Part shown: piece by piece, positions 1 to 64,000 of the stretch
Position numbering within the stretch: the stretch's first letter is position 1
Layout: the number at the start of each line of letters is the position of its first letter
Assembly (NCBI RefSeq): GCF_018613195.1
Contig: NZ_JAGGQQ010000004.1
Coordinates: 335,375-399,374, forward strand
Origin: Bacillus sp. ISL-45
GTDB lineage: Bacteria; Bacillota; Bacilli; Bacillales; Cytobacillaceae
Reading direction: 5' to 3'
Length of the DNA: 64,000 bases
Made by a program: the position numbers and the translations under genes
The notes under the pieces: generated by a model
What the model was told of the DNA's origin: nothing
Database searches by the model: none
Seen by the model: only the letters and a program-made list of their open reading frames with translations

Positions 1-161
1 ATCGCTTCCTGCAGAGTACCTGAATCATTCGATACAGGGACAAACAGCCCTTTAGGCTGTTTGGCTTCAGCGAGACTGCTTACAGTATGAAAGCGGATAT
101 TCTCACCCTTTATTCCAGTTGTTCTTGAAAATAGACTTGAAACATCCTGGTATGTCAGCAT
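1..161 (-). CDS. murF: MurF-like Mur ligase, N-terminal part (runs off the window)
   Basis: Only the first 53 residues are inside the window. They read MLTYQDVSSLF and then a stretch ending LFVPVSNDSGTLQEAI, which resembles the N-terminal substrate-binding domain of MurF, the ligase adding D-Ala-D-Ala to the UDP-MurNAc-tripeptide in the cytoplasm. The ATG follows the murE stop after one base (TAATATG), and an AGGAGAGG ribosome site lies inside the murE end, so the two are translationally coupled. In B. subtilis mraY, not murF, follows murE, and murF is elsewhere. The catalytic P-loop lies outside the window, so a degenerate second MurF-like protein cannot be excluded. Confidence 0.6.
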   Translation of the reverse strand, partial: MLTYQDVSSLFSRTTGIKGENIRFHTVSSLAEAKQPKGLFVPVSNDSGTLQEA

Positions 162-162
162 A

Positions 163-1623
163 TTACCTCTCCTCTATCGCCTCGCGTGCCACAATCCGGT
201 CATCAAAATCAAATGTTCTGTCACCAATTTGCTGATACGTTTCGTGGCCCTTGCCAGCAATCAGGATGACATCTCCTGACTTCGCATTTTTCACGGCATG
301 CTGGATAGCTTCTTTCCGATCAATGATTGAAGTATAAACTTCACCCTTTACTCCTTCTTCCATATCCTTGATGATTTCTGCCGGATCCTCGCTTCGGGGA
401 TTATCCGATGTGAAGATAGCATCTGTAGAATATTCACAGGCGATTTTCGCCATAAGCGGACGCTTTGTGCGATCACGGTCACCACCACAGCCTACTATAC
501 AAAATACCCTTTTCTGGGCAAATTGCTGTATGGTCTTCAGTACATTCTCAAGGCTATCCGGTGTATGGGCATAGTCAACAATCACAGAGAAATCCTGTCC
601 CGCATCGACTACTTCAAATCTTCCCGAAACTCCCTTGACACCTTCCACAGAGGCGATGATATCATCTAAAGATAAGCCGGAAACTACGGCAGCTCCGATA
701 CTGGCGAGTACATTATAGATGCTGAACTTGCCGATCAACTGGATGTTTACCTTTTTCACGCCAATAGGACTGACCAAATCAAATGATGTACCGCTTGCTG
801 TCATTGCGATGTTGACCGCCTGCAGGTCAGCATGGTTATCAATGCCGTAAGTTAATATATGGGCAGTTGTCAGCATGGCGAATTCGTCACTTGCCGGATC
901 ATCTGCATTCAGGACAGCAAATTTAGGTTTCTCATGGTTGAAGGCATTTCCGAGCTGTGAAAACAGAAGCCCCTTCGCTTTTCTGTATTCTTCCATTGTC
1001 TTGTGGTAGTCCAAATGGTCCTGCGTCAGGTTTGTGAAAACAGCAACATTGTAATCCGTACCATGGACACGTCCATAAACGAGCGCATGCGATGATACCT
1101 CCATTACTGCTGACTTCACCTGTTCGTCAACCATCCTCTTGAATGTCTTTTGCAAAGTCAGGCTTTCAGGAGTTGTATTCTTGACTTCAAAGATTTGCTC
1201 GCCGATTTTTGTGTACATCGTTCCAATCAGACCGGTCTTCTGGCCAGCATCCTTGAAAATCTGTTCAATAATATGGCTGGTCGTTGTCTTTCCATTGGTA
1301 CCCGTTATCCCTACCATATGAAGCTTCTGGCTGGGCTGGCCGTAAAAAGCATCAGCAAGCACTGCCATTGCCCGGACAGTGTCCTTGACAACAATTACCG
1401 GGACATTCACAGGTAATTCTCGTTCAGCGAGAACGGCTGCAGCTCCATTTTTCACTGCTGAACCAGCAAAATCATGACCATCAACTGTATAACCTTTTAT
1501 GCATATGAATAAACTTCCAGGAGTCACTCTGCGGTTATCATTCTCAATTGAAGTAATTTCGGGATTTTCTCCCTTGTAATCCACGAACGGGCGCAAGTAA
1601 CCAATCAATTCGTGTAATTTCAT
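163..1623 (-). CDS. murE: UDP-N-acetylmuramoyl-tripeptide synthetase (meso-DAP-adding) MurE
   Basis: Cytoplasmic ATP-dependent ligase adding the third stem-peptide residue to UDP-MurNAc-L-Ala-D-Glu. The 486-residue protein has the N-terminal Mur domain ([16 protein letters not shown]), the P-loop [11 protein letters not shown] near residue 110, and the DNPRSEDP motif near 400; DNPR is the established signature for meso-diaminopimelate rather than lysine. The start chosen is ATG at 1623 ([10 protein letters not shown]), which matches the family N-terminus; a TTG three codons upstream sits too close to the GAGAGG site. It is separated from spoVD by a terminator, so it probably has its own promoter, and is coupled to the murF-like gene downstream. 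Confidence 0.95.
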
Positions 1624-1750
1624 AAATATCAAATCCTCTCAAACAACATGGCGACTCTTATTTTACATGATTAGGCTGAAATTAGCCATTGTGGAGATGA
1701 AAAGAACAAGCCCTTTTTACGTGAGTAAGTGCAGAAATAGCCGGCAGCCT

Positions 1751-1786
1751 AAAACAGGCGGCGGATGATTATCCTGCCGCCGCCTG
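1751..1786 (-). terminator. Intrinsic terminator between spoVD and murE
   Basis: Perfect 10-bp GC-rich stem (CAGGCGGCGG with CCGCCGCCTG, 12-base loop) followed on the minus strand by a short T4 run. It lies 35 bases beyond the spoVD stop. The short T run leaves open partial read-through into murE. Confidence 0.65.
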
Positions 1787-1820
1787 CTCACGTTAAGCTT
1801 TTGTTTCTAGCATATCTTCG

Positions 1821-3734
1821 TTAATCGTTCATATAAACCCTGATCGTTGACCCTTCCTTGATTTTCACTCCTGGTGAAGGAAGCTGTTTAACAACCTTCT
1901 CGCCATCGCCTGCAATATCTAATTTGAAATTGATCAATTGCTGCCTGAGTTCTTGTTTGGTTAAGCCGATCAGGTCAGGGACCTCCACCATTGGTGTATC
2001 CATCCACGTCAATTCTTTTTCAATCTGTTCCTTCCGCGGAGGAACCTCCATCGCGCGCAGGCTATCTTCCATCATATCGCCAACGATAGGAGCTGCCACC
2101 ACCCCACCGAATTGTACTGTACCTTTTGGGTTATCTACGGCTACATAGATAACAATTTGCGGGTCATCCGCAGGGGCAAAGCCTATGAACGATACGATAT
2201 GGTTATTTTCGAGATATCGCCCATCCTTCGCCTTTTGGGCTGTACCAGTTTTGCCGCCAACCCTGTAAGAGTCTACATAAGCATTTTTACCTGAACCCTT
2301 AGCTACGACACTTTCAAGCGCATGCCTTATCTCTTTTGAAGTCTCTTCAGAGATTACTCTTCTTTTGGCCTGCGGGGATTTCTTCATGACAACCTCCCCT
2401 GTAACAGGGTCAATCAACTCTTTAGCAATATAAGGTGTATAAAGGATTCCACCATTTACTGCTGCTGAAACGGCAGCGACCTGCTGGATCGGTGTGACTG
2501 AAACACCCTGCCCAAAAGCCGTTGTTGCCTGTTCGATTGGACCGACCCTGTCCAGGTTGAAAAGGATTCCTTTCCCTTCCCCTTGAAGGTCAATGCCTGT
2601 TTTCTCACCAAACCCGAAATCCTTCACATATTTGAACAGTTTTTCTTTTCCAAGTCTGTCCCCGAGCTCGACAAACCCTGGGTTGCAGGAATTCTCGACT
2701 ACTTCAAGGAAGGATTGGCTTCCGTGTCCGCCCTTTTTCCAGCACCGTATCCTTGCCCCGGCTACTTCTACTGAACCAGAATCGTGAAAATGGTCTTTTT
2801 CCAAATCAACCTTACCTTCCTGAAGGGCTGCTGCCAAGGTTACGATTTTAAAAGTGGAACCTGGCTCATATGTGCTCCAAATCGGCAAGTTGCGGTTATA
2901 GACTTCCGGAGCAACATTACGGAAGTTAGCCGGGTCGAAGTCTGGCCTGCTCGACATTGCCAGGATCTCACCGTTATTCGGATTCATGGCAATGGCAATG
3001 ATGCCATCAGGATTGTATTTGGCCTGGGCAATATCCAGCTCCCTCTCTACGATGGTCTGTACCCTGCTGTCAATTGTCAGCTTCAGATCCAACCCGTCCA
3101 CCGGCGGCTCATAATCATCCGCCATATTGTTCATCCGCTGCTGTTTCGCATCCGCATAAAATTGAACCGAGCCCTTTTGCCCTTGCAATTCCTTATCATA
3201 ATAGAGCTCAAGCCCCATCAATCCTTGATTATCGACTCCCGCAAAACCTAGGACATGCGATAGATAGCTGCCGTATGGATAATGGCGCTTTGAATCCTCG
3301 CCGATATAAACGCCTTTGATATCCAGCGCCCTTATTTCCTTTGCTTTCTCATGGGAAATTTTCCTTCCCTCTGGAATTCTCTCAATCATTGCTTTTTTCG
3401 TAATATGTTGATAGGCCTTCTCCTTAGACATATTTAGTGCTTTCGCCAATATTTCAGCAGCCGCTTCAGGATCTTTTACCTGGCGCGGCACTACGTAAAC
3501 AGTCGGCGCACTAATATTCGTTGCCAGCGCTATCCCGTTCCTGTCCGTAATCTCTCCACGCTGCGGTTCAAACGGTACATTCCTGCTCCATGAATCCTTT
3601 GCTTTTCCCGTCAAGAAATCTCCTAGCATAAATTGCACATAGCCAAGACGGACATCTATGATAAAAAACACCAAAATCCCGATTACCAAAACGAGCGCCA
3701 GCCTCTTTCTGACCGTCACATTTGATACACGCAT
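1821..3734 (-). CDS. spoVD: Sporulation-specific penicillin-binding protein SpoVD
   Basis: Class B transpeptidase that makes the spore cortex peptidoglycan, working with the SEDS protein SpoVE in the outer forespore membrane. The 637 residues hold one N-terminal membrane segment (about 13-31), the dimerisation domain, and the transpeptidase domain with SxxK (STFK near 294), SCN and KTGTAQ motifs, ending in one PASTA domain (about 578-637). This single C-terminal PASTA domain separates SpoVD from PbpB, which has two. The N-terminus MRVSNVTVRKRL matches family members. A sigma-E promoter lies 65-95 bases upstream, and a 52-bp tandem array sits farther upstream between it and pbpB. Confidence 0.95.
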   Translation of the reverse strand: MRVSNVTVRKRLALVLVIGILVFFIIDVRLGYVQFMLGDFLTGKAKDSWSRNVPFEPQRGEITDRNGIALATNISAPTVYVVPRQVKDPEAAAEILAKALNMSKEKAYQHITKKAMIERIPEGRKISHEKAKEIRALDIKGVYIGEDSKRHYPYGSYLSHVLGFAGVDNQGLMGLELYYDKELQGQKGSVQFYADAKQQRMNNMADDYEPPVDGLDLKLTIDSRVQTIVERELDIAQAKYNPDGIIAIAMNPNNGEILAMSSRPDFDPANFRNVAPEVYNRNLPIWSTYEPGSTFKIVTLAAALQEGKVDLEKDHFHDSGSVEVAGARIRCWKKGGHGSQSFLEVVENSCNPGFVELGDRLGKEKLFKYVKDFGFGEKTGIDLQGEGKGILFNLDRVGPIEQATTAFGQGVSVTPIQQVAAVSAAVNGGILYTPYIAKELIDPVTGEVVMKKSPQAKRRVISEETSKEIRHALESVVAKGSGKNAYVDSYRVGGKTGTAQKAKDGRYLENNHIVSFIGFAPADDPQIVIYVAVDNPKGTVQFGGVVAAPIVGDMMEDSLRAMEVPPRKEQIEKELTWMDTPMVEVPDLIGLTKQELRQQLINFKLDIAGDGEKVVKQLPSPGVKIKEGSTIRVYMND

Positions 3735-3800
3735 ATATTAAACAAACCTCCCCCATAGTCGTTCCAATAGTAGATTAAGATACTCTCAGACACTCGTTCA

Positions 3801-3828
3801 AATATATGCTTGTACGAATTCAAATATA
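3801..3828 (-). promoter_or_regulatory. Sigma-E promoter of spoVD
   Basis: Reading the minus strand, TATATTT (3828-3822) is followed after 13 bases by CATATATT (3808-3801). This matches the mother-cell sigma-E consensus (ATATT-like -35, CATAnAnT -10, 13-14-base spacer). spoVD is sigma-E dependent in B. subtilis. The start point would be near 3794, giving a leader of about 60 bases. Confidence 0.75.
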
Positions 3829-3918
3829 ACAAGAAGTAGAGACAGGCTGAGGTTTATTAGAACCTGCGGCCGAGCCTGATTAGGTCAACTTTTGATGAAA
3901 ATCTCGTGCACTGGTTAG

Positions 3919-4345
3919 ACCTGGAACTACTTCAGACAAAACGAGCGGCTCCGACTGCGTTTTTGTCTGAACCTGGGGGAACTTCGGACAAAATGAGGGG
4001 ATCCCTCGCTGATTTTGTCCGAACCAGAGGCTACTTCGGACAAAGTGAGGGGCTCCCTCGCTGGTTTTGTCCGAACCTGGGGCTACTTCAGACAAAATGA
4101 GGGGCTCCCACTCTGGTTTTGTCCGAACCTGAGGCTACTTCGGACAATATGAGGGACTCTGACTGCGTTTTTGTCCGAACCTGAGGCTACTTCAGACAAA
4201 GTGAGGAGCTCCGACTGCGTTTTTGTCTGAACCTGAGGCTACTTCGGACAAAATGAAGGGCTCTGACTCTGTTTTTGTCCAAACTTTAGGCTACTTCAGA
4301 CAAAGTAAGCGGCTCCTACTGCGTTTTTGTCCGAAGCTGGAACTG
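3919..4345. repeat. Tandem array 1: eight 52-bp units, each an inverted repeat
   Basis: Eight units begin at 3919 and run without any insertion or deletion to 4334, with a partial ninth to about 4345. Each unit has the form ACTTCRGACAAAR, a purine-rich GAGGGGCTCC-like loop, then TTTTGTCYGAAC. The arms can pair over about 11 bp. Units 1 and 6 carry an A in the left arm with a matching T in the right arm, and units 2, 3, 5 and 7 carry G with C, so pairing is kept in six of eight units. It lies between the pbpB terminator and the spoVD promoter region. Since 52 is not a multiple of three, reading frames crossing it are by-products. Confidence 0.95.
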
Positions 4346-4374
4346 CTATTGCATACGCTTCTACCGGGCACCAC

Positions 4375-4420
4375 AAAAAAAAAAAACAGAGGAAGGGCTC
4401 AACCGCCCACTTCCTCTGTT
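4375..4420 (-). terminator. Terminator built into the end of pbpB
   Basis: Minus-strand stem AACAGAGGAAG/CTTCCTCTGTT (4420-4410 and 4395-4385) followed by a run of 12 T. The pbpB stop codon (4401-4399) lies in the loop, so the stem encodes the last residues of the protein. It ends the mraZ-rsmH-ftsL-pbpB transcript before the repeat array. Confidence 0.9.
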
Positions 4421-6609
4421 TCTTCATTATCTTCCTCAGTCTTCAAGGATTTCTCAAATTGCTGAAGCGGGGTTTCCAGCTCGACAATCAGGTTCTCCCC
4501 TTCATTGATTGGTACTCCAGGCTTAAGGCTTTGTTTTGTGACGTAACCGCTGCCGGCTTTATTTAGCTTAATTTCTGCAATCTGCGCCAGTTTCATGACA
4601 TCCCGGAGTGACCAGTCTGTCATGTCTGGGTAAGTCATGACTCCGGATGATCTGATAAAGACCTTTTCTCCTTCGAGCGCCATTATATCAGCCTTAGGCA
4701 ACTGCTCCTCGACCTGGTTTCCGTCCCCTATAACAACTGTTTCAAACCCTTTGGATTCAAGCAAGCTCTTCGCTTCTGCGGCACTCATACTGGTTACATC
4801 CGGAACGAGGCTGGAATCAGCCTTTTCCATAGAGGCAGGTTTAATATTTAAATACTGCAGGCTGCTTTTCATCACTGATTTAAAAATCATGGAGGTTGGG
4901 ATAGAACCTTTATAATAATGGTCAATTTCCGGCTGCTGGACAGCGACATAGACGATTAATTTAGGATCATCTTTTGGTGCCATCCCAAGGAAAGAGAACA
5001 GATAATCGCTTGCACCATCTAAATAACTGCCGTTCGCTGTTATGTTTGCAGTACCTGTTTTCCCAGCAACCTCGTACCCATCGATGGCGTACGATTTCCC
5101 TGTACCATGCTCACCAGTGACAACAGTCCCTAAAACATCCCTAACTGCCTTGGCAGTTTCAGCAGAAATAGGCTGGCCAACAGACTTTGGTTCCTCTTGC
5201 TTGATCACATCACCAGTGTTTGGATCGACTATCTTATCAATAACTCGCGGTTTCATCATATTTCCGTCATTCGCCACTGCTGTCGCTGCCTGGATCAGCT
5301 GGATCGGCGTTATAGTGGTTCCCTGTCCATATGATGTCGTAATCTTTTCAATCGGCCATTTATAGACAATTGTTCCAGATGTTTCGTTAGGGAGGTCAAT
5401 GCCCGTAGGCTGGTCAAAGCCAAAATCAGTCAAGTACTCACGGAATTTTTCCGTACCTATTTTTTCATTTACCAGCTTTGCAACTGCTACGTTAGAGGAA
5501 CGCTGGATACCTTCCAAAAAAGATATTGTTCCCCAACCACTGCCGTTGTGGTCGCGAATTGCCCTGGAGTTTTCGGTAACTTTATAGGAACCTGATTTAT
5601 AAAGTTCATTCGGATTCCATTTATTTTCCTCAATTGCTGCTGCAAGCGTGAAAATCTTCATCGTAGATCCTGGCTCGATCGGTGTCTCGACCACCTCATT
5701 GTGCCAGCTATTATCCAGCCCCTCCCTTGTCGTCGGGTGGAAGCTCGGACGCTGGGCCATCGCAAGGATATCACCAGTCTTCGGATCAGCGACGACTGCA
5801 ATGATCTTCTTTGGCTTATATTCCTCCACAACACGATCGACGGCATCCTCTACGAATGTTTGGATTTTTTTATCAATCGTTAAAAATACATTGCTGCCAT
5901 CCTTGGCAGGCGTAACTTTTTTCTCTCCGTCAGGTAAGAGAAAGCCCCATAAATCACTTTCAAATGAGAGAGAACCATTTTCACCAGTCAATTCGTCATT
6001 AAGCGTTTTTTCAATCCCCAGCTGACCGGAAGTAACTGTTTTCTTATCTTTTGTTTCTTCCTTCTCAACAAATCCGATTAAATGGGAAGAAAATACACCG
6101 TTTGGATAGAACCTCTTTGAATCTCGTAAAAAAGTAATTCCTGGCAGCTTCTCCTCTTCGATTTTCCGCTTGGTCTGATGAGAAATATCGCGGCCGGCTT
6201 TTCCAAACTCAACCTGCCATGCTTTTTCTTTGGTAAGTCGTTTATAAATTTCCGATTCGCTCATATCGATATATTTAGCCAGCACGGCCGCTGTCTTCGC
6301 AGGGTCGCTTACATGCTTCGGCTTCTTCTTATTCGTTGTTACTGAATCGTTAAGGATTGCGACAAGTGTGTAGGCAGTCGTATCCTCCGCGACCACTTCA
6401 CCTTTGCGGTCAAAGATCGTTCCTCTTGTAGCCTCGATTACTTTTTCATTCGTGTACTTTTGCTGTGCCCTTGCAGCCAGTGCTTGCCCGTGTACTTCTC
6501 CCGTAACCTGGATGGTTACGAACCTGAAAATCAAGATAAAAAAGAGCAGGCTGAATATTACGAATAATACCGCTGCTCCTGCATTCATATTTGGCTGTTT
6601 CTTAATCAT
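4399..6609 (-). CDS. pbpB: Penicillin-binding protein 2B, septal transpeptidase
   Basis: Essential class B transpeptidase of the divisome, the partner of FtsW and FtsL/DivIC in septal wall synthesis. The 736 residues have an N-terminal membrane anchor (about 11-31), a pedestal domain, the transpeptidase domain with STMK (near 315), SSN and KTGTAN motifs, and two C-terminal PASTA domains (about 597-655 and 656-715), then an acidic Glu-rich tail. B. subtilis PbpB is about 716 residues. It overlaps ftsL by one base (TGATG), which implies coupled translation. Its 3' end doubles as the operon terminator. Confidence 0.95.
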   Translation of the reverse strand: MIKKQPNMNAGAAVLFVIFSLLFFILIFRFVTIQVTGEVHGQALAARAQQKYTNEKVIEATRGTIFDRKGEVVAEDTTAYTLVAILNDSVTTNKKKPKHVSDPAKTAAVLAKYIDMSESEIYKRLTKEKAWQVEFGKAGRDISHQTKRKIEEEKLPGITFLRDSKRFYPNGVFSSHLIGFVEKEETKDKKTVTSGQLGIEKTLNDELTGENGSLSFESDLWGFLLPDGEKKVTPAKDGSNVFLTIDKKIQTFVEDAVDRVVEEYKPKKIIAVVADPKTGDILAMAQRPSFHPTTREGLDNSWHNEVVETPIEPGSTMKIFTLAAAIEENKWNPNELYKSGSYKVTENSRAIRDHNGSGWGTISFLEGIQRSSNVAVAKLVNEKIGTEKFREYLTDFGFDQPTGIDLPNETSGTIVYKWPIEKITTSYGQGTTITPIQLIQAATAVANDGNMMKPRVIDKIVDPNTGDVIKQEEPKSVGQPISAETAKAVRDVLGTVVTGEHGTGKSYAIDGYEVAGKTGTANITANGSYLDGASDYLFSFLGMAPKDDPKLIVYVAVQQPEIDHYYKGSIPTSMIFKSVMKSSLQYLNIKPASMEKADSSLVPDVTSMSAAEAKSLLESKGFETVVIGDGNQVEEQLPKADIMALEGEKVFIRSSGVMTYPDMTDWSLRDVMKLAQIAEIKLNKAGSGYVTKQSLKPGVPINEGENLIVELETPLQQFEKSLKTEEDNEETEEVGG

Positions 6610-6965
6610 CAGTTTTCAACACCTTTAACATTGTCTTCGTTCAATGTTAAACCGAGCTTCTCTGTTACCTTTTTGATTCTTTCATAGGTACTTAATTCGC
6701 TAATCTGGACTTCAAGGTCACTGTTAATCTTTTGCTGCTCCTGAATGCTGCCTTCAATGATTTGGATTTCTTTGTTTACTTCGTAAATGGCTGCCTGTTT
6801 TGAAACCATGAATGTCGCGCCGAAGCAAACCATTGCCCCAAAAACAAACATCAGGATTTTTTCGCCGGGCGTCATTATCGAATTGCGTCTTGCCGGCGCT
6901 TTTGCCGGTGCCTGAACAGTGCGCTGCTGCTGTTCTTGCTGCAATTTTCTAGCCAGATTGCTCAT
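6609..6965 (-). CDS. ftsL: Cell division protein FtsL
   Basis: Small bitopic divisome protein that pairs with DivIC and activates the FtsW-PbpB synthase. The 118 residues have a Gln/Ala/Arg-rich cytoplasmic N-terminus, one membrane segment (about 36-56) and an extracellular heptad-rich coiled coil (about 58-105). Of two adjacent ATGs the second is preferred because it leaves six bases after AGGAGG. Position between rsmH and pbpB and the TGATG overlap with pbpB are as in other Bacillus. Confidence 0.93.
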   Translation of the reverse strand: MSNLARKLQQEQQQRTVQAPAKAPARRNSIMTPGEKILMFVFGAMVCFGATFMVSKQAAIYEVNKEIQIIEGSIQEQQKINSDLEVQISELSTYERIKKVTEKLGLTLNEDNVKGVEN

Positions 6966-6996
6966 CATTTTCCCTCCTGAAATTATATTTTATATT

Positions 6997-7935
6997 TTAT
7001 TTTTTTACTTTTTCAGCGATACGCAGCTTTGCGGATCTTGCCCGGTTATTGAATTCCAGCTCTTCCTCTGACGGAAGGATCGGTTTCCTCGTAATCAGCT
7101 TCAATTTTGGCTGGTATTCCTCAGGTATGATCGGCAAACCTGGCGGTAGCGGCGGTGTTTCACTCGCTTTTTTCAAGGTAACCTTGCAAATCCTGTCTTC
7201 CAGTGAATGGAAGGTGATGACACTGATCCTTCCTCCTACGGACAGGAGATTAATTGCCTCCTCCAGTGATTTTTCAAATACACCAAGCTCATCATTAACC
7301 GCGATCCTGACTGCCTGAAAAACCCGTTTAGCCGGGTGGCCGCCTTTTCTCCTTGCAGGTGCAGGAATTGCATCCTTGATCAACTCAACAAGTTCACCAG
7401 TGGTTTCAATCGGTTTACTTTCCCTTGCAGCCTCAATCTTGCGGGCAATTTGTTTTGAAAACTTCTCTTCCCCGTACTGGAAAAAGATTTTGACCAATTT
7501 TTCATATGGCCATTCATTAATTACATCATAAGCGGACAATGGCGCGTCCTGGTCCATCCGCATATCGAGTGGAGCATCATGGTGATAACTGAACCCGCGT
7601 TCCGGTGTATCCAGCTGCGGTGAGGAAACTCCCAAATCATACAGAATCCCATCCACTTCTGTTACACCCAACTTTTCAAGCTCTTCCTGTAAATAAAGGA
7701 AATTGCTCTTGATGATCGTCAGCCTGTCGCCATAAGCAGCAAGCTTCTCTTTTGCATTCGCAATTGCAATATCGTCCTGGTCAAAAGCGTATAGCTTTCC
7801 TTTTTCCGAAAGCTTGGACAAAATCAATTCACTGTGGCCTGCGCCACCGAGAGTGCAATCCACATATGTACCGTCAGGCTTGATATCTAGCCCATCTACT
7901 GTTTCTTCCAGTAAAACTGTTGTATGTTTGAACAT
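6997..7935 (-). CDS. rsmH: 16S rRNA (cytosine1402-N4)-methyltransferase RsmH
   Basis: SAM-dependent methyltransferase acting on C1402 in the ribosomal P site. The 312-residue protein shows the family pattern: [13 protein letters not shown] at the start, the SAM loop [46 protein letters not shown] and ISFHSLEDR-like ITFHSLEDR. The start was placed at the second of two in-line ATGs because family members begin MF(K/Q)H and this ATG is six bases from AAGGTGG. It is the second gene of the mraZ operon. Confidence 0.95.
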
Positions 7936-7992
7936 CATGATCCACCTTTCCAATCGAGGAGCAGGTAATATTATATCAGAATAATGTTACCC

Positions 7993-8424
7993 TTAAATAT
8001 CAAATCCAATCATATTTTCCGCAATTTCAGCAAAAGATTCCTCAGATTCTGCGAAATATTCTTCCCAGATGGCTTTGCTCCAAATTTCAATTCGATTGGA
8101 AACACCTAAAATCACACATTCTTTCTCAAGCTTGGCGTATTGCATCAGCGGGGAAGGGATATTGACTCTCCCCTGTTTGTCAATTTCACTCTCGGTAGCA
8201 CCCGAAAAGAAAAAACGGGTAAATGCACGTGCATCTTTTTTTGTCAGCGGAAGTCCTTTAAGCTTCTCTTCGATCACTGACCATTCAGAAACAGGGTAAC
8301 CAAATAAACATTGGTCAAGTCCACGGGTAAGAATGAACATTTCTCCCAGGTTTTCACGGACCTTGGCAGGGATGATCAATCGGCCTTTGCTATCAACATT
8401 ATGATGGTATTCACCCATGAACAT
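7993..8424 (-). CDS. mraZ: Transcriptional regulator MraZ
   Basis: AbrB-fold DNA-binding protein that forms rings and controls the division cluster it heads. The 143 residues are two tandem MraZ/AbrB domains, each with the DxxGR pattern ([11 protein letters not shown] near 10, [10 protein letters not shown] near 86). The length equals B. subtilis MraZ once the start is put at [10 protein letters not shown], which has a GGGGGT site upstream; an in-frame extension of 15 residues upstream has no support. A set of GTGGK direct repeats 31-55 bases upstream is the likely autoregulatory operator. Confidence 0.95.
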
Positions 8425-8454
8425 GCCACTACCCCCACTTTCTAAATACAATGT

Positions 8455-8479
8455 ACCACATTCCCCCACTTTTCACCAC
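8455..8479 (-). promoter_or_regulatory. Putative MraZ operator: three GTGGK repeats spaced 10 bp
   Basis: Minus strand reads GTGGT (8479-8475), GAAAA, GTGGG (8469-8465), GGAAT, GTGGT (8459-8455). Known MraZ boxes in E. coli are three TGGGN repeats separated by five bases just upstream of mraZ; spacing and location agree here. A further GTGGGGG lies at 8439-8433, overlapping the ribosome-binding region. Confidence 0.7.
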
Positions 8480-8544
8480 CTTATTTTAATTATTCTCCCC
8501 ACGCCTTTAAAATCCTTCTGTAAATATTCATTTCCATGAATTTC

Positions 8545-8870
8545 TTTCATTACAAAAAAGTTGCTTTTACTGTTTTTTGCCTTTCCTCTTCTTTTCAGGT
8601 AATGCAGAGGCGCTGCTTTTATCGTAAATCCTTTTTCCCCTTCATTTTGAGCAATGGAAAGCTGCTGCTTTTACCGTATAATATTTTCTCCCTTCATGCG
8701 GGGCAATGCAGAGGGCTTGCTTTTACCAAAAAATCTTCTCCCTTTACTTCGGGCAATGCAGAGGGCTTGCTTTTACTGAAAAATATCTTCTCCCTGTACT
8801 TCGGGCAAAGCAGCCGTTGCTTTTCCCGCAATTTGTTTTTCCCCCTGCATTTCGGGCAATTCATAGTGCG
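8545..8870. repeat. Tandem array 2: six degenerate 50-52-bp units
   Basis: The anchor TGCTTTT occurs at 8562, 8614, 8666, 8718, 8768 and 8818, giving periods of 52, 52, 52, 50 and 50, followed by a truncated unit ending near 8870. The best-preserved units read ACTTCGGGCAATGCAGAGGG then CTTGCTTTTAC and a pyrimidine tract. The stretch ACTTCGGGCAATGCAGAGGG lines up with ACTTCGGACAAAATGAGGGG of the array at 3.9 kb, so the two may share an ancestor. It lies between the bshC terminator and the mraZ promoter. Confidence 0.85.
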
Positions 8871-8886
8871 TCATTTATTTTTGAAA

Positions 8887-8916
8887 TAAAAAAGCTCCAC
8901 CCACATAGGGTGAAGC
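8887..8916 (-). terminator. Terminator of bshC
   Basis: Minus strand: GCTTCACCC, loop TATGT, GGGTGGAGC, then T6. It lies seven bases after the bshC stop. Confidence 0.9.
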
Positions 8917-8922
8917 CTGAAG

Positions 8923-10557
8923 TTACAGCTTAATAACTTTGTGTGTTCCATCGAATTCATAATCCAGCTTTAGTAAATCTGGTATTAAATCCAATCCGAA
9001 CTTATTTAAATAGTAGAATGGGTTCCAGACTCTTTCCTGCGGTGAACCGCCTGGCCTTAACGCGTTTTCTACTCTTGTGAATTTGCGCAGGATATGATCA
9101 TGCTTTCGGCAAATTGCCTCTACTATTTTATCCTCCATGAATTCAACCTGCTTAAGCAGGATGGATTCGTTCTTCTGGAGCATAGGCATCAATACGGGGT
9201 CGATTCCGTTGGATTTTTCACGGATGACTTTATATTGATCTGCCAGCATCGTTTTTACATTCTCGAAAAGTTCTTCTACTTCACGATCCTTTAGAGAATC
9301 GATAAATTTCAGCTCATGCCCATTTGTACCAGAAATTAAAACCTCTTTCAAATCAAGGTTCAATTCGTCAAGGTCAGACTCAATCGACCCTTCGAGCAAT
9401 GTTATGTTGAGTCTTGGAACAAGCGGCGGCATTTTTAGACTAAAATGTTCAAAAGCAAGTTTCAGCTCAGCCCAATAGGCAATTTCTCCAGGTCCGCCTA
9501 TGAACGCTAGCGTCGGGAACAGCCACTCCTGCATTAACGGACGAGTAACGACATTATTGCTCAGCTTTTCAGGATATTCGTTCGCAATCTCCACCAGCTC
9601 TTCATATGTGAAGCTGACTTCCCCATTTTTACCTGAAAACCCTCCACTTTGTGGGTCAAACTGGAGCAAAATCCGCTCATTTACTTTTTCATCGTAAAAG
9701 AAAAGATTGGCAGCATACTCGCTAATATCGATCATATTCGCAAACCCAGCACCATCTGTCCGTTCTTGCTGCCCTAGAACCGCGGACGTAATTTCACGAT
9801 GATTTTGGATTTGCTTGATAAAACATTCCTTTTCCAGCCTGCGCAACTCTTTATTTCCGGAATCAACAATCAGCAAGCCTGAATCCTTGAATAGCTCCAT
9901 GATGATCCTTGCGAAAAAATCAACAAAGGATTCCGCAGTCTTCAACGATTCCAGGGCAAATGCCAATACCTCTTTCGTGTGCTTGGTCTCTCCGTAAGTT
10001 TCCATAATCTCTTCAACCCAGGAATAGCAAAGGTCCCTGTTTATACACACTTCTGAAATCATTTTCTTCTCTAGATTCTTCTCAGGATAAACCCACTTTT
10101 CCTGCTTATTGTCCTTCATGACGTACACATGGTTAACTTCCTGGTAGTCATGGTCTTCCCCGGCAATCCAGAATACGGGTACGACAGGAACGCCAAGCTC
10201 AGCCTCTTTTTGTTCAGCAAGCTTGATAATTGAAATCACTTTATGAATTGTATATAGCGGACCAGTCAGAATACCGGCTTGCTGCCCTCCGATGACAGCA
10301 ACGCTATTTTCTTTTCTCAGCTTATTGATATTATCAGTGATTTTTTCAGAGTTCGCATAACGGGACATAAAGGACTGGATATGGTCTGCAAGCTCATTCC
10401 TCATAAAGCTTCTATTTTTCAATTCATCCAGGCGGTGAATATAAGCGTTTTTATCGTTAAAATTATAATGAAAGAAGCTCTGCAGCCCAGGGCTTCCAGT
10501 TAGATAATCTGTCGCAAACCGGTTCGCAGCCGGAAGAGAGAGATTTAACATCTCCAT
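8923..10557 (-). CDS. bshC: Bacillithiol synthase BshC (YllA)
   Basis: Adds cysteine to glucosamine-malate in the last step of bacillithiol synthesis, in the cytoplasm. The 544-residue length and N-terminal layout match the family (B. subtilis 539). Recognisable blocks are AVIGGQQAGILTGPLYT near 88, VPVFWIAGEDHDYQEVNH near 127 and the C-terminal ERVWNPFYYLNKFG, with a coiled-coil insertion between. It sits next to mraZ as in other Bacillus, and ends in its own terminator. Two possible ATGs lie two codons apart; the first is used because it is nearer AAAGGA. Confidence 0.93.
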   Translation of the reverse strand: MEMLNLSLPAANRFATDYLTGSPGLQSFFHYNFNDKNAYIHRLDELKNRSFMRNELADHIQSFMSRYANSEKITDNINKLRKENSVAVIGGQQAGILTGPLYTIHKVISIIKLAEQKEAELGVPVVPVFWIAGEDHDYQEVNHVYVMKDNKQEKWVYPEKNLEKKMISEVCINRDLCYSWVEEIMETYGETKHTKEVLAFALESLKTAESFVDFFARIIMELFKDSGLLIVDSGNKELRRLEKECFIKQIQNHREITSAVLGQQERTDGAGFANMIDISEYAANLFFYDEKVNERILLQFDPQSGGFSGKNGEVSFTYEELVEIANEYPEKLSNNVVTRPLMQEWLFPTLAFIGGPGEIAYWAELKLAFEHFSLKMPPLVPRLNITLLEGSIESDLDELNLDLKEVLISGTNGHELKFIDSLKDREVEELFENVKTMLADQYKVIREKSNGIDPVLMPMLQKNESILLKQVEFMEDKIVEAICRKHDHILRKFTRVENALRPGGSPQERVWNPFYYLNKFGLDLIPDLLKLDYEFDGTHKVIKL

Positions 10558-10690
10558 TAACTTGTACTTCCTTTCTCGTAAGCAATTTTCACTGTTATGA
10601 GTATAGCATTGTTTGAATTGAAAAGAAAAAAACTTTGCCTTCCGAAATTTATAAAATCAAGATTCTTTTTAATCAAGCTTAGGATAAGCT

Positions 10691-10727
10691 AAAAAAAATG
10701 CTGGACCCTCTATTAAGACGGTCCAAC
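10691..10727 (-). terminator. Terminator after the DUF3397 gene
   Basis: Minus strand stem GTTGGACC with GGTCCAGC, 12-base loop, followed by T7-8. It separates the panE-DUF3397 pair from bshC. Confidence 0.85.
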
Positions 10728-10733
10728 ACTAGA

Positions 10734-11123
10734 TTAAGCAAACAGGAATGTCAGGCGTTTAAACAAACCATACAGCACAAGGACGATGTACGCAGAAAAG
10801 AAAAGCAGGAAATTGAACCGCCAAAAGCCCTTAAATACCTTCGGCAACAATATCTCCTCTTTGTATTTCCAGTGAATCAATACAAATATAGCCGCAAGTG
10901 CAAACAAGATGATTAAGATCAGCCATAGGAACGACTTTTCCCAGATGGTGACAATCAAAAAATGGACAGACAGCACCAGCAAAAAGGTGCTGAAGTCTAG
11001 AGCCATATTTACAGACCTTCGATGGTTGCCTGTAATTTGCTTACTGATGATGAACACAGTGAGGTAGCCAATCATTGGAACTGTGATCAATGTGGCCACA
11101 AGTGCGGAGAAGAATCCCGGCAT
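10734..11123 (-). CDS. DUF3397 family membrane protein
   Basis: 129 residues with four predicted membrane segments (about 5-25, 37-56, 62-84, 100-122) and short basic loops, as in the DUF3397 family found next to panE/bshC in Bacillus. Function unknown. The ATG at 11123 overlaps the panE stop by one base (TGATG); a GTG one codon earlier is possible but lies too close to AGGGAGG. Translational coupling to panE suggests co-production only, not a role in pantothenate synthesis. Confidence 0.75.
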   Translation of the reverse strand: MPGFFSALVATLITVPMIGYLTVFIISKQITGNHRRSVNMALDFSTFLLVLSVHFLIVTIWEKSFLWLILIILFALAAIFVLIHWKYKEEILLPKVFKGFWRFNFLLFFSAYIVLVLYGLFKRLTFLFA

Positions 11124-12019
11124 CACGCTCCCTCCCTTTCGTGCTCCTTCCCCTTGATGCAGTGATAATAATTATGTATTAATGGAGCTTTTTTATTTTT
11201 GCTTCTGGCTAATTCGAGCAAATATCCAAGGATGGCATCAATTTCTGTTTGTCTGCCATTTTCAATATCCTTATACATGGATGAATGGTTATTTGCTGTT
11301 TTTTCACAAACTGCCTTAAGGTTATTAAAGTACTGTTCCCAATTAGGCAGTTCAAGTATATAAGCACATTCTTCAAACATTTGCTTAAAGATCTCAAAAT
11401 AATATGTATTCTGGACCAGTTCACCATTTTTCACTTTAAGGATCGCCGTCAATGGATTGATCACCGCATTGACTACCAGCTTTTTTATAAGCATCTCCTT
11501 GTAGTCTGGCTCCAGGATAAACGGAAAACCTGATGGAGCTATAGTAGATAATTCTTTAAGTACCCCCGCATTTCCTCTAAATATCGCAGTTCTGGTCACG
11601 CCCATCCCATTATGTTGAACTGTAAATCCGTTCACTCTAACAGCTCCGTGTTCAACAGAACCAACATAAATTTCATCTGCTGCCAACTCAGAAAGTAATT
11701 TGATATGGGCATAGCCATTTTGAAGGAAAAGGATGCTTCCCTTGGCCTGATCTTTTAAATCAGATAGTAAACCAGAGAGCTGGTACTGTTTTACGGCAAC
11801 AACTGTTAAATCTTCGTTTCCCCTCCAAGCATGGATTGGGGCAGCAGTTACCTGGCATGAATCCTGCTCTATTCCACCTTGAACAAGACGCAGACCGTGT
11901 TCGTTAATTAAGTCTGCTTGTTCCTCTGTCCTTGTGTAGACGGTGACCTGATTGTGCAAGCCTAGGTAATAAGAGAATAACAAACCTATTGACCCGCCGC
12001 CGATTATTCCTATTTTCAT
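11123..12019 (-). CDS. panE: 2-dehydropantoate 2-reductase family protein (YlbQ)
   Basis: NADPH-dependent ketopantoate reductase, second step of pantothenate synthesis. The 298-residue protein begins with the Rossmann motif GIIGGGSIGLL, has the VAVKQYQ segment near 74, the LQNGYAH motif near 98 and KLVVNAVINPLTA with the catalytic lysine near 176, then the helical C-terminal domain. The place between ylbP/gerR and bshC is that of B. subtilis ylbQ, named panE. Substrate is inferred from family and synteny; ApbA/PanE homologues can act on other ketoacids. Confidence 0.88.
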   Translation of the reverse strand: MKIGIIGGGSIGLLFSYYLGLHNQVTVYTRTEEQADLINEHGLRLVQGGIEQDSCQVTAAPIHAWRGNEDLTVVAVKQYQLSGLLSDLKDQAKGSILFLQNGYAHIKLLSELAADEIYVGSVEHGAVRVNGFTVQHNGMGVTRTAIFRGNAGVLKELSTIAPSGFPFILEPDYKEMLIKKLVVNAVINPLTAILKVKNGELVQNTYYFEIFKQMFEECAYILELPNWEQYFNNLKAVCEKTANNHSSMYKDIENGRQTEIDAILGYLLELARSKNKKAPLIHNYYHCIKGKEHEREGA

Positions 12020-12263
12020 AAGTATCCCTCATTTTGCCCTTACACTAGATTAGGGCATTTCTTGCTTCTATCCCTGAAAAATAATAATTTTATGATCTTT
12101 CCTTAAATGATTGCTTTTTTCAAGTAGATACTGGAGAGCAAAAACAGCCGTTATTTAAGTATTTTAATGACTTTAGTCATATTTTAGCAGAAACAATTGC
12201 TTCTTAGGAAGAAGGGATTATGTTATTTCAATTAAATTTAATAGAGTATTCGCTTTTGTTACT

Positions 12264-12299
12264 AAAAAATGAAACGGAGATCCAGAAGGGATCTCCGTT
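12264..12299 (-). terminator. Terminator of the acyl-CoA carboxylase operon
   Basis: Perfect 11-bp stem AACGGAGATCC/GGATCTCCGTT (12299-12289, 12283-12273), five-base loop, then TTCATTTTTT on the minus strand. It lies just after the carboxyltransferase stop. Confidence 0.85.
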
Positions 12300-12305
12300 T
12301 TGCTT

Positions 12306-13847
12306 TTATACGGGGTATACAGGATGTTTCCTGACACTGAATTCCATATCTTTTGATTCGTATAGTTTAAATCGATCAATGAGTGCATTCCTCAGGTCGT
12401 TGGCAGCGACGATATCATCAACGATCAATTCGGAAGCAAGCTTATAGATATCGATACTTTCTTTATATTCCTGGTGTTTTTCCTGGACAAATGCAATTTT
12501 TTCTTTAGGGTCTTCAATTTGATTGATTTTATTGGAGTAGACTGCATTGACAGCAGCTTCCGGACCCATTACCGCGATTTGGGCAGTCGGCAGGGCGATG
12601 CAGCAATCTGGCTCAAAAGCTGGTCCTGCCATCGCATACAGGCCTGCTCCATATGCCTTACGGACAACTACAGATATTTTTGGTACAGTAGCTGAACTCA
12701 TCGCAGCAATCAGCTTCGCACCATGGCGGATAATGCCGGCTCTCTCCACTTTCGTACCAATCATGAATCCTGGCACGTCAGCAAGGAACAGCAATGGGAT
12801 ATGGAAGGCATCACAGAGCGTGATGAATTTAGCAGCCTTATCGGCAGAGTCCACGAACAATACTCCGCCCTTCACCTTTGGCTGGTTGGCAATGATTCCA
12901 ACTGCCCTTCCATCTATACGGGCAAGCCCCGTGATGATTTCAGGCGCGAACAGCTTTTTGATTTCAAAGAAACTTCCTTCGTCGATCAGCGCATCAATGC
13001 CTTCATACATATCAAATGGAGCGTTCTGATTCACTGGAACAATCTCTTCAAGACTTCTTCCAGCCTTGGGAGCCACTCCTTCGACCAAATCTGTCTTCGA
13101 CTGGAAATTAGCAGGGAAATAACTTAAATAGCGCTTCGCTGATTCAATGGCTTCTTCCTCGCTATAAACGAGCATATCGCCTACACCACTGACAGAGCAA
13201 TGCATCCGGGCGCCGCCCATTTCCTCAAGCGTTACCTTTTCGCCGATTACCTTTTCCGCCATCCTTGGTGATCCAAGATACATCGAAGCATTCTGGTCAA
13301 CCATGATCACGATATCGCAGAAAGCAGGAATATATGCTCCGCCAGCTGCAGAAGGCCCGAAAAGAAGGCAGATTTGCGGGATTACTCCAGACAATTTCAC
13401 CTGATTATAAAAAATCTTTCCTGCTCCCCGTCTGTTCGGAAACATATCAAGCTGATCGGTAATTCGGGCGCCAGCCGAATCGACCAGATACAATAAAGGC
13501 ACCTTTAATTTTTCAGCTGTTTCCTGGATTCTGATGATCTTCTCAACAGTCCTGGCGCCCCATGAGCCGGCTTTTATTGTTGAATCGTTCGCCATAACAC
13601 AAACTGTTTGCCCGCCGATTTTGCCGATAGCCGTTACGACACCATCTGCCGGAAGGTCACCAGCCTGGAAATTAGCGAATTTGCCATCTTCCTCATAGAC
13701 ACCGTCGTCAAATAATAGATTCAAACGCTCACGCACAAATAATTTATTTTGTTCAGCCAGCTTTTCATGATACTTAGGTTGTCCGCCAGCCTCGATTTGT
13801 TGAACTTTTTCCTGTAATGAATCAGTTAAAGTTTTCGCGGTAGTCAT
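12306..13847 (-). CDS. Acyl-CoA carboxylase, carboxyltransferase (beta) subunit
   Basis: Moves CO2 from carboxybiotin to an acyl-CoA. The 513 residues hold the two crotonase-like halves of the carboxyltransferase domain: N-half with GSWGARTVEKI near 92 and FGPSAAGGAYIPAFCDIV near 163, C-half with FLADVPGFMIGTKVE near 358 and KAYGAGLYAMAG near 398. It is one fused chain like propionyl- or methylcrotonyl-CoA carboxylase beta (B. subtilis YqjD, YngE), not the split AccA/AccD of fatty acid synthesis. It is last in an operon with a biotin carrier and biotin carboxylase. The acyl substrate cannot be told from sequence alone; propionyl- or methylcrotonyl-CoA is most likely. Confidence 0.88.
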   Translation of the reverse strand: MTTAKTLTDSLQEKVQQIEAGGQPKYHEKLAEQNKLFVRERLNLLFDDGVYEEDGKFANFQAGDLPADGVVTAIGKIGGQTVCVMANDSTIKAGSWGARTVEKIIRIQETAEKLKVPLLYLVDSAGARITDQLDMFPNRRGAGKIFYNQVKLSGVIPQICLLFGPSAAGGAYIPAFCDIVIMVDQNASMYLGSPRMAEKVIGEKVTLEEMGGARMHCSVSGVGDMLVYSEEEAIESAKRYLSYFPANFQSKTDLVEGVAPKAGRSLEEIVPVNQNAPFDMYEGIDALIDEGSFFEIKKLFAPEIITGLARIDGRAVGIIANQPKVKGGVLFVDSADKAAKFITLCDAFHIPLLFLADVPGFMIGTKVERAGIIRHGAKLIAAMSSATVPKISVVVRKAYGAGLYAMAGPAFEPDCCIALPTAQIAVMGPEAAVNAVYSNKINQIEDPKEKIAFVQEKHQEYKESIDIYKLASELIVDDIVAANDLRNALIDRFKLYESKDMEFSVRKHPVYPV

Positions 13848-13868
13848 CCTTCTCCTCCTTAAAATCTA

Positions 13869-14081
13869 TTATTCTAGTACAAGCAGGACATCGCCTTCGT
13901 TCACAAAGTCCCCGATGTTCACTTTTACTTCTGCAACGTTTCCAGCGCCCTGGCTTTCAACTGGGATTTCCATCTTCATCGATTCAAGCATCAGGACTTC
14001 CTGCCCTTCTGATACCGTATCTCCTGCTGCAACCATTACATTAAGTACTGTCCCTGCCATATTTGCTGTAATTTCCTTCAT
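13869..14081 (-). CDS. Biotin/lipoyl carrier protein of the acyl-CoA carboxylase
   Basis: A free-standing 70-residue biotinyl domain: MLESMKMEIPV near 28 carries the target lysine (ESMKM in place of the usual EAMKM), followed by FVNEGDVLLVLE closing the barrel. It matches YngHB-type short carriers of Bacillus, which lack the Pro/Ala-rich N-terminal arm of AccB. AGGAGG lies eight bases before the ATG. It sits between the biotin carboxylase (15 bases away) and the carboxyltransferase and is their moving arm. Confidence 0.88.
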   Translation of the reverse strand: MKEITANMAGTVLNVMVAAGDTVSEGQEVLMLESMKMEIPVESQGAGNVAEVKVNIGDFVNEGDVLLVLE

Positions 14082-14095
14082 GTTCTTTTCCTCCT

Positions 14096-15439
14096 TTATT
14101 TGGATGCCATTTTTCTTTCCGTTAAATAGGCTGTCGTATAATTGCCTGATTTGAAGCCTTCTTCGCTCAAAATTTCCGCAAACAACGGAGCATTTGATTT
14201 AATTCCTTCCAGTTTCAGGGTCGCAAAAAATTCCTGAGCTAGCTGGATCGCTTCTTCGCGGCTATCGCCCCCTACTATGCACTTAGCAACCATAGGGTCA
14301 TAAAAAGGGGTTACAGTCGAACCGGACTCATATCCAGAATCAACTCGGACGCCTTCTGCCTCCAGCCATGAAAAATCGCTGATTTTACCAGGTGAAGGCA
14401 GGAACCTTACCGGATCTTCCGCATACAAACGGAATTCGATAGCCCATCCCTTCTTCACGATTTCATCCTGGAGCAACGGCAGTTTTTCACCGCGTGCCAC
14501 AAGGATTTGCCACTTAACAAGATCCAGGCCTGTAATGGTTTCTGTGACTGGATGTTCAACCTGCAGTCTGGTGTTCATTTCGAGGAAGTAGAAGTTCTCA
14601 TCCTCGTCGACAATGAATTCCACCGTTCCTGCGTTCACATAATCCACTGCCTTGGCAGCTTTAACAGCCGTTTCATACATCTTTTGCCTTGCTTCATCCT
14701 TCAGGAATGGCGACGGTGCCTCCTCAATCACCTTTTGGTGGCGGCGCTGTACAGAGCAATCACGTTCAAACATATGTACATGGTTGCCATGGGTATCGCC
14801 AAAAATTTGCACCTCGACATGCCGGGCATTTTTGATGTATTTCTCAATGAATACTTCATCGGAGCCAAAGTAAGCCTTTGCCCTGCCCTTTGTTGAATCA
14901 TAATTCTTAGCGAGCGCTTGCTCATTTTCACAGAGGACCATGCCAATACCGCCCCCGCCCCCGCTCGCCTTCAGCATGACAGGGTAGCCGATTTCATCTG
15001 CGAGCCTAATGGCATCCTCTAGTGTTTTCAAACCTTGGTCACTTCCAGGCACGACTGGTACACCGGCTGATTCCATCGTCGATCTAGCAATGATTTTATC
15101 GCCCATTTTTTCAATCGTATCCGGAGCTGGACCGATAAAAGTCAAGCCGGCTTCCTTTACCTTACGGGCAAATCCTGCGTTTTCTGATAAAAAGCCATAA
15201 CCAGGGTGGATTCCGTCGACATTTTCTTCCTTTGCGATTCTTAAGATTTCATCTGCATTGAGATATGATTTTTGAACAGGCGGCTCACCAATCCGGTAAG
15301 CGCTGTCAGCTTCTTTTACAAAAGGCATCTCTTTATCCGCATCTGAATAGACAGCCACAGTTTGGACCCCCAGTTCGCGGCAAGTACGGATAATGCGAAG
15401 CGCAATTTCTCCTCTGTTTGCAATCAATATTTTTTGCAC
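14096..15439 (-). CDS. Biotin carboxylase subunit of acyl-CoA carboxylase
   Basis: ATP-dependent carboxylation of the carrier biotin. The 447 residues give the standard three parts: N-domain (KILIANRGEIALRI), ATP-grasp with the lid loop KASGGGGGIGM near 158, the catalytic EMNTRLQVEHPVTE near 288, and the C-terminal biotin carboxylase domain. The start is GTG, with AAAGGGG seven bases upstream; the next residues MQKILIANRG match the family. It heads the operon. A near-consensus promoter and a perfect cre site lie upstream, so carbon catabolite repression by CcpA is likely, which suits a catabolic enzyme rather than the fatty-acid-synthesis AccC. Confidence 0.9.
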   Translation of the reverse strand: MQKILIANRGEIALRIIRTCRELGVQTVAVYSDADKEMPFVKEADSAYRIGEPPVQKSYLNADEILRIAKEENVDGIHPGYGFLSENAGFARKVKEAGLTFIGPAPDTIEKMGDKIIARSTMESAGVPVVPGSDQGLKTLEDAIRLADEIGYPVMLKASGGGGGIGMVLCENEQALAKNYDSTKGRAKAYFGSDEVFIEKYIKNARHVEVQIFGDTHGNHVHMFERDCSVQRRHQKVIEEAPSPFLKDEARQKMYETAVKAAKAVDYVNAGTVEFIVDEDENFYFLEMNTRLQVEHPVTETITGLDLVKWQILVARGEKLPLLQDEIVKKGWAIEFRLYAEDPVRFLPSPGKISDFSWLEAEGVRVDSGYESGSTVTPFYDPMVAKCIVGGDSREEAIQLAQEFFATLKLEGIKSNAPLFAEILSEEGFKSGNYTTAYLTERKMASK

Positions 15440-15481
15440 GCTCTTTCCCCTTTCCCGTAAAAAATTCGCTTACTCTATAAA

Positions 15482-15511
15482 ATTCTACAATATTCTGTTT
15501 ATTTCCTGCAA
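15482..15511 (-). promoter_or_regulatory. Candidate sigma-A promoter of the acyl-CoA carboxylase operon
   Basis: Minus strand TTGCAG (15511-15506), 18-base spacer, TAGAAT (15487-15482). The predicted start leaves a leader of about 35 bases to the GTG. Confidence 0.5.
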
Positions 15512-15514
15512 AAA

Positions 15515-15529
15515 TTGGAACCGCTTTCT
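15515..15529. promoter_or_regulatory. CcpA cre site upstream of the acyl-CoA carboxylase operon
   Basis: TTGGAACCGCTTTCT fits the consensus WTGNAANCGNWNNCW at every defined position. It ends four bases upstream of the candidate -35 box, a position from which CcpA can block RNA polymerase. This predicts repression by preferred sugars. Confidence 0.7.
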
Positions 15530-15777
15530 AAATTTCAAATGCAGAATTTTTCATGTTTTTATAATATAATAAAAATAGGCTATAAAAAACAAATATATTC
15601 AGCTGCCTTTAAATATACCAAATTTCAGGTATATATATATTGCCGATTTCGAAAGCATGATGTCTTTAAATCTCTTCTCAGCCTTGAAAGATTTTATCAT
15701 CCGGCTATGGAGGAGCAAGCTTTCAATGAGAGCAGTATACAATGAATTTTTTGGCGGCTTGATTGGGGGATTGTTTT

Positions 15778-16251
15778 ATGGTGAATAAAGTGGAAAAACT
15801 GAAAATCAATTATAAGACTTTAGAAGAATTCAAAAAGTTCAAGGAGTATGGCCACCAGGAGCTTTCAATGCTTGAGGATTTGGAAGCAAACATTGTGGAA
15901 AATGATAGCGATTCTCCGTTCTACGGAATCTACTTCGGCGACAAGCTCGTGGCCCGTATGAGCCTTTACCAGGTCAAGAAGCAGTTTGACCGCTATTTTG
16001 AGCCACCCCAGGACTACCTGGAGCTTTGGAAGTTAGAGGTGCTTCCAAATTACCAGGGCAAGGGCTATGGCAAAGCACTCGTTGAATTCGCGAAGGGTTT
16101 CGGTCTGCCGATCAAAACGAACCCTCGGGTAAAATCCCAGGACTTCTGGGAAAAGATGGGCTTTACGCCAGTCCATTATGATGTAGAGAGAGACCGTGGG
16201 GAGAATCCGCTTGTCTGGTATCCAGCTGGTGTAACTGAACAGCTTCAATAA
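15778..16251 (+). CDS. ylbP: GNAT family N-acetyltransferase YlbP
   Basis: 157-residue GNAT fold protein of unknown substrate. The acetyl-CoA loop is seen as LEVLPNYQGKGYGKALVEFA (Q/R-x-x-G-x-G/A). The start is ATG at 15778 (MVNKVEKLKINYKTLEEF), seven bases after GGGGGA; an in-frame TTG five codons earlier has no room for a ribosome site. Synteny with B. subtilis ylbP, next to gerR (ylbO), is exact, though gerR is convergent with it here. A strong terminator follows. Confidence 0.85.
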   Translation: MVNKVEKLKINYKTLEEFKKFKEYGHQELSMLEDLEANIVENDSDSPFYGIYFGDKLVARMSLYQVKKQFDRYFEPPQDYLELWKLEVLPNYQGKGYGKALVEFAKGFGLPIKTNPRVKSQDFWEKMGFTPVHYDVERDRGENPLVWYPAGVTEQLQ

Positions 16252-16312
16252 TTACAGTTCAACTGCGATATGCGCAGGAGCAAATATTTTTTTCCATAAC
16301 CGTACAATAATA

Positions 16313-16341
16313 GCGCCTGCCATGATCGGCAGGCGCTTTTT
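16313..16341 (+). terminator. Terminator of ylbP
   Basis: GCGCCTGCC, loop ATGATC, GGCAGGCGC, then T5 on the plus strand. On the minus strand the downstream run is broken, so it is weaker for gerR. Confidence 0.88.
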
Positions 16342-16346
16342 ATTGC

Positions 16347-16967
16347 CTATTTTTCTATTTTTTCCAGATTTCCTTTACCCTCAACCTGGAAGTTTATTCT
16401 TTGTTGTTGGTCCTCACTTTTAGGGCCTACTCTTTTTTTTGCTCGGTCCATGATGTCAATCAAGGCACGATAGTCTTCTTCCATAGAACGCAGTTGGGTT
16501 TCCAATTTTTCGTTTTCGGCAGACAAGTAATAGATTTGCTTTTCAAGCCCGCGGATTTGATCTTTTTGCACATCCTGGCTGTTTGCAGCTGCCGCTTTTT
16601 CATAGAGGTCATCGAGGTATTGTTTTACGGCTTCGATACTAAGGCTGGATTGCTTTTCCTCTTGTTCTGTAGGACTGGTAGGCACTTCGCTCACTGGCGC
16701 CGCAGGCTCCTCTGCTCTCTCCTGTGTTTTCGCCTGTTTTTTCGCTTCCTTTCGCTGTTTTTTCGCCAGCTCAATACCAGATTTATATTGCTTTCTCACA
16801 TACGAATTCCAGCGGAAACCGCAAGCTGCAGCAGTCCTCGAAAGCTGTTTTCCTACTTCATCAAATGCTTTTAATTGGGTGCCGCCTTCTCGGATATTGC
16901 GCAATACTACTTCAGCCAGCAATAAGTCTTCATCCTGTGACCAGGCATCCTGACGGGTTAATGGCAT
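16347..16967 (-). CDS. gerR: RsfA/GerR-family sporulation transcription factor (YlbO)
   Basis: 206 residues. The N-terminal part (residues 1-60; [16 protein letters not shown], then [18 protein letters not shown]) is the Myb/SANT-like DNA-binding domain shared by RsfA, YlbO and SpoIIID-era regulators; the middle is Lys/Glu/Ala-rich and the C-terminal third is a coiled coil (about 115-170). In B. subtilis ylbO is gerR, a sigma-E-made mother-cell regulator of coat genes. Synteny with rpmF and ylbP supports this. The start was put at ATG; TTG one codon upstream is a near alternative. Upstream GTCTATCT-N13-CATATGAA is a weak sigma-E-like match. Confidence 0.82.
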
Positions 16968-17046
16968 CAATAAATCCCTCCTATTGTTTTTTATTCATTC
17001 ATATGCATCTAATAGGAAAGATAGACTGATATCACCTAATACCCTG

Positions 17047-17817
17047 CTAATTATTTTTATTTTTTTTAATCATGAATTCGTCCACTTTATTATGATGGGC
17101 TTCATGCTCCCACAGTACAGCACATCTCGCAGCTTCCTCTTCCATCCTTTCTCTCATTGATAAGTGCTCCCATTTTTTATTCAATAAAGTTTTATAGGCT
17201 TCTAAAACAGTTGTCTCTTTTTTCAAGCTGCCTTCCATAAATGAGAGACAGGCATCTATCGGATGTTCTTTATAAATATGGTGGATGAATCCAATGTCCT
17301 TGAGTTCTTCTGCAGTATATATTTTCGCATCAAGCAGCATTTTCATCGCGATATTCTGCGGAAGTTTCTCCAAGAGGACCGAGCCTCCTCCCCAGCCAGT
17401 CGTAATGGCGAGGTTCCCCTGGACAAAGCCCGCTTTCATCCCTTCTCTTCCAATCCGGAAGTCGCAGGCTGAAGCAATTTCGCAACCGCCTCCTACAGCA
17501 GAACCATTTAGAATGGCAATAGTCGGTTTTGGAAGGACAAGGAGCTTGTATAAAATACTAGCCATCCTTGAAAGCATCCCATACGCCTGCGACTCTGTTT
17601 TTAAACGATGAAAGGCCGATAAATCGCCTCCGGAACAAAATGCCTGGCCGCCTGCCCCCGTAATAGCAAATACTTTAACATCGTTTCCAGCAGCCATTTC
17701 GATTGCTTTTTCCAGTCCGGCCATTACATCATAATCAATGGCATTTCTCCTGTCAGGCCTGTTGATTGTAAATAGCAGTACTCCATCTTTTTCTTTAGAT
17801 ATTATGTATGGATTCAT
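17047..17817 (-). CDS. Enoyl-CoA hydratase/isomerase (crotonase) family protein
   Basis: 256 residues with the crotonase fold. The oxyanion-hole segments are seen as FAITGAGGQAFCSGGDLSAF near 53 and GSAVGGGCEIASACDFRIG near 104. The usual catalytic Glu pair is not clear: the position before GWGGGSVLLEKLP is not acidic, so isomerase or hydrolase activity is possible. It precedes gerR on the same strand by 79 bases with no terminator between, and is not part of B. subtilis gene order here. With the nearby acyl-CoA carboxylase it suggests an acyl-CoA breakdown module brought into this neighbourhood. Confidence 0.75.
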   Translation of the reverse strand: MNPYIISKEKDGVLLFTINRPDRRNAIDYDVMAGLEKAIEMAAGNDVKVFAITGAGGQAFCSGGDLSAFHRLKTESQAYGMLSRMASILYKLLVLPKPTIAILNGSAVGGGCEIASACDFRIGREGMKAGFVQGNLAITTGWGGGSVLLEKLPQNIAMKMLLDAKIYTAEELKDIGFIHHIYKEHPIDACLSFMEGSLKKETTVLEAYKTLLNKKWEHLSMRERMEEEAARCAVLWEHEAHHNKVDEFMIKKNKNN

Positions 17818-18016
17818 TGTGTTCCTCCTATGATTCTCGTCCCCTAAATTTTATCAATATTAAGTACATTTAAAAAGTGCTTGAGTCTCGGAGGTGATTA
17901 AATTTAAATCTGATAAGGATAGAGAAGAAATTTTTCCGATGAGGATTAGTTGATAAATTTCAACATCAGTTAATTGAGTAAAATAAAAGTAGTCTGAAGC
18001 ATTAAAAAAATTTATT
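17818..18016. other. Gene-free stretch upstream of the crotonase gene
   Basis: About 200 AT-rich bases before the tandem array. They must hold the crotonase promoter, but I see no convincing -35/-10 pair and no cre-like site. Confidence 0.4.
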
Positions 18017-18702
18017 AGAACACGAATTCATATGCCCCATCGGCAAAAGTGGCTCAATAAGGGGGATTGGAACATGAATTCATATGCCACATCAGAAAAA
18101 ATGTCTCAATAAGAGGGATTGGAGCACGAATTCAAATGCCACATCAAAAAAAGTGGCTCAATAAGAGGGATTGGAACATGAATTCATATGCCCCATCAAA
18201 AAAAGTGGCTCAATAAGAGGGATTGGAGCACGAAATCCAATGCCACATCATCAAAAAAAGTGTCTCAATAAGGGGGATTGGAACATGAATTCATATGCCA
18301 CATCAGAAAAAATGTCTCAATAAGAGGGATTGGAGCACGAATTCAAATGCCACATCAAAAAAAGTGTCTCAGTAAGAGGGATTGGAACATGAATTCATAT
18401 GCCACATCAAAAAAAGTGTCTCAATAAGAGGGATTGGAGCACGAATTCAAATGCCACATCAAAAAAAGTGGCTCAATAAGAGGGATTGGAGCACGAAATC
18501 CAATGCCACATCATCAAAAAAAGTGGCTCAATAAGGGGGATTGGAACATGAATTCATATGCCACATCAGAAAAAATGTCTCAATAAGAGGGATTGGAGCA
18601 CGAATTCAAATGCCACATCAAAAAAAGTGTCTCAATAAGAGAGTTTGGAACATGAATTCATATGCCATGTCAGAAAAAGTGGCTCAATAAGAGGAATCTA
18701 AA
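18017..18702. repeat. Tandem array 3: thirteen 52/55-bp units with higher-order structure
   Basis: Using the CAYGAA anchor, units start at 18021, 18073, 18125, 18177, 18229, 18284, 18336, 18388, 18440, 18492, 18547, 18599 and 18651. Steps are 52 except two of 55, where an extra TCA is present. Three unit types occur: A (GGAACATGAATTCATATG), B (GGAGCACGAATTCAAATG) and B' (GGAGCACGAAATCCAATG plus the TCA). The order from unit 5 is B' A B A B, B' A B A, a 263-bp higher-order repeat. Many units can fold GCCAC with GTGGC around an A-rich loop. It lies between the rpmF terminator and the crotonase gene. Confidence 0.95.
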
Positions 18703-18824
18703 GCAGCTTAAAATGTCGGTAATCGGGGTAAACTGTCAGCAGCATTTATACGGATTAAAGCAGAAGTGGTGCTCCAATGTCCTACTTCTTGAAGGCAGAT
18801 GACTTTTTCAAGTCTGCTAAAATG
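18703..18824. other. Gene-free stretch between the array and the rpmF terminator
   Basis: About 120 bases, unique sequence, with no coding or RNA signal seen. Confidence 0.4.
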
Positions 18825-18859
18825 AAAAAAAGCACAGGGATGCAGTTGCATTCTGTGCT
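18824..18859 (-). terminator. Terminator of rpmF
   Basis: Minus-strand stem AGCACAGAATGC with GCATCCCTGTGCT and a four-base loop, then T7. It ends the yceD-rpmF transcript. Confidence 0.85.
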
Positions 18860-18873
18860 TTTTCACGAGAAAA

Positions 18874-19047
18874 TTAGTCGTTTACAACTTCTTTCCCTTT
18901 GTATGTTCCGCAAGCTTTGCACACACGGTGAGCAAGTTTCATTTCACCGCAGTTAGGGCATGCTACCATACCCGGAACTTGTAATTTAAAATGAGTACGG
19001 CGTTTTCTTTTCGCAGTTTTAGACGTTCTTCTAAATGGTACAGCCAT
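18874..19047 (-). CDS. rpmF: 50S ribosomal protein L32
   Basis: 57-residue ribosomal protein with a zinc ribbon, CPNC near 30 and CKAC near 43. The start is [20 protein letters not shown], the universal Bacillus N-terminus, with AAGGAGGTG six bases upstream; an in-frame extension of three residues is rejected. It forms an operon with yceD, the usual pair in Bacillota. The four-cysteine form is the zinc-binding paralogue type. Confidence 0.97.
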
Positions 19048-19127
19048 TCTTCCCACCTCCTTAAAAGGAATAAGAAAGTTTATGAAGGCCAGTCCTTTTC
19101 TGGACCTCCACGCTCTTTTTTAATCGA

Positions 19128-19652
19128 TTAGTCAGAGGAACCCTTAGAGTCCTCAAAGAATTTTGCAAGTCCGGCAAGTCGGGGATCAAGTTTTTCGGAT
19201 TTCTCCTGTTCCTCGATTACTTCCCAATCCTTACCTGACTGGGGTGCGCCTTCTTGACCAGCGCTATCATCACAGAATACCTGCATGGGAACTTCCACTA
19301 GCAAGATTTCCCTGATGATGGGTTCAAGATCAATGACATCGCCTGTTACTTGATGAACTTCCTCTTCAGCCTCATAGTCGTGGCTGTTTAGCATGAAAGT
19401 TTCAGTTGTTTCCACATCAATTGGATATTTTACATCAACCAGTGTCCGTGAACAAGGCAGGATCAGATGTCCATCAACCCGGATATGGAATGTCACTCTT
19501 GTGGCACTGATATCTGCCCTTCCCGTTAGATGGATGGGAGATACCTTACGGATTGTCGGATCTGTTTCCTTAATCGAGTCCATTGGGACAAACTCGTCAA
19601 TCAGAAAGTCCTTGTTTCGATGTTTTTGTATCTGACTTATTGTCCATTTCAT
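19128..19652 (-). CDS. ylbN: YceD family (DUF177) protein YlbN
   Basis: 174-residue DUF177 protein. YceD proteins are linked to 23S rRNA maturation or ribosome assembly in other organisms, which suits constant pairing with rpmF. Visible features are RVDGHLILPCSRTLVDVKYP near 79 with the family CSRTL motif and the C-terminal DPRLAGLAKFF that matches DPRLA(V/L)L of the family; the zinc-binding cysteines of some members are absent. ATG at 19652 (MKWTISQI) fits the family and has GGGGTGA upstream. Confidence 0.88.
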   Translation of the reverse strand: MKWTISQIQKHRNKDFLIDEFVPMDSIKETDPTIRKVSPIHLTGRADISATRVTFHIRVDGHLILPCSRTLVDVKYPIDVETTETFMLNSHDYEAEEEVHQVTGDVIDLEPIIREILLVEVPMQVFCDDSAGQEGAPQSGKDWEVIEEQEKSEKLDPRLAGLAKFFEDSKGSSD

Positions 19653-19678
19653 AGAATCACCCCAAGGCAACAAAGGTA

Positions 19679-19708
19679 ATTATAGACCTTCGCGTAATCA
19701 TTTGTCAA
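19679..19708 (-). promoter_or_regulatory. Sigma-A promoter of yceD-rpmF
   Basis: Minus strand TTGACA (19708-19703), 18-base spacer, TATAAT (19684-19679): both hexamers are consensus. The start point would be near 19672, about 20 bases before the ATG. Its -35 overlaps the -35 of the opposite promoter. Confidence 0.85.
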
Positions 19709-19730
19709 TATTTTTTCTTTACACTATAAT
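19702..19730 (+). promoter_or_regulatory. Sigma-A promoter of tmcAL
   Basis: Plus strand TTGTCA (19702-19707), 17-base spacer, TATAAT (19725-19730). It shares five of six -35 positions with the divergent yceD promoter, so the two cannot be occupied at once. Confidence 0.8.
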
Positions 19731-19798
19731 TTACATAAATACTTTAAATTAAACTTCAAGACAATGCAATATCCATCTTAACATGAAGGAGTGCAAGA

Positions 19799-21025
19799 AT
19801 GAAAGCAGTTGGAGTTGTTGTAGAGTATAATCCTTTCCATAATGGCCACTTATTCCACTTGCAACAGGCGAAGGAACAAACTGATGCAGATCTGTCGATT
19901 GCGGCGATGAGCGGGAACTTCCTGCAGCGCGGGGAGCCTGCACTTGTCTCGAAATGGGCAAGGACAAAGATGGCTCTCGAGGCAGGCGTTGACATCGTCT
20001 TTGAGCTTCCTTACCGTTTTGCGACACAGCATGCGGAGACTTTTGCAGAAGGGGCAGTTTCGATTCTTTCTGGTGCTGGCTGCGACACTCTTTGTTTTGG
20101 CAGCGAATCCGGTAATTTGGAATCATTCACTAATACGATTTCCTTTCTTGAGGAAAACAAAGATGAATTCCAGGAAAAAATAAAATTTTATACAGGGGAA
20201 GGCTATAGTTACCCTAAATCAATCGCTCTTAGCTTCCATTCGCTTGCTCCATCTGAAAGCTTCATCGATATTTCAAAGCCGAATAACATTCTCGGACTTC
20301 ATTACATACAGGCAATCATCAGGCAAGAAAGCTCAATGAAAGCTGAAACGATCACCAGGAAGAATGCCGGGTACCATGACGAGCATTTTGCATCAGCGAC
20401 AATAGCCAGCGCGACAAGTATACGTAAAGCGTTATTTGGATCGGCAGGAGAGATTGAAACGATCAAGCAATACGTACCAGAAACAACATATGCTCAGCTA
20501 ATAAACTACAGAGATCAATATGGCGGGTTCCATTCATGGGAAAATTACTGGCCTTTATTGAAATATAAACTGACCCAAAGCGATCCATCAGAATTAAGGG
20601 AGTTCTATGAAGTCGAAGAAGGACTGGAGAATAGATTGCTTGCCGCTGCATCTTCCTCAGGCTCTTTTCAGCAATTCATGGAATCAATCAAAACCAAGCG
20701 TTATACATGGACAAGGCTGCAGAGAGTATGCCTGCATATTTTAACTAATACACGAAAAGACACCATGAAAACGAGCCAAAAAACAGTGAATTATTTGAGG
20801 TTATTAGGTGCAACGGAAAAAGGCCGTTCCTACCTGAATTCCAAAAAAAAGGATTTCAGTCTGCCGCTCGTTTCGAAGCTGTCTGCTTTTTCTGACCCTG
20901 ACATCGAACTGGATATCAAAGCGTCAAAGATTTATGCTCTTGGCCAGAAGGATCATGGCCAGGAACAGCTGCTTGCGGAAGAATTCAGCCGGCCGCCAAT
21001 CATGTTGAAAAATAGCCGTCAATGA
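19799..21025 (+). CDS. tmcAL: tRNA(Met) cytidine acetate ligase TmcAL (YlbM)
   Basis: Uses ATP and acetate to make N4-acetylcytidine at the wobble position (C34) of elongator tRNA-Met. The 408 residues start with the nucleotidyltransferase-like GVVVEYNPFHNGHLFHLQ, whose HNGH is the ATP-binding HxGH, followed by AAMSGNFLQRGEPA near 39 and VFELPYRFATQHAETFAEGAV near 66. AAGGAGTG lies seven bases before the ATG. Position opposite yceD-rpmF is as in B. subtilis ylbM. A bidirectional terminator follows. Confidence 0.93.
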   Translation: MKAVGVVVEYNPFHNGHLFHLQQAKEQTDADLSIAAMSGNFLQRGEPALVSKWARTKMALEAGVDIVFELPYRFATQHAETFAEGAVSILSGAGCDTLCFGSESGNLESFTNTISFLEENKDEFQEKIKFYTGEGYSYPKSIALSFHSLAPSESFIDISKPNNILGLHYIQAIIRQESSMKAETITRKNAGYHDEHFASATIASATSIRKALFGSAGEIETIKQYVPETTYAQLINYRDQYGGFHSWENYWPLLKYKLTQSDPSELREFYEVEEGLENRLLAAASSSGSFQQFMESIKTKRYTWTRLQRVCLHILTNTRKDTMKTSQKTVNYLRLLGATEKGRSYLNSKKKDFSLPLVSKLSAFSDPDIELDIKASKIYALGQKDHGQEQLLAEEFSRPPIMLKNSRQ

Positions 21026-21050
21026 ATCTACAGGAAATCTTTAAGATAAA

Positions 21051-21080
21051 AAAAATCAAGCTGGATTCAGCTTGATTTTT
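21051..21080. terminator. Bidirectional terminator between tmcAL and ddcP
   Basis: AAAAATCAAGCTG, loop GATT, CAGCTTGATTTTT; runs of A and T flank both sides. The stop codon of ddcP (21067-21069) lies within it, so the last codons form half the stem. Confidence 0.88.
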
Positions 21081-22092
21081 CTTTTAAATTTTCCAGATAC
21101 GATACAGCTTCATCAAAAGTATCCACAGGAACTATTTTCATTTTTGTATCAATATCTTCAGCCGCTATAAGTGCTTCTTCGTAGTTCGATCCCTTTGCAC
21201 CTTTTTCAAACGGAGCAAAGAAGATTTCTGCACCTGCCTTATCCGCAGCTACGACTTTCTGCTGAATTCCGCCGATTCTTCCTACCGTTCCGCCGGGACT
21301 CATTGTGCCTGTACCAGCTATTTCATAACCTTTTGTCAAATCTTCCTCGGTCAATTGGTTGTAGATTTCCAAAGAAAACATAAGTCCAGCCGATGGTCCG
21401 CCGATTTCCTCGGATTGTACTGTTACGTCAGGCTCAACGTCAATTTCTTTGTCATCCACAAGCTGGATCCCTACTACCGGCCGATTGCTTCCATCATCCA
21501 GTGCCTTTAGTGGAATTTTCACTGAATTTGTTTTCCCATTCCGTTTATATGAAAGCTCCACCGTATCTCCTGGCTTTTTGGAACTTACATAATCAATGAA
21601 TTCATCAGATGATTCAAACTCATTCCCATCAACCTTGAAAACCAGATCGCCAGGCATAAGCTTGCCTTCAGCAGGCATTCCATCCATTATCCTTAAAACA
21701 TAAACTCCCTTATAGTTGTAGCCAACTGGTTTTCCCGCTTTTTTATAGGCGACCTCTATTGCCGATGTCTTCGAGTTATCCATCATGTGCAGCTGGCGAA
21801 TATTATATTCTTCATCCGATTCATTCTCCGCCCTTATATCTTCTACTGGAAAGATTTCCTGGTATTTGCTCAGCTTGGCAATGACATAGGCATATATATT
21901 CGCTCTTCCCATCCTGACTGTCGTCAGCATGAAACTTCCTTGCTCATCATAACCGTCTTCAACCTCGATAATCGGCTCCAGCTCCTTTGCCATTCCCGGT
22001 TTTGTGACATAGTAAGGCAGGTAAAAAAGAGCGCTAGCCATTATTAATATAGCTGCCAATATAGACAGACCTAAAGACTTTTTTCTGCTCAT
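21067..22092 (-). CDS. ddcP: PDZ-containing Lon-like serine protease DdcP (YlbL)
   Basis: Membrane-anchored protease that in B. subtilis clears the division inhibitor YneA after DNA damage, together with CtpA. The 341 residues (equal to B. subtilis YlbL) show one N-terminal membrane segment (about 7-27), a PDZ domain (about 110-205, MPAEGKLMPGDLVFKVDGNEF) and a Lon-type C-terminal protease domain with the Ser in GGPSAGLMF near 234 and the Lys in IGGIQQKVVAA. The ATG at 22092 overlaps the ylbK stop by four bases (ATGA), which fixes the start. Confidence 0.92.
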   Translation of the reverse strand: MSRKKSLGLSILAAILIMASALFYLPYYVTKPGMAKELEPIIEVEDGYDEQGSFMLTTVRMGRANIYAYVIAKLSKYQEIFPVEDIRAENESDEEYNIRQLHMMDNSKTSAIEVAYKKAGKPVGYNYKGVYVLRIMDGMPAEGKLMPGDLVFKVDGNEFESSDEFIDYVSSKKPGDTVELSYKRNGKTNSVKIPLKALDDGSNRPVVGIQLVDDKEIDVEPDVTVQSEEIGGPSAGLMFSLEIYNQLTEEDLTKGYEIAGTGTMSPGGTVGRIGGIQQKVVAADKAGAEIFFAPFEKGAKGSNYEEALIAAEDIDTKMKIVPVDTFDEAVSYLENLKEKSS

Positions 22093-22880
22093 TCTGTTTG
22101 TGGCTCCTTCCATTGTTCAATGCACTTTCTGATCTTATCGATATGCTTTTTAGCTTCTTCTTCACCGATTGCGATGATTTCTTCAATATTAGTAAATGCT
22201 TTTGAATTAAACATTTCAACTGGCGGCCTCAGCATTACATCCGAAGCGACCTCTCGATTTGCGACCAGCTCCATTTGCATGATATCAATACTCTGCATGA
22301 TCACATCGAAAATCGAGGTAACATCCTCGTTCATCTTCACGCTGGATACATCCACTGCGATCACAATATCTGCTCCCATCTCCTTAGCGACAGAAACGGG
22401 GATCCGGTCAACAACTCCGCCATCAACGAACAATCTTCCGTCCAGCTTTTCCGGAACAAAAATGCCCGGGATCGCGATGCTTGCCCTTACAGCTTCCGCC
22501 ACAGGTCCTTTTTTAAAGACGACCTTCTCCCCTGACATCAGGTCTGTTGCAACAATCCCAATCGGGATATCCAGCTCCTCGATCATTTTGCCATGGGTAA
22601 AAATCCTGATGAGCTCCTTCACCCTTTTGCCGGCGATAAAGCCCATCTTAGGGACCGTAAAATCGAGATAATACTTCCGTTTGAACACACGCGATAGTTT
22701 ATAAAGCCGGTCGACGTCAAGGCCAGCACCGTAAAATGAAGCCACTAGTGCCCCCATACTGCTTCCGGCAATCAAATCGATTGGGATGCCTTCATCTCTT
22801 AATACTTTTATGACACCCAGATGGGCAAATCCCCGTGCCCCACCGGATCCAAGAGCTAAACCAATCTTTGGACTTGCCAA
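22089..22880 (-). CDS. ylbK: Patatin-like phospholipase family protein YlbK
   Basis: Predicted cytoplasmic or membrane-associated lipid acyl hydrolase of the RssA/NTE type. The 263 residues contain the glycine-rich oxyanion loop GLALGSGGARGFAHLGV near 7, the nucleophile elbow GSSMG and the VDGGVVDRIP segment holding the catalytic Asp (DGG). The start is TTG at 22880: AAGGGAGG lies seven bases upstream, while an ATG eight codons earlier has no ribosome site and would put that site inside the gene. It is coupled to ddcP by an ATGA overlap, as in B. subtilis. Substrate unknown. Confidence 0.88.
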   Translation of the reverse strand: MASPKIGLALGSGGARGFAHLGVIKVLRDEGIPIDLIAGSSMGALVASFYGAGLDVDRLYKLSRVFKRKYYLDFTVPKMGFIAGKRVKELIRIFTHGKMIEELDIPIGIVATDLMSGEKVVFKKGPVAEAVRASIAIPGIFVPEKLDGRLFVDGGVVDRIPVSVAKEMGADIVIAVDVSSVKMNEDVTSIFDVIMQSIDIMQMELVANREVASDVMLRPPVEMFNSKAFTNIEEIIAIGEEEAKKHIDKIRKCIEQWKEPQTE

Positions 22881-23305
22881 AGCTTTTTCCTCCCTTAAAA
22901 CCATGAATTTTTCGATACAGACTAAACTTGGTCTAATTTGGAGTTCAGCGAGTATATTGATTTATATGAGGACAAGAGTGACAACTAATCATTATTTATG
23001 TATTCTCTGGCTCTTTACGCAAACTATTTTACTCAGACAACAAAATATATTATGAGTTTTAAATGATCTCCAGGAAGTGGTCTCATTTAAACACAGCCCG
23101 ATACATATATGAATGCTAAAAGCAAAAGTCAACGCGAACACTGCCAGCATCAAAAGAAGCAACAAGTTTCAACTCCTTTTGCATACGGTCCGGTAAGTAC
23201 ATATACTTGGATCTTTAATGGAAAACGATCCCTCTGGTGAGTTTCCTCTATTTTACCATTGATTAATACAGTTTCACAGCAAGACCGCAGGAAGGAGGAT
23301 TTTAG
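22881..23305. other. Divergent region between ylbK and ylbJ
   Basis: 425 bases with no supported gene. It should hold the ylbJ sporulation promoter. The best sigma-E-like string on the plus strand is TCATTTA-N14-CATATATG near 23085-23114, which is weak. A 23-codon frame starting near 22965 lacks a ribosome site. Confidence 0.45.
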
Positions 23306-24523
23306 GTGCTAAAATCAAGAATGAAAACACTTTTCCTAGCAGCCTCCGTCACTTTACTGGCTGCTTCACTCATTTCTTTTCCCCAGCAATCCTTTGATGC
23401 ATCGATTAGAGGCTTGAATATGTGGTGGGAAATTGTCTTCCCCTCACTCCTTCCTTTTTTCATTGTTTCCGAAATGCTGATTGGATTTGGTGTCGTTCGT
23501 TTTATTGGTGTCTTGCTGGAACCACTGATGAGGCCTCTGTTCAAGGTACCAGGTGTTGGCGGATTTGTCTGGGCGATGGGCATGGCTTCCGGCTTTCCTG
23601 CCGGTGCAAAGCTGACGGCCAGAATGCGTCAGGAAGGGCAGCTGTCAAAAATCGAGGCAGAAAGACTTGTATCTTTTACTAATTCATCTAACCCGCTATT
23701 CATTTTTGGCGCAGTATCAGTTGGGTTCTTTTATAATGTCCAGCTTGGTGTTATTCTTGCACTGGCCCACTACCTGGGAAACATCAGTGTAGGGTTGGTA
23801 ATGAGGTTCTACGGCAGGAGCGAAGAAAATGCCACAAAGGAAAAGGAACGAAACCTTACGATCAGGGATGCATTTGCCGCCTTGCACAGGACAAGGATAA
23901 AAGATAATCGCCCGATAGGAAAACTGCTGGGTGACGCCGTGATGTCCTCGATTCAGACGTTGTTGATGATTGGCGGATTCATTATCTTATTCTCGGTTAT
24001 TAATAAACTATTATTCCATCTTCACATCACCGCATTCCTGGCTGAATTCCTTGAAACATTGCTGGTGATGCTTGGGATGACAGAAAGCTTGAGCCTGCCA
24101 TTCATTTCAGGCCTATTCGAAATCACTCTCGGCAGCCAGATGACCAGCCAGATCCAGGAAGCTACTTTGATGCATCAGGCAGTAATAACTAGCTTCATTC
24201 TTGCATTCAGCGGGTTTAGTGTCCAGGCTCAGGTTGCCAGTATTCTTGCCCAGACAGACATACGATTTCAGCCTTTCTTTTTTGCAAGAATCCTTCATGG
24301 GTTCTTTGCGGCATTCTATGCTTTCATTTTATGGAAGCCGGTTTATGAGCGCTACTTTGAAGATGGCCAGCCATCGAATGCTTTGCCGGTTATGGAATAC
24401 CTTACTTCGGAGGGCAGCCGCCTGGCAGATGCACATAATATGCTCACCACGGCAGGCCCTCTGATTACGATCGCCAGTTTGCTCGTTTATGTTTGGTTAC
24501 TTGGAAACCGCATATTAAAAGAG

Positions 24524-24529
<6 letters not shown>
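23306..24529 (+). CDS. ylbJ: Sporulation integral membrane protein YlbJ
   Basis: 407-residue polytopic membrane protein of the nucleoside-recognition (Gate) type, made under sigma-E in B. subtilis and needed for normal spore formation. About eight hydrophobic segments are seen, with FPSLLPFFIVSEMLIGFG near 48 and the conserved GMASGFPAGAKLTARM near 91, and SNPLFIFGAVSVGFF near 130. GTG start with AGGAGG seven bases upstream. It converges on coaD and shares a terminator with it. Confidence 0.9.
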
Positions 24530-25040
<511 letters not shown>

Positions 25041-25613
25041 TTAAATTTCCCCCTCAGCATCTGCATCAACTTTATAAAGAGTAATTCCGATTATTCCATA
25101 TTTTTCGCTTCTTGACTGTACAAGCGCCCCTACCTTATCTGGCAAGGTGATATCAGAAGCATGCTCACAGACGATCAACCCATCATGTTGAATAAGCCTT
25201 TCTTTCTCAATCAATTCCAACAGCTTGACCAGCTGTTGTTTTTTATATGGCGGATCCAAGAATATAAAATCGAAAATAAGGTCTCTTTTTTGAATGGCCT
25301 TCAAAGCCCTGACAGCATCATTTCGGTATACTTCTGCCTTTTCTTCCAAACCGCAGGATCTAAGGTTTTCATTGATGATATGTATTGCCTTGCCTTCACG
25401 GTCGACAAAAATAACTTTATCCAGGCCTCTGCTTAGAGCTTCAATTCCAAGCCCGCCGCTTCCTGCGAATAAATCCAGGCCCAGTCCTCCTGTAAAATAA
25501 GGCCCAATCATATTGAACAGCGATTCCTTCACTTTATCAGTAGTAGGCCTTGTGGACGTTCCGGGTACCGCTTTCAAAACGCGGCCTTTCAAATCACCTG
25601 ATACAACTCTCAT
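25041..25613 (-). CDS. rsmD: 16S rRNA (guanine966-N2)-methyltransferase RsmD (YlbH)
   Basis: SAM-dependent methyltransferase acting on G966. The 190 residues show the N-terminal RVVSGDLKGRVLKAVPG, the SAM-binding DLFAGSGGLGIEALSRG near 47 and the catalytic DPPY in FIFLDPPYKK near 119. Zero-base junction with coaD. Confidence 0.94.
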   Translation of the reverse strand: MRVVSGDLKGRVLKAVPGTSTRPTTDKVKESLFNMIGPYFTGGLGLDLFAGSGGLGIEALSRGLDKVIFVDREGKAIHIINENLRSCGLEEKAEVYRNDAVRALKAIQKRDLIFDFIFLDPPYKKQQLVKLLELIEKERLIQHDGLIVCEHASDITLPDKVGALVQSRSEKYGIIGITLYKVDADAEGEI

Positions 25614-25721
25614 ATTTTATTACTCCTCAATCATTTAAGCATTTTCATTTTATCTTATCGCTATTTTCGCTTTGATCGTTACTTTTGAACACATACAGAG
25701 ATCCGCATTCTTAGCGTTTTG

Positions 25722-25799
25722 AGGCTCTTTCCGATGATGCTTCAGAAACGAATATGCGAAGATGGGTGAAAAAGCAACAAAGTTTACGAAAAGAGCTTA
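25722..25799 (-). repeat. Dispersed repeat with terminal inverted repeats, copy 1 (divergent)
   Basis: 78 bp. The ends are AGGCTCTTTCC and CGAAAAGAGCTT. In minus orientation it opens with AGCTCTTTTCGTAAACTTTG, matching the first 25 bases of the copy at 33568 (GGCTCTTTTCTCAAACTTTG), then diverges. Confidence 0.5.
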
Positions 25800-25850
25800 T
25801 GTAAATTACTCCCTTATCCTACCACACATATAAAAAATTAACCAAATAAG

Positions 25851-25879
25851 TGTATATCCCTTCCTATTGTGGAAATAAT
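25851..25879 (+). promoter_or_regulatory. Sigma-F type promoter of csfG
   Basis: TGTATA at 25851-25856, 14-base spacer, GGAAATAAT at 25871-25879. This fits the forespore sigma-F consensus (WGYATA and GGNRANAMT) at all defined positions. The start would be near 25886, where the first RNA hairpin begins. Confidence 0.7.
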
Positions 25880-25885
25880 GATGAT

Positions 25886-26035
25886 TAACAACATCAATTT
25901 GAGGATGTTGTTGCCAACCGCGGAGAAGACTTACGTTTCCCCATAAGTTCTTCCTCCGGTTTCTCCTCTCCCTTTGCCTTCTATCCTGTTGACAGGATAT
26001 AGAAGGACCCTGCAGAAACTGCAGGGCTTTTTTTT
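25886..26035 (+). ncRNA. csfG: CsfG-like sporulation small RNA
   Basis: A 150-base RNA with its own promoter and terminator. In order: hairpin AACAACATC/GATGTTGTT (25887-25912), a longer imperfect hairpin from CCGCGGAGAAGACTTA to TAAGTTCTTCCTCCGG (about 25918-25959) with a TTTCCCC loop, a pyrimidine-rich linker (TTTCTCCTCTCCCTTTGCC), hairpin TTCTATCCTG/CAGGATATAGAA, and the terminator. In B. subtilis the forespore RNA CsfG is encoded between ylbG and ylbH; here the RNA is next to rsmD (ylbH), with ylbG farther on. I assign it by place, sigma-F promoter and pyrimidine-rich loops; no alignment was run. No peptide-coding frame is evident. Confidence 0.72.
26008..26035 (+). terminator. Terminator of csfG
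   Basis: CCCTGCAG, loop AAA, CTGCAGGG, C, T8 on the plus strand. Confidence 0.92.
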
Positions 26036-26062
26036 GCCATAAAAAAGGCTACAAAAACAAAT

Positions 26063-27454
26063 TTATGTTTCAAGAAATAACCGGTCATCAGTTTCCGAAA
26101 ATTCCACCTTAAAAATCGCATGAAGCCAGCGCTTTTCCACGTACCATTCTCCATTCAGATACTGGAATGGATTTTCAAGAAGCCCGAAGCTTTGGCCATC
26201 CAGAATGAATGTTTTATTCTTTAGGTTGAAGGAGTACTGGCTGCTGTCTGATGAGAGTTCCATTACCGTAAAATCAATTCCTGTTTTTACTTTATACCCT
26301 AGAGCAGCCATAGTCGGCACTAATGGAAATAGGTGTTCCTCCCCTTTGATCACTACCTCCAGTTCATCCTTTTCATTTCCATTCACGATGATGCTTCTTG
26401 TGTCTGTGAAAAACATCGGAAATCCTGCTTGACCTTTTTGGCTGTTCTTCAAGAAGAACTTGGTGTTCATCCCTTTGATTGATGACAAGTACTCATCGAG
26501 CGATCTGACATCAAGTTGTCTCTCTTTGGAAAAATAGGTGATGAAAGCAGCGGTTTCTTCCGCTGTCAAAGTATTCGCCAGCTCTCTGACCATCGCTTTG
26601 CTTTTGGCAGTTTCCGGTTCCAGTTTTGTAACCAGTGACGTGAGTGCCTCTAGAGTCCAGCCTTCTGTGCCCCTGTCTGTTCCAAACTTGGATGCAAGTA
26701 AGGCCATAGCCAATTGCCGCTCAAGTTCCTTGTTAGTCAGCTTGTTTCCAACCAGCAGGAGACCGGTTCCATGGGTAGTCCTTTGACCCTCTGTGATGAC
26801 TACAGATAAATGATTGTCGGAAAAGGTTCCAAGACTGTCGAATTCGTAAATGATCTGGTCCTTCTTACTAATATAATAATCGATACCCTTTTGTTCATTT
26901 AGTTTAAAAAGGGGCTTTTCCTGCCAATATAGTGAAGGAGTTGAATTTACTCCTTCAAACACATAGTAGTTCAGTAATTCCGTTTTCTTAAAACCCTTCA
27001 AGGGGAGCCCGGCAGCCCATGTCCCTTTGCTGTTATATTGGTCTATTATCTCTATTCTCGTCTTATTGACCGCCGCTTCCTTCAGTATAATCATCCACTC
27101 ATTTAAAAGAAGCGAAAGCCCGGGGCCAGTTTTTAAAATGTACTCAAACTGAATTTTTTCTCCTTTTGGCAACGATCCATCCTCGCAAGGATTCTCTTCT
27201 GAATCGGTACATTTGACCTCGACAGCCTGTGACGGGATGACTGCCTGGTATTGCCGGTTCGACTCCAGACCATAAAAAATCTGCTTTACTAGAAGCTGGT
27301 TCGACTCCACCTTCACCGAAGCAACGATAGAGGGTTCTTCCTTTCGTTCAGCTGGTTTGCCGCTGTCTTCTGAAAAAGCATTCCATTGCAAAAAAACAGC
27401 TGCGCAAATAACTATGAATAATCCTGAGGTCATCAGGATAGACATCTTTTTCAT
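26063..27454 (-). CDS. Secreted or membrane-anchored protein with a copper amine oxidase N-like (stalk) domain
   Basis: 463 residues, function unknown. Residues 4-23 are hydrophobic after MKKM, a signal peptide or anchor without a lipobox. Residues 35-160 are beta-rich with a CTDSEENPC pair that could form a disulphide, the middle (about 240-330) is helical, and the last 110 residues repeat the hydrophobic pattern of copper amine oxidase N-like stalk domains (VNGNEKDELEVVIKGEEHLF, then ALGYKV and GEWYVEKRWLH). It lies between csfG and ylbG, and is not part of B. subtilis order as I know it. Confidence 0.6.
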   Translation of the reverse strand: MKKMSILMTSGLFIVICAAVFLQWNAFSEDSGKPAERKEEPSIVASVKVESNQLLVKQIFYGLESNRQYQAVIPSQAVEVKCTDSEENPCEDGSLPKGEKIQFEYILKTGPGLSLLLNEWMIILKEAAVNKTRIEIIDQYNSKGTWAAGLPLKGFKKTELLNYYVFEGVNSTPSLYWQEKPLFKLNEQKGIDYYISKKDQIIYEFDSLGTFSDNHLSVVITEGQRTTHGTGLLLVGNKLTNKELERQLAMALLASKFGTDRGTEGWTLEALTSLVTKLEPETAKSKAMVRELANTLTAEETAAFITYFSKERQLDVRSLDEYLSSIKGMNTKFFLKNSQKGQAGFPMFFTDTRSIIVNGNEKDELEVVIKGEEHLFPLVPTMAALGYKVKTGIDFTVMELSSDSSQYSFNLKNKTFILDGQSFGLLENPFQYLNGEWYVEKRWLHAIFKVEFSETDDRLFLET

Positions 27455-27621
27455 TGTTTACTCCCCACTCCTCTACTACTATTAAAATAGCAAAAACAAC
27501 GGATGAGCGTAAGATAAAGTTTTCATTTTTTTAAAAAGGATCAAGTCTGACAAACGCTTCAATTTTCTGATCACAAATGGTAAAGTATGATGGAATGATA
27601 AGTTGGAAGGGGTAATTCAGA

Positions 27622-28011
27622 TTGATTCAGCGTTTTATTGAGCTTGGTGAAGGATATTCTGATCTTTACGAACTAATAGAAACTGCCAGGGCAAACCAGC
27701 ATCGATTGATGCATTTGATGGCGATCCATACAAAAATAAACGAAAAAGAAGTAAGCTCCCTTGTCGTTGTGCTAAGGCCAACCGCCCCTGGGAAATTCCA
27801 GGCACTATATGTCTGCAGGGAAGGCATTCCAAACCCACATGTCCTTAAGAACAAACGCTTTGACATGTTTGCAGAAATGGCTGCTGAACTTGGCAAAACC
27901 ATCATTGAATTTGATGCCAAGCCATCGACGATGTTCGCCGAAAAAGAATTGTACTATCAACACCTCATCGGCATTTTACGGCTGAACCACTATATTCCGC
28001 CGCTGCAATAG
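27622..28011 (+). CDS. Conserved hypothetical protein (DUF7147-like)
   Basis: 129 residues, soluble, no membrane segment or signal. Notable blocks are IELGEGYSDLYELIETA, LYVCREGIPNP and the C-terminal ELYYQHLIGILRLNHYIPPL. I recall near-identical small Bacillaceae proteins sometimes labelled as methylthioribose kinase, but no kinase motif is visible and I do not support that name. TTG start with GGAAGGGG nine bases upstream. Divergent from the stalk-domain gene. Confidence 0.6.
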   Translation: MIQRFIELGEGYSDLYELIETARANQHRLMHLMAIHTKINEKEVSSLVVVLRPTAPGKFQALYVCREGIPNPHVLKNKRFDMFAEMAAELGKTIIEFDAKPSTMFAEKELYYQHLIGILRLNHYIPPLQ

Positions 28012-28017
28012 AAGAAC

Positions 28018-28139
28018 AAAAAGCGCAAGCGCCTTGGTCAGCCCCGACAAGCGCTGGAAGGCCGACCGGTGAAGTCGTTCTTTGACTTCATTGGGCGGAC
28101 TGAAGCGACTCGAGGGGCTAGGCGCTGGAGCTAGACACT
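28018..28139 (+). repeat. Dispersed multi-hairpin repeat, copy 1
   Basis: Begins AAAAAGCGCAAGCGCCTTGG and ends GGCTAGGCGCTGGAGCTAGA, so AGCGCC and GGCGCT can close it. Inside is the constant hairpin TGAAGTC-GTTCTTT-GACTTCA and CCCCGACAAGCGCTGGA. The same blocks recur at 56.8, 60.1 and 63.5 kb. It lies after a plus-strand gene and before the ylbG terminator. Confidence 0.85.
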
Positions 28140-28173
28140 AATCAAAGTGTAAAAGTCTATACTTTCTGATACA

Positions 28174-28207
28174 AAAATAAAAAGGTGAGGGTTCCCCCTC
28201 ACCTTTT
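28174..28207 (-). terminator. Terminator of ylbG
   Basis: Minus-strand stem AAAAGGTGAGGG/CCCTCACCTTTT, four-base loop, then TTATTTTTG. Nearly symmetrical, so it may also work on the plus strand. Confidence 0.85.
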
Positions 28208-28238
28208 ACTCCTAATCCTTTGCTATATAAGTACGGTT

Positions 28239-28514
28239 CTATATTCCCATCTTATAATCATATTCTTTTGCTTTATCAGGGGAAGAGTTTTCGAATTCCA
28301 TCTTTAAGAATGGTTTATAGGAAGGTTCCACCTTTTTAACAAACGAATATGAATTGATTTTTTCCATCAGCGACTCTGCCTCATCCAGATTGCAATATAT
28401 TACTGCATATTTCAATTTTTTCGAGACAAAATGAACATTGCCAAATCTTCTGAGCATCTTGGCCTGTTTTAATGAATACAGCCAGACGATGATTCCCTGC
28501 CTCTGTCCTATCAT
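28239..28514 (-). CDS. ylbG: YlbG family (DUF2129) protein
   Basis: 91 residues (B. subtilis 90), cytoplasmic. Starts [19 protein letters not shown] and carries [13 protein letters not shown] and PDKAKEYDY as in the family. Biochemical role unknown. It is downstream of ylbF but has its own spacing of about 150 bases with the ylbF terminator between. Confidence 0.9.
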
Positions 28515-28631
28515 ATTCTTTTCCCCTTTGGTAAACGTTTGCTTTGTACTAGTCTAGCATACAAAAACCAGTTTTTTCAATAATCAATCCTATTTAACCA
28601 TCTATTGCGGTCAAACAAAGCTAATTAAAAG

Positions 28632-28658
28632 AAAAAAGCATGGATAATCCATGCTTTT
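28632..28658 (-). terminator. Terminator of ylbF
   Basis: Minus-strand AAAAGCATGGA, loop TTA, TCCATGCTTTT and further T. Ten bases after the ylbF stop. Confidence 0.85.
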
Positions 28659-28667
28659 GGCAACGAT

Positions 28668-29111
28668 TTATGCAGAGCACCCGCAGCTTCCTCCGCTGCC
28701 GCAGCCGCCTCCGCAAGAGCTTTCGAAAAATGGATTCCCGGTAGGAACTTTCACGCTCTCCGAAACGGATCTGCCGATGATCACGCTAACCTCATCAAGC
28801 AGGCTTTGCAGGTCATTTTCCGCTCTCTTGAATTCGGCGATTACCTCATCCATGTCCAGCTCTCTTTTCACAATCCTGATCTGGCCCATGACTTCCTTAT
28901 AGTCAGGATGGTACTTTCCGAAACGCTGAACCTCTTCATAACGTTCCTTCATGTCCACAAACTCACGAACCTTCTTCTGTGTCTCCGGATTGTTTTTAAC
29001 ATTATATAAACATTCCCGATAATTCTCGGCAATATCAGATTGTAAAATCATGCTGACTAACTGTTCAGCTTCTTCCATCAATAATACTCTTTCTGATGTA
29101 ACAGCAAGCAA
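28668..29111 (-). CDS. ricF: RicF (YlbF), subunit of the RicA-RicF-RicT complex
   Basis: YlbF joins YmcA (RicA) and YaaT (RicT) in a complex with [4Fe-4S] clusters that steers RNase Y cleavage and affects competence, sporulation and biofilm. The 147 residues are helical (YlbF/YmcA fold, FGKYHPDYKEVMGQ near 66) and end in the Cys/Gly-rich tail SCGGGCGSGGSCGC, whose cysteines match the cluster ligands in B. subtilis. Start is TTG at 29111, ten bases after GGAGG; upstream ATGs in this frame lack a site and have no homology. Alignment to B. subtilis (149 residues) supports this. Confidence 0.9.
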   Translation of the reverse strand: MLAVTSERVLLMEEAEQLVSMILQSDIAENYRECLYNVKNNPETQKKVREFVDMKERYEEVQRFGKYHPDYKEVMGQIRIVKRELDMDEVIAEFKRAENDLQSLLDEVSVIIGRSVSESVKVPTGNPFFESSCGGGCGSGGSCGCSA

Positions 29112-29256
29112 TGCTGGCTCACCTCCGAACCTCATTTTACCATGAAACTGCCAGAAAAGCGAAACTTTCCGGACCGGGCGACTGAAAGCCGTCATATGCC
29201 AGCTTAATTCACTTACATAAATAATCAAAGCTTTCCTCATTCAGAAGAAAGCTTTG

Positions 29257-29496
29257 TCAGGATGGGGAATTCATGCTCGAGAACATATGCATCATCATTG
29301 AGGCCATCTGGACATTGTTGGAGAATTTTTGAACCTTATGCGGGATCGTTTTTTCAAAATGGTGAAGCGCGGCGATCTCTGCAGAATAAATATCCCTTGG
29401 ATCCCTGCTCAGCTTCCTGTACCAGTGTGGCTGGGATCGGACAAACTCGATCAATTCTTTATTCGATCGTAATTGCTCCATGACATCTTTACGCAT
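29257..29496 (-). CDS. ylbE: YlbE-like protein
   Basis: 79 residues, the same length as B. subtilis YlbE. The pattern is MRKDVMEQLRSNKELIEFVRSQPHWYRKLSRDP, split by the signature PxWYRxLSRxP, then a Met-rich C-terminus (MASMMMHMFSSM). Soluble, function unknown. It follows ylbD by 14 bases in one transcript. Confidence 0.88.
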   Translation of the reverse strand: MRKDVMEQLRSNKELIEFVRSQPHWYRKLSRDPRDIYSAEIAALHHFEKTIPHKVQKFSNNVQMASMMMHMFSSMNSPS

Positions 29497-29510
29497 TTTT
29501 AGCCTCCATT

Positions 29511-29909
29511 CTAATCCTTTCTGAATGAAAAAGGATGTGCAGGCCCCGAACCTTTAGATGGCTGTTGTCCACCTTTATTGCCCTGAAACTGGGATAGCAC
29601 CCCCTGGATCGCACCGAGCGCCTGGCTTATATTATGGATTTGCCCTTGCACCTGCTCAGGATCCATATTTTTTACAGCACCCATTATCGTCCCTAACCAA
29701 TCCGTTTTCTTTTCCTTTTCTTCGCTTTTTTCATCCTTTTCATTCATGCTTTTGTTCCATTTAGGATCATCATCACCTAGCAGGTACCAATCTTCATACA
29801 TTTCCTGCCAGGTTGTATTTCCCTTTCTGACCTCCTGCACGAGCTCTGGGTGTTTTTTTACAAATTCCTTGAACTTTTCTACAGAGGGATGCAGTTTCTT
29901 TTTGGCCAT
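29511..29909 (-). CDS. ylbD: YlbD family putative spore coat protein
   Basis: 132 residues, as in B. subtilis. Starts MAKKKLHPSVEKFKEFVKKH with AGGTGA five bases upstream; an in-frame extension of 48 residues upstream is not family-like. Features are WQEMYEDWYLLGDDDPKW near 40, a Lys/Glu stretch (about 57-71) and a Gly/Gln-rich tail. YlbD is listed as a coat-associated protein; its task is unknown. Confidence 0.88.
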   Translation of the reverse strand: MAKKKLHPSVEKFKEFVKKHPELVQEVRKGNTTWQEMYEDWYLLGDDDPKWNKSMNEKDEKSEEKEKKTDWLGTIMGAVKNMDPEQVQGQIHNISQALGAIQGVLSQFQGNKGGQQPSKGSGPAHPFSFRKD

Positions 29910-30183
29910 AGCTTTCACCTCACAGTGTAACAAATGCCTATAATAGCATATGAAAATCATCGGTATTGGTGAAGGACCTTTATGAGTAATTGTTGTTTTA
30001 AGAGAAAGCTTCTGGTTATTCGGTGTTTTCCTGGCAATTTTATGGTCGCCCACAACTTTAAAACTTCATCAAACTTTTTTTAAGTGTTAAAATAAAAAAC
30101 AGATTAGAAAATGGCTTTTTTAAAATAATGATTTTCATTCGATATTAAAGGAACAGAGCCATAAAGAAAGAGGTAATAATATA

Positions 30184-30675
30184 GTGGAAAAAGAATTGCA
30201 AAAGCTTTTAGACGAATGCATCTCGTTATCGGGCGAGCAGGAACTTGAAGCCCTCAGAACGGTACTGGCCGGGGTTAAAAATAAACTTAGCGGAAAAAAC
30301 AGTACGTATATCGACGGCCTTCTGCATATGGACAGGCGACTCGATCATGAAACTTGCGAAATTGATATTCCGATTACAAATGTGCTCGATAATACCCTTG
30401 GCATAGTCCATGGCGGTTTTACTGCCACGATACTCGACACAGCGATGGGCACACTTGCCAACAAACTGCTGCCAGAAGGTTACGCCGCTGTCACATCTCA
30501 AATTAACATCCATTACCTTGCGCCAGGTATCGGTGACAATCTCCATTGTAAAGCTACGCTGATTCATAAAGGAAGAAGCACCGTCGTCCTTGAAGCCGAT
30601 GTTTTCAGATCCGATGGCAAAAAAATCGCTCATTCATCAGGCAGTTTTTTTGTTGTAGAAAAACAGCATAAATAA
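30184..30675 (+). CDS. PaaI/YbgC-type hotdog-fold thioesterase
   Basis: 163 residues. The C-terminal 110 form a PaaI-like hotdog domain with DNTLGIVHGGFTATILDTAMG near 76: the HGG and the following Asp/Thr are the catalytic surroundings in this family. Acyl-CoA hydrolysis is inferred; substrate unknown. GTG start with AGAGGT upstream. It leads a two-gene transcript with the membrane protein 11 bases on. Confidence 0.8.
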   Translation: MEKELQKLLDECISLSGEQELEALRTVLAGVKNKLSGKNSTYIDGLLHMDRRLDHETCEIDIPITNVLDNTLGIVHGGFTATILDTAMGTLANKLLPEGYAAVTSQINIHYLAPGIGDNLHCKATLIHKGRSTVVLEADVFRSDGKKIAHSSGSFFVVEKQHK

Positions 30676-30686
30676 GGTGATCAATA

Positions 30687-31052
30687 ATGGTTACAGCAAT
30701 TGCAATTCCGATTGTCCTGGCCTATTTTTTCTGGCTGACGAAGAAAGAAATGCAGGCGAATTTCCAGGAATGGATCGAACTTGAAAATATTCCTGAAGAA
30801 GCGATCGTAAGCGGAAAAATCATCGAGGTTACTGCATATAAAGAACGTTTCTATTATCATCGGTATAATCATATAACAGTTTTAAAAATCAACACAGGAA
30901 TAAAGGAGTTGACCGTAAAAAAAGTGACGCCATTGAGGAAAGGGGCTGTTACACCTATATTCCATGAGGGGGATATGGTACATCTTTACGGCAGCTGGAA
31001 ACAAGGTTTCTTTTCAATCAACAGGGCCATCAAGCAAAACGAAGGAGCATGA
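30687..31052 (+). CDS. Small membrane-anchored hypothetical protein
   Basis: 121 residues, not recognised. Residues 2-17 are a membrane segment, then a helix (KKEMQANFQEWIELENIPEE) and a beta-rich domain rich in Tyr, Lys and Val that could be OB-like. ATG preceded by AAGGTGA. It overlaps a hairpin at its 3' end. Confidence 0.6.
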   Translation: MVTAIAIPIVLAYFFWLTKKEMQANFQEWIELENIPEEAIVSGKIIEVTAYKERFYYHRYNHITVLKINTGIKELTVKKVTPLRKGAVTPIFHEGDMVHLYGSWKQGFFSINRAIKQNEGA

Positions 31053-31073
31053 CCTCATGGGTCATGCTCCTTC
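31041..31073. terminator. Hairpin at convergent gene ends, possible T-less terminator
   Basis: Thirteen-base arms GAAGGAGCATGAC and GTCATGCTCCTTC around a short loop, including the stop codon of the upstream gene. No T run follows on either strand, so termination is uncertain. Confidence 0.45.
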
Positions 31074-31105
31074 GCTACAGTTAAAGAATGAATGTAAAAT
31101 AGCAA

Positions 31106-32182
31106 TTACTGTGGTTCTTCCCACGTTTTCAAGAAGTTCTGGGTATAATGCCTTTGATACACGCCTACACCAAGATGCGTGAATTCTTCGTTCAATAATG
31201 CCTCACGGTGGGTTTCACTATTCAGCCAGCCTTCAACTACCGCTGGTCCATCTGTATAGTTAGCTGCAATGTTTTCCCCAGCCAATTGATACAAGATCTC
31301 TGCTGCTTTTAGCCTTTCCGATAAATCCCCGTGTTTTTCAGATTCATGTGAAAAATAGTCCTCAATGGCCATATCCTTGCTATGGGCATATGCAACTTCT
31401 GCTGTTTTTTCATCCCATTCAAGCGTTTGAAGCTCATGCCTTAATCTGATCGCATTTGTAATGTCGAGGATTTGTTTTTCGAGACCGGCTTCAATCCTGA
31501 TCCAATCCCCTTCCGATAATACAGGCGGTTCAATCAGCGTTCCTCTGTAGACCATTTCATATGGTCGCTGTTTGACGAGCGTCTCCTTATCCATATAACG
31601 GATGCTCGAAACAGAACTAGTGAATTTATCAATATAGAGCTGAACAAAATACTCCCCCATTTTTATAATGGGACGTGTGTTCATATCCTGCTCGGACAGC
31701 TCAAACTTATAGGAGCTTCCATTATATTCAAATGTTACATCAGGTTCAATGACATTCATAGAGAAAACTTCTTCAATCGGCTGGCCAATTTTAAATGGCT
31801 GCACATTTACAGAAGGACCAATGCCGTAAGCCGTCACGACCTTGCCATTCAAGACACCAGCCTGGATATATTCTTCAGGGTCATTGTTAAAGATCCACCA
31901 GTGGAAGCCATAGGCTGAAAGGTCAACCCTTGATGGTTCACCTAAGGTCGCCTTAAGAGAGTCAATATCCTTCCCTAACAAGGAACCAACACCTTGTGAG
32001 GGCTGATCAATACCCTCGCTGATACTTTGTTCACTGATGTCCTTTTCGAGGGATTCATCTACTTTAGGAGTGGACTTCTGTTCGATAACCATTTCCTCAT
32101 TATCTTCCTTGTTATATCCCATGTATAAACCAATAAGTAAAAAAATTGCGGCAAAAACTAATATCCTTGCAATAGTTCTCAG
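31106..32182 (-). CDS. ylbC: CAP-domain (SCP/PR1) membrane-anchored protein YlbC
   Basis: About 358 residues. A single N-terminal membrane segment (RTIARILVFAAIFLLIGL) is followed by an acidic linker, a CAP-associated N domain (about 70-210) and a C-terminal CAP domain with HSKDMAIEDYFSHES, GENIAANYTDG and THLGVGVYQ, the usual order in B. subtilis YlbC and YkwD-like proteins. The best start is a CTG at 32182, six bases after AAGGGGGG; the only in-frame conventional start upstream is a TTG at 32230 with no ribosome site and no homology before the membrane segment. Function unknown; CAP proteins are often linked to spore or envelope biology. Confidence 0.8.
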   Translation of the reverse strand: MRTIARILVFAAIFLLIGLYMGYNKEDNEEMVIEQKSTPKVDESLEKDISEQSISEGIDQPSQGVGSLLGKDIDSLKATLGEPSRVDLSAYGFHWWIFNNDPEEYIQAGVLNGKVVTAYGIGPSVNVQPFKIGQPIEEVFSMNVIEPDVTFEYNGSSYKFELSEQDMNTRPIIKMGEYFVQLYIDKFTSSVSSIRYMDKETLVKQRPYEMVYRGTLIEPPVLSEGDWIRIEAGLEKQILDITNAIRLRHELQTLEWDEKTAEVAYAHSKDMAIEDYFSHESEKHGDLSERLKAAEILYQLAGENIAANYTDGPAVVEGWLNSETHREALLNEEFTHLGVGVYQRHYTQNFLKTWEEPQ

Positions 32183-32498
32183 GTAGATCCCCCCTTTTTG
32201 ACTGTTGCCAGCTACACTAATGTGAGTCAAAAGACACTATGCTCTCTCTCTATCACTATATGAGTGATTTTTGAAATTATTATATCATTTATAGTGTTCG
32301 TTTTAATAGAAGTGTTCGATAGGACTCGAAAAATTATTGAACTTTAACACGATTGACACTACTACTTGCAATATCGCTGGTTAACCTACTTTTAACATAT
32401 CGCTTGCCCGATGTAAAATCAAACAACCCCATACGGAAAAGGAGTGGACACTTTCCGAAGAAATGATGGTAAAAGGCACCCATTATGAGTGCCTTAGT
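32183..32498. other. Region between ylbC and ylbB
   Basis: 316 AT-rich bases. The ylbB terminator lies at the right end; the rest must hold the ylbC promoter, which I could not define. No gene seen. Confidence 0.4.
32471..32495 (-). terminator. Probable terminator of ylbB
   Basis: Minus-strand AAGGCACTC, loop, GGGTGCCTT and T4. The stem has a mismatch and the T run is short. Confidence 0.5.
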
Positions 32499-32927
32499 CT
32501 ATTGCATATGGTTTCCAGGCTCTGAGATTTCAGATAAGGCGTGCTGGGCTTGTTCATCTGTCAGTTCGTTCACAGCAAAGTCTCCTAACGCTACGATTCC
32601 TACTAGTTTTTCGCCTTCAACTACAGGCAGCCTTCTTATTTGATGATCCGCCATCAGTTGGGTTGCTTCTTTAGTGGACATATCCGCCGTTGCTGTAACG
32701 AGGTGATCACTCATGACACTTTCAACCTTTGATGACGGCGGATGTTTTTCCGCTATCCCTCTAATGACAATGTCCCGGTCGGTAATCATGCCTACAAGTT
32801 TATCCTCGTCTACGATTGGAATGGAGCCAACATTCCATTCCTTCATTTTGACTGCCACTTCGAATACATTGTCCAACAAAGTACAGGTTTCAACATCGCT
32901 AGTCATAATATCACGGATTTTTCGCAT
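32499..32927 (-). CDS. ylbB: CBS-domain protein YlbB
   Basis: 142 residues made of two CBS motifs (about 4-60 and 70-128), with WNVGSIPIVDEDKLVGMITDRDIVIRG in the first and RRLPVVEGEKLVGIVALGD in the second. Such stand-alone Bateman modules bind adenine nucleotides; a partner is not known. Start ATG at 32927 (MRKIRDIMTSDV), eight bases after AGGAGG. Confidence 0.88.
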   Translation of the reverse strand: MRKIRDIMTSDVETCTLLDNVFEVAVKMKEWNVGSIPIVDEDKLVGMITDRDIVIRGIAEKHPPSSKVESVMSDHLVTATADMSTKEATQLMADHQIRRLPVVEGEKLVGIVALGDFAVNELTDEQAQHALSEISEPGNHMQ

Positions 32928-33172
32928 TTTCTTTTCCTCCTTATGAATCAAAGCTTGGCCTGCTCACTGTTAGGGTAGCCCGTATGGTGCTAATTATGCC
33001 CTCAGTTAGATAATTCTTATTTCTCCATCCTTCCTTTGATAAGCAGAAGGTGAGAGCAAAGAATTTCGCTTTTATATTCATTGCAACTTAAGCATATTTT
33101 TACTATTATTAAATTTGAGATATAATCTATTTTAGGCGATATTACTGCAGTGTGTTTTTAGGAGGGAAAAGG

Positions 33173-33532
33173 ATGAAATTCGAAAATACAGGTATTGAGA
33201 ACCTGAAGGCGGATTTGAACCGTCTTGATGAGGTTATGTTAGAGCACGGTCTGGTACGTGAAGGACAATGGGACTATGAAAGAGTAACCTATGACAAAAA
33301 AATCGTGGTCAAAGAAGGAACATTTTATTTGCGTGTACAGGGCTATGCTCATGAAGGTGATATCGGCGCACACAAAGCGATCATTCAGTTGATGACTCCT
33401 TTGCTGGGAAAACACTACTACCCGCATGGCGTTGAATATGGTGAAGGTGAGCAATTCCCGAAAGCACTTGTCAGCCAGTGTGAAAAGCTTTTAAACGATG
33501 TGAAAACAGAAGTAGAAAAATTTGCAATTTAA
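33173..33532 (+). CDS. YugN-like family protein
   Basis: 119 residues, soluble. MKFENTGIENLKADLNRLDE, FYLRVQGYAHEGDIG and HYYPHGVEYGEGE fit the YugN-like family of Bacillaceae; function unknown. ATG at 33173 has AGGAGGG upstream; an earlier in-frame start has no support. Single gene with its own terminator. Confidence 0.8.
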   Translation: MKFENTGIENLKADLNRLDEVMLEHGLVREGQWDYERVTYDKKIVVKEGTFYLRVQGYAHEGDIGAHKAIIQLMTPLLGKHYYPHGVEYGEGEQFPKALVSQCEKLLNDVKTEVEKFAI

Positions 33533-33535
33533 CAT

Positions 33536-33564
33536 AAAAAAGACGCAATCATTGCGTCTTTTTT
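33536..33564 (+). terminator. Terminator of the yugN-like gene
   Basis: AAAAAAGACGCAAT followed by ATTGCGTCTTTTTT with a very short loop; A and T runs on both sides make it bidirectional in form. Confidence 0.88.
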
Positions 33565-33567
33565 ATT

Positions 33568-33661
33568 GGCTCTTTTCTCAAACTTTGTTGTTATTGACTA
33601 CAAAATAGGATACCTAAGTTTCTTTACAAGATTAACGCTTATTATGTGAAAAGAGCTTGCA
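33568..33661 (+). repeat. Dispersed repeat with terminal inverted repeats, copy 2
   Basis: 94 bp, from GGCTCTTTTC to GAAAAGAGCTTGCA. The interior TATTGACTACAAAATAGGAT and a TTTCTTTACAAGATTAA block recur in the inverted copy at 35520-35615. The two copies flank the Asp23-like and AI-2E genes. Confidence 0.75.
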
Positions 33662-33730
33662 AACTAAGTACCTACATACAAAATGACTTTTATCACGTTA
33701 AAATCGGCTTAAGGATTTTAACAGACTTAT

Positions 33731-34072
33731 TTATTTAAGTCCCGTTATGATTACATCAATTTTCTTCGGCAAGATAGAAATCAGCAGCACAATCTCCTCT
33801 TCTAAATTCTTCTGAAGCTCCCTTGCAGTATTAAGGATTGAGTAATTCCCTACCACTGTGTCAACGTATACTTTGATTTTCACGTTACCCTCGTCTAGTT
33901 CAACAATTACTCCATTATCAGCAAAGGAATTTCTTCGTATCCGGGAAATCCTGTTTTTTAACTTCGACTGGTGGAAAAAGTGGTTTTCATTTATATTGGC
34001 ATGCACAATCGCACAGACTGCACGACATACCTCTCTATATTGCGGAGGCATGATTTTTATTGACTCCTTCAT
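33731..34072 (-). CDS. Hypothetical protein, possibly Asp23/Gls24-like
   Basis: 113 residues. The second half (VIVELDEGNVKIKVYVDTVV, then ILNTARELQKNLEEEI and KKIDVIITGL) resembles the Asp23 alpha-beta pattern of a beta strand pair, an amphipathic helix and a closing VxVxG strand. The N-terminal part is basic (NRISRIRRN). ATG preceded by GAGGGGTGAGG. Not seen in B. subtilis at this place. The assignment is tentative. Confidence 0.5.
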   Translation of the reverse strand: MKESIKIMPPQYREVCRAVCAIVHANINENHFFHQSKLKNRISRIRRNSFADNGVIVELDEGNVKIKVYVDTVVGNYSILNTARELQKNLEEEIVLLISILPKKIDVIITGLK

Positions 34073-34349
34073 TTCCTCACCCCTCGCTGTTAAGGTTGCG
34101 GAACTTGATTTACATCGGGAGAGATAGAGATGGAATACCTTTCTATCGTTTAACTAAGCGAGCTCACTTGCTAAAAATCAACAAAGTTTACAAAAACACA
34201 TGGATAAAAGCTGATTTTTGTTGTTTCTTATATTAAATGCGTACTATAATTTAATTGTTAAGGAATTTTTTGCGGTTTTTGCTTAAGTGCCCTTAATACA
34301 TTGCTTTTTAGAGGTATATACTCTTTAGGAGTATAGAAAGGAGCTTCAC

Positions 34350-35408
34350 TTGTCCGGTATTTTCACTAAACGAACGATCATTATTGCATTAATCACCATC
34401 GTAGTTGCAGCCATTCTTTACATTATCCTGCCGGTATCCATCCCGTTGATTGCTGCATTGATCACCGCTCTTTTTCTCGAGCCTGCAGTTGTTTACTTCC
34501 AGAAAAGATTCAAAAGAGGGCGGCGCCTGGCAGTCTTGGCGATTTTCCTCCTGTTCGTATTGCTCATTATGGTTTCAGGCTATTTCCTGACTACGACGGC
34601 AGTCACCGAGGCAATTGACCTGATAGATAATACTCCAGTTTATATAAATGAAATTACAAATGCCTGGTATAAGGCCGAAAATAGCTTTGTTGAGGCTGCC
34701 AATGACCTTCCAAGGGAAGTGGTAACCGAAATCAGCAACCGGGCTGAGGACTTTCTCAATAAACTCAAAAACGACATGATTGCATTTATCAATATAGATA
34801 ATTTGAAGGCATTGCTGACCTACATTCCGAATTTCTTGATCAGCTTCCTGGTCTATTTGATTGCGCTGTTTCTTTTCTTGCTGGAGCTGCCGTCTTTAAG
34901 GCAAAGTGTGTACAGCCATTTGACAGAGAGAACTGCAGATAAGGTCCATTTCATGACTTCACGACTTTCTTACGTTGTATTTGGTTTCTTGAAAGCACAA
35001 TTTCTAGTGAGCGTGATTATTTTTATCGTTGCACTCATCGGGTTGCTTTTCATTACGCCAGAATATGCAATTGTCATGTCGGCGATTATCTGGCTGATTG
35101 ATTTCATCCCGCTAATTGGCTCAATCGTTATATTGGCGCCATGGTCAATCTTCCACCTGGCCACGGGCAATATCGCCCTTGGAACCCAGCTGGCTGTGCT
35201 GGCTGTCATTTTGTTGATCATCAGGCGAACGGTAGAACCTAAAGTGATGGGCAGCCATATTGGCCTTTCTCCATTATCCACCCTGATTGCCATGTATCTT
35301 GGCTTGAAGCTATTCGGCTTCATGGGCTTTGTAATTGGACCATTGCTCCTTATTGGGTTCAATTCAGCCAAAGAAGCTGGAATCATTAAATTGAAATTCA
35401 AAATTTAA
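34350..35408 (+). CDS. AI-2E family transporter (YtvI-like)
   Basis: 352-residue polytopic membrane protein with seven to eight segments, a large extracellular loop (about 85-150) and the family motif block LIDFIPLIGSIVIL near 249, ending in SPLSTLIAMYLGLKLFGFMG. AI-2E (PerM/TqsA) members include cation/proton antiporters and sporulation proteins such as YtvI; the actual cargo is unknown. TTG start with AAAGGAG six bases upstream. Inside an inverted pair of 95-bp repeats. Confidence 0.78.
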   Translation: MSGIFTKRTIIIALITIVVAAILYIILPVSIPLIAALITALFLEPAVVYFQKRFKRGRRLAVLAIFLLFVLLIMVSGYFLTTTAVTEAIDLIDNTPVYINEITNAWYKAENSFVEAANDLPREVVTEISNRAEDFLNKLKNDMIAFINIDNLKALLTYIPNFLISFLVYLIALFLFLLELPSLRQSVYSHLTERTADKVHFMTSRLSYVVFGFLKAQFLVSVIIFIVALIGLLFITPEYAIVMSAIIWLIDFIPLIGSIVILAPWSIFHLATGNIALGTQLAVLAVILLIIRRTVEPKVMGSHIGLSPLSTLIAMYLGLKLFGFMGFVIGPLLLIGFNSAKEAGIIKLKFKI

Positions 35409-35416
35409 ACCAAAAG

Positions 35417-35445
35417 AAACCCGGGTGAAATAATCACCCGGGTTT
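35417..35445 (+). terminator. Terminator of the AI-2E transporter gene
   Basis: AAACCCGGGTGA, loop AATAA, TCACCCGGGTTT, T-rich after. Strong GC stem. Confidence 0.88.
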
Positions 35446-35519
35446 TGTGTTTGCTAATGGCTGTTTTCGTAAATAATTTGTACGTGATAAAAAGCTATTT
35501 TGTAGGTCGGTATGAAGTG

Positions 35520-35615
35520 TGCAAAGTCTTTTCTCATAATATGGCTTTAATTTTGTGAAGAAAGATAGGTCATTCAATCCTATTTTTTGTAGTCAATAGC
35601 AACAAGAAAAGAGCC
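35520..35615 (-). repeat. Dispersed repeat with terminal inverted repeats, copy 3
   Basis: 96 bp in minus orientation: GGCTCTTTTCTTGTTGCTAT at one end, GAGAAAAGACTTTGCA at the other, sharing CTATTGACTACAAAA, ATAGGAT, TTTCTTCACAAAATTAA and TATTATG with copy 2. Confidence 0.75.
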
Positions 35616-35622
35616 TTACTAA

Positions 35623-36801
35623 TTAAAAGAAATCATAGAAAAATGGCTTGAATGCTGGGATTGCCTGCTCCAGCTCCTCGACTTCATTGATGTCTCCCTT
35701 GAGAAGATCTAATTTAAATAATTCAAGAGGACGTTTATAACCGAATAACATGGCTGTCAGTGTATTGATGTTCATGTGCATCCCGCGCTTAGGAGCTGTT
35801 ACGCATGTGCCTCCCTCTTTGACAGGATGAAACCTAACCCCTTCCCGCCCTATTATATATGTCCCTGTATTCCATGGAGCATCAGTATCATCGAGATGAA
35901 GGAACACATTCTTCCCATCCGTGCTGGTGATGAAAGGATAGGAAGAAAATGCTTTTTCAGCATTCACAATCCTGCCCATGAAATATGGATAAACTTCTGT
36001 CTTGAGCTTAGGCTCCTTTAAAAAGAATGGGAATGGGTCATGGACTGATGTCAGCACCTCTGCTCGCTCTACCATTGAATCATGCTGGCAAATGAAATTC
36101 CATAAGCCTTTTCTTGCTTCATGGGTTAAAGAGACGTATTCCTCAACCTTCATAACATTATTTTTAATCTCGTATATCAGATATCCTGCCGCTTCTTTTT
36201 TCGAGTCATAATAAACAGCAGCTGTTTGTTCGCCGTATATGCTCGTGCGCCACCATTCCGAATCCCTTGCGAGCATCGCACTGTGCATTTCTGCATATCG
36301 ATCATACACCCTCTCGATATCATTGGAGTGTCTTTTCTCTGTATGCCGCTTAATTATTCCCTCCTGTCTTTCTACAGGTTTTAGATCGATTTTTTCAATC
36401 GTGATTTTTCTTTTGTCAGAAATGATCTCCCAGCCAAACCTTCTATAGAAATCAATCTGGAAAGGATGCAGAAAGGAAACTATATTCCCGTCTTGATTCA
36501 TATCCATCAGTGCCCTTTTCATAAGTGCGTTTACATGTCCTTTACGCCTGTGCTCTGGATAGGTAGCAACTCCCGCAATACCCCCCATTTTCCATTCAAG
36601 ATGACCAAGCTTCACTTTCAAAGAAAGAATATGTAATTTGGACGCAAGCTCTTCTCCTTCAAATATCCCAAGCAAGTGATGTTTCTTTAGGGTTTCCAAA
36701 CGTTTAGGAATATCACTTTCCGGTACTTGATATTGAAAAGCATACATTGATAAATTCATTGACTCCAGATAATGTTCTTCAGATAGAACCTTAATATCCA
36801 A
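35623..36801 (-). CDS. Eis-like GNAT N-acetyltransferase
   Basis: 392 residues in the three-part layout of the Eis family: a GNAT domain (1-150) with GGIAGVATYPEHRRKGHVNALMK cofactor loop near 73 and FLHPFQIDFYRRFGWE near 114, a second, degenerate GNAT domain (about 160-280), and a C-terminal SCP2-like lipid-binding fold ending in the free carboxyl group at PFFYDFF, the terminal carboxylate being catalytic in Eis. Substrate unknown; Eis enzymes acetylate amines such as aminoglycosides, but that cannot be read from sequence. Confidence 0.8.
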   Translation of the reverse strand: MDIKVLSEEHYLESMNLSMYAFQYQVPESDIPKRLETLKKHHLLGIFEGEELASKLHILSLKVKLGHLEWKMGGIAGVATYPEHRRKGHVNALMKRALMDMNQDGNIVSFLHPFQIDFYRRFGWEIISDKRKITIEKIDLKPVERQEGIIKRHTEKRHSNDIERVYDRYAEMHSAMLARDSEWWRTSIYGEQTAAVYYDSKKEAAGYLIYEIKNNVMKVEEYVSLTHEARKGLWNFICQHDSMVERAEVLTSVHDPFPFFLKEPKLKTEVYPYFMGRIVNAEKAFSSYPFITSTDGKNVFLHLDDTDAPWNTGTYIIGREGVRFHPVKEGGTCVTAPKRGMHMNINTLTAMLFGYKRPLELFKLDLLKGDINEVEELEQAIPAFKPFFYDFF

Positions 36802-36865
36802 GCAAATACAACCCCCTTATACAATCTAATAGATTCGCCTGTTAAAGCGGGAATACCTTCTTAAA

Positions 36866-36896
36866 ATAAAAAAACATTGCTAAAAGCAATGTTTTT
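36866..36896 (-). terminator. Terminator of the DUF420/ctaM gene
   Basis: Minus strand AAAAACATTGC, loop TTTTA, GCAATGTTTTT with more T beyond. It lies eight bases past the stop. Confidence 0.85.
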
Positions 36897-36904
36897 AGAG
36901 TCTG

Positions 36905-37369
36905 CTATGTTCCGAGTATGGCCTTGATGACTGATGTTGTTTCTCCGCCTTTATAGAACACATAAAGAAGCAGGTATACTGCAACCCCCGTGATACCTGT
37001 AAAGAACCAGGTAACACTTGTAACAGGTCCAAGTTTGCGATGACGCTCTAATCTGTTTTTATATCCTGTGTAAAGTGAGATGATTCCAAGGACCGCTCCA
37101 ATTGTAGCAAGTGTAATATGGAAAATTAGGAACACGGTGTAATAAATCTTGATATCATCAGGTCCTCCAAAGGAAGTATTTCCGATGAAGATTGTCCTTG
37201 ATGCATAAATGACAAAGAATATGATCGCGAATATCCCAGCCAGCGTCATGGTCTTGCGATGCTGATCAATCTTTCTTTGTTTTATTTGGGCCCAGCCAAT
37301 TGCTACAGTAATCGCACTTAAAACAATAAATGTTGTGCTGATCGTGGGCAGGATCGGTAAGTTAGACAT
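36905..37369 (-). CDS. ctaM: DUF420 membrane protein, CtaM-type oxidase assembly factor
   Basis: 154 residues with four membrane segments (about 9-26, 41-61, 79-101, 121-142). DUF420 includes S. aureus CtaM, which is needed to mature the aa3-type quinol oxidase, and B. subtilis YozB. Conserved histidines are seen in QHRKTMTLAG and FLIFHITLAT. Its place directly after ctaG supports a role in heme-copper oxidase assembly; copper or heme handling is inferred. Transcribed separately from ctaG (163 bases and a terminator between). Confidence 0.8.
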   Translation of the reverse strand: MSNLPILPTISTTFIVLSAITVAIGWAQIKQRKIDQHRKTMTLAGIFAIIFFVIYASRTIFIGNTSFGGPDDIKIYYTVFLIFHITLATIGAVLGIISLYTGYKNRLERHRKLGPVTSVTWFFTGITGVAVYLLLYVFYKGGETTSVIKAILGT

Positions 37370-37492
37370 GTACGTTTACCTCTCAATCATTATTTCTCCA
37401 TAAGGTTAATTGTAGGTGACCTGTCACTTTTTTTCAATATTTGAATGCATATAACTGATAAATTTTCTCTGGGATAATAAAGACAAATGAGA

Positions 37493-37521
37493 AAAAATAA
37501 AGCTCCCTTTAAGGAAGCTTT
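37493..37521 (-). terminator. Terminator of ctaG
   Basis: Minus strand AAAGCTTCCTT and AAGGGAGCTTT (one mismatch), followed by ATTTTTTC. Confidence 0.7.
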
Positions 37522-37532
37522 TACAACTCAAT

Positions 37533-38444
37533 TTATTTTACTGGCTGTGGAGCGCTCGCAAGATTGATTGCATCCTGCTCAGCCTGGTGATCTTCTTCAT
37601 TACGGAACCATTGGAAGAACGCATAACCCAGGAAAATACCATATACAATTTCCTGAATAACCTTCATGATTACTCCGCCAAGCTGCTGGTCATGCAGGAG
37701 CGAAATAGAACTGAAGGTTTCCGGACCGCTAAGATCCAGTGTCGAGAGCATCGTAGGCGGTACACATAATTTCAAAGCCTCACCCCATGCATTCGGGTCT
37801 GAGAAAGTTGCATACATTGGTGTATCAGCAAAGATGATCAAAGCGCATGCTGGTGTGATTAGCACACCATCAGCAAAGATATACCCCATTTTCTTAACGC
37901 CCGATAATGTCTGATATTCTTCCAATTTATTGATCAGCGGCCACCACATGAACATCGCTAGTATAAATAGCACCGATGTGTACCCTGCATGCAGCCACAT
38001 GTCAGTTTTTACGATATCAAAAATCAGCGGGATATGGTAAATAGAGAAAATTCCATTGAACATAATCAAAGCAATAAGCGGCTTTGTGAAAAAGCGGAAC
38101 AACGGGTCAACTACCGGCAGCGACAAGAACGATCTCCAAAGCCAGTCAGGCAGGCCAAAAATCAAAAGAGGCGGAACAACAAGGTATAGGACTGCCATCT
38201 GGATCATGTGCATGTAAAAAGTGATATGTGCCATCAAATCGACAGGCGACCCTTTGATGATATATAGCACGATGATAGCAGATGTAAAGTAAACAGCCTG
38301 TTTTCGTGTCGCAGGTACACCTTCCTTGAAACGGTCATAGTACTTGAAGACAACCAGATAATAAGCAACTAATATAGCTGCCATTAACAGAAAATATACC
38401 GGACTCCATAGTGCTCTGAACCCAAATATATCTAGTGTAAGCAT
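37533..38444 (-). CDS. ctaG: Cytochrome c oxidase assembly factor CtaG
   Basis: 303 residues, seven membrane segments, caa3_CtaG family (not the Cox11-type CtaG of proteobacteria). It is needed for active caa3 oxidase in B. subtilis, probably for CuB or CuA insertion. Histidine/methionine-rich membrane motifs are seen in AHITFYMHMIQM near 72 and LHAGYTSVLFILAMFMWWP near 154. It lies after ctaF with a terminator between and probably has its own promoter in addition to read-through. Confidence 0.9.
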   Translation of the reverse strand: MLTLDIFGFRALWSPVYFLLMAAILVAYYLVVFKYYDRFKEGVPATRKQAVYFTSAIIVLYIIKGSPVDLMAHITFYMHMIQMAVLYLVVPPLLIFGLPDWLWRSFLSLPVVDPLFRFFTKPLIALIMFNGIFSIYHIPLIFDIVKTDMWLHAGYTSVLFILAMFMWWPLINKLEEYQTLSGVKKMGYIFADGVLITPACALIIFADTPMYATFSDPNAWGEALKLCVPPTMLSTLDLSGPETFSSISLLHDQQLGGVIMKVIQEIVYGIFLGYAFFQWFRNEEDHQAEQDAINLASAPQPVK

Positions 38445-38555
38445 CGTATTTTCACCCCGTCCTGTTTAAGAACTTTACTTTCATTATACTTCCAAAGGTA
38501 TGTCACTTCAATAAAACGGCCCTTCCATTAATTGTTAGTACACTTCCATACATAG

Positions 38556-38582
38556 AAAAAATCGGCTTTTAGCCGATTTTTT
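38556..38582 (-). terminator. Terminator between ctaF and ctaG
   Basis: AAAAAATCGGCT, loop, AGCCGATTTTTT; near-perfect, usable on both strands. It ends the ctaBCDEF transcript. Confidence 0.88.
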
Positions 38583-38594
38583 CTTTAAGTCATA

Positions 38595-38930
38595 TTACCA
38601 CCAGATAATAGTTGTGAAAGCCAGTACTGTTACTGCTCCTACAACAACACCAGAATATAGGAACAAAGCAGGTGCTTCGTGTCCCTTATGGCTCATGTGC
38701 ATGAAATAGTAGAGCTGGAAGATTACCTGGATGACAGCGAGCAGAAGGATGAATGGAACTGTAAACCAGCCTGAGAATCCTTCATATCCAACTGCAACAA
38801 AGGCAACAAGTGTCAAGAAAATCATCAATGCAAAGGAAACGATTTGGTATCTCATCTCTTCGGCGCTTTTTTTGCGACGATATTCGACGTCTACTCTTGG
38901 GTTCCCTGAACTTGGTTGTTGATTAGCCAT
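38595..38930 (-). CDS. ctaF: Cytochrome c oxidase subunit IVB
   Basis: 111 residues with three membrane segments (about 29-47, 52-73, 86-108), the small subunit of the caa3 complex. YFMHMSHKG before the last segment matches COX4-type small subunits. It starts four bases after the ctaE stop. Confidence 0.92.
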   Translation of the reverse strand: MANQQPSSGNPRVDVEYRRKKSAEEMRYQIVSFALMIFLTLVAFVAVGYEGFSGWFTVPFILLLAVIQVIFQLYYFMHMSHKGHEAPALFLYSGVVVGAVTVLAFTTIIWW

Positions 38931-38934
38931 CAGT

Positions 38935-39564
38935 TTATCCCACCATTCCCATTAGATATACAACCGTGAAGATGAATACCCATACAACGTCGATGAAGTG
39001 CCAGTAAAGGCTGGCAACATAAAACTTAGGAGCGTTGTAAAGGTTCAAACCACGTTTGGAGTTACGGACCATCAAGGTAATGATCCAAGCAAGACCGAAT
39101 GCAACGTGACCACCATGGAATCCTACTAAGGTATAGAAAGCTGATCCAAACGCACTGCTAGTGAAAGTGTGCCCGAATTCATGTACATAGTGATTGAACT
39201 CATAAATCTCAAGTGCAAGGAAAGCCGCACCCAGAGCTACTGTCAATCCAAGCCACAGCTGCATCTTTTTAAAGTTGAAGTTCTTCATATGGTACATTGC
39301 ATATACACTTGTCAAAGAACTTGTTAATAGAAGCATTGTCGCTGCAAAAGCCAGCGGTATTTCAAAGATATCTTTGGCTAGTGCATGGTCAGCATTTGGA
39401 ACCTTATCCTTCAAGGCAAGATAAGTTGCGAACAGCGTCGCAAACAATACTGTCTCTCCACCAAGGAAGAACCAGAAGCCTAAAAACTTGTTCTTTGCTT
39501 CGAGGGTTGCTTTTTCAGGCTCCGCAGGCCATGTTTCATAAGTGAATTTTTCTTCAGCTTGCAT
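38935..39564 (-). CDS. ctaE: Cytochrome c oxidase subunit III
   Basis: 209 residues with five membrane segments, the short Bacillus form of subunit III. Motifs are FWFFLGGETVLFATLFATYL near 30, the conserved ALEIYEFNHYVHE near 116 and FHGGHVAFGLAW near 148 and YWHFIDVVWVFIF near 187. It overlaps ctaD by one base (TAATG). Confidence 0.95.
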   Translation of the reverse strand: MQAEEKFTYETWPAEPEKATLEAKNKFLGFWFFLGGETVLFATLFATYLALKDKVPNADHALAKDIFEIPLAFAATMLLLTSSLTSVYAMYHMKNFNFKKMQLWLGLTVALGAAFLALEIYEFNHYVHEFGHTFTSSAFGSAFYTLVGFHGGHVAFGLAWIITLMVRNSKRGLNLYNAPKFYVASLYWHFIDVVWVFIFTVVYLMGMVG

Positions 39565-41435
39565 TATGCCTTTGCCCCCTTATCATTATCATCGTCCATT
39601 AAGTCTTCTTTATGAATATGGAATCCATGATCATCTTTAATTGAACGCACGAACATGGCTCCTAGTGTTACAGCCATGCCGAGGATCAGCACTATTAGTC
39701 CCCAGCTTGTATCAGCACGGTACATTGCACCGAATGCTGCGATGAAAAGACCAAGTGAGATAACGAAAGGAATGAAAGAGTTGTTTGGCATATGGATATC
39801 GCCGAGCGGTTCTGCAGGCGTCATGCCATTCTTGCCTTCCATTTTCTCAAGCCAGTAAGCATCAAGTCCGCGAACAAGCGGAAGCTGCTTGAAGTTGTAG
39901 AATGGCGGTGGAGATGCAATCGCCCACTCTAGTGTGCGACCGTCACCCCATGGGTCATTCCCAACTTTTTCATTTTTAACTTGTGTCATGATTACGTTAA
40001 TTAATAGAACGATTGTCGCAATAGCCATGAAGATGGCTCCAATTGAACTGATCAAGTTTCCAGTTTCCAGTCCCTGTCCAGGCAGGAAAGTGAAGATACG
40101 GCGTGGCATACCCATCAATCCAAGGAAGTGCTGGATGAAGAACGTCAGGTGGAATCCAAACAGGAACAGCCAGAACGTGATCTTACCTAGAGTTTCATTC
40201 AGCATTGTACCGAACATTTTTGGCCAGTAAAGGTGTGCACCTGCAAATAGTGCGAATACTACACCACCAACGATAACGTAATGGAAGTGAGCTACTACGA
40301 AATAGCTGTCATGGTACTGATAGTCAGCTGCAGCTGATGCCAGCATGACTCCAGTTACACCACCGGCAACGAATGAAGGAATGAAGGCTACTGCCCAAAG
40401 CATCGGAGTTGTGAACTTGATGCTTCCACCCCACATCGTGAACATCCAGTTAAAAATCTTGATACCTGTAGGAACGGCGATTGCCATTGTCGCTACTGCG
40501 AAAATCGCGTTTGCGATCGGTCCAAGACCAGTTGTGAACATATGGTGAGCCCATACCATGAATCCAAGGAAACCGATCAATACAGTTGCGAATACCATGG
40601 ATGAGTAACCGAATAGACGCTTTCTAGAGAAAATAGCAAAAATCTCAGAGAAAATACCGAAAGCCGGCAAAATTAAGATATAAACTTCTGGGTGACCAAA
40701 GATCCAGAATAGGTGTTCCCAGATAATTGTGTTACCACCATTTGTTACATCAAAGAAATTAGAACCAAACATACGGTCAAAAATCATTAAGAAAAGACCA
40801 ACAGTCAGTGGAGGGAACGCAAACAGGATAAGAGCTGATGTTACAAATGTTGCCCAAGTGAACATCGGCATTCTCATATAAGTCATTCCCGGGGCGCGCA
40901 TGTTAATGATTGTTACGAGGAAGTTAATCCCCCCGATTAGTGTACCCGCACCTGAAATCTGCAATCCTAGAGCATAAAAGTCGATACCATGTGTTTCAGA
41001 CGCAATTGCAAGTGAAGCGTAAGAAGTCCAACCAGCATCAGGAGCTCCACCAAGGAACCATGAAAGGTTAAGGAATACTCCACCAAAGAAGAATAACCAA
41101 AATCCTAAAGAGTTCAAGAATGGGAACGCAACGTCACGCGCACCAATTTGGAGTGGCATGACAGCATTCATAAATGCGAACACTAGCGGCATCGCTGCAA
41201 GGAAAATCATGGTTGTTCCGTGCATCGTCAGGATTTCATTATAGAAACCTGCGCTTACAAAATCATTGTTAGGTACAGCGAGCTGGATACGGATGAATAG
41301 AGCTTCAAGTCCGCCAAGGATGAAGAAAAATCCGCCAGCGATAAGATAAAGGATCGCGATTTTCTTATGGTCAACCGTTGTCAGGTAGTCCCACAAAGTT
41401 GCGCCGAATCCTTTTTTCTGAGCATAGGTACTCAC
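39564..41435 (-). CDS. ctaD: Cytochrome c oxidase subunit I (caa3 type)
   Basis: Catalytic subunit of the terminal oxidase: reduces O2 at the heme a3-CuB centre and pumps protons. The 623 residues include the low-spin heme histidine region in LTMHGTTMIF, the CuB/Tyr motif WIFGHPEVYILILPAFG, the WAHHMFTTGL histidine pair and the HFHYVIVGG histidines that bind both hemes. There are about 14 membrane segments. GTG start with AAGGGAGG eight bases upstream, and a charged C-terminal tail (KEDLMDDDNDKGAKA). Confidence 0.97.
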   Translation of the reverse strand: MSTYAQKKGFGATLWDYLTTVDHKKIAILYLIAGGFFFILGGLEALFIRIQLAVPNNDFVSAGFYNEILTMHGTTMIFLAAMPLVFAFMNAVMPLQIGARDVAFPFLNSLGFWLFFFGGVFLNLSWFLGGAPDAGWTSYASLAIASETHGIDFYALGLQISGAGTLIGGINFLVTIINMRAPGMTYMRMPMFTWATFVTSALILFAFPPLTVGLFLMIFDRMFGSNFFDVTNGGNTIIWEHLFWIFGHPEVYILILPAFGIFSEIFAIFSRKRLFGYSSMVFATVLIGFLGFMVWAHHMFTTGLGPIANAIFAVATMAIAVPTGIKIFNWMFTMWGGSIKFTTPMLWAVAFIPSFVAGGVTGVMLASAAADYQYHDSYFVVAHFHYVIVGGVVFALFAGAHLYWPKMFGTMLNETLGKITFWLFLFGFHLTFFIQHFLGLMGMPRRIFTFLPGQGLETGNLISSIGAIFMAIATIVLLINVIMTQVKNEKVGNDPWGDGRTLEWAIASPPPFYNFKQLPLVRGLDAYWLEKMEGKNGMTPAEPLGDIHMPNNSFIPFVISLGLFIAAFGAMYRADTSWGLIVLILGMAVTLGAMFVRSIKDDHGFHIHKEDLMDDDNDKGAKA

Positions 41436-41466
41436 AGTTTTACCTCCCTTTCAAACAAATCCCCTT

Positions 41467-42540
41467 TTATTTCTGGACTTTCAAGCCCATCAGATATTCT
41501 GTTAATGCATCAAGTTCTTCTGTAGAAAGCTCAGGATACTTGCCAGTCATTTTGTTTGCTGGCTTGTATGCTTCTGGGTCTTCCAGCCATTTCTTGATAT
41601 TTTCTTCTGACATATCCAAGACACCAGCAACACGAGAACGATCTCCGAAGTTTGTCAGGTTAGGGCCAACACGAGCTTTTTCTGGAGCCGTGTTTGCCGG
41701 AGTAACGGCGTGACATCCAATACAGCTGTTGTTGAAGATTTCCTGTCCCTGCTGTGCAGTTGCAGTTTCAGCCTTAACAGGTTCTTTAACACCTTGCATA
41801 TCTGCTACCCATTGATCGAATTCAGCGCGTGGCAAAGCTTTTACTTTGAAGTCCATCAATGCGTGTGAAGGTCCGCAAAGCTCAGCACATTTTCCGAAGA
41901 AAAGTCCGCCAGCTTCATCAGCTCCTTTACTGTCAAACTCAAGCCAGAATTTGTTGATGTTGTCTGTATTCGTATCCATCTTTCCACCAACAGATGGAAT
42001 CCAGAAAGAGTGCTTTACATCAGAAGCCTTAAGATTAAAGTAAACCTTTTCATCAGTAGGGACTACTAAATCCTGGCTGGTGATGATCTCTTCATTTGGA
42101 TACTCAAATTCCCACCAGTAAAGATTCGCGCGCACGTTGACTACAAGCGCATCAGTCTTTCCTTCAGCGTTCTTCTTTTCCATTGGGGAAACATCCGCCA
42201 ACTTAAATGTTGCAGCAACTGTAGGAACAGCAAGAATTAGAAGCAATAAGATCGGAATAACAGTCCAAAGGATCTCAAGCTTGTGGCTTCCCTCGACCTG
42301 CTTTGGAATTTCTTTGTCATTCTTCCTGCGGAATTTCATAATGACATAGATAAAAATGATTGTGACGACAGCAATTACTCCCACCATAATCGCCGTGCTC
42401 AACAACATAAGTTCATACTGGGATTGAGCAACTTCACCTGCAGGTCTTAATGTTGACAGGTATGGCTCACCACAGCCGGACAAGACTAATGCCATCAATG
42501 TGAACAGTGACAGCAGACGCCATTTAGCAAGCATCTTCAT
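41467..42540 (-). CDS. ctaC: Cytochrome c oxidase subunit II with fused cytochrome c domain
   Basis: 357 residues. A lipoprotein signal (lipobox LSGC at about 20-23), two membrane segments (about 47-67, 91-111), a CuA cupredoxin domain with the CAELCGPSHALM ligand loop near 213, and a C-terminal cytochrome c domain with CIGCH near 272 and a Met ligand in PANKMTGKYP. The heme domain marks a caa3-type enzyme that carries its own cytochrome c. It lies between ctaB and ctaD, 31 bases before ctaD. Confidence 0.97.
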   Translation of the reverse strand: MKMLAKWRLLSLFTLMALVLSGCGEPYLSTLRPAGEVAQSQYELMLLSTAIMVGVIAVVTIIFIYVIMKFRRKNDKEIPKQVEGSHKLEILWTVIPILLLLILAVPTVAATFKLADVSPMEKKNAEGKTDALVVNVRANLYWWEFEYPNEEIITSQDLVVPTDEKVYFNLKASDVKHSFWIPSVGGKMDTNTDNINKFWLEFDSKGADEAGGLFFGKCAELCGPSHALMDFKVKALPRAEFDQWVADMQGVKEPVKAETATAQQGQEIFNNSCIGCHAVTPANTAPEKARVGPNLTNFGDRSRVAGVLDMSEENIKKWLEDPEAYKPANKMTGKYPELSTEELDALTEYLMGLKVQK

Positions 42541-42643
42541 AGCTTAATTAAACCCCTCTTTCGTAAAAAATCTTATAAATTTGGTTGTAAAAAAATATAT
42601 GGAAAAATCCTCTCTAAACAAAGAGTGAATCTCCTAACAAAGG

Positions 42644-43570
42644 TTATATAAGTGTGACAATTACCATAGCGACAAACATGACAGTTAAGTATTGTAAAGA
42701 ATATACAAACATCAGTTTTGCCCATTTCATATCATCTTTAAGCTTTTCGAGGTAGATTCCCAAAACAAGCCATCCAATATTCAGGATTGTTGCCAGAATC
42801 ATGAATGATAGGCCAAGCTCCTGAAGGAAGAAAGGCAGCGGCAACAAAGCTGCAATCCACATATAGATCGACTTTTTCGTCGCTTTGAAACCCTTTACGA
42901 CAGGCAGCATCGGGATACCAGCTGCACGGTATTCCTCTACTCTTCTCATTGCAAGAGCGTAAAAATGAGGCGGCTGCCAAACAAAAACAATGGCAAAAAG
43001 CATCCATGCCATTATATCCAGATTAGCATCCACTGCAGCCCAGCCGATAAGCGGAGGAACTGCTCCGGATATGCTGCCGACAATTGTATTGGAAACATAT
43101 TGTCGTTTTGACCATAATGTATACAGAACAACATAACTAAAAACTCCGAAAAGACCGATTACAGCAGCCGTGACAGTAGTCGTAAGCAAAAACGCGGTGC
43201 CAATCCCAATCAAAAGGAAGCTCATCAATGCAACTTTTCCAGGCTGGACTCTTCCTGTGACGGTCGGCCTGTCTTTCGTCCGCTCCATTAAATGGTCTAT
43301 ATCCCGGTCGATGTAGTTATTCAGGCTGCATGAACCAGCGACGATCAGCGAAGAACCGATCAAGGTCGCAAGAATTAAATCAATATTGTCCAGGAACCGT
43401 GCTCCGCTAAAATGAAGCGCGAGCCATAATCCAGTAAAAGTGGTCATGGCATTGGAATTCACAATTCCTACTTTAATAAGTGCAAGAAAGTCTTTCATCA
43501 TCGTCTTCTCCACGACTGCAGGCTGTCCGTTCTCTAATACAGCTTCTGTTAAAGCTTTTGAATTAGACAT
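42644..43570 (-). CDS. ctaB: Protoheme IX farnesyltransferase (heme O synthase)
   Basis: Adds farnesyl to heme B to make heme O, in the membrane. The 308 residues have nine predicted segments and both Asp-rich prenyl-diphosphate sites: [19 protein letters not shown] near 85 and the second in the DANLDIMAW loop region. AAGGAGG lies seven bases before the ATG. First gene of the ctaBCDEF operon, diverging from ctaA. Confidence 0.95.
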
Positions 43571-44187
43571 CCATATCCTCCTTCATCCCTTTTCCATCAA
43601 AATTCCAGAGACGAAATTTTTACAAAAAAAAGAAGAGTATTTGTACTTTATATTCCGGAAAGTTTTCACTATTCTTAACGTGTTAAGGCTGTTAAATGTT
43701 TGTGTAGAAAAATAAAGCCTACGTTGTATATTAAATCACACTTCACAACTTTTTTGTGAATTTTTTTTGAACAAAATTTGACTAATTTGTGTCTTACCGC
43801 CATTATCCATAAAGTTCATTTTTATTGCAAGGAATTTTAACTTGATATTAATAGATTGTTGAAAGAGCTTCTTTTATTCGAATATACATATTCTTGGATA
43901 ATATTTTCATGTTTGTAAAATTGCTGGTATGTAATCCCATAATTTATAGCAACTCGTTATTGCCAAGTGCATTTTACCGATAAACCTGTTTGTTGTCCAT
44001 GTATAATAGTAAGTATTGAAATATTGACTATTATTGTGTAGTATCTTAAGTATTGTTTTCTATCCTTTTTCGTCAAAATTCGTTATTATAGGGGTAGAAT
44101 TTTTTCTTTTCTACAAGCTTCTTCTATTATACATGTCAAGTTTATTATTTGACAACTTATCGAACTATGAATAAGCAGGTGATGATC
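43571..44187. other. Divergent ctaB-ctaA control region
   Basis: 617 bases, strongly AT-rich, with no supported gene. ResD-like boxes lie in the first third. Possible start-site AT boxes are many, so I do not name promoters. The length is large for a promoter region and suggests several regulatory inputs. Confidence 0.5.
43741..43793. promoter_or_regulatory. ResD-like binding boxes between ctaB and ctaA
   Basis: TTTGTGAAT at 43753-43761 equals the reported ResD consensus on the plus strand, and GTTGTGAAG occurs on the minus strand at 43749-43741; ATTTGTGTC follows near 43785. In B. subtilis ResD activates ctaA and the cta operon. Binding here is inferred. Confidence 0.5.
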
Positions 44188-45144
44188 ATGAATCGTTCCC
44201 TTAAGTGGCTGGCTGTTTTAACCACAATTGGGATGCTTTTTGTTTTGCTCGGAGGAGCTTTGGTTACCAAAACTGAATCAGGTATGGGGTGCGGCAAATC
44301 CTGGCCCCTTTGTAACGGGGAATTCGTTCCTACTGATATAACCCCGGAATTGGTAATTGAACTTGCCCACCGATTAGTGTCGGGCAGCGTAGGCATTATG
44401 GTGCTTATTTTGTCCATTTGGACATGGAAGGCTATTGGGCACATTCGCGAAACGAAGTTTTTAGCAGTTTTATCTTTTTTCTTCCTTGTTCTTCAGGCAT
44501 TGATCGGCGCAGCCGCTGTGGTTTGGGGACAATCTGATTTTGTCCTTGCACTTCACTTCGGAATTTCGCTGATCTCTTTTGCGGCTGTACTTTTATTGAC
44601 CATGCTTATTTTTGAAGTCGATCAAAAGTTTCAGGCTGAAAAACTGGTGATCGATAAAAGGATGAGGTTCCATATTATCGGGCTTTCCGTTTACAGCTAT
44701 ATTGTCGTATATACTGGCGCTCTGGTCCGGCATATGAATGCCAGCCTGGTTTGCAAAGACTGGCCTTTATGTACAAATGGCGGTGCCTTCCTTCCTACCA
44801 ACATTTACGAATGGGTACAGATGGGGCACAGGGCTGCTGCAGGTTTCATTTTCATTTGGATTGCATATGTCACCTACATTGCCGTCAAACATTACAAACA
44901 TGAAAGAGTATTATACTGGGGATGGATCATTTCAATGATCCTTGTGTCACTGCAAGTCATTGCCGGCGCATTGATCATCTTCACAAGACTCAATCTGTAC
45001 ATTGCCCTGGGACACGCTTTCTTCATTTCTGTTCTGTTCGGAGTATTCAGCTACTTTATCCTTTTAGTTTCGAGGAGCAAGAAGAATGCTGCCAGAGTCG
45101 AAAACCCTAAACCCGTTGAACTTTCCCCGGCAACGGTAAAATAA
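44188..45144 (+). CDS. ctaA: Heme A synthase CtaA
   Basis: Oxidises heme O to heme A, the cofactor of the oxidase encoded divergently. The 318 residues have eight membrane segments in two similar halves. Conserved heme-binding histidines lie in LAHRLVSG and LHFGIS, then MGHRAAAG and LGHAFF, and the cysteine pairs CGKSWPLC and CKDWPLC mark the two external loops. The start is MNRSLKW at 44188, with AGGTGA before it; 13 codons of upstream open frame are not used in homologues. Confidence 0.94.
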
Positions 45145-45175
45145 AAAGCTGCAGCGTATGCTGCAGCTTTTTTTT
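45143..45175 (+). terminator. Terminator of ctaA
   Basis: AGCTGCAGC, loop GTAT, GCTGCAGCT, T8. It lies between convergent ctaA and ftsW. Confidence 0.9.
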
Positions 45176-45181
45176 ACTATC

Positions 45182-46387
45182 TCAATGACTACGACCTGAC
45201 TTATAAGAATTTTGATTTACTGCAGCTTTTGCAGGTATAGACTGAGCAGTCCTGTCCTTCTTATACTTCTCTTCATATTTAACAAACATCGAAACATTTA
45301 CCAATATCCCCATCGATAGTGCGAGCTGCAGCAAGGAGGAACCTCCATAGCTTACAAACGGCAGCGGTACTCCTGTCAGTGGAATGACCCCGGAAGCCCC
45401 CCCAAGATTAACGAATGACTGAATCCCAATCATACTGGAAATCCCAATTGCCAGCAAACTGCCAAAGGGATCCTTGCACTTAAGCCCGATATGAATCCCT
45501 TTCAGAACGATGAAGGCTAGACTCAGCAACACAAAGCCTACACCAAAAATCCCCAACTCCTCAGAGATGACTGCAATGATGAAATCCGTGTGTGCTTCAG
45601 GCAAATACCCAAGCTTTTGATTACTTTGTCCTAATCCCAGTCCTGTCAGCCCGCCTGAACCAATTGCATAATAGGCATTAGCCAGTTGATATCCGGATTT
45701 TTGTTCATCATCGAAAGGGTTGCTATATGAGGTAAGACGTTCCAAGCGCCGCTCCGAAAATACTTCATCTTTCAATATTAGCGAAACAGGTACCAATAAT
45801 ATCACTACAATCATTACCAGCTTCAAGATATTTTTAAAATTCATGCCTGAAGACATAATGATTGATGCTGCAATCAGCATGATAATACCTGCTGTCCCGA
45901 AGTCAGGCTGAACAGCGATAAGGAAAAACACCATGACCAGAAATAGCAGAGGCGGGAGCACACCTTTATTGAATTCATTTATGTATGATTGTTTATTTGC
46001 ATACACAGCTGATAGATAGATAATGACACTTAATTTAGCAAGCTCCGATGGCTGGATGCTCCTGGCTCCAACTTCTATCCAGCTAAGGGCATTACCCGCT
46101 ACTTTACCTACGACGAACAGGATGAGTAAGCCTAATAGAGTAACGATCACCATAGGAAGTAAGATCCTGGTGCTTCGCATTGCTTTGTAGGGAAATAAGG
46201 CCGCTAAAATAAATACAAACAGAGCTGTTATTAAATTGAATTTTTGTTTGTCATAAAAGAAATCACTGTCTACTCCATGCCAGGTGACCATGCTGGCACT
46301 ATAAACCATGACAAGTCCGAACAAGCTCAACAGAGCAACAACAATGATCAATGAATAGTCATAGGATTTCAGTATTTTTTTAAACAT
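45182..46387 (-). CDS. ftsW: Peptidoglycan polymerase FtsW (SEDS)
   Basis: SEDS glycosyltransferase of the divisome, working with PbpB (4.4 kb). The 401 residues have ten membrane segments, the conserved acidic loop in GLGLGQSNQKLGYLPEAHTD near 249 and the PLPFVSYGGSSLL motif near 347. It lies next to ylaN as in B. subtilis, but pycA, which there lies between ftsW and ctaA, is absent. Ser/Lys-rich C-terminal tail. Confidence 0.92.
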   Translation of the reverse strand: MFKKILKSYDYSLIIVVALLSLFGLVMVYSASMVTWHGVDSDFFYDKQKFNLITALFVFILAALFPYKAMRSTRILLPMVIVTLLGLLILFVVGKVAGNALSWIEVGARSIQPSELAKLSVIIYLSAVYANKQSYINEFNKGVLPPLLFLVMVFFLIAVQPDFGTAGIIMLIAASIIMSSGMNFKNILKLVMIVVILLVPVSLILKDEVFSERRLERLTSYSNPFDDEQKSGYQLANAYYAIGSGGLTGLGLGQSNQKLGYLPEAHTDFIIAVISEELGIFGVGFVLLSLAFIVLKGIHIGLKCKDPFGSLLAIGISSMIGIQSFVNLGGASGVIPLTGVPLPFVSYGGSSLLQLALSMGILVNVSMFVKYEEKYKKDRTAQSIPAKAAVNQNSYKSGRSH

Positions 46388-46563
46388 CGTCTCTTCCCCA
46401 TCTTCTAAGTTGTTTAATCTATTCTACTATAAGTTGAAATATCCTGCCTTTGTCAAAGGAAAAGTTATGGAATTCTTAATATATTGTCATCAAAGTGTAA
46501 TGCAGTTTACGAGAAAAAACTTGAAAACTTATGTAAAGAGCAACATCCCCAAAAGTACCTCAC

Positions 46564-46603
46564 AAAAAAACTCAAACAATCGTTAAGGACTGTTTGAGTT
46601 TTT
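46564..46603 (-). terminator. Terminator of ylaN
   Basis: Minus-strand AAAAACTCAAACAGTC, loop, GATTGTTTGAGTTTTT and further T. Confidence 0.85.
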
Positions 46604-46610
46604 AGGAATA

Positions 46611-46892
46611 TTATTTTTTTAACGAAGCTTCATGCAATATGGAAAGCTCTTGTTCCAATTGGTCGAGAATGACTTTCCCATCTGATTCTTCGATTAAGCC
46701 GAGTCTTACTGCAAAATCTATCTCTCTCGATAATCCAAACATTTGCGTATCTAAAACCTCTTCATAAAGAGGGCATTGAGGCATTGTCAGGTTATCCATT
46801 TGCACTTTGATCAGCTTTAAAATTTTATCAGCGTCAGCCTTTAATAAGGCATGTGCTTTTTCCTGATGATTGATTATCATATCAGACGCCAA
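46611..46892 (-). CDS. ylaN: YlaN, iron-homeostasis regulator of Fur
   Basis: 93 residues, same length as B. subtilis YlaN, with [20 protein letters not shown] and [16 protein letters not shown] fully conserved in my recollection. YlaN is conditionally essential and binds Fe(II) and Fur, relieving Fur repression when iron is scarce. TTG start after GGGGGATCAAG. Upstream of ftsW, but a terminator separates them. Confidence 0.92.
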
Positions 46893-47081
46893 CTTGATCC
46901 CCCCGTTTCCGAGCGATTACCTAATCCTATCTTTAAATTTTACCCTTAAGTGGACAAAAAAGCAAGAATATTAGGGATGCAGAATTTAATGGTTAGCGTG
47001 CTTTAGGGGAGTTGAAATGACAGCTTGCCAAAATATCGTTATACTGAATAAATAATATATGTAAAAATGCAGGAGGAAATT

Positions 47082-47582
47082 ATGGAGACAATCATCCCTA
47101 TCGGAGGAAGAGTTAAATACAAGATTACTTTGGATCCTGGTGTCTGGATTTTCGACGACCGCAAAGTAGATTTGAATACATATTTCAACGAAGACCAAAA
47201 AACCGATGATGCCCTAGAGGAGTATACTAAATCTGTCTCAAAGCATTGGGACCGTGAAATTATGGAAGGTGCCGTTTATCCGCCTACACTTAAAACAGAA
47301 GTTAAGTTTGAAAAGGAAAAAGTCCTGACAGGCACTTTCGGCATTCCCTTTAAACCATTTCTTGATAATGCCGAGCCAGATCAGACTGCTGGGACTGTTG
47401 TAATTGAATACGGCGATAATGATCAGATAGCTCTTTCCCTCAAAGAAGCTTCTGGTATTATCCTCGGGTTTTCCAAGGACGGCAAACCATTAAAAGAAGA
47501 CGGACCACTGCATGTATATTTCAAGGATGGCTCCAATAAAGACAGTCCAATCAAAAATGTTACCGGATTCCTAGTGGAATAA
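47082..47582 (+). CDS. Conserved hypothetical protein at the ylaL position
   Basis: 166 residues, soluble and acidic, beta-rich (IPIGGRVKYKITLDPGVWIF near the start, VVIEYGDNDQIALSLKEASG near 112). It lies between ylaN and the phoH-like gene, where B. subtilis has ylaL and ylaM, and is likely YlaL-related. AGGAGGAAATT precedes the ATG. I have seen homologues called peptidyl-prolyl isomerase, but no known PPIase motif is visible. Confidence 0.6.
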   Translation: METIIPIGGRVKYKITLDPGVWIFDDRKVDLNTYFNEDQKTDDALEEYTKSVSKHWDREIMEGAVYPPTLKTEVKFEKEKVLTGTFGIPFKPFLDNAEPDQTAGTVVIEYGDNDQIALSLKEASGIILGFSKDGKPLKEDGPLHVYFKDGSNKDSPIKNVTGFLVE

Positions 47583-47598
47583 GCTATAAGGCACTGCC

Positions 47599-47626
47599 AA
47601 CGGGCATCATATGGATGCCCGTTTTA
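47599..47626 (+). terminator. Terminator of the ylaL-like gene
   Basis: AACGGGCATC, loop ATATG, GATGCCCGTT, then TTATTATT. Confidence 0.8.
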
Positions 47627-47660
47627 TTATTGCCTCTTCCCGAATATTAAGTACAGAATA

Positions 47661-49001
47661 TCAATTCAACAGATCGGCTGCGAGCTGGGCAAGAGGTGAT
47701 CTTTCTCCTTTTACGAGCCGGACGTGACCGGCAATCTGCTGATCTTTGAATTTTTCCACCACATACGTCAGGCCATTATTGTAAGCGTCCAGGTATGGAT
47801 GGTCAATCTGGTCGGGGTCACCCATCAAGACGATTTTACTACGTTCCCCAACCCTTGTCAGGATGGTCTTCACTTCATGCTTTGTCAGGTTCTGTGCTTC
47901 GTCAATAATAATGAATTGATCCGGAATGCTCCTACCCCTTATATACGTTAATGCTTCTACCTCGATTGAACCCATTCCTGCCAGTATGGCATCAAGCTCT
48001 CCAGGTTTTTTTGTATTGAAAAGGAATTCGAGGTTATCATAAATAGGCTGCATCCATGGTCTGAGCTTTTCCTGTTTTTCACCAGGCAAGAAGCCTAAAT
48101 CCTTCCCTACTGGCACGATTGGCCTTGCTACAAGCAGCTTTTTAAAAATGCCCAAGTCCTCGGTCTGCAGAAGGCCTGATGCCAATGCGAGCAAGGTTTT
48201 CCCTGTGCCTGCCCTCCCTATCAAGGTGATCAGAGGCATGTCTTGCCGTAAAAGCAGTTCCATCGCCATGATCTGCTGTACATTCCTCGGCTTGATTCCC
48301 CAGATGTGTTTACCCTCATGTTCAAAAACAAGTTTTTTCACTTTTTTACTTTTGGTATCGATCATACCTATTGCGGACGCTGAACTGCCGAGAATATCCT
48401 TCATGATCACAAACTGATTTGGGTAAAAAAAGTTTTGCCCTTTTAAATCAGAGATATTCAGTTCTCCTCTTTCATAAAAGCGATTAAGCTCTTCTATTTC
48501 CAAGTACACTTCTGCATAGCCCGAATACAGATGGTTAATTTCCACAACCCTGTCACTTAAAAAGTCTTCAGCGATCAGGCCGATGGCATCTGCTTTGACA
48601 CGGACAAGCGCGTCCTTACTCACAAGGATTACTGGACGCCCATCTTCCTTCGTTTCCTCTTCAAGGCTCAGGTTTTTAGCTACCGCCAGTATTCGATTGT
48701 CATTTGTTTTTTCAACGAAGATTTCCTGCAGTTGGTGGAAGGATCGATGGTTCAGCTCTATCCGAAGCGTCCCACCGCCCTCAAGGTTGATTTTCTCATG
48801 CAGCTTACCTGTTTCCCTCATGCCGTCTATGAGCCTTGAAACCTGGCGTGCATTGCGCCCAATCTCATCCATATATCTTTTCTTTGAATCCACTTCCTCC
48901 AGAACTACAGCAGGTATGACAACTTCATTGTCTTGAAAAGAAAAAATTGCGTGCGGATCCTGTAGTAAGACGTTTGTATCCAGTACGTATATTTTACTCA
49001 A
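47661..49001 (-). CDS. ylaK: PIN-PhoH ATPase family protein YlaK
   Basis: 446 residues: an N-terminal PIN nuclease-like domain (KIYVLDTNVLLQDP with its first acidic residue, then EEVDSKK and NDNRILAVA) and a C-terminal PhoH ATPase domain with P-loop GRAGTGKTLLA near 260 and the FIIIDEAQNLTKHE Walker B near 355. This fusion (PhoH2/YlaK) has RNA helicase and nuclease activity in mycobacterial homologues; the role in Bacillus is open. TTG start at 49001 seven bases after GGGAGG, matching the homologous MTKIYVLDTN start; a 37-codon upstream extension is rejected. Confidence 0.9.
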   Translation of the reverse strand: MSKIYVLDTNVLLQDPHAIFSFQDNEVVIPAVVLEEVDSKKRYMDEIGRNARQVSRLIDGMRETGKLHEKINLEGGGTLRIELNHRSFHQLQEIFVEKTNDNRILAVAKNLSLEEETKEDGRPVILVSKDALVRVKADAIGLIAEDFLSDRVVEINHLYSGYAEVYLEIEELNRFYERGELNISDLKGQNFFYPNQFVIMKDILGSSASAIGMIDTKSKKVKKLVFEHEGKHIWGIKPRNVQQIMAMELLLRQDMPLITLIGRAGTGKTLLALASGLLQTEDLGIFKKLLVARPIVPVGKDLGFLPGEKQEKLRPWMQPIYDNLEFLFNTKKPGELDAILAGMGSIEVEALTYIRGRSIPDQFIIIDEAQNLTKHEVKTILTRVGERSKIVLMGDPDQIDHPYLDAYNNGLTYVVEKFKDQQIAGHVRLVKGERSPLAQLAADLLN

Positions 49002-49322
49002 ATTGATGCCTCCCGCCTTATTAATCTCGACTTTGGCCAACTTGGCAGCCTTGGCCGGGACTTTGGTAAAATATATGACTTTTTGAATAAAGATAGAAGA
49101 TATTTTGCACAATAACCTTTGAGCATTTATTTTTTACAGCTCCTGTTGGAAACTTTGTTGCCTGCTTTATTCCCACTTCAGGCTATATCCAATAGGGGGG
49201 TTCACGAGAAAAATCACAAGAGAAATATAAAGGGAATACTGGCTAGGAAACTGCTTTCTTCTTTTTAATACTTAGTTGTGGATAAGGACTTTTTACGAAT
49301 AAAGAATCGGAGGGGTTCATTA
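49002..49322. other. Divergent region between ylaK and ylaJ
   Basis: 321 bases with no gene seen. An open frame continues upstream from ylaK but has no ribosome site. No confident promoter was found. Confidence 0.4.
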
Positions 49323-49907
49323 ATGATAAAATTGGTTGCTGCCATTTCGTTTGTGCTGCTTTTGACTGCGTGCAATGGACAGAACAACGCCAACAAAGCT
49401 GACGAAGATCATAAGGTTAAGGTCCAGAATAGTGCAATAGAAGATGTTGACCGCCAATCTGGCCAGGAGATATCCCGCCATCTTGTGAGCCTGACAACTC
49501 ACATCCCGAATGTGGACGATGCCGCTGCTGTAGTAGTCGGACGCTTTGCTATAGTGGGGATCGACGTTAAGGATAAAATGGAGAGGTCTGAGGTAGATAC
49601 CGTTAAATATACAGTGGCGGAAGCATTAAAGAAAGATCCGCACGGTGCCAGGGCAGTAGTTGTTGCGGACCCAGATATCACAGCGAGATTAAGGGAGATA
49701 TCAGAGGATATACAAAACGGCCAGCCTATCCAGGGTATTATGAACGAGCTTTCTGACATAACCGGCAGAGTCATGCCAGAGGTTCCAGCCGATATGATTG
49801 AGCCGCAGACCAAAAGCCCGACCGAGGATCCTAAGAAGAAACTGGACGATGGTGAACAAAAACAATTGGAAAAGGAACAGGAACAACAATCGAATTATCA
49901 TAAATGA
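49323..49907 (+). CDS. ylaJ: YhcN/YlaJ family sporulation lipoprotein
   Basis: 194 residues. Signal peptide with lipobox LLTAC (Cys near 17), then the YhcN/YlaJ domain (about 45-150; AAVVVGRFAIVGIDV, VADPDITARLREI), and a Lys/Glu/Gln-rich tail (KKKLDDGEQKQLEKEQEQQ). YhcN-type lipoproteins lie in the inner spore membrane and affect germination or outgrowth. Start ATG at 49323 follows GGAGGGG by seven bases. Confidence 0.87.
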   Translation: MIKLVAAISFVLLLTACNGQNNANKADEDHKVKVQNSAIEDVDRQSGQEISRHLVSLTTHIPNVDDAAAVVVGRFAIVGIDVKDKMERSEVDTVKYTVAEALKKDPHGARAVVVADPDITARLREISEDIQNGQPIQGIMNELSDITGRVMPEVPADMIEPQTKSPTEDPKKKLDDGEQKQLEKEQEQQSNYHK

Positions 49908-49909
49908 CA

Positions 49910-49937
49910 AAAAGCTTAGTCGATTGACTAAGCTTTT
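49910..49937. terminator. Bidirectional terminator between ylaJ and the flavin-split-barrel gene
   Basis: AAAAGCTTAGTC, loop GATT, GACTAAGCTTTT. The right arm codes for the last residues of the opposite gene. Confidence 0.85.
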
Positions 49938-50383
49938 CTCATTGCATCCATTACCTGATTATCCAGGCGTGCCGCAGCGTCTTTATCATATGTCTTGTCG
50001 TATTGAGGTTCAGCGACGATTTTTGATCCATAGAACATAACGTCCCTTACTTCGCTGATTTTGATTTCAACTAACGCCAGCTTCAAAGGTACACCTTCGA
50101 GCTTTTCCTGCTTGACGTTCGCTGACCCGCTGATTGAATATGTAGATTCATTTGCGATCAGGTTGATTACTGCTTTGTCATTGCTCTTGATATTCTCGAT
50201 GATTCTTGAACGGTTATCCACCGCAAAGTAAACGGTTTCCTCATCCTTTGCCAGTACCCAGGAAATCGCACTGACATTCGGGCCGGTGGTTTCATGGTCC
50301 ACTGTTGCCAAGGTGACAAAACGCTCTTTTTGCAATTCATCAAACAACGGTTTGATTAGTTTAGGTTCTACTTGATTTGCCAT
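49928..50383 (-). CDS. Pyridoxamine 5'-phosphate oxidase-like (FMN split barrel) protein
   Basis: 151 residues with the split-barrel flavin-binding fold: FVTLATVDHETTGPNVSAISW near 22 and FAVDNRSRIIENIKSNDKAVIN near 53, as in general stress and heme/flavin utilisation proteins. True PdxH length (over 200) and its PLP residues are missing, so vitamin B6 synthesis is unlikely; substrate unknown. ATG six bases after AAGGAGG is used over the GTG two codons earlier. Confidence 0.72.
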   Translation of the reverse strand: MANQVEPKLIKPLFDELQKERFVTLATVDHETTGPNVSAISWVLAKDEETVYFAVDNRSRIIENIKSNDKAVINLIANESTYSISGSANVKQEKLEGVPLKLALVEIKISEVRDVMFYGSKIVAEPQYDKTYDKDAAARLDNQVMDAMRKA

Positions 50384-50539
50384 ATTCACCCTCCTTACAC
50401 TATCATAATAGTACTACGAATTCTTTAGGCAGGGCAAATCAAATGATTTTCCCTGTTCAGTTTGGAAACAATGATATACTATAATATAATCCAATCTCAA
50501 CCAGGCTATGTATTATAATTATTGATAAGAGGTGTAAGA

Positions 50540-50740
50540 ATGAGAGTCAAATGTGTACTTTGCGACAAAATTGAGAATATTAACAGCGATACCCTTCAGG
50601 CTAAGCGGCTCAGGAACCGGCCGATCCATACATATATGTGTGAACCATGCAATGAACGAATTGCCGAAAAAACGAACAATCGAATCGCCACCGGGAATTT
50701 TAAGTTATACCGCTCCCGTATAAAGAAGGATGATTGGTGA
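50540..50740 (+). CDS. ylaI: YlaI family (DUF2197) zinc-ribbon protein
   Basis: 66 residues with two Cys pairs, CVLC near 5 and CEPC near 35, spaced as in a zinc ribbon, followed by a basic tail (KLYRSRIKKDDW). B. subtilis YlaI is about the same size; function unknown. ATG at 50540 preceded by AGAGGTG. The downstream side runs into a tandem array. Confidence 0.88.
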   Translation: MRVKCVLCDKIENINSDTLQAKRLRNRPIHTYMCEPCNERIAEKTNNRIATGNFKLYRSRIKKDDW

Positions 50741-50836
50741 TTGTGTATAGTCCTCTATAAAGTTTTAAGGAGTGGTGCGGGACTGATTCAGACAGCTTTT
50801 GGGATTCCCCCTAAAACTAGTCTGAATCCACCCATA
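50741..50836. other. Stretch between ylaI and the tandem array
   Basis: About 100 bases with a TCTGAATCC-like block that returns near 51162 after the array (TCTGAATCCAGAAC), so the array seems to interrupt or be flanked by related sequence. No terminator for ylaI is obvious. Confidence 0.4.
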
Positions 50837-51159
50837 CCCTTATGCAAGCTTTTCCCTCTCTATAAGGGTACGATTCTTGACTAATCATGCCCTTATGCAA
50901 GCTTTTCCCTCTCTATAAGGGTACGATTCGTGACTAATCATGCCCTTATGCAAGTTTTTCCCTCTTTATAAGGGTACGATTCTTGACTAATCACGCCCTT
51001 ATGCAAGCTTTTCCCTCTCTATAAGGGTACGATTCTTGACTAATCATGCCCTTATGCAAGCTTTTCCCTCTCTATAAGGGTACGATTCTTGACTAATCAT
51101 GCCCTTATGCAAGCTTTTCCCTCTTTATAAGGATACAGTTCCTGGTGAATCATGCCCTC
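50837..51159. repeat. Tandem array 4: six exact 53-bp units with a stem-loop each
   Basis: Units start at 50837, 50890, 50943, 50996, 51049 and 51102, with a truncated seventh at 51155; every step is exactly 53. Each has CCCTTAT, an 18-base loop GCAAGCTTTTCCCTCTCT, ATAAGGG, then the linker TACGATTCTTGACTAATCAT. Copies 1, 2, 4 and 5 differ by at most a base or two; the last copy decays in the right arm (ATAAGGA). High identity points to recent growth or gene conversion. It lies between convergent ylaI and the 97-residue gene. Confidence 0.97.
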
Positions 51160-51240
51160 TCTGAATCCAGAACTTCTTTTGACAGCTTTCCAGCTCTGCC
51201 TCAAACCTGCCTTAATTCACGTCTTGAAATAAACAACAGC

Positions 51241-51271
51241 AAAAAAATCCGCCCATACACGGGCGGATTTT
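51241..51271 (-). terminator. Terminator of typA-ylaH-orf97
   Basis: Minus-strand AAAATCCGCCC, loop, GGGCGGATTTT and T6 beyond. Confidence 0.88.
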
Positions 51272-51273
51272 CA

Positions 51274-51567
51274 TTAGTCTTCTTCTGGGTAGTTGACGTA
51301 TTTGTCTGGTTCCTGCCTGATCTGGTCGAGCATGACTTCGATCAGGTCGCGGGGGAAACGGTACTCTTTAGAGTTGCCTTCCTGAACGACGGTGACATAA
51401 TACATTAATGCATCTCGTTTTAATTCTTTTGATTCAACATTATGTTCATCGGCAAGAATTTGTTCGAATAATTGTGTTGTGTCTTGAGCAGCTGTATCTT
51501 CTGGCCGAGCGTCGCTGACAATTTTGATGGTCAGCCAATTATAAATTGCATCCTGGAGTGATTTCAT
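51274..51567 (-). CDS. Conserved hypothetical protein, 97 residues
   Basis: Soluble, acidic. MKSLQDAIYNWLTIKIVSDA at the start and YYVTVVQEGNSKEYRFPRDL and QIRQEPDKYVNYPEE at the end. No family is recognised with confidence. ATG with GGAGTTGGGGA upstream. It follows ylaH by 11 bases and is in the typA transcript. Confidence 0.7.
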   Translation of the reverse strand: MKSLQDAIYNWLTIKIVSDARPEDTAAQDTTQLFEQILADEHNVESKELKRDALMYYVTVVQEGNSKEYRFPRDLIEVMLDQIRQEPDKYVNYPEED

Positions 51568-51578
51568 TTCCCCAACTC

Positions 51579-51893
51579 CTATTTGACATTCGCTTCTGCT
51601 TTTTTATGCTGACGCAGCCTGAGCTTGTATATGATCAGAATAAGCGCAGCGACCACAAGTCCTTCCGTGATGGGAAGGAAAATAGCAAGGAAGGTCAGGA
51701 CTGTAGAGCCAAGCAATAGGAACGTGTAGATAATGATACTCTTAAACAACGGCAGCTTCTGCGCAAATCCAAGTTTATATACAAGGATGCTGAGAGCGGC
51801 AATTGTCAGGTAAAGCATCCACATTCCAACCGTCGGATTCTCATCTACCCTGAATAATGCTGCAAAAAATGATAATCTCTGGCTTACATCCAT
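51579..51893 (-). CDS. ylaH: YlaH-like membrane protein
   Basis: 104 residues (B. subtilis 105) with three membrane segments (about 21-42, 51-69, 71-90) and a basic C-terminus ([11 protein letters not shown]). Starts [20 protein letters not shown]. Function unknown. It lies 19 bases after typA, the conserved typA-ylaH pair. Confidence 0.85.
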
Positions 51894-51912
51894 CCTTCTT
51901 CCCCCTACTTAA

Positions 51913-53748
51913 TTAAGCTTCAGCGAATTTTTTCTTTTTAGCTTGTCTTTCACGCTCATTCTTATCAAGAATTTTCTTACGGAGCCTGATTGATTCTGGT
52001 GTTACTTCGCAATACTCGTCATCGTTCAAGTATTCCAAAGATTCCTCAAGAGTCATGATTCTTGGCTTTTTGATAACGGAAGTCTGGTCCTTATTGGCAG
52101 AACGAATATTAGTTGCTGCCTTTACCTTCGTGATATTTACCGTGATGTCATTTTCACGAGTGTGCTCTCCGACAATCATGCCTTCATAAATTTCAGTTCC
52201 AGGCTCAACAAAGATCGTTCCGCGGTCCTCTACTTGCATGATTCCATAAGTAGATGCCTTTCCTGATTCCATTGATACGAGAACACCCTGGCGGCGTCCG
52301 CCTACCTGGCCCTGAAGCATTGGCTGGTAACTGTCGAATGTATGGTTAATGATACCATATCCGCGAGTCAATGTTAAAAACTCTGTTGTGTATCCGATAA
52401 GTCCGCGTGCAGGTACGTTGAAAATCAATCGAACCTGGCCGCTTCCATTGTTAATCATATCAAGCATTTCACCTTTACGTGCGCCGATAGATTCCATAAT
52501 AGATCCTGTGTGTTCTTCGGGAACATCGATTTGAACGCGTTCAACCGGTTCACATCTTACTCCATCTATTTCCCTAACAATAACTTCAGGCTTTGACACT
52601 TGAAGCTCATAGCCTTCTCGGCGCATGTTTTCTATTAAGATAGACAAGTGCAGTTCTCCACGTCCTGAAACGATCCATTCATCAGGTGAGTCAGTATTGT
52701 CTACTCTAAGACTAACGTCAGTTTGAAGCTGTGCGCGAAGTCTTTCTTCGATTTTCCTTGCAGTCAGGTATTTACCCTCACGGCCTGCGAACGGGCTGTT
52801 ATTGACCAGGAACGTCATCTGTAGGGTTGGCTCATCAATACGTAAAACCGGCAGTGGATCCTGGTTGTCGAATGGACATACTGTTTCACCAACATTAATG
52901 TCTTCCATTCCGGAAACTGCAATTAGGTCACCAGCATTGGCTTCCTGGATTTCCTGGCGCTTTAGGCCGAAGAAACCAAAGATCTTAGTTACACGGAATT
53001 GTTTTACAGAACCGTCAAGCTTCATCAACGCTACCTGCTGGCCAACCTTCATCGTACCACGGAAAACACGGCCGATTCCAATTCTGCCTACATAGTCATT
53101 GTAATCAAGAAGGGCAACCTGGAATTGAAGAGGCTCTTCTCTGTTATCAACTGGTGACGGAATATTATCAATAATGGACTCGTACAACGCCTGCATGTTC
53201 TCATCCTGTTTTTCAGGGTCCATGCTTGCTGTTCCGTTGATTGCAGATGCATATACAACTGGGAACTCAAGCTGGTCCTCATCTGCACCAAGTTCGATGA
53301 ATAAGTCTAGGACTTCATCAACTACTTCCGAAGGACGAGCAAAGTCTCGGTCAATCTTATTAACGACAACAATTGGCGTTAAATGCTGTTCAAGTGCTTT
53401 TTTCAAAACAAAACGTGTTTGCGGCATGCAGCCTTCATATGCATCGACAACAAGCAATACGCCGTCAACCATTTTCATGATACGCTCTACTTCGCCGCCA
53501 AAGTCAGCGTGTCCAGGAGTATCAAGAATATTGATACGTGTATCGTTATAAGAAATGGCTGTATTTTTCGCGAGGATCGTAATTCCTCGTTCTCTTTCTA
53601 AGTCGTTTGAATCCATTGCGCGTTCTTCAACATGCTCATTTATACGGAATGTGCCTGATTGCTTTAGAAGCTGGTCAACCAAAGTCGTTTTACCATGGTC
53701 AACGTGGGCAATGATCGCTATATTTCTAATATCTTCTCTTAATTTCAA
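51913..53748 (-). CDS. typA: Translational GTPase TypA/BipA
   Basis: Ribosome-binding GTPase involved in 50S assembly and stress and cold growth. The 611 residues have the G domain ([18 protein letters not shown]-loop near 12, [14 protein letters not shown] near 71, [10 protein letters not shown] near 125), domains II, III and V of EF-G type, and the BipA-specific C-terminal domain. The start is TTG ([11 protein letters not shown] in homologues), with AGGGTGA upstream; the GTG three codons earlier overlaps that site. Confidence 0.95.
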
Positions 53749-53802
53749 AAAAGTCACCCTGCCTTTAATATCATAATTTATCTATTGGCTTTTTACACAA
53801 CT

Positions 53803-53811
53803 TACATATTA
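53803..53811 (-). promoter_or_regulatory. Extended -10 promoter of typA
   Basis: Minus-strand TGTTATAAT just upstream of typA: an extended -10 (TGnTATAAT). The -35 region (TTTAGG or similar, 17-18 bases upstream) is poor, as expected for extended -10 promoters. Confidence 0.5.
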
Positions 53812-53900
53812 TAACACAATTAGAGTAGAAACCTAAAAGCATTTTATTGTACAATTAAATATATTATTATTTGCACCAAATGTCGAATGGGGGAATCACC

Positions 53901-54086
53901 TTGAAGCAGATAAAATGGCCATTATTATTTTTCGCATTTGCAGCCGCTTCATGCATGATCGGTATTGGAATCGCCATCGGTGAAAGGAGTATTGCCGGTA
54001 CTCTGGCATGTATTATTGCCCTTGTTTTCGTGATGGGATTCGGCTTTAAGAAGAAAAAGCAGATGAGAGAAGCAGGAGAACTTTAG
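53901..54086 (+). CDS. ylaF: YlaF family (DUF5325) membrane protein
   Basis: 61 residues with two membrane segments (about 5-24 and 30-48) and a basic tail (KKKKQMREAGEL). TTG start at 53901, six bases after GGGGGA; the ATG ten codons upstream has no site. Divergent from typA as in B. subtilis. Function unknown. Confidence 0.82.
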   Translation: MKQIKWPLLFFAFAAASCMIGIGIAIGERSIAGTLACIIALVFVMGFGFKKKKQMREAGEL

Positions 54087-54110
54087 AAATTTTTCTTTTC
54101 TTAATAGTAG

Positions 54111-54134
54111 GACCGGCTGGGTTTCCAGCCGGTC
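54111..54134. terminator. Hairpin between convergent ylaF and the GNAT gene
   Basis: GACCGGCTGG, loop GTTT, CCAGCCGGTC. A strong 10-bp GC stem, but no clear T run on either side. Confidence 0.5.
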
Positions 54135-54594
54135 ATTCTAAAGGGCGGACCATGATCAAAAAGGTTTCGCCCTTGTTTTCTTCTGTTTTGAATTGTTCAA
54201 AGCCGCAGTCTGTAAGGAAGTTGGACCATTCATATTCATCGATGGGAACAGCGGCAAAAACAGCTTTTTGACCATTCACTTTAAATTCATCAGAGAGCTG
54301 GTTCATAATGGCTGATGCAATTCCCCGCCTTCTTTCCTCCGCTTTCACCAATATGGTGCCAAGCCACGGTTTTTGGTTGGAGGGAGCCGATTTCACATGA
54401 TAGGAAATTGCCACAGGAATTCCTGCCTTTTCCCAAACCCTCCATTCACCTGAAAAACCTTCGTAATGTTCCATATACTCTTCTAAAGACAAGCTCCTCA
54501 ACTCATTTTTTCTCCATTTTGAGCTAGTGGATATTAATTCCTGAAAAAACACGAAATCCACATTTTCAAATGGCCGACAGGTTAAAATCACCAT
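54133..54594 (-). CDS. GNAT family N-acetyltransferase
   Basis: 153 residues, GNAT fold with the acetyl-CoA loop LGTILVKAEERRRGIASAIM near 80 and a final FLTDCGFEQFK strand-helix. Substrate unknown. Its start overlaps the suhB-like gene by seven bases, so it is co-translated with it. Confidence 0.82.
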   Translation of the reverse strand: MVILTCRPFENVDFVFFQELISTSSKWRKNELRSLSLEEYMEHYEGFSGEWRVWEKAGIPVAISYHVKSAPSNQKPWLGTILVKAEERRRGIASAIMNQLSDEFKVNGQKAVFAAVPIDEYEWSNFLTDCGFEQFKTEENKGETFLIMVRPLE

Positions 54595-55391
54595 TTTCCA
54601 TCCTTTAGATAATTTCTAAGTATTTCCCTGTGCAGGCCTGGCTTTGATACAAACAAAGAGCTCTGCTGAAGCAAATCCAGCTCTCCTCCCCTAAGGTCCG
54701 TAGCTGCTCCACCAAGTTCCTTAATCATGATGATGCCGGCAGCAATGTCCCAAGGTGCAAGCCTAGGAGTCATATAGGCATCTATTCTCCCAGTAGCGAC
54801 ATATACCATTTCCATGGCCGCCGATCCATAGGAACGTGTCCCTCTTACGTCTTTTACCAGGGGAATGAGCATCTCGTGATCTATTCGTTTATTAGGGGCC
54901 ACCCAGGTAGCATTAAGAGCAATAATTGCTTCACTCACCTTTGCATCTGTAAGTTCCGGAATTGTTTTTTCGTTTAAATAAACACCATTCCCTTTGACGC
55001 AATGATAGAGTTCATCGTGGACCACATCATAGATGAGTCCGATCACTCCTTCCCCATCAATATAAATGCCGATAGAAATCGCAAAATTGCGCTGCTGGTG
55101 AACAAAATTCATTGTCCCATCGATTGGGTCTATGATCCAGACGACTCCTGATAAAGAAGTTACTTCGTCTCCGTACCCTTCCTCGCCCATGATGCGATGT
55201 TCAGGATAGGTACCTTTAATCTTTTCGATAAAGTATTGCTCTGTCCCTTTATCAATATCTGTAACCAGGTCATTCGGATTTGATTTTGAGGTAACATTTA
55301 AAGTCTTCGGAAAAGAAGCCCTGATATTTTCACCGGCTTCCTTGATCCAGCTTTTCGCATATGTATCAATTTCTTTCAGGTTATATTCCAT
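54588..55391 (-). CDS. yktC: Inositol-1-monophosphatase family protein (YktC)
   Basis: Mg2+-dependent phosphatase of the IMPase/FBPase superfamily. The 267 residues carry all metal motifs: MGEEGYGDE near 68, WIIDPIDGTMNFVHQ near 86 and APWDIAAGIIMIKELGG near 218. B. subtilis YktC is 265 residues. Real substrates may be inositol phosphate, NADP or another sugar phosphate. GGGGGAAAG upstream of the ATG. Confidence 0.9.
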   Translation of the reverse strand: MEYNLKEIDTYAKSWIKEAGENIRASFPKTLNVTSKSNPNDLVTDIDKGTEQYFIEKIKGTYPEHRIMGEEGYGDEVTSLSGVVWIIDPIDGTMNFVHQQRNFAISIGIYIDGEGVIGLIYDVVHDELYHCVKGNGVYLNEKTIPELTDAKVSEAIIALNATWVAPNKRIDHEMLIPLVKDVRGTRSYGSAAMEMVYVATGRIDAYMTPRLAPWDIAAGIIMIKELGGAATDLRGGELDLLQQSSLFVSKPGLHREILRNYLKDGKW

Positions 55392-55840
55392 TCAGCTTTC
55401 CCCCGTTCATATATTTTTACGATCAATCAAGCTTTAGGAATCTATTTAAGCTTATCGGATAATGTTCAATATCATCAAGTATTAGGATTACCCGCGGCAA
55501 CTATATAACATGCAAAATTCCAGGATGAAAATGATTTTTCGCAATGGGTTACTGACAGAGCATTATGATTACCTTATAATTCATTGCTACAATAATACCG
55601 CCGATTAGGATATTAAATAACTTATTCATTCATTCCGCAACGGCCAGCTGAGACATTTAAAACACACTTTTTCATGTTTATTTTTGCAGCTGTTCCTTCA
55701 TTTGCGGCATTTTAGTGGTCGTTATTACATAAGAAACGAACTCCATCAATTTTACAGGAGTTCGTCAAGGGTCTTGATTGCTGCAGATTTCCATTATTGT
55801 CATCACACTTACCTTCTTCTTCCGCAGAACATTTTATCTC
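55392..55840. other. Gene-free region between yktC and the 64-residue gene
   Basis: 449 bases of low-complexity AT-rich sequence. Apart from the terminator at 55736-55765 and possible yktC promoter signals, I see nothing coding or structured. Confidence 0.45.
55736..55765 (-). terminator. Probable terminator of the 64-residue gene
   Basis: Minus-strand ACGAACTCC, 12-base loop, GGAGTTCGT then TTCTTA. It lies about 75 bases after the stop. Confidence 0.55.
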
Positions 55841-56035
55841 TTACAGAGCTTTTAATCGTAATAATTCTTGTCGAATTCTTTCGAGTTTCTGTTTGCATTC
55901 TTTCATTTTCGGTTTATCAGAGTCTGACATTGCGTCAAAAAGGGTAGCTAATTCATAATCCATTTCCAAACGCAGTACAGCAGTTCGTTGGAGTTCGCCA
56001 TTTCTTTTTCTTGTTGAGTTTATCAGTTGTTTCAT
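55841..56035 (-). CDS. Small helical hypothetical protein
   Basis: 64 residues, mostly one or two charged helices (MDYELATLFDAMSDSDKPKM, then CKQKLERIRQELLRLKAL, a heptad-like end). GAGGAG lies upstream of the ATG. Small proteins of this size lie between yktB and yktC in B. subtilis (ykzI), but I cannot confirm homology. Confidence 0.65.
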   Translation of the reverse strand: MKQLINSTRKRNGELQRTAVLRLEMDYELATLFDAMSDSDKPKMKECKQKLERIRQELLRLKAL

Positions 56036-56203
56036 TAATTTACACTCCTCTATTAATTTCTGGTTTTTTATTTATTGTATGAATTTTCAGCTGGCAGTGG
56101 TACAAATTTGTGCGTATACCCATAACTCTGAAAAATGCCTGTCGCTTCTTTTTTCATAAAGATTTTGCTACAATATTTGACAAAGTACTAGGAGGTTTTT
56201 ATA

Positions 56204-56824
56204 TTGTCATTTTCAGGATTTGAACAAGCAGATTTCAATGTTTTTAAAATAGACGGCCTTGATGAACGAATGGAGGCTTTAAAATCCCAGATCCGCCCGA
56301 AACTGGAAGACCTCGGCCAATACTTCGCTCCAACGCTCTCAAGCATTGCAGGCGATGAGATGCATTACCATGTCGCAAAACATGCAAGGAGAACGAAGAA
56401 TCCGCCTAAAGATACGTGGGTAGCGTTCGCCAGCAACTCCAGAGGATATAAGATGCTCCCCCATTTTCAGATAGGATTGTGGGAAACCCACGTCTTTATC
56501 TGGTTTGCTGTAATTTACGAAGCACCTGAGAAGGAAGCGATCGGTAAAAAACTCGAAGAGAATATCGATTCCATCTACACCAGCACCCCAAAGGATTTCT
56601 ATTGGTCAATCGACCATATGAAGCCTGAAGCCACTGTTCACAGTAAGCTTTCAAAGGAAGAACTTCTTTCCATGTTCAAGCGCCTGCAAACCGTTAAAAA
56701 AGCTGAAATCCTATGCGGTCTGAACATTCCCCGCGAAGAATCCGTCAAACTAAGCGGTGATGAAATGCTTTCCAAAATTGAGTTGGTATTTAAAGAAATA
56801 TTACCCCTATATAAATTGGCATAA
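56204..56824 (+). CDS. yktB: YktB family (DUF1054) protein
   Basis: 206 residues, soluble. Block motifs are FSGFEQADFNVFKIDGLDER, HVAKHARRTKNPPKDTWVAF and FQIGLWETHVFIWFAVIYEAP, as in DUF1054; function unknown. TTG start with TAGGAGG upstream. The 3' side runs straight into the large copy of the dispersed multi-hairpin repeat. Confidence 0.88.
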   Translation: MSFSGFEQADFNVFKIDGLDERMEALKSQIRPKLEDLGQYFAPTLSSIAGDEMHYHVAKHARRTKNPPKDTWVAFASNSRGYKMLPHFQIGLWETHVFIWFAVIYEAPEKEAIGKKLEENIDSIYTSTPKDFYWSIDHMKPEATVHSKLSKEELLSMFKRLQTVKKAEILCGLNIPREESVKLSGDEMLSKIELVFKEILPLYKLA

Positions 56825-56825
56825 A

Positions 56826-57045
56826 CCTTGAAATGCGTAGGCGACTGCCCATTTTCGACAAGCGCTGCCCGCCTGAAACGCCACATCGTGTGGGTGGCGG
56901 GTCTAGCATATCGTGTGCCACGGAGGCCCTGACAGTGAAGTCGTTCTTTGACTTCAGTGGCAGGGCCGAAATCGAAAAGTATAGCCGACTGTCCAGGAGG
57001 CGACATTAGACAAGCGTCTTGAGGAAATAGGAGCCGGAGCTGGAC
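56826..57045 (+). repeat. Dispersed multi-hairpin repeat, copy 2 (expanded form)
   Basis: About 220 bp. It shares GACAAGCGCT near its start, the constant hairpin TGAAGTC-GTTCTTT-GACTTCA framed by GGCCCTG/CAGGGCC, and the end GGAGCCGGAGCTGGACA. It adds a hairpin GCCCGCC/GGCGGG around a GCCAC/GTGGC core (56868-56911). Directly followed by the yktA terminator. Confidence 0.75.
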
Positions 57046-57049
57046 AAAA

Positions 57050-57078
57050 GAAAGAGCCCATTTTGCATGGGCTCTTTC
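57050..57078. terminator. Bidirectional terminator of yktB side and yktA
   Basis: GAAAGAGCCCAT, five-base loop, ATGGGCTCTTTC with short T runs on both strands. Confidence 0.8.
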
Positions 57079-57096
57079 TCCAAATTTATCTGATTC

Positions 57097-57384
57097 TTAT
57101 TTTTTTCTTTTCTGAACTACTTTAACCTTTTCACCTGAGCCGGTTTCTTTAATTGCTTTTACTGCCTGGTATGGTACATAGCCACTCACTTCTTCAAATT
57201 CATTGAATAGTGTTTTTTCCTGGGCCTTTCCAGGCACGATTTCTTTAAAGCGTCGGTATGCTTCAAGTAATGAATCTCGTTCAATTCCTTTTTCATAAGC
57301 CTTTTCAATGCATTCATAAAAATGAATAACATCGACAATTTCATCTGTTGACCATGTGTAGTCTATTGGATACTGGTATTCCAT
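57097..57384 (-). CDS. yktA: UPF0223 family protein YktA
   Basis: 95 residues: MEYQYPIDYTWSTDEIVDVI, then a helical middle and a basic tail (GEKVKVVQKRKK). The ATG at 57384 has CAGGTGA upstream; a 15-codon extension is not family-like. Helical bundle of unknown role. Next to yktB as in B. subtilis, but convergent here. Confidence 0.88.
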   Translation of the reverse strand: MEYQYPIDYTWSTDEIVDVIHFYECIEKAYEKGIERDSLLEAYRRFKEIVPGKAQEKTLFNEFEEVSGYVPYQAVKAIKETGSGEKVKVVQKRKK

Positions 57385-57487
57385 TATTTCACCTGCTTTT
57401 TGTGCTATGCCCCGGCTGCTCCTGGGCACCCTTTGTATGTTTATCGATTTTACAGGTATTTGTAATGGATCGCAAGAAAATCGGGCC

Positions 57488-58447
57488 TTACTTACTCCAG
57501 ATTGTTCTTATTTCTTCGGCTTCTTTGATGATTCTGCCGAAAAGCTCCGCCACTGAAGGGGAGTCTTTAATCAATCCCATCACCTGGCCAGCCCAGCCAA
57601 AGCCATTTTCATCATCCCCTTCATATATATACTTACGGTTCGCGCTTCCGCTGATCAACTCTTTTAATTCTTCATAACCTCCGCCTTGTTTCTCTATTTC
57701 GAGGATCTTTTCCGTCAATGGGCTGGCAATCGCCCTTGCTGGCATCCCGAGCGTCCTTTTTATAACTGTGGTATCATTTTCGGTGCCTTCCACAAGCTTC
57801 TGCTTGTACAGCTCGTTTGCATGGACGCATTCTTTGGTAGCGATGAAGCGTGTACCCATTTCTATCCCTTGTGCTCCAAGGCTCAACGCTGCCATCAGAC
57901 CTCTTCCATCACCAATACCACCTGAAGCGATAACAGGTATGCTCACTGCATCTACAACTGATGGAATAAGCACCATCGTTCCTATATCACTCTTCCCTAA
58001 ATGTCCGCCGCCTTCCTGACCGACAACCATCACTGCATCTGCACCCAGCTCCTCCGCTTTCTGTGCCTGCCTTTTCGCTGCTACAAGGACAAGTTTTTTA
58101 ATGTCGGTCCCTTTTAACTGGTCAAAAATCGGTGCAGGGTTTCCCCCTGTCATCGAAATAACAGGAACATTTTCTTCTATAGCAATAGCCAGAAAATGAG
58201 AAAACGGCCTTCCATGCTGCCCGATGGCAAAATTAACTCCGAATGGCTTGTCAGTCAGCATTCTCAACCTATGTATTTCTTTTCTTAATGCCTCAGGATC
58301 TGGGAGTGACATTGCTGTTATTTGACCCAGTCCCCCTGCATTTGATACAGCTGCGGCCAATTCTGAATAAGCCAGATACGCAAGACCTCCCTGGACAATC
58401 GGGTATTGTATGCCTAAAAGGTTCGTTACATCTGTATTCCAGTTCAT
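57488..58447 (-). CDS. Nitronate monooxygenase / NPD family flavoprotein
   Basis: 319 residues, FMN-binding TIM barrel. Motifs are YPIVQGGLAYLA near 15, GGLGQITA near 38, MVVGQEGGGHLGK near 140 (the His is in the catalytic position of the family) and PVIASGGIGDGRGLMAALSLGAQGI near 171. It could oxidise alkyl nitronates or act as a FabK-like enoyl-ACP reductase; the two are hard to tell apart by sequence. Single gene, divergent from speA. Confidence 0.8.
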   Translation of the reverse strand: MNWNTDVTNLLGIQYPIVQGGLAYLAYSELAAAVSNAGGLGQITAMSLPDPEALRKEIHRLRMLTDKPFGVNFAIGQHGRPFSHFLAIAIEENVPVISMTGGNPAPIFDQLKGTDIKKLVLVAAKRQAQKAEELGADAVMVVGQEGGGHLGKSDIGTMVLIPSVVDAVSIPVIASGGIGDGRGLMAALSLGAQGIEMGTRFIATKECVHANELYKQKLVEGTENDTTVIKRTLGMPARAIASPLTEKILEIEKQGGGYEELKELISGSANRKYIYEGDDENGFGWAGQVMGLIKDSPSVAELFGRIIKEAEEIRTIWSK

Positions 58448-58552
58448 ATTCCCTCTCCTCCAAATGCTGTTTCTTTAATACTTCTATTATAGGAGCCATA
58501 TTTCCTGTTTTCTTTATGCTGGATTGGAGTTTTTCTTCATATTTTGAATTTC

Positions 58553-58581
58553 TTTGCAAACACCTTGATTAGTGCTATAAT
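58553..58581 (+). promoter_or_regulatory. Candidate sigma-A promoter of speA
   Basis: TTTGCA (58553-58558), 17-base spacer, TATAAT (58576-58581). The leader to the TTG start would be about 75 bases. Confidence 0.55.
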
Positions 58582-58661
58582 GCATGTGTTTTATTTTTTC
58601 AAAAGTTAATCATAACCTATAAACAAGGAAATCCAATACATTAAAGAGGTGTGATCGTCAA

Positions 58662-60131
58662 TTGTCACAAAAAGAAACACCGTTGTTTACAAGCCTATTA
58701 GCGCACGCAGAAAAGAATCCGATTCAGTTTCATATTCCCGGCCATAAAAAAGGGAGCGGGATTGACCCCGAGTTCAGAGAGTTTATTGGTGATAATGCCC
58801 TGTCCATTGATTTGATCAACATCGGCCCCCTTGATGACTTGCATTCCCCTAAAGGCATCATCAAGCAGGCACAGGAACTTGCCGCTGAAGCATTTGGCGC
58901 TGATCATACTTTCTTTTCAGTACAAGGAACAAGCGGCGCGATCATGACCATGATCATGACTGTCTGCGGACCTGGAGATAAGATTATCGTTCCCCGGAAC
59001 GTTCATAAATCAATTATGTCGGCTATTGTTTTTTCTGGAGCCATTCCGATCTTCATCCATCCTGAGATTGATAAGAAGCTCGGAATTTCTCATGGAATCT
59101 CAACTGACTCAGTCGAAAGGGCACTGGAACAGCATCCAGATGCAAAAGGTCTTCTTGTAATCAACCCAACGTATTTCGGCTTTGCAGCTGACTTAAAAAA
59201 AATCGTTGAACTTGCTCATTCTTACGATGTTCCAGTTCTGGTGGATGAAGCCCATGGGGTCCATATCCACTTCCATGAGGATCTTCCGCTTTCAGCCATG
59301 CAGGCAGGAGCTGACATGGCTGCAACAAGCGTCCATAAGCTTGGCGGATCAATGACGCAAAGCTCGATCCTGAATGTAAAGGAAGGTTTGGTATCGTCTA
59401 AGCGTGTTCAATCAATCATCAGTATGCTGACAACTACCTCCACTTCTTACCTCTTGCTCGCATCACTGGATACAGCGAGAAGAAGACTTGCTATTGAAGG
59501 AAGGGACATCATCGACAGGACGATCAAGCTGGCGCAATGGATTCGCGGTCAGGTAAACGAAATTGAACATCTTTACTGCCCTGGCGAAGACCTTCTTGGC
59601 ACGAATGCAACCTTTGATTTTGACCCAACAAAAGTACTCATCAGCATCAAAGACCTGAATATTACTGGATACGAGGTCGAAAAATGGCTTCGCGAGAAAT
59701 ACAATATCGAAGTAGAACTTTCAGATTTGTATAATATCCTTTGCATCATCACCCCTGGTGACACACAAAAAGAAGCTGAAATTCTAGTTCAGGCATTACG
59801 TGAACTTTCTAAAGAATTTCACCACCTTGCCGAAAAGGTGCATGCTGAAGTTATGCTTCCGGATATCCCGTTACTGGCGTTGACACCTCGGGATGCGTTC
59901 TACGCCGATACCGAAGTTGTGCCTGTAGAGGAGTCAGAGGGACGAATCATAGCAGAATTCGTAATGGTGTATCCACCAGGGATTCCAATTTTCATTCCAG
60001 GAGAAATCATTACAGAAGAAAACCTTGTATATATAAAGACCAATATGGAGGCCGGCCTCCCTGTGCAAGGCCCAGAAGATGATGAACTAAAATCCTTCAG
60101 GGTGATCAAGGAACACAAAGCAATCAGATAA
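58662..60131 (+). CDS. speA: Arginine decarboxylase SpeA (aspartate aminotransferase fold)
   Basis: PLP enzyme making agmatine, first step toward putrescine and spermidine in Bacillus. 489 residues (B. subtilis 490). Motifs are FHIPGHKKGSG near 23, FSVQGTSGAIMTMIM near 87, LVDEAHGVHIHFHEDLP near 195 and the PLP lysine in TSVHKLGGSMTQSS near 227, with the Orn/Lys/Arg decarboxylase C-terminal domain. TTG start after AGAGGTG. Followed by a dispersed repeat and the SR1 locus, as in other Bacillus. Confidence 0.93.
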   Translation: MSQKETPLFTSLLAHAEKNPIQFHIPGHKKGSGIDPEFREFIGDNALSIDLINIGPLDDLHSPKGIIKQAQELAAEAFGADHTFFSVQGTSGAIMTMIMTVCGPGDKIIVPRNVHKSIMSAIVFSGAIPIFIHPEIDKKLGISHGISTDSVERALEQHPDAKGLLVINPTYFGFAADLKKIVELAHSYDVPVLVDEAHGVHIHFHEDLPLSAMQAGADMAATSVHKLGGSMTQSSILNVKEGLVSSKRVQSIISMLTTTSTSYLLLASLDTARRRLAIEGRDIIDRTIKLAQWIRGQVNEIEHLYCPGEDLLGTNATFDFDPTKVLISIKDLNITGYEVEKWLREKYNIEVELSDLYNILCIITPGDTQKEAEILVQALRELSKEFHHLAEKVHAEVMLPDIPLLALTPRDAFYADTEVVPVEESEGRIIAEFVMVYPPGIPIFIPGEIITEENLVYIKTNMEAGLPVQGPEDDELKSFRVIKEHKAIR

Positions 60132-60132
60132 G

Positions 60133-60254
60133 AAAAGCGCAAGCGTCTTGTTCAGCCCGACAAGCGCTGGAGGTCCGCCCAGTGAAGTCGTTCTTTGACT
60201 TCATTGGGCGGACTGGTGCGACTCGAGGGGCTAGGCGCTGGAGATGGACAATTC
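60133..60254 (+). repeat. Dispersed multi-hairpin repeat, copy 3
   Basis: Starts GAAAAGCGCAAGCGTCTTG, contains CCCGACAAGCGCTGGAGG, then a 17-bp-arm hairpin GTCCGCCCAGTGAAGTC-GTTCTTT-GACTTCATTGGGCGGAC, and ends GGGGCTAGGCGCTGGAGATG. Near-identical to copy 1. Lies directly after the speA stop. Confidence 0.88.
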
Positions 60255-60286
60255 TCGAAGTGAAAATTTACTGTTTCTTATCTTGT

Positions 60287-60318
60287 AAAAAAAGAGGGCA
60301 TGCAGCTTTGCATGCCCT
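60287..60318 (-). terminator. Terminator of SR1
   Basis: Minus-strand AGGGCATGCA, loop AAGC, TGCATGCCCT, C, T7. Eleven bases after the SR1P stop. Confidence 0.92.
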
Positions 60319-60329
60319 TTCATCTATTC

Positions 60330-60452
60330 TTATCTTTCCTCTGCACCTTCATGGTCGCAGCAGTTGCATTTTTTTGAATATAATACCGTTACTTTCTCAT
60401 CTTCGAAATGGTCAATTGTAGCATTGCAAGTTTGACAAACGATTGTGCCCAT
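60330..60452 (-). CDS. sr1P: GapA-binding peptide SR1P
   Basis: 40-residue peptide MGTIVCQTCNATIDHFEDEK followed by a second CxxCC-like cluster (KKCNCCDHE). It matches the SR1P family start MGTIVCQ and the FEDEKVT block; in B. subtilis the peptide binds glyceraldehyde-3-phosphate dehydrogenase GapA and promotes its binding to RNase J1. GGAGATTGAAAAG precedes the ATG. Two cysteine pairs suggest a small metal-binding fold. Encoded on the SR1 RNA. Confidence 0.9.
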   Translation of the reverse strand: MGTIVCQTCNATIDHFEDEKVTVLYSKKCNCCDHEGAEER

Positions 60453-60481
60453 CTTTTCAATCTCCTTTTCGTTTTGATTTT

Positions 60482-60494
60482 TGAAAGCGCTTCA
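60482..60494. promoter_or_regulatory. cre-like site just downstream of the SR1 promoter
   Basis: TGAAAGCGCTTCA, one base short of the ideal TGAAAGCGCTTTCA palindrome. It lies about 8-20 bases into the transcript, a roadblock position. CcpA has a minor effect on sr1 in B. subtilis. Confidence 0.5.
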
Positions 60495-60508
60495 TCATTT
60501 CTAATTAT

Positions 60509-60537
60509 ATAATAATATAACACTATTAAGATTTCAA
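60509..60537 (-). promoter_or_regulatory. Sigma-A promoter of SR1
   Basis: Minus-strand TTGAAA (60537-60532), 17-base spacer, TATTAT (60514-60509). Start near 60502. Confidence 0.75.
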
Positions 60538-60555
60538 GCCTAAATTGTATAACAC
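60514..60555 (-). promoter_or_regulatory. Two CcpN-like operators at the SR1 promoter
   Basis: Minus strand GTGTTATACA (60555-60546) and GTGTTATATT (60523-60514). Both fit RTGHYATAYW of the CcpN consensus TRTGHYATAYW. One is upstream of the -35, the other overlaps the -10 edge, as at the CcpN-controlled promoters of B. subtilis (sr1, gapB, pckA). Predicts repression during glycolysis. Confidence 0.7.
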
Positions 60556-60690
60556 TTTTTCTTTTTAAGAGGTGATTTTTATTTTATGTACCCATTATAT
60601 AAGAAATAAAAACAATTAGTATGACACTATTTGCACAAAAGTTAAATCGCTGTTGTTCATGGGTTAACTTGTCATCATGGCAATTCCTAA
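60556..60690. other. AT-rich stretch upstream of SR1
   Basis: About 135 bases between the SR1 operators and the next terminator. No gene seen. Confidence 0.4.
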
Positions 60691-60696
60691 GAAACT

Positions 60697-60719
60697 AAAA
60701 AACAGGCCTTTTTGGCCTG
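60697..60719 (-). terminator. Terminator of the DUF3055 gene
   Basis: Minus-strand CAGGCC, loop AAAAA, GGCCTG, T6. Confidence 0.82.
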
Positions 60720-60733
60720 CTCTCGTCTCCCGC

Positions 60734-61033
60734 TTATTCGTATTGAGTCTGGAACGGGGCTGTCGGCAATTCTTCTTTGAAAAATAATGCAAGGTCCTCA
60801 GCCTGCCGGACTTCTGTAATATGGAATGCTTTCTGCAAATATTCTACGTCTTCAATGTCCTTAGGGTCGAGGAGTGCTGAACGCCCCGTCTGCATGCAGA
60901 CTACCAGAGGTTTTCCGAAAAACATGTTGGTAGAGACAATCCCAAAGTCATAACGAGTGTCATTAGTAGTAAACCCCACAAACCTGACGTGAACCTTTTC
61001 ATGCTCATCATAAAGCTTTTCGAATAGTTCCAT
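60734..61033 (-). CDS. DUF3055 (SAV0927-like) family protein
   Basis: 99 residues, soluble. FEKLYDEHEKVHVRFVGFTT at the start, DFGIVSTNMFFGKPLVVCMQ and DIEDVEYLQKAFHI inside match the DUF3055 pattern known from Bacillus and Staphylococcus. Function unknown. GGAGGAGG lies just before the ATG. Confidence 0.8.
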   Translation of the reverse strand: MELFEKLYDEHEKVHVRFVGFTTNDTRYDFGIVSTNMFFGKPLVVCMQTGRSALLDPKDIEDVEYLQKAFHITEVRQAEDLALFFKEELPTAPFQTQYE

Positions 61034-61192
61034 ATGCCTCCTCCTTTTTAATTAAATATTTAGAATATTATTATAATTTATTTTTGACAAAAAGGCAAGT
61101 GTATAGAAAGCTAAAAAGCTTTTATTCTATTGTCAATGGTTTTTCAGGAGTGATAAAATGGTGAAGAATAGATAGGAAAAGGGGATTGGACG

Positions 61193-61627
61193 ATGTCTAG
61201 TAATGCTTATATTAAACTTGTTCCATCATCATCTCAGCAAGCCATTTCCACTGAAGAACTAAAGGATTTATTTAATTATTATAAGGAAATAACTGCTAAA
61301 ACAGGTGACCAGGTTGATTGGAATTATGAAAATTCAGCATTTCCTTATGATCTGAAGGAAAAAGAGGATGGGAAAGGCACATGGTTCTATCTGCAATCAT
61401 CCCAAGATCGTTATAATGCAGTACTAATCGGCGTTGATAAAGAAACAGTTGTCGACGAAGACGGGACAGAACGCGAACAATCATACATACAAATTACACT
61501 TCCTCCAACAGCGACAGCTGGGGATAAAGGAAAAGCAAATGAATTCAGTAAATTCATCGGTAAAAAATTGCAGGGCGAACTTCATTTATTTAATGGAAGA
61601 GTCATGTATTTCTATCCACGTAAATAA
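61193..61627 (+). CDS. Conserved hypothetical protein (DUF1885-like)
   Basis: 144 residues, soluble, lysine-rich. MSSNAYIKLVPSSSQQAIST at the start, then DWNYENSAFPYDLKE and NEFSKFIGKKLQGELHLFNG. I believe this is the DUF1885 family of Bacillus but did not verify. AAAAGGGG upstream of ATG. Divergent from the DUF3055 gene. Function unknown. Confidence 0.65.
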   Translation: MSSNAYIKLVPSSSQQAISTEELKDLFNYYKEITAKTGDQVDWNYENSAFPYDLKEKEDGKGTWFYLQSSQDRYNAVLIGVDKETVVDEDGTEREQSYIQITLPPTATAGDKGKANEFSKFIGKKLQGELHLFNGRVMYFYPRK

Positions 61628-61681
61628 AGGTTACATAAAATACACGAGAAAAATTTTTGTTTAAAACATCAAAAACGGCTG

Positions 61682-62554
61682 CTACTGGGCAGCCGTTTCT
61701 TTATTTGCAGGAGTTTCGATAAGTTCAGGATCGACAATTTTATATCCTTTATTTTGCAGGCCTTTTACGATATCCCCCAGCGCTGTGCTTGTCCACTGTC
61801 TGTCATGCATCAGTAAATTCGCTCCATTCCTGAGTAAAGGCGTATTCACCATAATATCCGCAAGAGCTTCCTTTGATTGATAATCCTTTTCCCAATCATA
61901 ACCATAGGTCCAATTCATTAGCAGCATTTTCTCTTCTGCGGCCAGCTGCTTGCTGTAGTCAGTATTCATTCCGAATGGAGCCCTGAAGAATTCCGGCCTT
62001 TCACCAATCAGTTCCTCAACCCTGTCATTAAGATCTACAATTTCTTTCCTTTGCTGTTCCTCGGATAAATCCCTTAACGATTTGTGATTATATGTATGGT
62101 TCCCAATTGGAAAGCCCATTTGATGAATTTGCTTTAGCACTTCCCCTTCTTCTGGAGTGTCAAGGAAGTGGCCATTTACAAAAAAGATAGCTTTTACATT
62201 TAATTCTTTTAAAGTTTTGGCCATCTCAAGAGCATTTTTGTCCGGAGCGTCGTCAATTGTCAATAAAACAATTTTTTCATCAGGGTTGTCAATATTTTGG
62301 ATAGAAAAATCGCCTTTCATCCTATATTGTGGTGATGCCTGTAATACTTCTTCGCTCTTTTTTTCATCTTCAGCTGGTTTCTCCGCTGGTTCTGCAGCTT
62401 CTGTTTCCGGCTTTTCCTCCGCGGCTTTTTCATCTTTCTGGATTTGTTCTTGCTGTTCTTCACTGGTGCCTATTGGCTTCTGTGCTTCTTCTGCAGCCCC
62501 GCACCCGGCTAAAATAGCCGAAGCAGCTATCACTGATACTATTGTTTTTTTCAA
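61682..62554 (-). CDS. Polysaccharide deacetylase family lipoprotein
   Basis: 290 residues. Signal peptide with lipobox ILAGC (Cys about 16), a Glu/Lys/Pro-rich linker (about 20-65) and a NodB domain: TIDDAPDKNALEMAKTL near 93 (catalytic Asp and metal Asp), GNHTYNHKSLRDLS near 146 (metal His-x3-His), FRAPFGMN near 181 and LLMHDRQWTSTAL near 255. Likely a peptidoglycan or wall-sugar deacetylase at the outer membrane face. TTG start at 62554 after GGGAGGGG. Confidence 0.87.
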   Translation of the reverse strand: MKKTIVSVIAASAILAGCGAAEEAQKPIGTSEEQQEQIQKDEKAAEEKPETEAAEPAEKPAEDEKKSEEVLQASPQYRMKGDFSIQNIDNPDEKIVLLTIDDAPDKNALEMAKTLKELNVKAIFFVNGHFLDTPEEGEVLKQIHQMGFPIGNHTYNHKSLRDLSEEQQRKEIVDLNDRVEELIGERPEFFRAPFGMNTDYSKQLAAEEKMLLMNWTYGYDWEKDYQSKEALADIMVNTPLLRNGANLLMHDRQWTSTALGDIVKGLQNKGYKIVDPELIETPANKETAAQ

Positions 62555-62626
62555 GACTTTCCCCTCCCGCTGGTATATCTTTGCTGACAAAGCTGATGGA
62601 TTATAATTTTTTACATGCTCAGTTTT

Positions 62627-62860
62627 TCAGGAAATAAAGGACATTGTCATATGAATCGACCCATAAATAGCCAGGCTCAAAACCGTTATAAGAAATGTTT
62701 TCCTTGTGGATTTCATTATATGATTGCCGATTATTATGGCTAAATAGAAAAATACCAAGAACATAATACCATTATAAATCGGATGATCGTGTTTGGATAG
62801 CCATTCTATTAAGGTATACCCACTCCAGATAATGAATTGAAGCAGCATAACTGCATACAC
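62627..62860 (-). CDS. Small three-segment membrane protein
   Basis: 77 residues if started at the GTG at 62860, seven bases after GGAGGG; an ATG seven codons earlier overlaps that site. Segments are at about 4-19, 31-52 and 60-77. Not recognised. Confidence 0.55.
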   Translation of the reverse strand: MYAVMLLQFIIWSGYTLIEWLSKHDHPIYNGIMFLVFFYLAIIIGNHIMKSTRKTFLITVLSLAIYGSIHMTMSFIS

Positions 62861-63080
62861 TTTCAAACCCTCCACCACCATGTCTAAATTATCTTATTCC
62901 CAAGTCACGTTAGGTTAAACATTCAGATCTTTTTACTAGTATATGTCCTGATGATTAGGATATTTTTCAATTATGTAACAAATCAATAACATTCCATTCT
63001 TTTGGAAATTGCTATGATAGAATATGGACAAACAGTTACATGGTGAAACAACATTCCGAAAAAAAGTGAGGCAAAGATAA

Positions 63081-63458
63081 ATGAAAAGCTTGTCTTTTGT
63101 TTTTGTCGCAACGTTCCTATTTCTCACGGCTTCTTGCAACCCAGTCAACGATTCAGATGAATTGGAGCTCAATGGAGATATTAAACAAGTCGTTTTCTTT
63201 TCTGATGATGAGAACTATAGACAGGAAGCATCCTATTATGATGCTATTATAGAATTAAAGAAAGAATACCCTTCCGCATTCGATGATATTGTTGTCATTC
63301 CTGCTGCCAATGCCAATAAATACTATGACCTTTTTAAGGTAAAACAATTTCCTGCCATCCTGATTGTCCATCAGGACCAGGTCCTTGCCAATGTGAATGG
63401 CAATGTTACAAAGGACCAGATCATCGAACCATTATCAGCAGTTTTAAATAATGAATAA
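63081..63458 (+). CDS. slp: Small peptidoglycan-associated lipoprotein (Slp-like), thioredoxin-like fold
   Basis: 125 residues. Lipobox LTASC (Cys about 19), then a beta-alpha-beta pattern (IKQVVFFSDDENYRQEA, VVIPAANANKYYDLFKVKQF) with a cis-proline site (FPAIL), as in a thioredoxin fold but with no CxxC. B. subtilis has slp, a lipoprotein of similar length, right after pdhD; here it converges on pdhD. ATG preceded by AAAAAGTGAGG. Confidence 0.7.
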   Translation: MKSLSFVFVATFLFLTASCNPVNDSDELELNGDIKQVVFFSDDENYRQEASYYDAIIELKKEYPSAFDDIVVIPAANANKYYDLFKVKQFPAILIVHQDQVLANVNGNVTKDQIIEPLSAVLNNE

Positions 63459-63492
63459 AAAAAGTCCTTTCCTGATGGAAAGGACTTTTTTT
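63457..63492 (+). terminator. Terminator of slp
   Basis: AAAAAAAGTCCTTTCC, loop TGAT, GGAAAGGACTTTTTTT; perfect 16-base arms, bidirectional in form. Confidence 0.9.
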
Positions 63493-63525
63493 AATTCAAA
63501 ATCAGGAAGAACTTTTCAATTTGAG

Positions 63526-63648
63526 AATTGTCCAGCTCCTGCGCCTAGCCAGTTTTCATCCCTGCTAGAGCTTCTCGAGTGTCTTGCGAGAAGCGTTAGC
63601 TTTGAGCAGCTCGAGACGCTTCGGGGCTGATCAAGGCGCTTACGCTAT
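63526..63648 (-). repeat. Dispersed multi-hairpin repeat, copy 4
   Basis: In minus orientation it starts AGCGTAAGCGCCTTGATCAG and CCCCGAAGCG and ends GGCTAGGCGCAGGAGCTGGA, the same ends as copies 1 and 3. The centre differs: the constant hairpin is replaced by one built on CTCGAG and AAGCGT/ACGCTT arms. It lies just past the pdhD stop. Confidence 0.75.
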
Positions 63649-63653
63649 TCATA

Positions 63654-64000
63654 TTATTTTACTATATGAATCGGATTACCAAGTGCTACCTCTGCAGCTT
63701 CCATCGTAATCTCACCGAGAGTTGGGTGAGCGTGGATTGTCATTGCAAGGTCTTCAGCAGTCATGCCTGCTTCGATTGCTAATCCAAGCTCTGCGATCAT
63801 GTCAGAAGCATTAGGTCCAGCAATCTGCGCACCGATGACAATGTCATCTTCTTTACGTGTGATCAGCTTCAAGAAGCCGTCTGTCTGGTTAAGTGATAGT
63901 GCACGGCCATTTGCCGCGAATGGGAACTTAGATGCTTTAATATCAATGCCTGCATCTTTCGCTTCTTTTTCAGAGTAGCCTACTGATGCTAATTCTGGAT
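63654..64000 (-). CDS. pdhD: Dihydrolipoyl dehydrogenase, C-terminal part (runs off the window)
   Basis: The last 115 residues of the E3 subunit of pyruvate dehydrogenase: [18 protein letters not shown], then the dimerisation domain with [20 protein letters not shown] and the catalytic [14 protein letters not shown], whose His-x4-Glu is the active-site dyad. It regenerates oxidised lipoamide using FAD and NAD+. Neighbouring slp and speA agree with the pdhABCD operon. The rest lies beyond 64000. Confidence 0.95.

Follow-up and report, generated by a model that had tools for sequence, protein, structure and literature searches.

Four tandem arrays and their gene context

The window, that is, the whole 64-kb stretch of DNA analysed, contains four tandem arrays with a period of about 52 bp as found by TRF, and the remaining two TRF arrays have periods of 12 and 21. 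The first-pass annotation had described four arrays of this period lying between genes; TRF gives 52, 52 (partly 50), 52, and 53, and all four indeed sit in intergenic gaps. Array 1 (3919..4339, with TRF starts at 3919 and 3927; period 52, 7.9 copies, 81% matches) is located between spoVD and pbpB and is preceded by a hairpin and a T run, as judged by eye. It is assigned to the minus strand, which is the strand of its GTAGCC core and the sense strand of the flanking genes, whereas the other three arrays carry no strand. Array 2 (8588..8860; period 52, 5.3 copies, 74% matches, with a 50-bp row at 8666-8813) is located between mraZ and bshC, both named by Pfam matches, and adjoins a terminator-like hairpin behind bshC that was found by a hairpin scan (8892..8918, minus strand). 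Array 3 (18014..18694; period 52, 13.0 copies, two units of 55) lies between an enoyl-CoA hydratase-like gene (Pfam match) and rpmF; the terminator-like hairpin scanned between rpmF and this array (18837..18854) matches on the plus strand only, and rpmF is on the minus strand. Array 4 (50833..51158; period 53, 6.2 copies, 93% matches) lies between a ylaI-like gene (50540-50740, plus strand) and a gene at 51274-51567, and the terminator-like hairpin adjoining it (51243..51272, listed on the minus strand) matches on both strands. The names spoVD, pbpB, rpmF, and ylaI are those that we presume from gene order and sequence. The gap of array 4 is convergent and those of arrays 1-3 are co-directional.

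The sequences of the arrays had been called mostly different, and unit comparison agrees, placing them in four separate families. Array 1 belongs to family A, with a TGTCYGAA-11-TTCRGACA core and a 25-bp spacer; seven unit cores were found in it by the core model R1, five of them on both strands, and a blast search of its own genome returned 56 match rows at 19 places, itself counted. Array 2 was assigned by clustering to family J (CGGGCA / TTACCG arms, some units of 50 bp). Array 3, of family D, has a CAAT-7-ATTG dyad and matches four other places in its own genome, as well as one weak match in one of 20 congeners among 41 genomes searched. Its higher-order TRF rows at 211 and 263, like those at 104 and 156 in a larger sample of the genome (980 kb, described below), point to growth by multi-unit blocks. 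Array 4 fits the family C profile built from eight arrays (CCCTTAT / ATAAGGG arms). It is flanked by two possible A/K-type remnants recognised by eye, half-sites on its left (TTCAGACA...GTCTGAA, 50787..50826) and a core on its right (CTCTGAA...TTTTGACA, 51159..51184). The slot of array 2 is occupied elsewhere by 52-bp arrays (L030 and L034) or by 21-bp repeats (L033 and L029).

Unit length in the genome and in its relatives

Period lengths in the same genome were counted for TRF arrays with a period of at least 30 in 49 blindly chosen 20-kb stretches, 980 kb in all. The histogram of unit lengths shows a sharp peak at 52: 27 of the 31 arrays have a period of 51-53, distributed as 51 (1), 52 (23), and 53 (3), and the others have periods of 39, 117, 177, and 190 (one each), the 117 array lying inside a gene. 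The autocorrelation of intergenic 8-mers likewise peaks at 52 (1714, against a median of 5), with a further peak at 104. A peak at 52 is also present, with different sequences, in six congeners and in Bacillus marasmi. In 70 arrays pooled from the own genome, congeners, and other species, all of them pre-selected at a period of 50-54, the anchor spacing is exactly 52 in 474 of 568 steps and 51-53 in 556, and units of 50, 51, 53, and 55 bp also occur. Within arrays there is one indel per 16.9 substitutions. Drift at 1.5 substitutions per site would be expected to give a between-family SD of 2.15 bp, whereas the modal periods of 23 clusters have an SD of 0.46 bp, a value whose tail is trimmed by the pre-selection at 50-54. 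Unit length varies less than expected under drift.

A second length class of 20-21 and 40-42 bp corresponds to two and four helical turns. This class, together with the gap in which 52-bp arrays and 21-bp repeats stand in for each other among species, would favour the proposed helical-turn reason for 52 bp; that reason is not helped by the finding that one-turn jumps, to about 42 or 62 bp, were seen in none of the 70 pooled arrays.

Repeats of this kind are already in print. Subirana and Messeguer reported in 2021 Bacillus repeats of 51-53 and 20-21 nt with constant length and variable sequence, selected with the program SATFIND as at least four repeats of which at least 60% have equal length within ±1, and B. 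subterraneus, B. boroniphilus, and B. selenatarsenatis are named among the hosts (PMC8161180). All four arrays have more than four copies by TRF, which was used here in place of SATFIND, and array 2, with its units of 52 and 50, is a borderline case. The host of the window, probably of the genus Mesobacillus, fits Firmicutes or Bacillus in the wide sense, since the best relatives of its RsmH include Mesobacillus subterraneus (94%) and Bacillus sp., though certain of these records seem to carry wrong titles; it also shows a ylbH leader and SR1. Almost certainly, the four arrays belong to this published class of Bacillaceae tandem repeats, whose length is constant (51-53 nt) while the sequence varies. 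The first-pass annotation had taken the shared period as a hint of a constraint on length, and this part is upheld by the sharp peak at 52 and the spread below drift; its remark that it knew of no named system is not borne out, the class having been described in 2021 (PMC8161180).

Families, cores, and spacers

Clustering of 87 consensuses from several genomes gave 16 clusters, and the arrays of the own genome are spread over 10 of them. By single linkage, 82 consensuses join at a score of 14 and 50 at a score of 16, the maximum in 1500 shuffled pairs being 14.5. The A superfamily has inverted half-sites around a spacer whose length is mostly 25 bp, namely in 33 of the 40 consensuses of arrays and in 325 of the 388 units. 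Identity between arrays is 0.34 in the spacer (shuffled 0.25) versus 0.81 in the arms; this spacer is fixed in length and nearly free in sequence.

Beyond this superfamily the picture is uneven. Of 23 clusters, 10 have inverted repeats beyond those of shuffles at p<0.05 and 13 have none that are significant; the combined p is 1.6e-10. A 26-28 bp core occurs in six of 29 clusters, with 5.3 expected by chance, and the proposal of a 27-bp core in all families was rejected on this count. GACA-25-TGTC is found in only three of 16 clusters (shuffled maximum 2), and among trinucleotides it is outranked by GGG-21-CCC (5/16). The 27-bp core geometry (TGTC...GACA) recurs in five of 27 published families from four species, one of which is family A itself; with arms of at least 7/10, none of 2000 shuffles exceeded one. 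The core model recovers array 1 and not arrays 2-4, and in B. marasmi and Bacillus sp. OV166, over 400 kb, it yields two weak matches. Of its 55 matches in the 980 kb, 51 lie in TRF arrays, two stand in register three units beside an array (L121:15730), and the last two form a 52-bp pair (L112), so that no solitary core is present among them, for the core class and at E up to 1. The core is asymmetric at its centre, where 12 of 20 families have the purines AAGG or AGGG (mean 2.5 on permutation), as do four of eight outside Mesobacillus; this motif was read partly off the same data in which it was counted. Carriage of family A by plasmids or phages was rejected, as neither collection gave a match at E 1e-5.

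The two arms change together between families but not between units. Among 21 cores of different families, 37 double-change cells were counted versus 16.7 in shuffles and at most 23 when the arms were slid, and the covariation score is 0.372 versus at most 0.152 when slid. Two of five covariation measures do not rise above shuffles (both-side pair changes, 6 versus 5.6; further pair types, 14 versus 14.3). Unit-by-unit compensation within 55 arrays is absent (z -1.2 and 1.4), and selection on an RNA stem was rejected on this ground. In pooled core units (36 arrays, 313 units), the sense strand of co-directional gaps has 97 G-T against 31 A-C, and the strand of the G-rich centre has 179 A-C against 109 G-T. 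Counted per array (26 arrays), the G-T excess on the sense strand disappears (44 versus 42 and 44 versus 41). With neither unit-level compensation nor a per-array wobble asymmetry, half-sites read singly suit the data better than a folded stem. One position of family A shows a pair association that is weak and pseudo-replicated.

Placement relative to genes

Arrays favour the 3′ ends of genes. Of 65 array gaps, 19 are convergent and 7 divergent, compared to 154 and 233 of 1074 other gaps (p 0.0015), with gene calls that miss genes of fewer than 90 codons, so that array 4 was scored co-directional though convergent and other gaps are possibly misjudged. Family A has the same orientation as co-directional genes in seven cases and the opposite one in three, and the strand of the G-rich centre is sense in five and antisense in 11, both being too few to interpret.

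Possible origins of the 52-bp unit

The mechanism that we tentatively place first, at somewhat under even chances, is a lattice of protein-bound units spaced five helical turns apart. A genome carries many families. Their arrays, the data suggest, grow and homogenise by copying single units and blocks of 2-5 units, and settle in slots behind gene 3′ ends, where one array can take the place of another. In the lattice, one or a few DNA-binding proteins would recognise inverted half-sites in each unit, and bound proteins could touch only if adjacent units keep the five-turn spacing. Provided that the two half-sites vary in concert and the spacing is preserved, sequence could then drift family by family; the resulting complex between transcription units might stabilise the nucleoid or form a boundary. 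A polymerising protein was already proposed for the 52-nt repeats by the authors of 2021 (PMC8161180). The lattice is supported by the 52 peak with other sequences in relatives, the fixed 25-bp spacer, the inverted repeats, the arm covariation between families, the 3′-end placement, the core geometry in five published families, and the multi-unit TRF rows. It is weakened by the 13 clusters without significant inverted repeats, by a core that is not general and a core model that misses arrays 2-4, by the two covariation measures at shuffle level, by the rank of GGG-21-CCC above GACA-25-TGTC, by the lack of one-turn jumps, and by an asymmetric core centre for which a symmetric dimer has no need. 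The pooled G-T excess on the sense strand, which is RNA-like, also counts against it, although it vanished per array, and no binding protein was found. A more unified version appears rather doubtful: one module behind the whole class, in which a 27-bp inverted-repeat core and a 25-bp length-fixed, nearly sequence-free spacer would be read by one lineage-wide factor, protein or enzyme, that sets a 52-bp ruler, other families being older or faster-diverged forms. The core of this module would have a TGTC...GACA foot, arms rewritten in concert between families, and a purine centre near AAGGGCT.

The same foot, co-varying arms, and purine centre could instead mark the substrate of an endonuclease or recombinase of the HUH or tyrosine type that makes units of fixed length, so that 52 bp would be the product of a machine rather than of selection. 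The absence of solitary cores among the 55 model matches and the dispersal of family A are in line with such length-measuring amplification, but the core is not general, units of 50, 51, 53, and 55 bp exist, and a search covering Y1_Tnp only found no enzyme; we regard it as unlikely. Just as unlikely is neutral inheritance, whereby one ancient 52-bp array seeded families that diverged by concerted evolution, leaving the length as a relic. The grading of families into one another and the rarity of indels relative to substitutions within units agree with it, whereas the spread of about 2 bp that it predicts exceeds that observed in the pre-selected arrays, inverted repeats persist, and the B. 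marasmi families keep 52 despite their different sequences.

An RNA role, with arrays transcribed as strings of hairpins that act as sponge, small RNAs, or 3′ protection, has a still smaller chance. Array transcription was seen by RNA-seq in B. coagulans (PMC8161180) and is also described in an excerpt of PMC8625621, and the placement at 3′ ends and the between-family covariation would suit it. However, compensation between units and per-array wobble asymmetry are both absent, and arrays 1 and 2 both follow hairpins, that of array 2 being terminator-like in the scan and that of array 1, with its T run, being seen by eye. Selfish palindromes of the REP/BIME kind, moved by a RAYT (Y1) transposase, are very improbable. 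The repeats are palindromic, extragenic, clustered, and placed at 3′ ends, and 21 of 25 genomes searched have a Y1_Tnp match, including the own genome with three. Yet one genome (G035) lacks a Y1_Tnp match at E<=0.001 but carries four 52-bp arrays in 100 kb, another (G053), with five matches, shows no such array over 100 kb, solitary cores are lacking for the core class in the 980 kb, and GTAG stands beside an arm in family A only, as judged by eye. A RAYT/REP origin is therefore not required.

A length that is kept while sequence turns over is evidence for a spacing-only constraint in bacterial non-coding DNA. The class has been described in print as enigmatic; concrete handles on it come from the geometry of core and spacer and from the 21-/52-bp swap in one gap, namely a bait sequence, a breakable spacing, and a slot that can be emptied.

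Comparison with known systems

CRISPR arrays also consist of regular repeats separated by a more variable stretch, but the stretches between cores here are diverged copies of each other and not unique spacers, and there are many arrays per genome; the 52-nt class was set apart from CRISPR by its authors as well (PMC8161180). REP/BIME elements with RAYT are extragenic palindromes in clusters, according to the portion of PMC3733652 consulted. The present repeats differ in having no solitary cores among the 55 model matches, no general GTAG/CGTC tag, and a strict 52-bp period, and in occurring in a genome without a Y1 match. The 20-21 nt bacterial repeats of the same authors share constant length, variable sequence, and genomes with them, being represented here at 20, 21, and 40-42 bp, and stand, in other species, where array 2 lies here; they differ in spanning about two helical turns and in consisting of an 11-13 bp motif and a variable spacer with no clear dyad, as judged by eye.

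The closest likeness is to the 52-nt Bacillus repeats themselves, with a unit of 51-53 nt, several families of the same length per genome, mostly non-coding locations, and the 20-21 nt class alongside in the same genomes; judged by eye, family A matches family 71_52_7 of B. alkalitelluris. The excerpt of PMC6749651 that was consulted says nothing of 52 bp. The authors of the class noted that short signals occur within a species and that a repeat holding one often contains its reverse too; they stated no sequence conservation across species (PMC8161180), whereas the 27-bp core recurs here across five of the 27 families in their Table 1. The 3′-end placement, the drift estimate, and the unit-level tests are likewise absent from that report (PMC8161180). 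To a class already known, the present analysis thus adds the preference for gene 3′ ends, the core/spacer geometry, the behaviour of the arms, and the finding that Y1 is not required.

Tandem arrays in the window and across the source genome

The four intergenic arrays described in the first-pass annotation were recovered in place by TRF and by their unit sequences. Array 1 (3919-4339, family A; between spoVD and pbpB) has 7.9 copies of a 52-bp period, array 2 (8588-8860, family J; between mraZ and bshC) 5.3 copies at 52, partly 50, array 3 (18014-18694, family D; beside rpmF) 13.0 copies at 52, and array 4 (50833-51158, family C; beside a ylaI-like gene) 6.2 copies at 53. The other TRF arrays in the 64-kb window have periods of 12 and 21 only. 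The array 1 family gave 56 blast match rows, falling in 19 genome places including array 1 itself. Rfam matches in the window are a ylbH leader at 25918-26036 (-) and the SR1 antisense sRNA at 60290-60505 (-).

The shared period is not a chance pick. Sixty stretches of 20 kb were sampled from the genome, 11 aimed at known family A matches and 49 (980 kb) at spaced positions, disregarding arrays. These blind stretches hold 31 arrays with a period of at least 30. Of these, 27 lie at 51-53, one at 51, 23 at 52, and three at 53; the other four have periods of 39, 117 (inside a gene), 177, and 190. The density of 27 per 980 kb extrapolates to ~127 arrays of 51-53 bp per genome, which may be slightly overestimated because two of the six blind stretches that start at contig starts open within an array. 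The 8-mer autocorrelation of intergenic DNA, which is independent of any repeat finder, reached 1714 at 52, 1253 at 104, 197 at 53, 113 at 106, and 84 at 51 against a median of 5, followed by distances of 20 (81), 39 (62), 103 (57), and 40 (43). Two outgroups of the same order gave 1, 0, and 0 at 51-53; 70 RsmH loci of other species, a set that leaves out loci carrying 52-bp arrays, gave 8 at 52 versus a median of 4; their highest counts fall at 80, 40, and 120.

Several draft contigs start or end within 52-bp arrays (C23:20-225, C23:535456-535749 of 535768, and C27:1-206; C12 from 20, C15 from 17, and C22 from 105), so the assembly may have collapsed or lost longer arrays. A distinct dispersed repeat of 177-190 bp occurs as a tandem pair in each of two sampled stretches (L010:11178-11540 and L120:3930-4293), the two pairs having TTAAAATCCTAAAGCCGATTTTAAC in common.

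Constant length and changing sequence in relatives

The same period was found in related genomes. All six sampled congeners (1.0 Mb), that is, members of the genus of the source genome, probably Mesobacillus, carry 51-53-bp arrays; 29 of their 57 arrays of period at least 25 lie at 51-53 and 14 more at 39-42. A single array, of period 33, was found in two outgroups (200 kb). Among 80 Bacillaceae RsmH loci of at most 21 kb each, seven carry 52-bp arrays, which make up 11 of the 18 arrays found there. In B. marasmi and Bacillus sp. OV166 (200 kb each), 8/12 and 2/3 arrays, respectively, lie at 51-53 in different sequence families. Family A has matches in 8 of 20 named genomes, and array 3 matches its own genome only, plus one weak match in 20 congeners. 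Since other species keep 51-53 bp in other families and array 3 is nearly confined to its own genome, unit sequence turns over and unit length stays.

Core and spacer geometry

In the family A superfamily, half-sites NNNGGACA and TGTCCNNN are 25 bp apart in 33/40 array consensuses and 325/388 units and, on the other side, 11 bp apart in 337/373. Between arrays, arm identity is 0.81 and spacer identity 0.34 (shuffled, 0.25); spacer length is thus fixed though its sequence is nearly free. Of the 27 published families, five have the 27-bp TGTC...GACA core (two are from B. coagulans and one each from three other species), family A itself being one, whereas 2000 shuffles gave a maximum of 4, which fell to 1 when the arms had to be at least 7/10 complementary. 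When all trinucleotide pairs and distances were scanned on these 27 families, the top three had the core geometry.

Across 21 distinct cores, most of them selected by their foot, the arms co-vary on three of five measures and fail to do so on the remaining two. The rows were picked and typed by hand, which biases the figure towards structure; even so, no core whose foot is perfect has fewer than 3/6 inner pairs. The centre is AAGG or AGGG in 12/20 families, and in 4/8 outside Mesobacillus, a motif derived partly from the same data. The core is not general, a 26-28 bp core being found in 6/29 clusters versus 5.3 expected; GACA-25-TGTC occurs in 3/16 clusters (shuffled maximum 2), and dyads at p<0.05 in 10/23.

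At an E-value cut-off of 1, the core model R1 gave 55 matches in the 980 kb sampled from the source genome: 51 in TRF arrays, two in register beside one, and two in a pair of 52-bp units, also of the core class, that TRF missed (L112:17878-17956). It matched array 1 only in the window, and gave only two weak matches in B. marasmi and OV166; the 10 outgroup stretches together with 39 of the 80 RsmH loci (1.0 Mb) gave none.

Placement and slot swaps

Gaps with arrays (n=65) are co-directional in 39 cases, convergent in 19, and divergent in 7, against 687, 154, and 233, respectively, among the remaining 1074 gaps (convergent versus divergent, p 0.0015), in a count that leaves 11/76 arrays near stretch ends unplaced and misses genes of <90 codons. 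Where the gap is co-directional, the median distance is 89 bp from the upstream gene to the array and 186 bp from the array to the following gene. Array 2 lies downstream of a terminator-like hairpin of bshC (hairpin scan), array 4 adjoins one at 51243-51272, and array 3 is beside one matched on the + strand only; array 1 is downstream of a hairpin with a T run at pbpB, identified by eye, with a loop longer than the scan accepts.

The same slot may hold different repeats. Downstream of bshC, 52-bp arrays occur in the window and in the sampled loci L030 and L034, five CAACGGGGAATA(A) motifs ~21 bp apart with unlike spacers in L033 of M. subterraneus, and 21-bp GTGCAATT repeats in L029. The pbpB-spoVD slot has family A arrays in five genomes (window, L029, L030, L032, and L034), is without an array in L033, and carries a different repetitive insert at L031:13622-14104 (TRF rows 34 and 209). 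Array 4 looks as though it replaced an earlier array, being flanked by possible A/K-type unit remnants at 50787-50826 and 51159-51184. A second array class of 20-21 bp (and 40-42) combines a short conserved motif (TCGCCAATAAA, TCGCTATAAA, CAACGGGGAATAA) with variable spacers (L012:11866-11937, L023:14285-14358, L019:446-496, L193:9954-10068, and L033:9282-9378).

Possible origins of the constant length

If the units acted as RNA hairpins, their arms would be expected to compensate, and the pooled sense-strand count does place G-T above A-C; however, no unit-by-unit compensation was found within 55 arrays (z -1.2 for the short loop, 1.4 for the long loop), and no sense-strand excess of G-T over A-C was found per array. 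Palindromes driven by a RAYT are likewise disfavoured, because one genome, G035, has no Y1_Tnp match despite four 52-bp arrays in 100 kb. Unit-length variation, estimated on arrays pre-selected at 50-54, is below that predicted from indels within arrays. Collectively, these observations lead us to favour a putative DNA-binding protein that reads inverted half-sites at a fixed spacing. A length-setting enzyme, or plain inheritance, could possibly also account for the constant unit length.

Comparison with the published repeat class

The first-pass annotation knew of no named system for such arrays, which does not hold, because Subirana and Messeguer (2021, PMC8161180) describe the class: among 4029 tandem repeats in 176 Bacillus genomes, 1886 are of 51-53 nt and 781 of 20-21 nt. 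The phenomenon is real and striking, and already described. No earlier description of the cross-species core-and-spacer geometry or the 3' slots was found in the literature searched. The published repeats are constant in size and variable in sequence, with several families per species and short signals often accompanied by their reverse inside one repeat; the authors proposed a nucleoid-stabilising protein that polymerises along the DNA, or small RNAs (PMC8161180). A companion paper reports transcription of the repeats in B. coagulans (PMC8625621). Table 1 of PMC8161180 lists B. selenatarsenatis, some families of which also occur in B. boroniphilus and B. subterraneus; in the RsmH comparison, the closest relatives include M. 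subterraneus. The 20-21-bp arrays fit the published 20-21 nt class, and B. alkalitelluris family 71_52_7 (PMC8161180) matches family A by eye.
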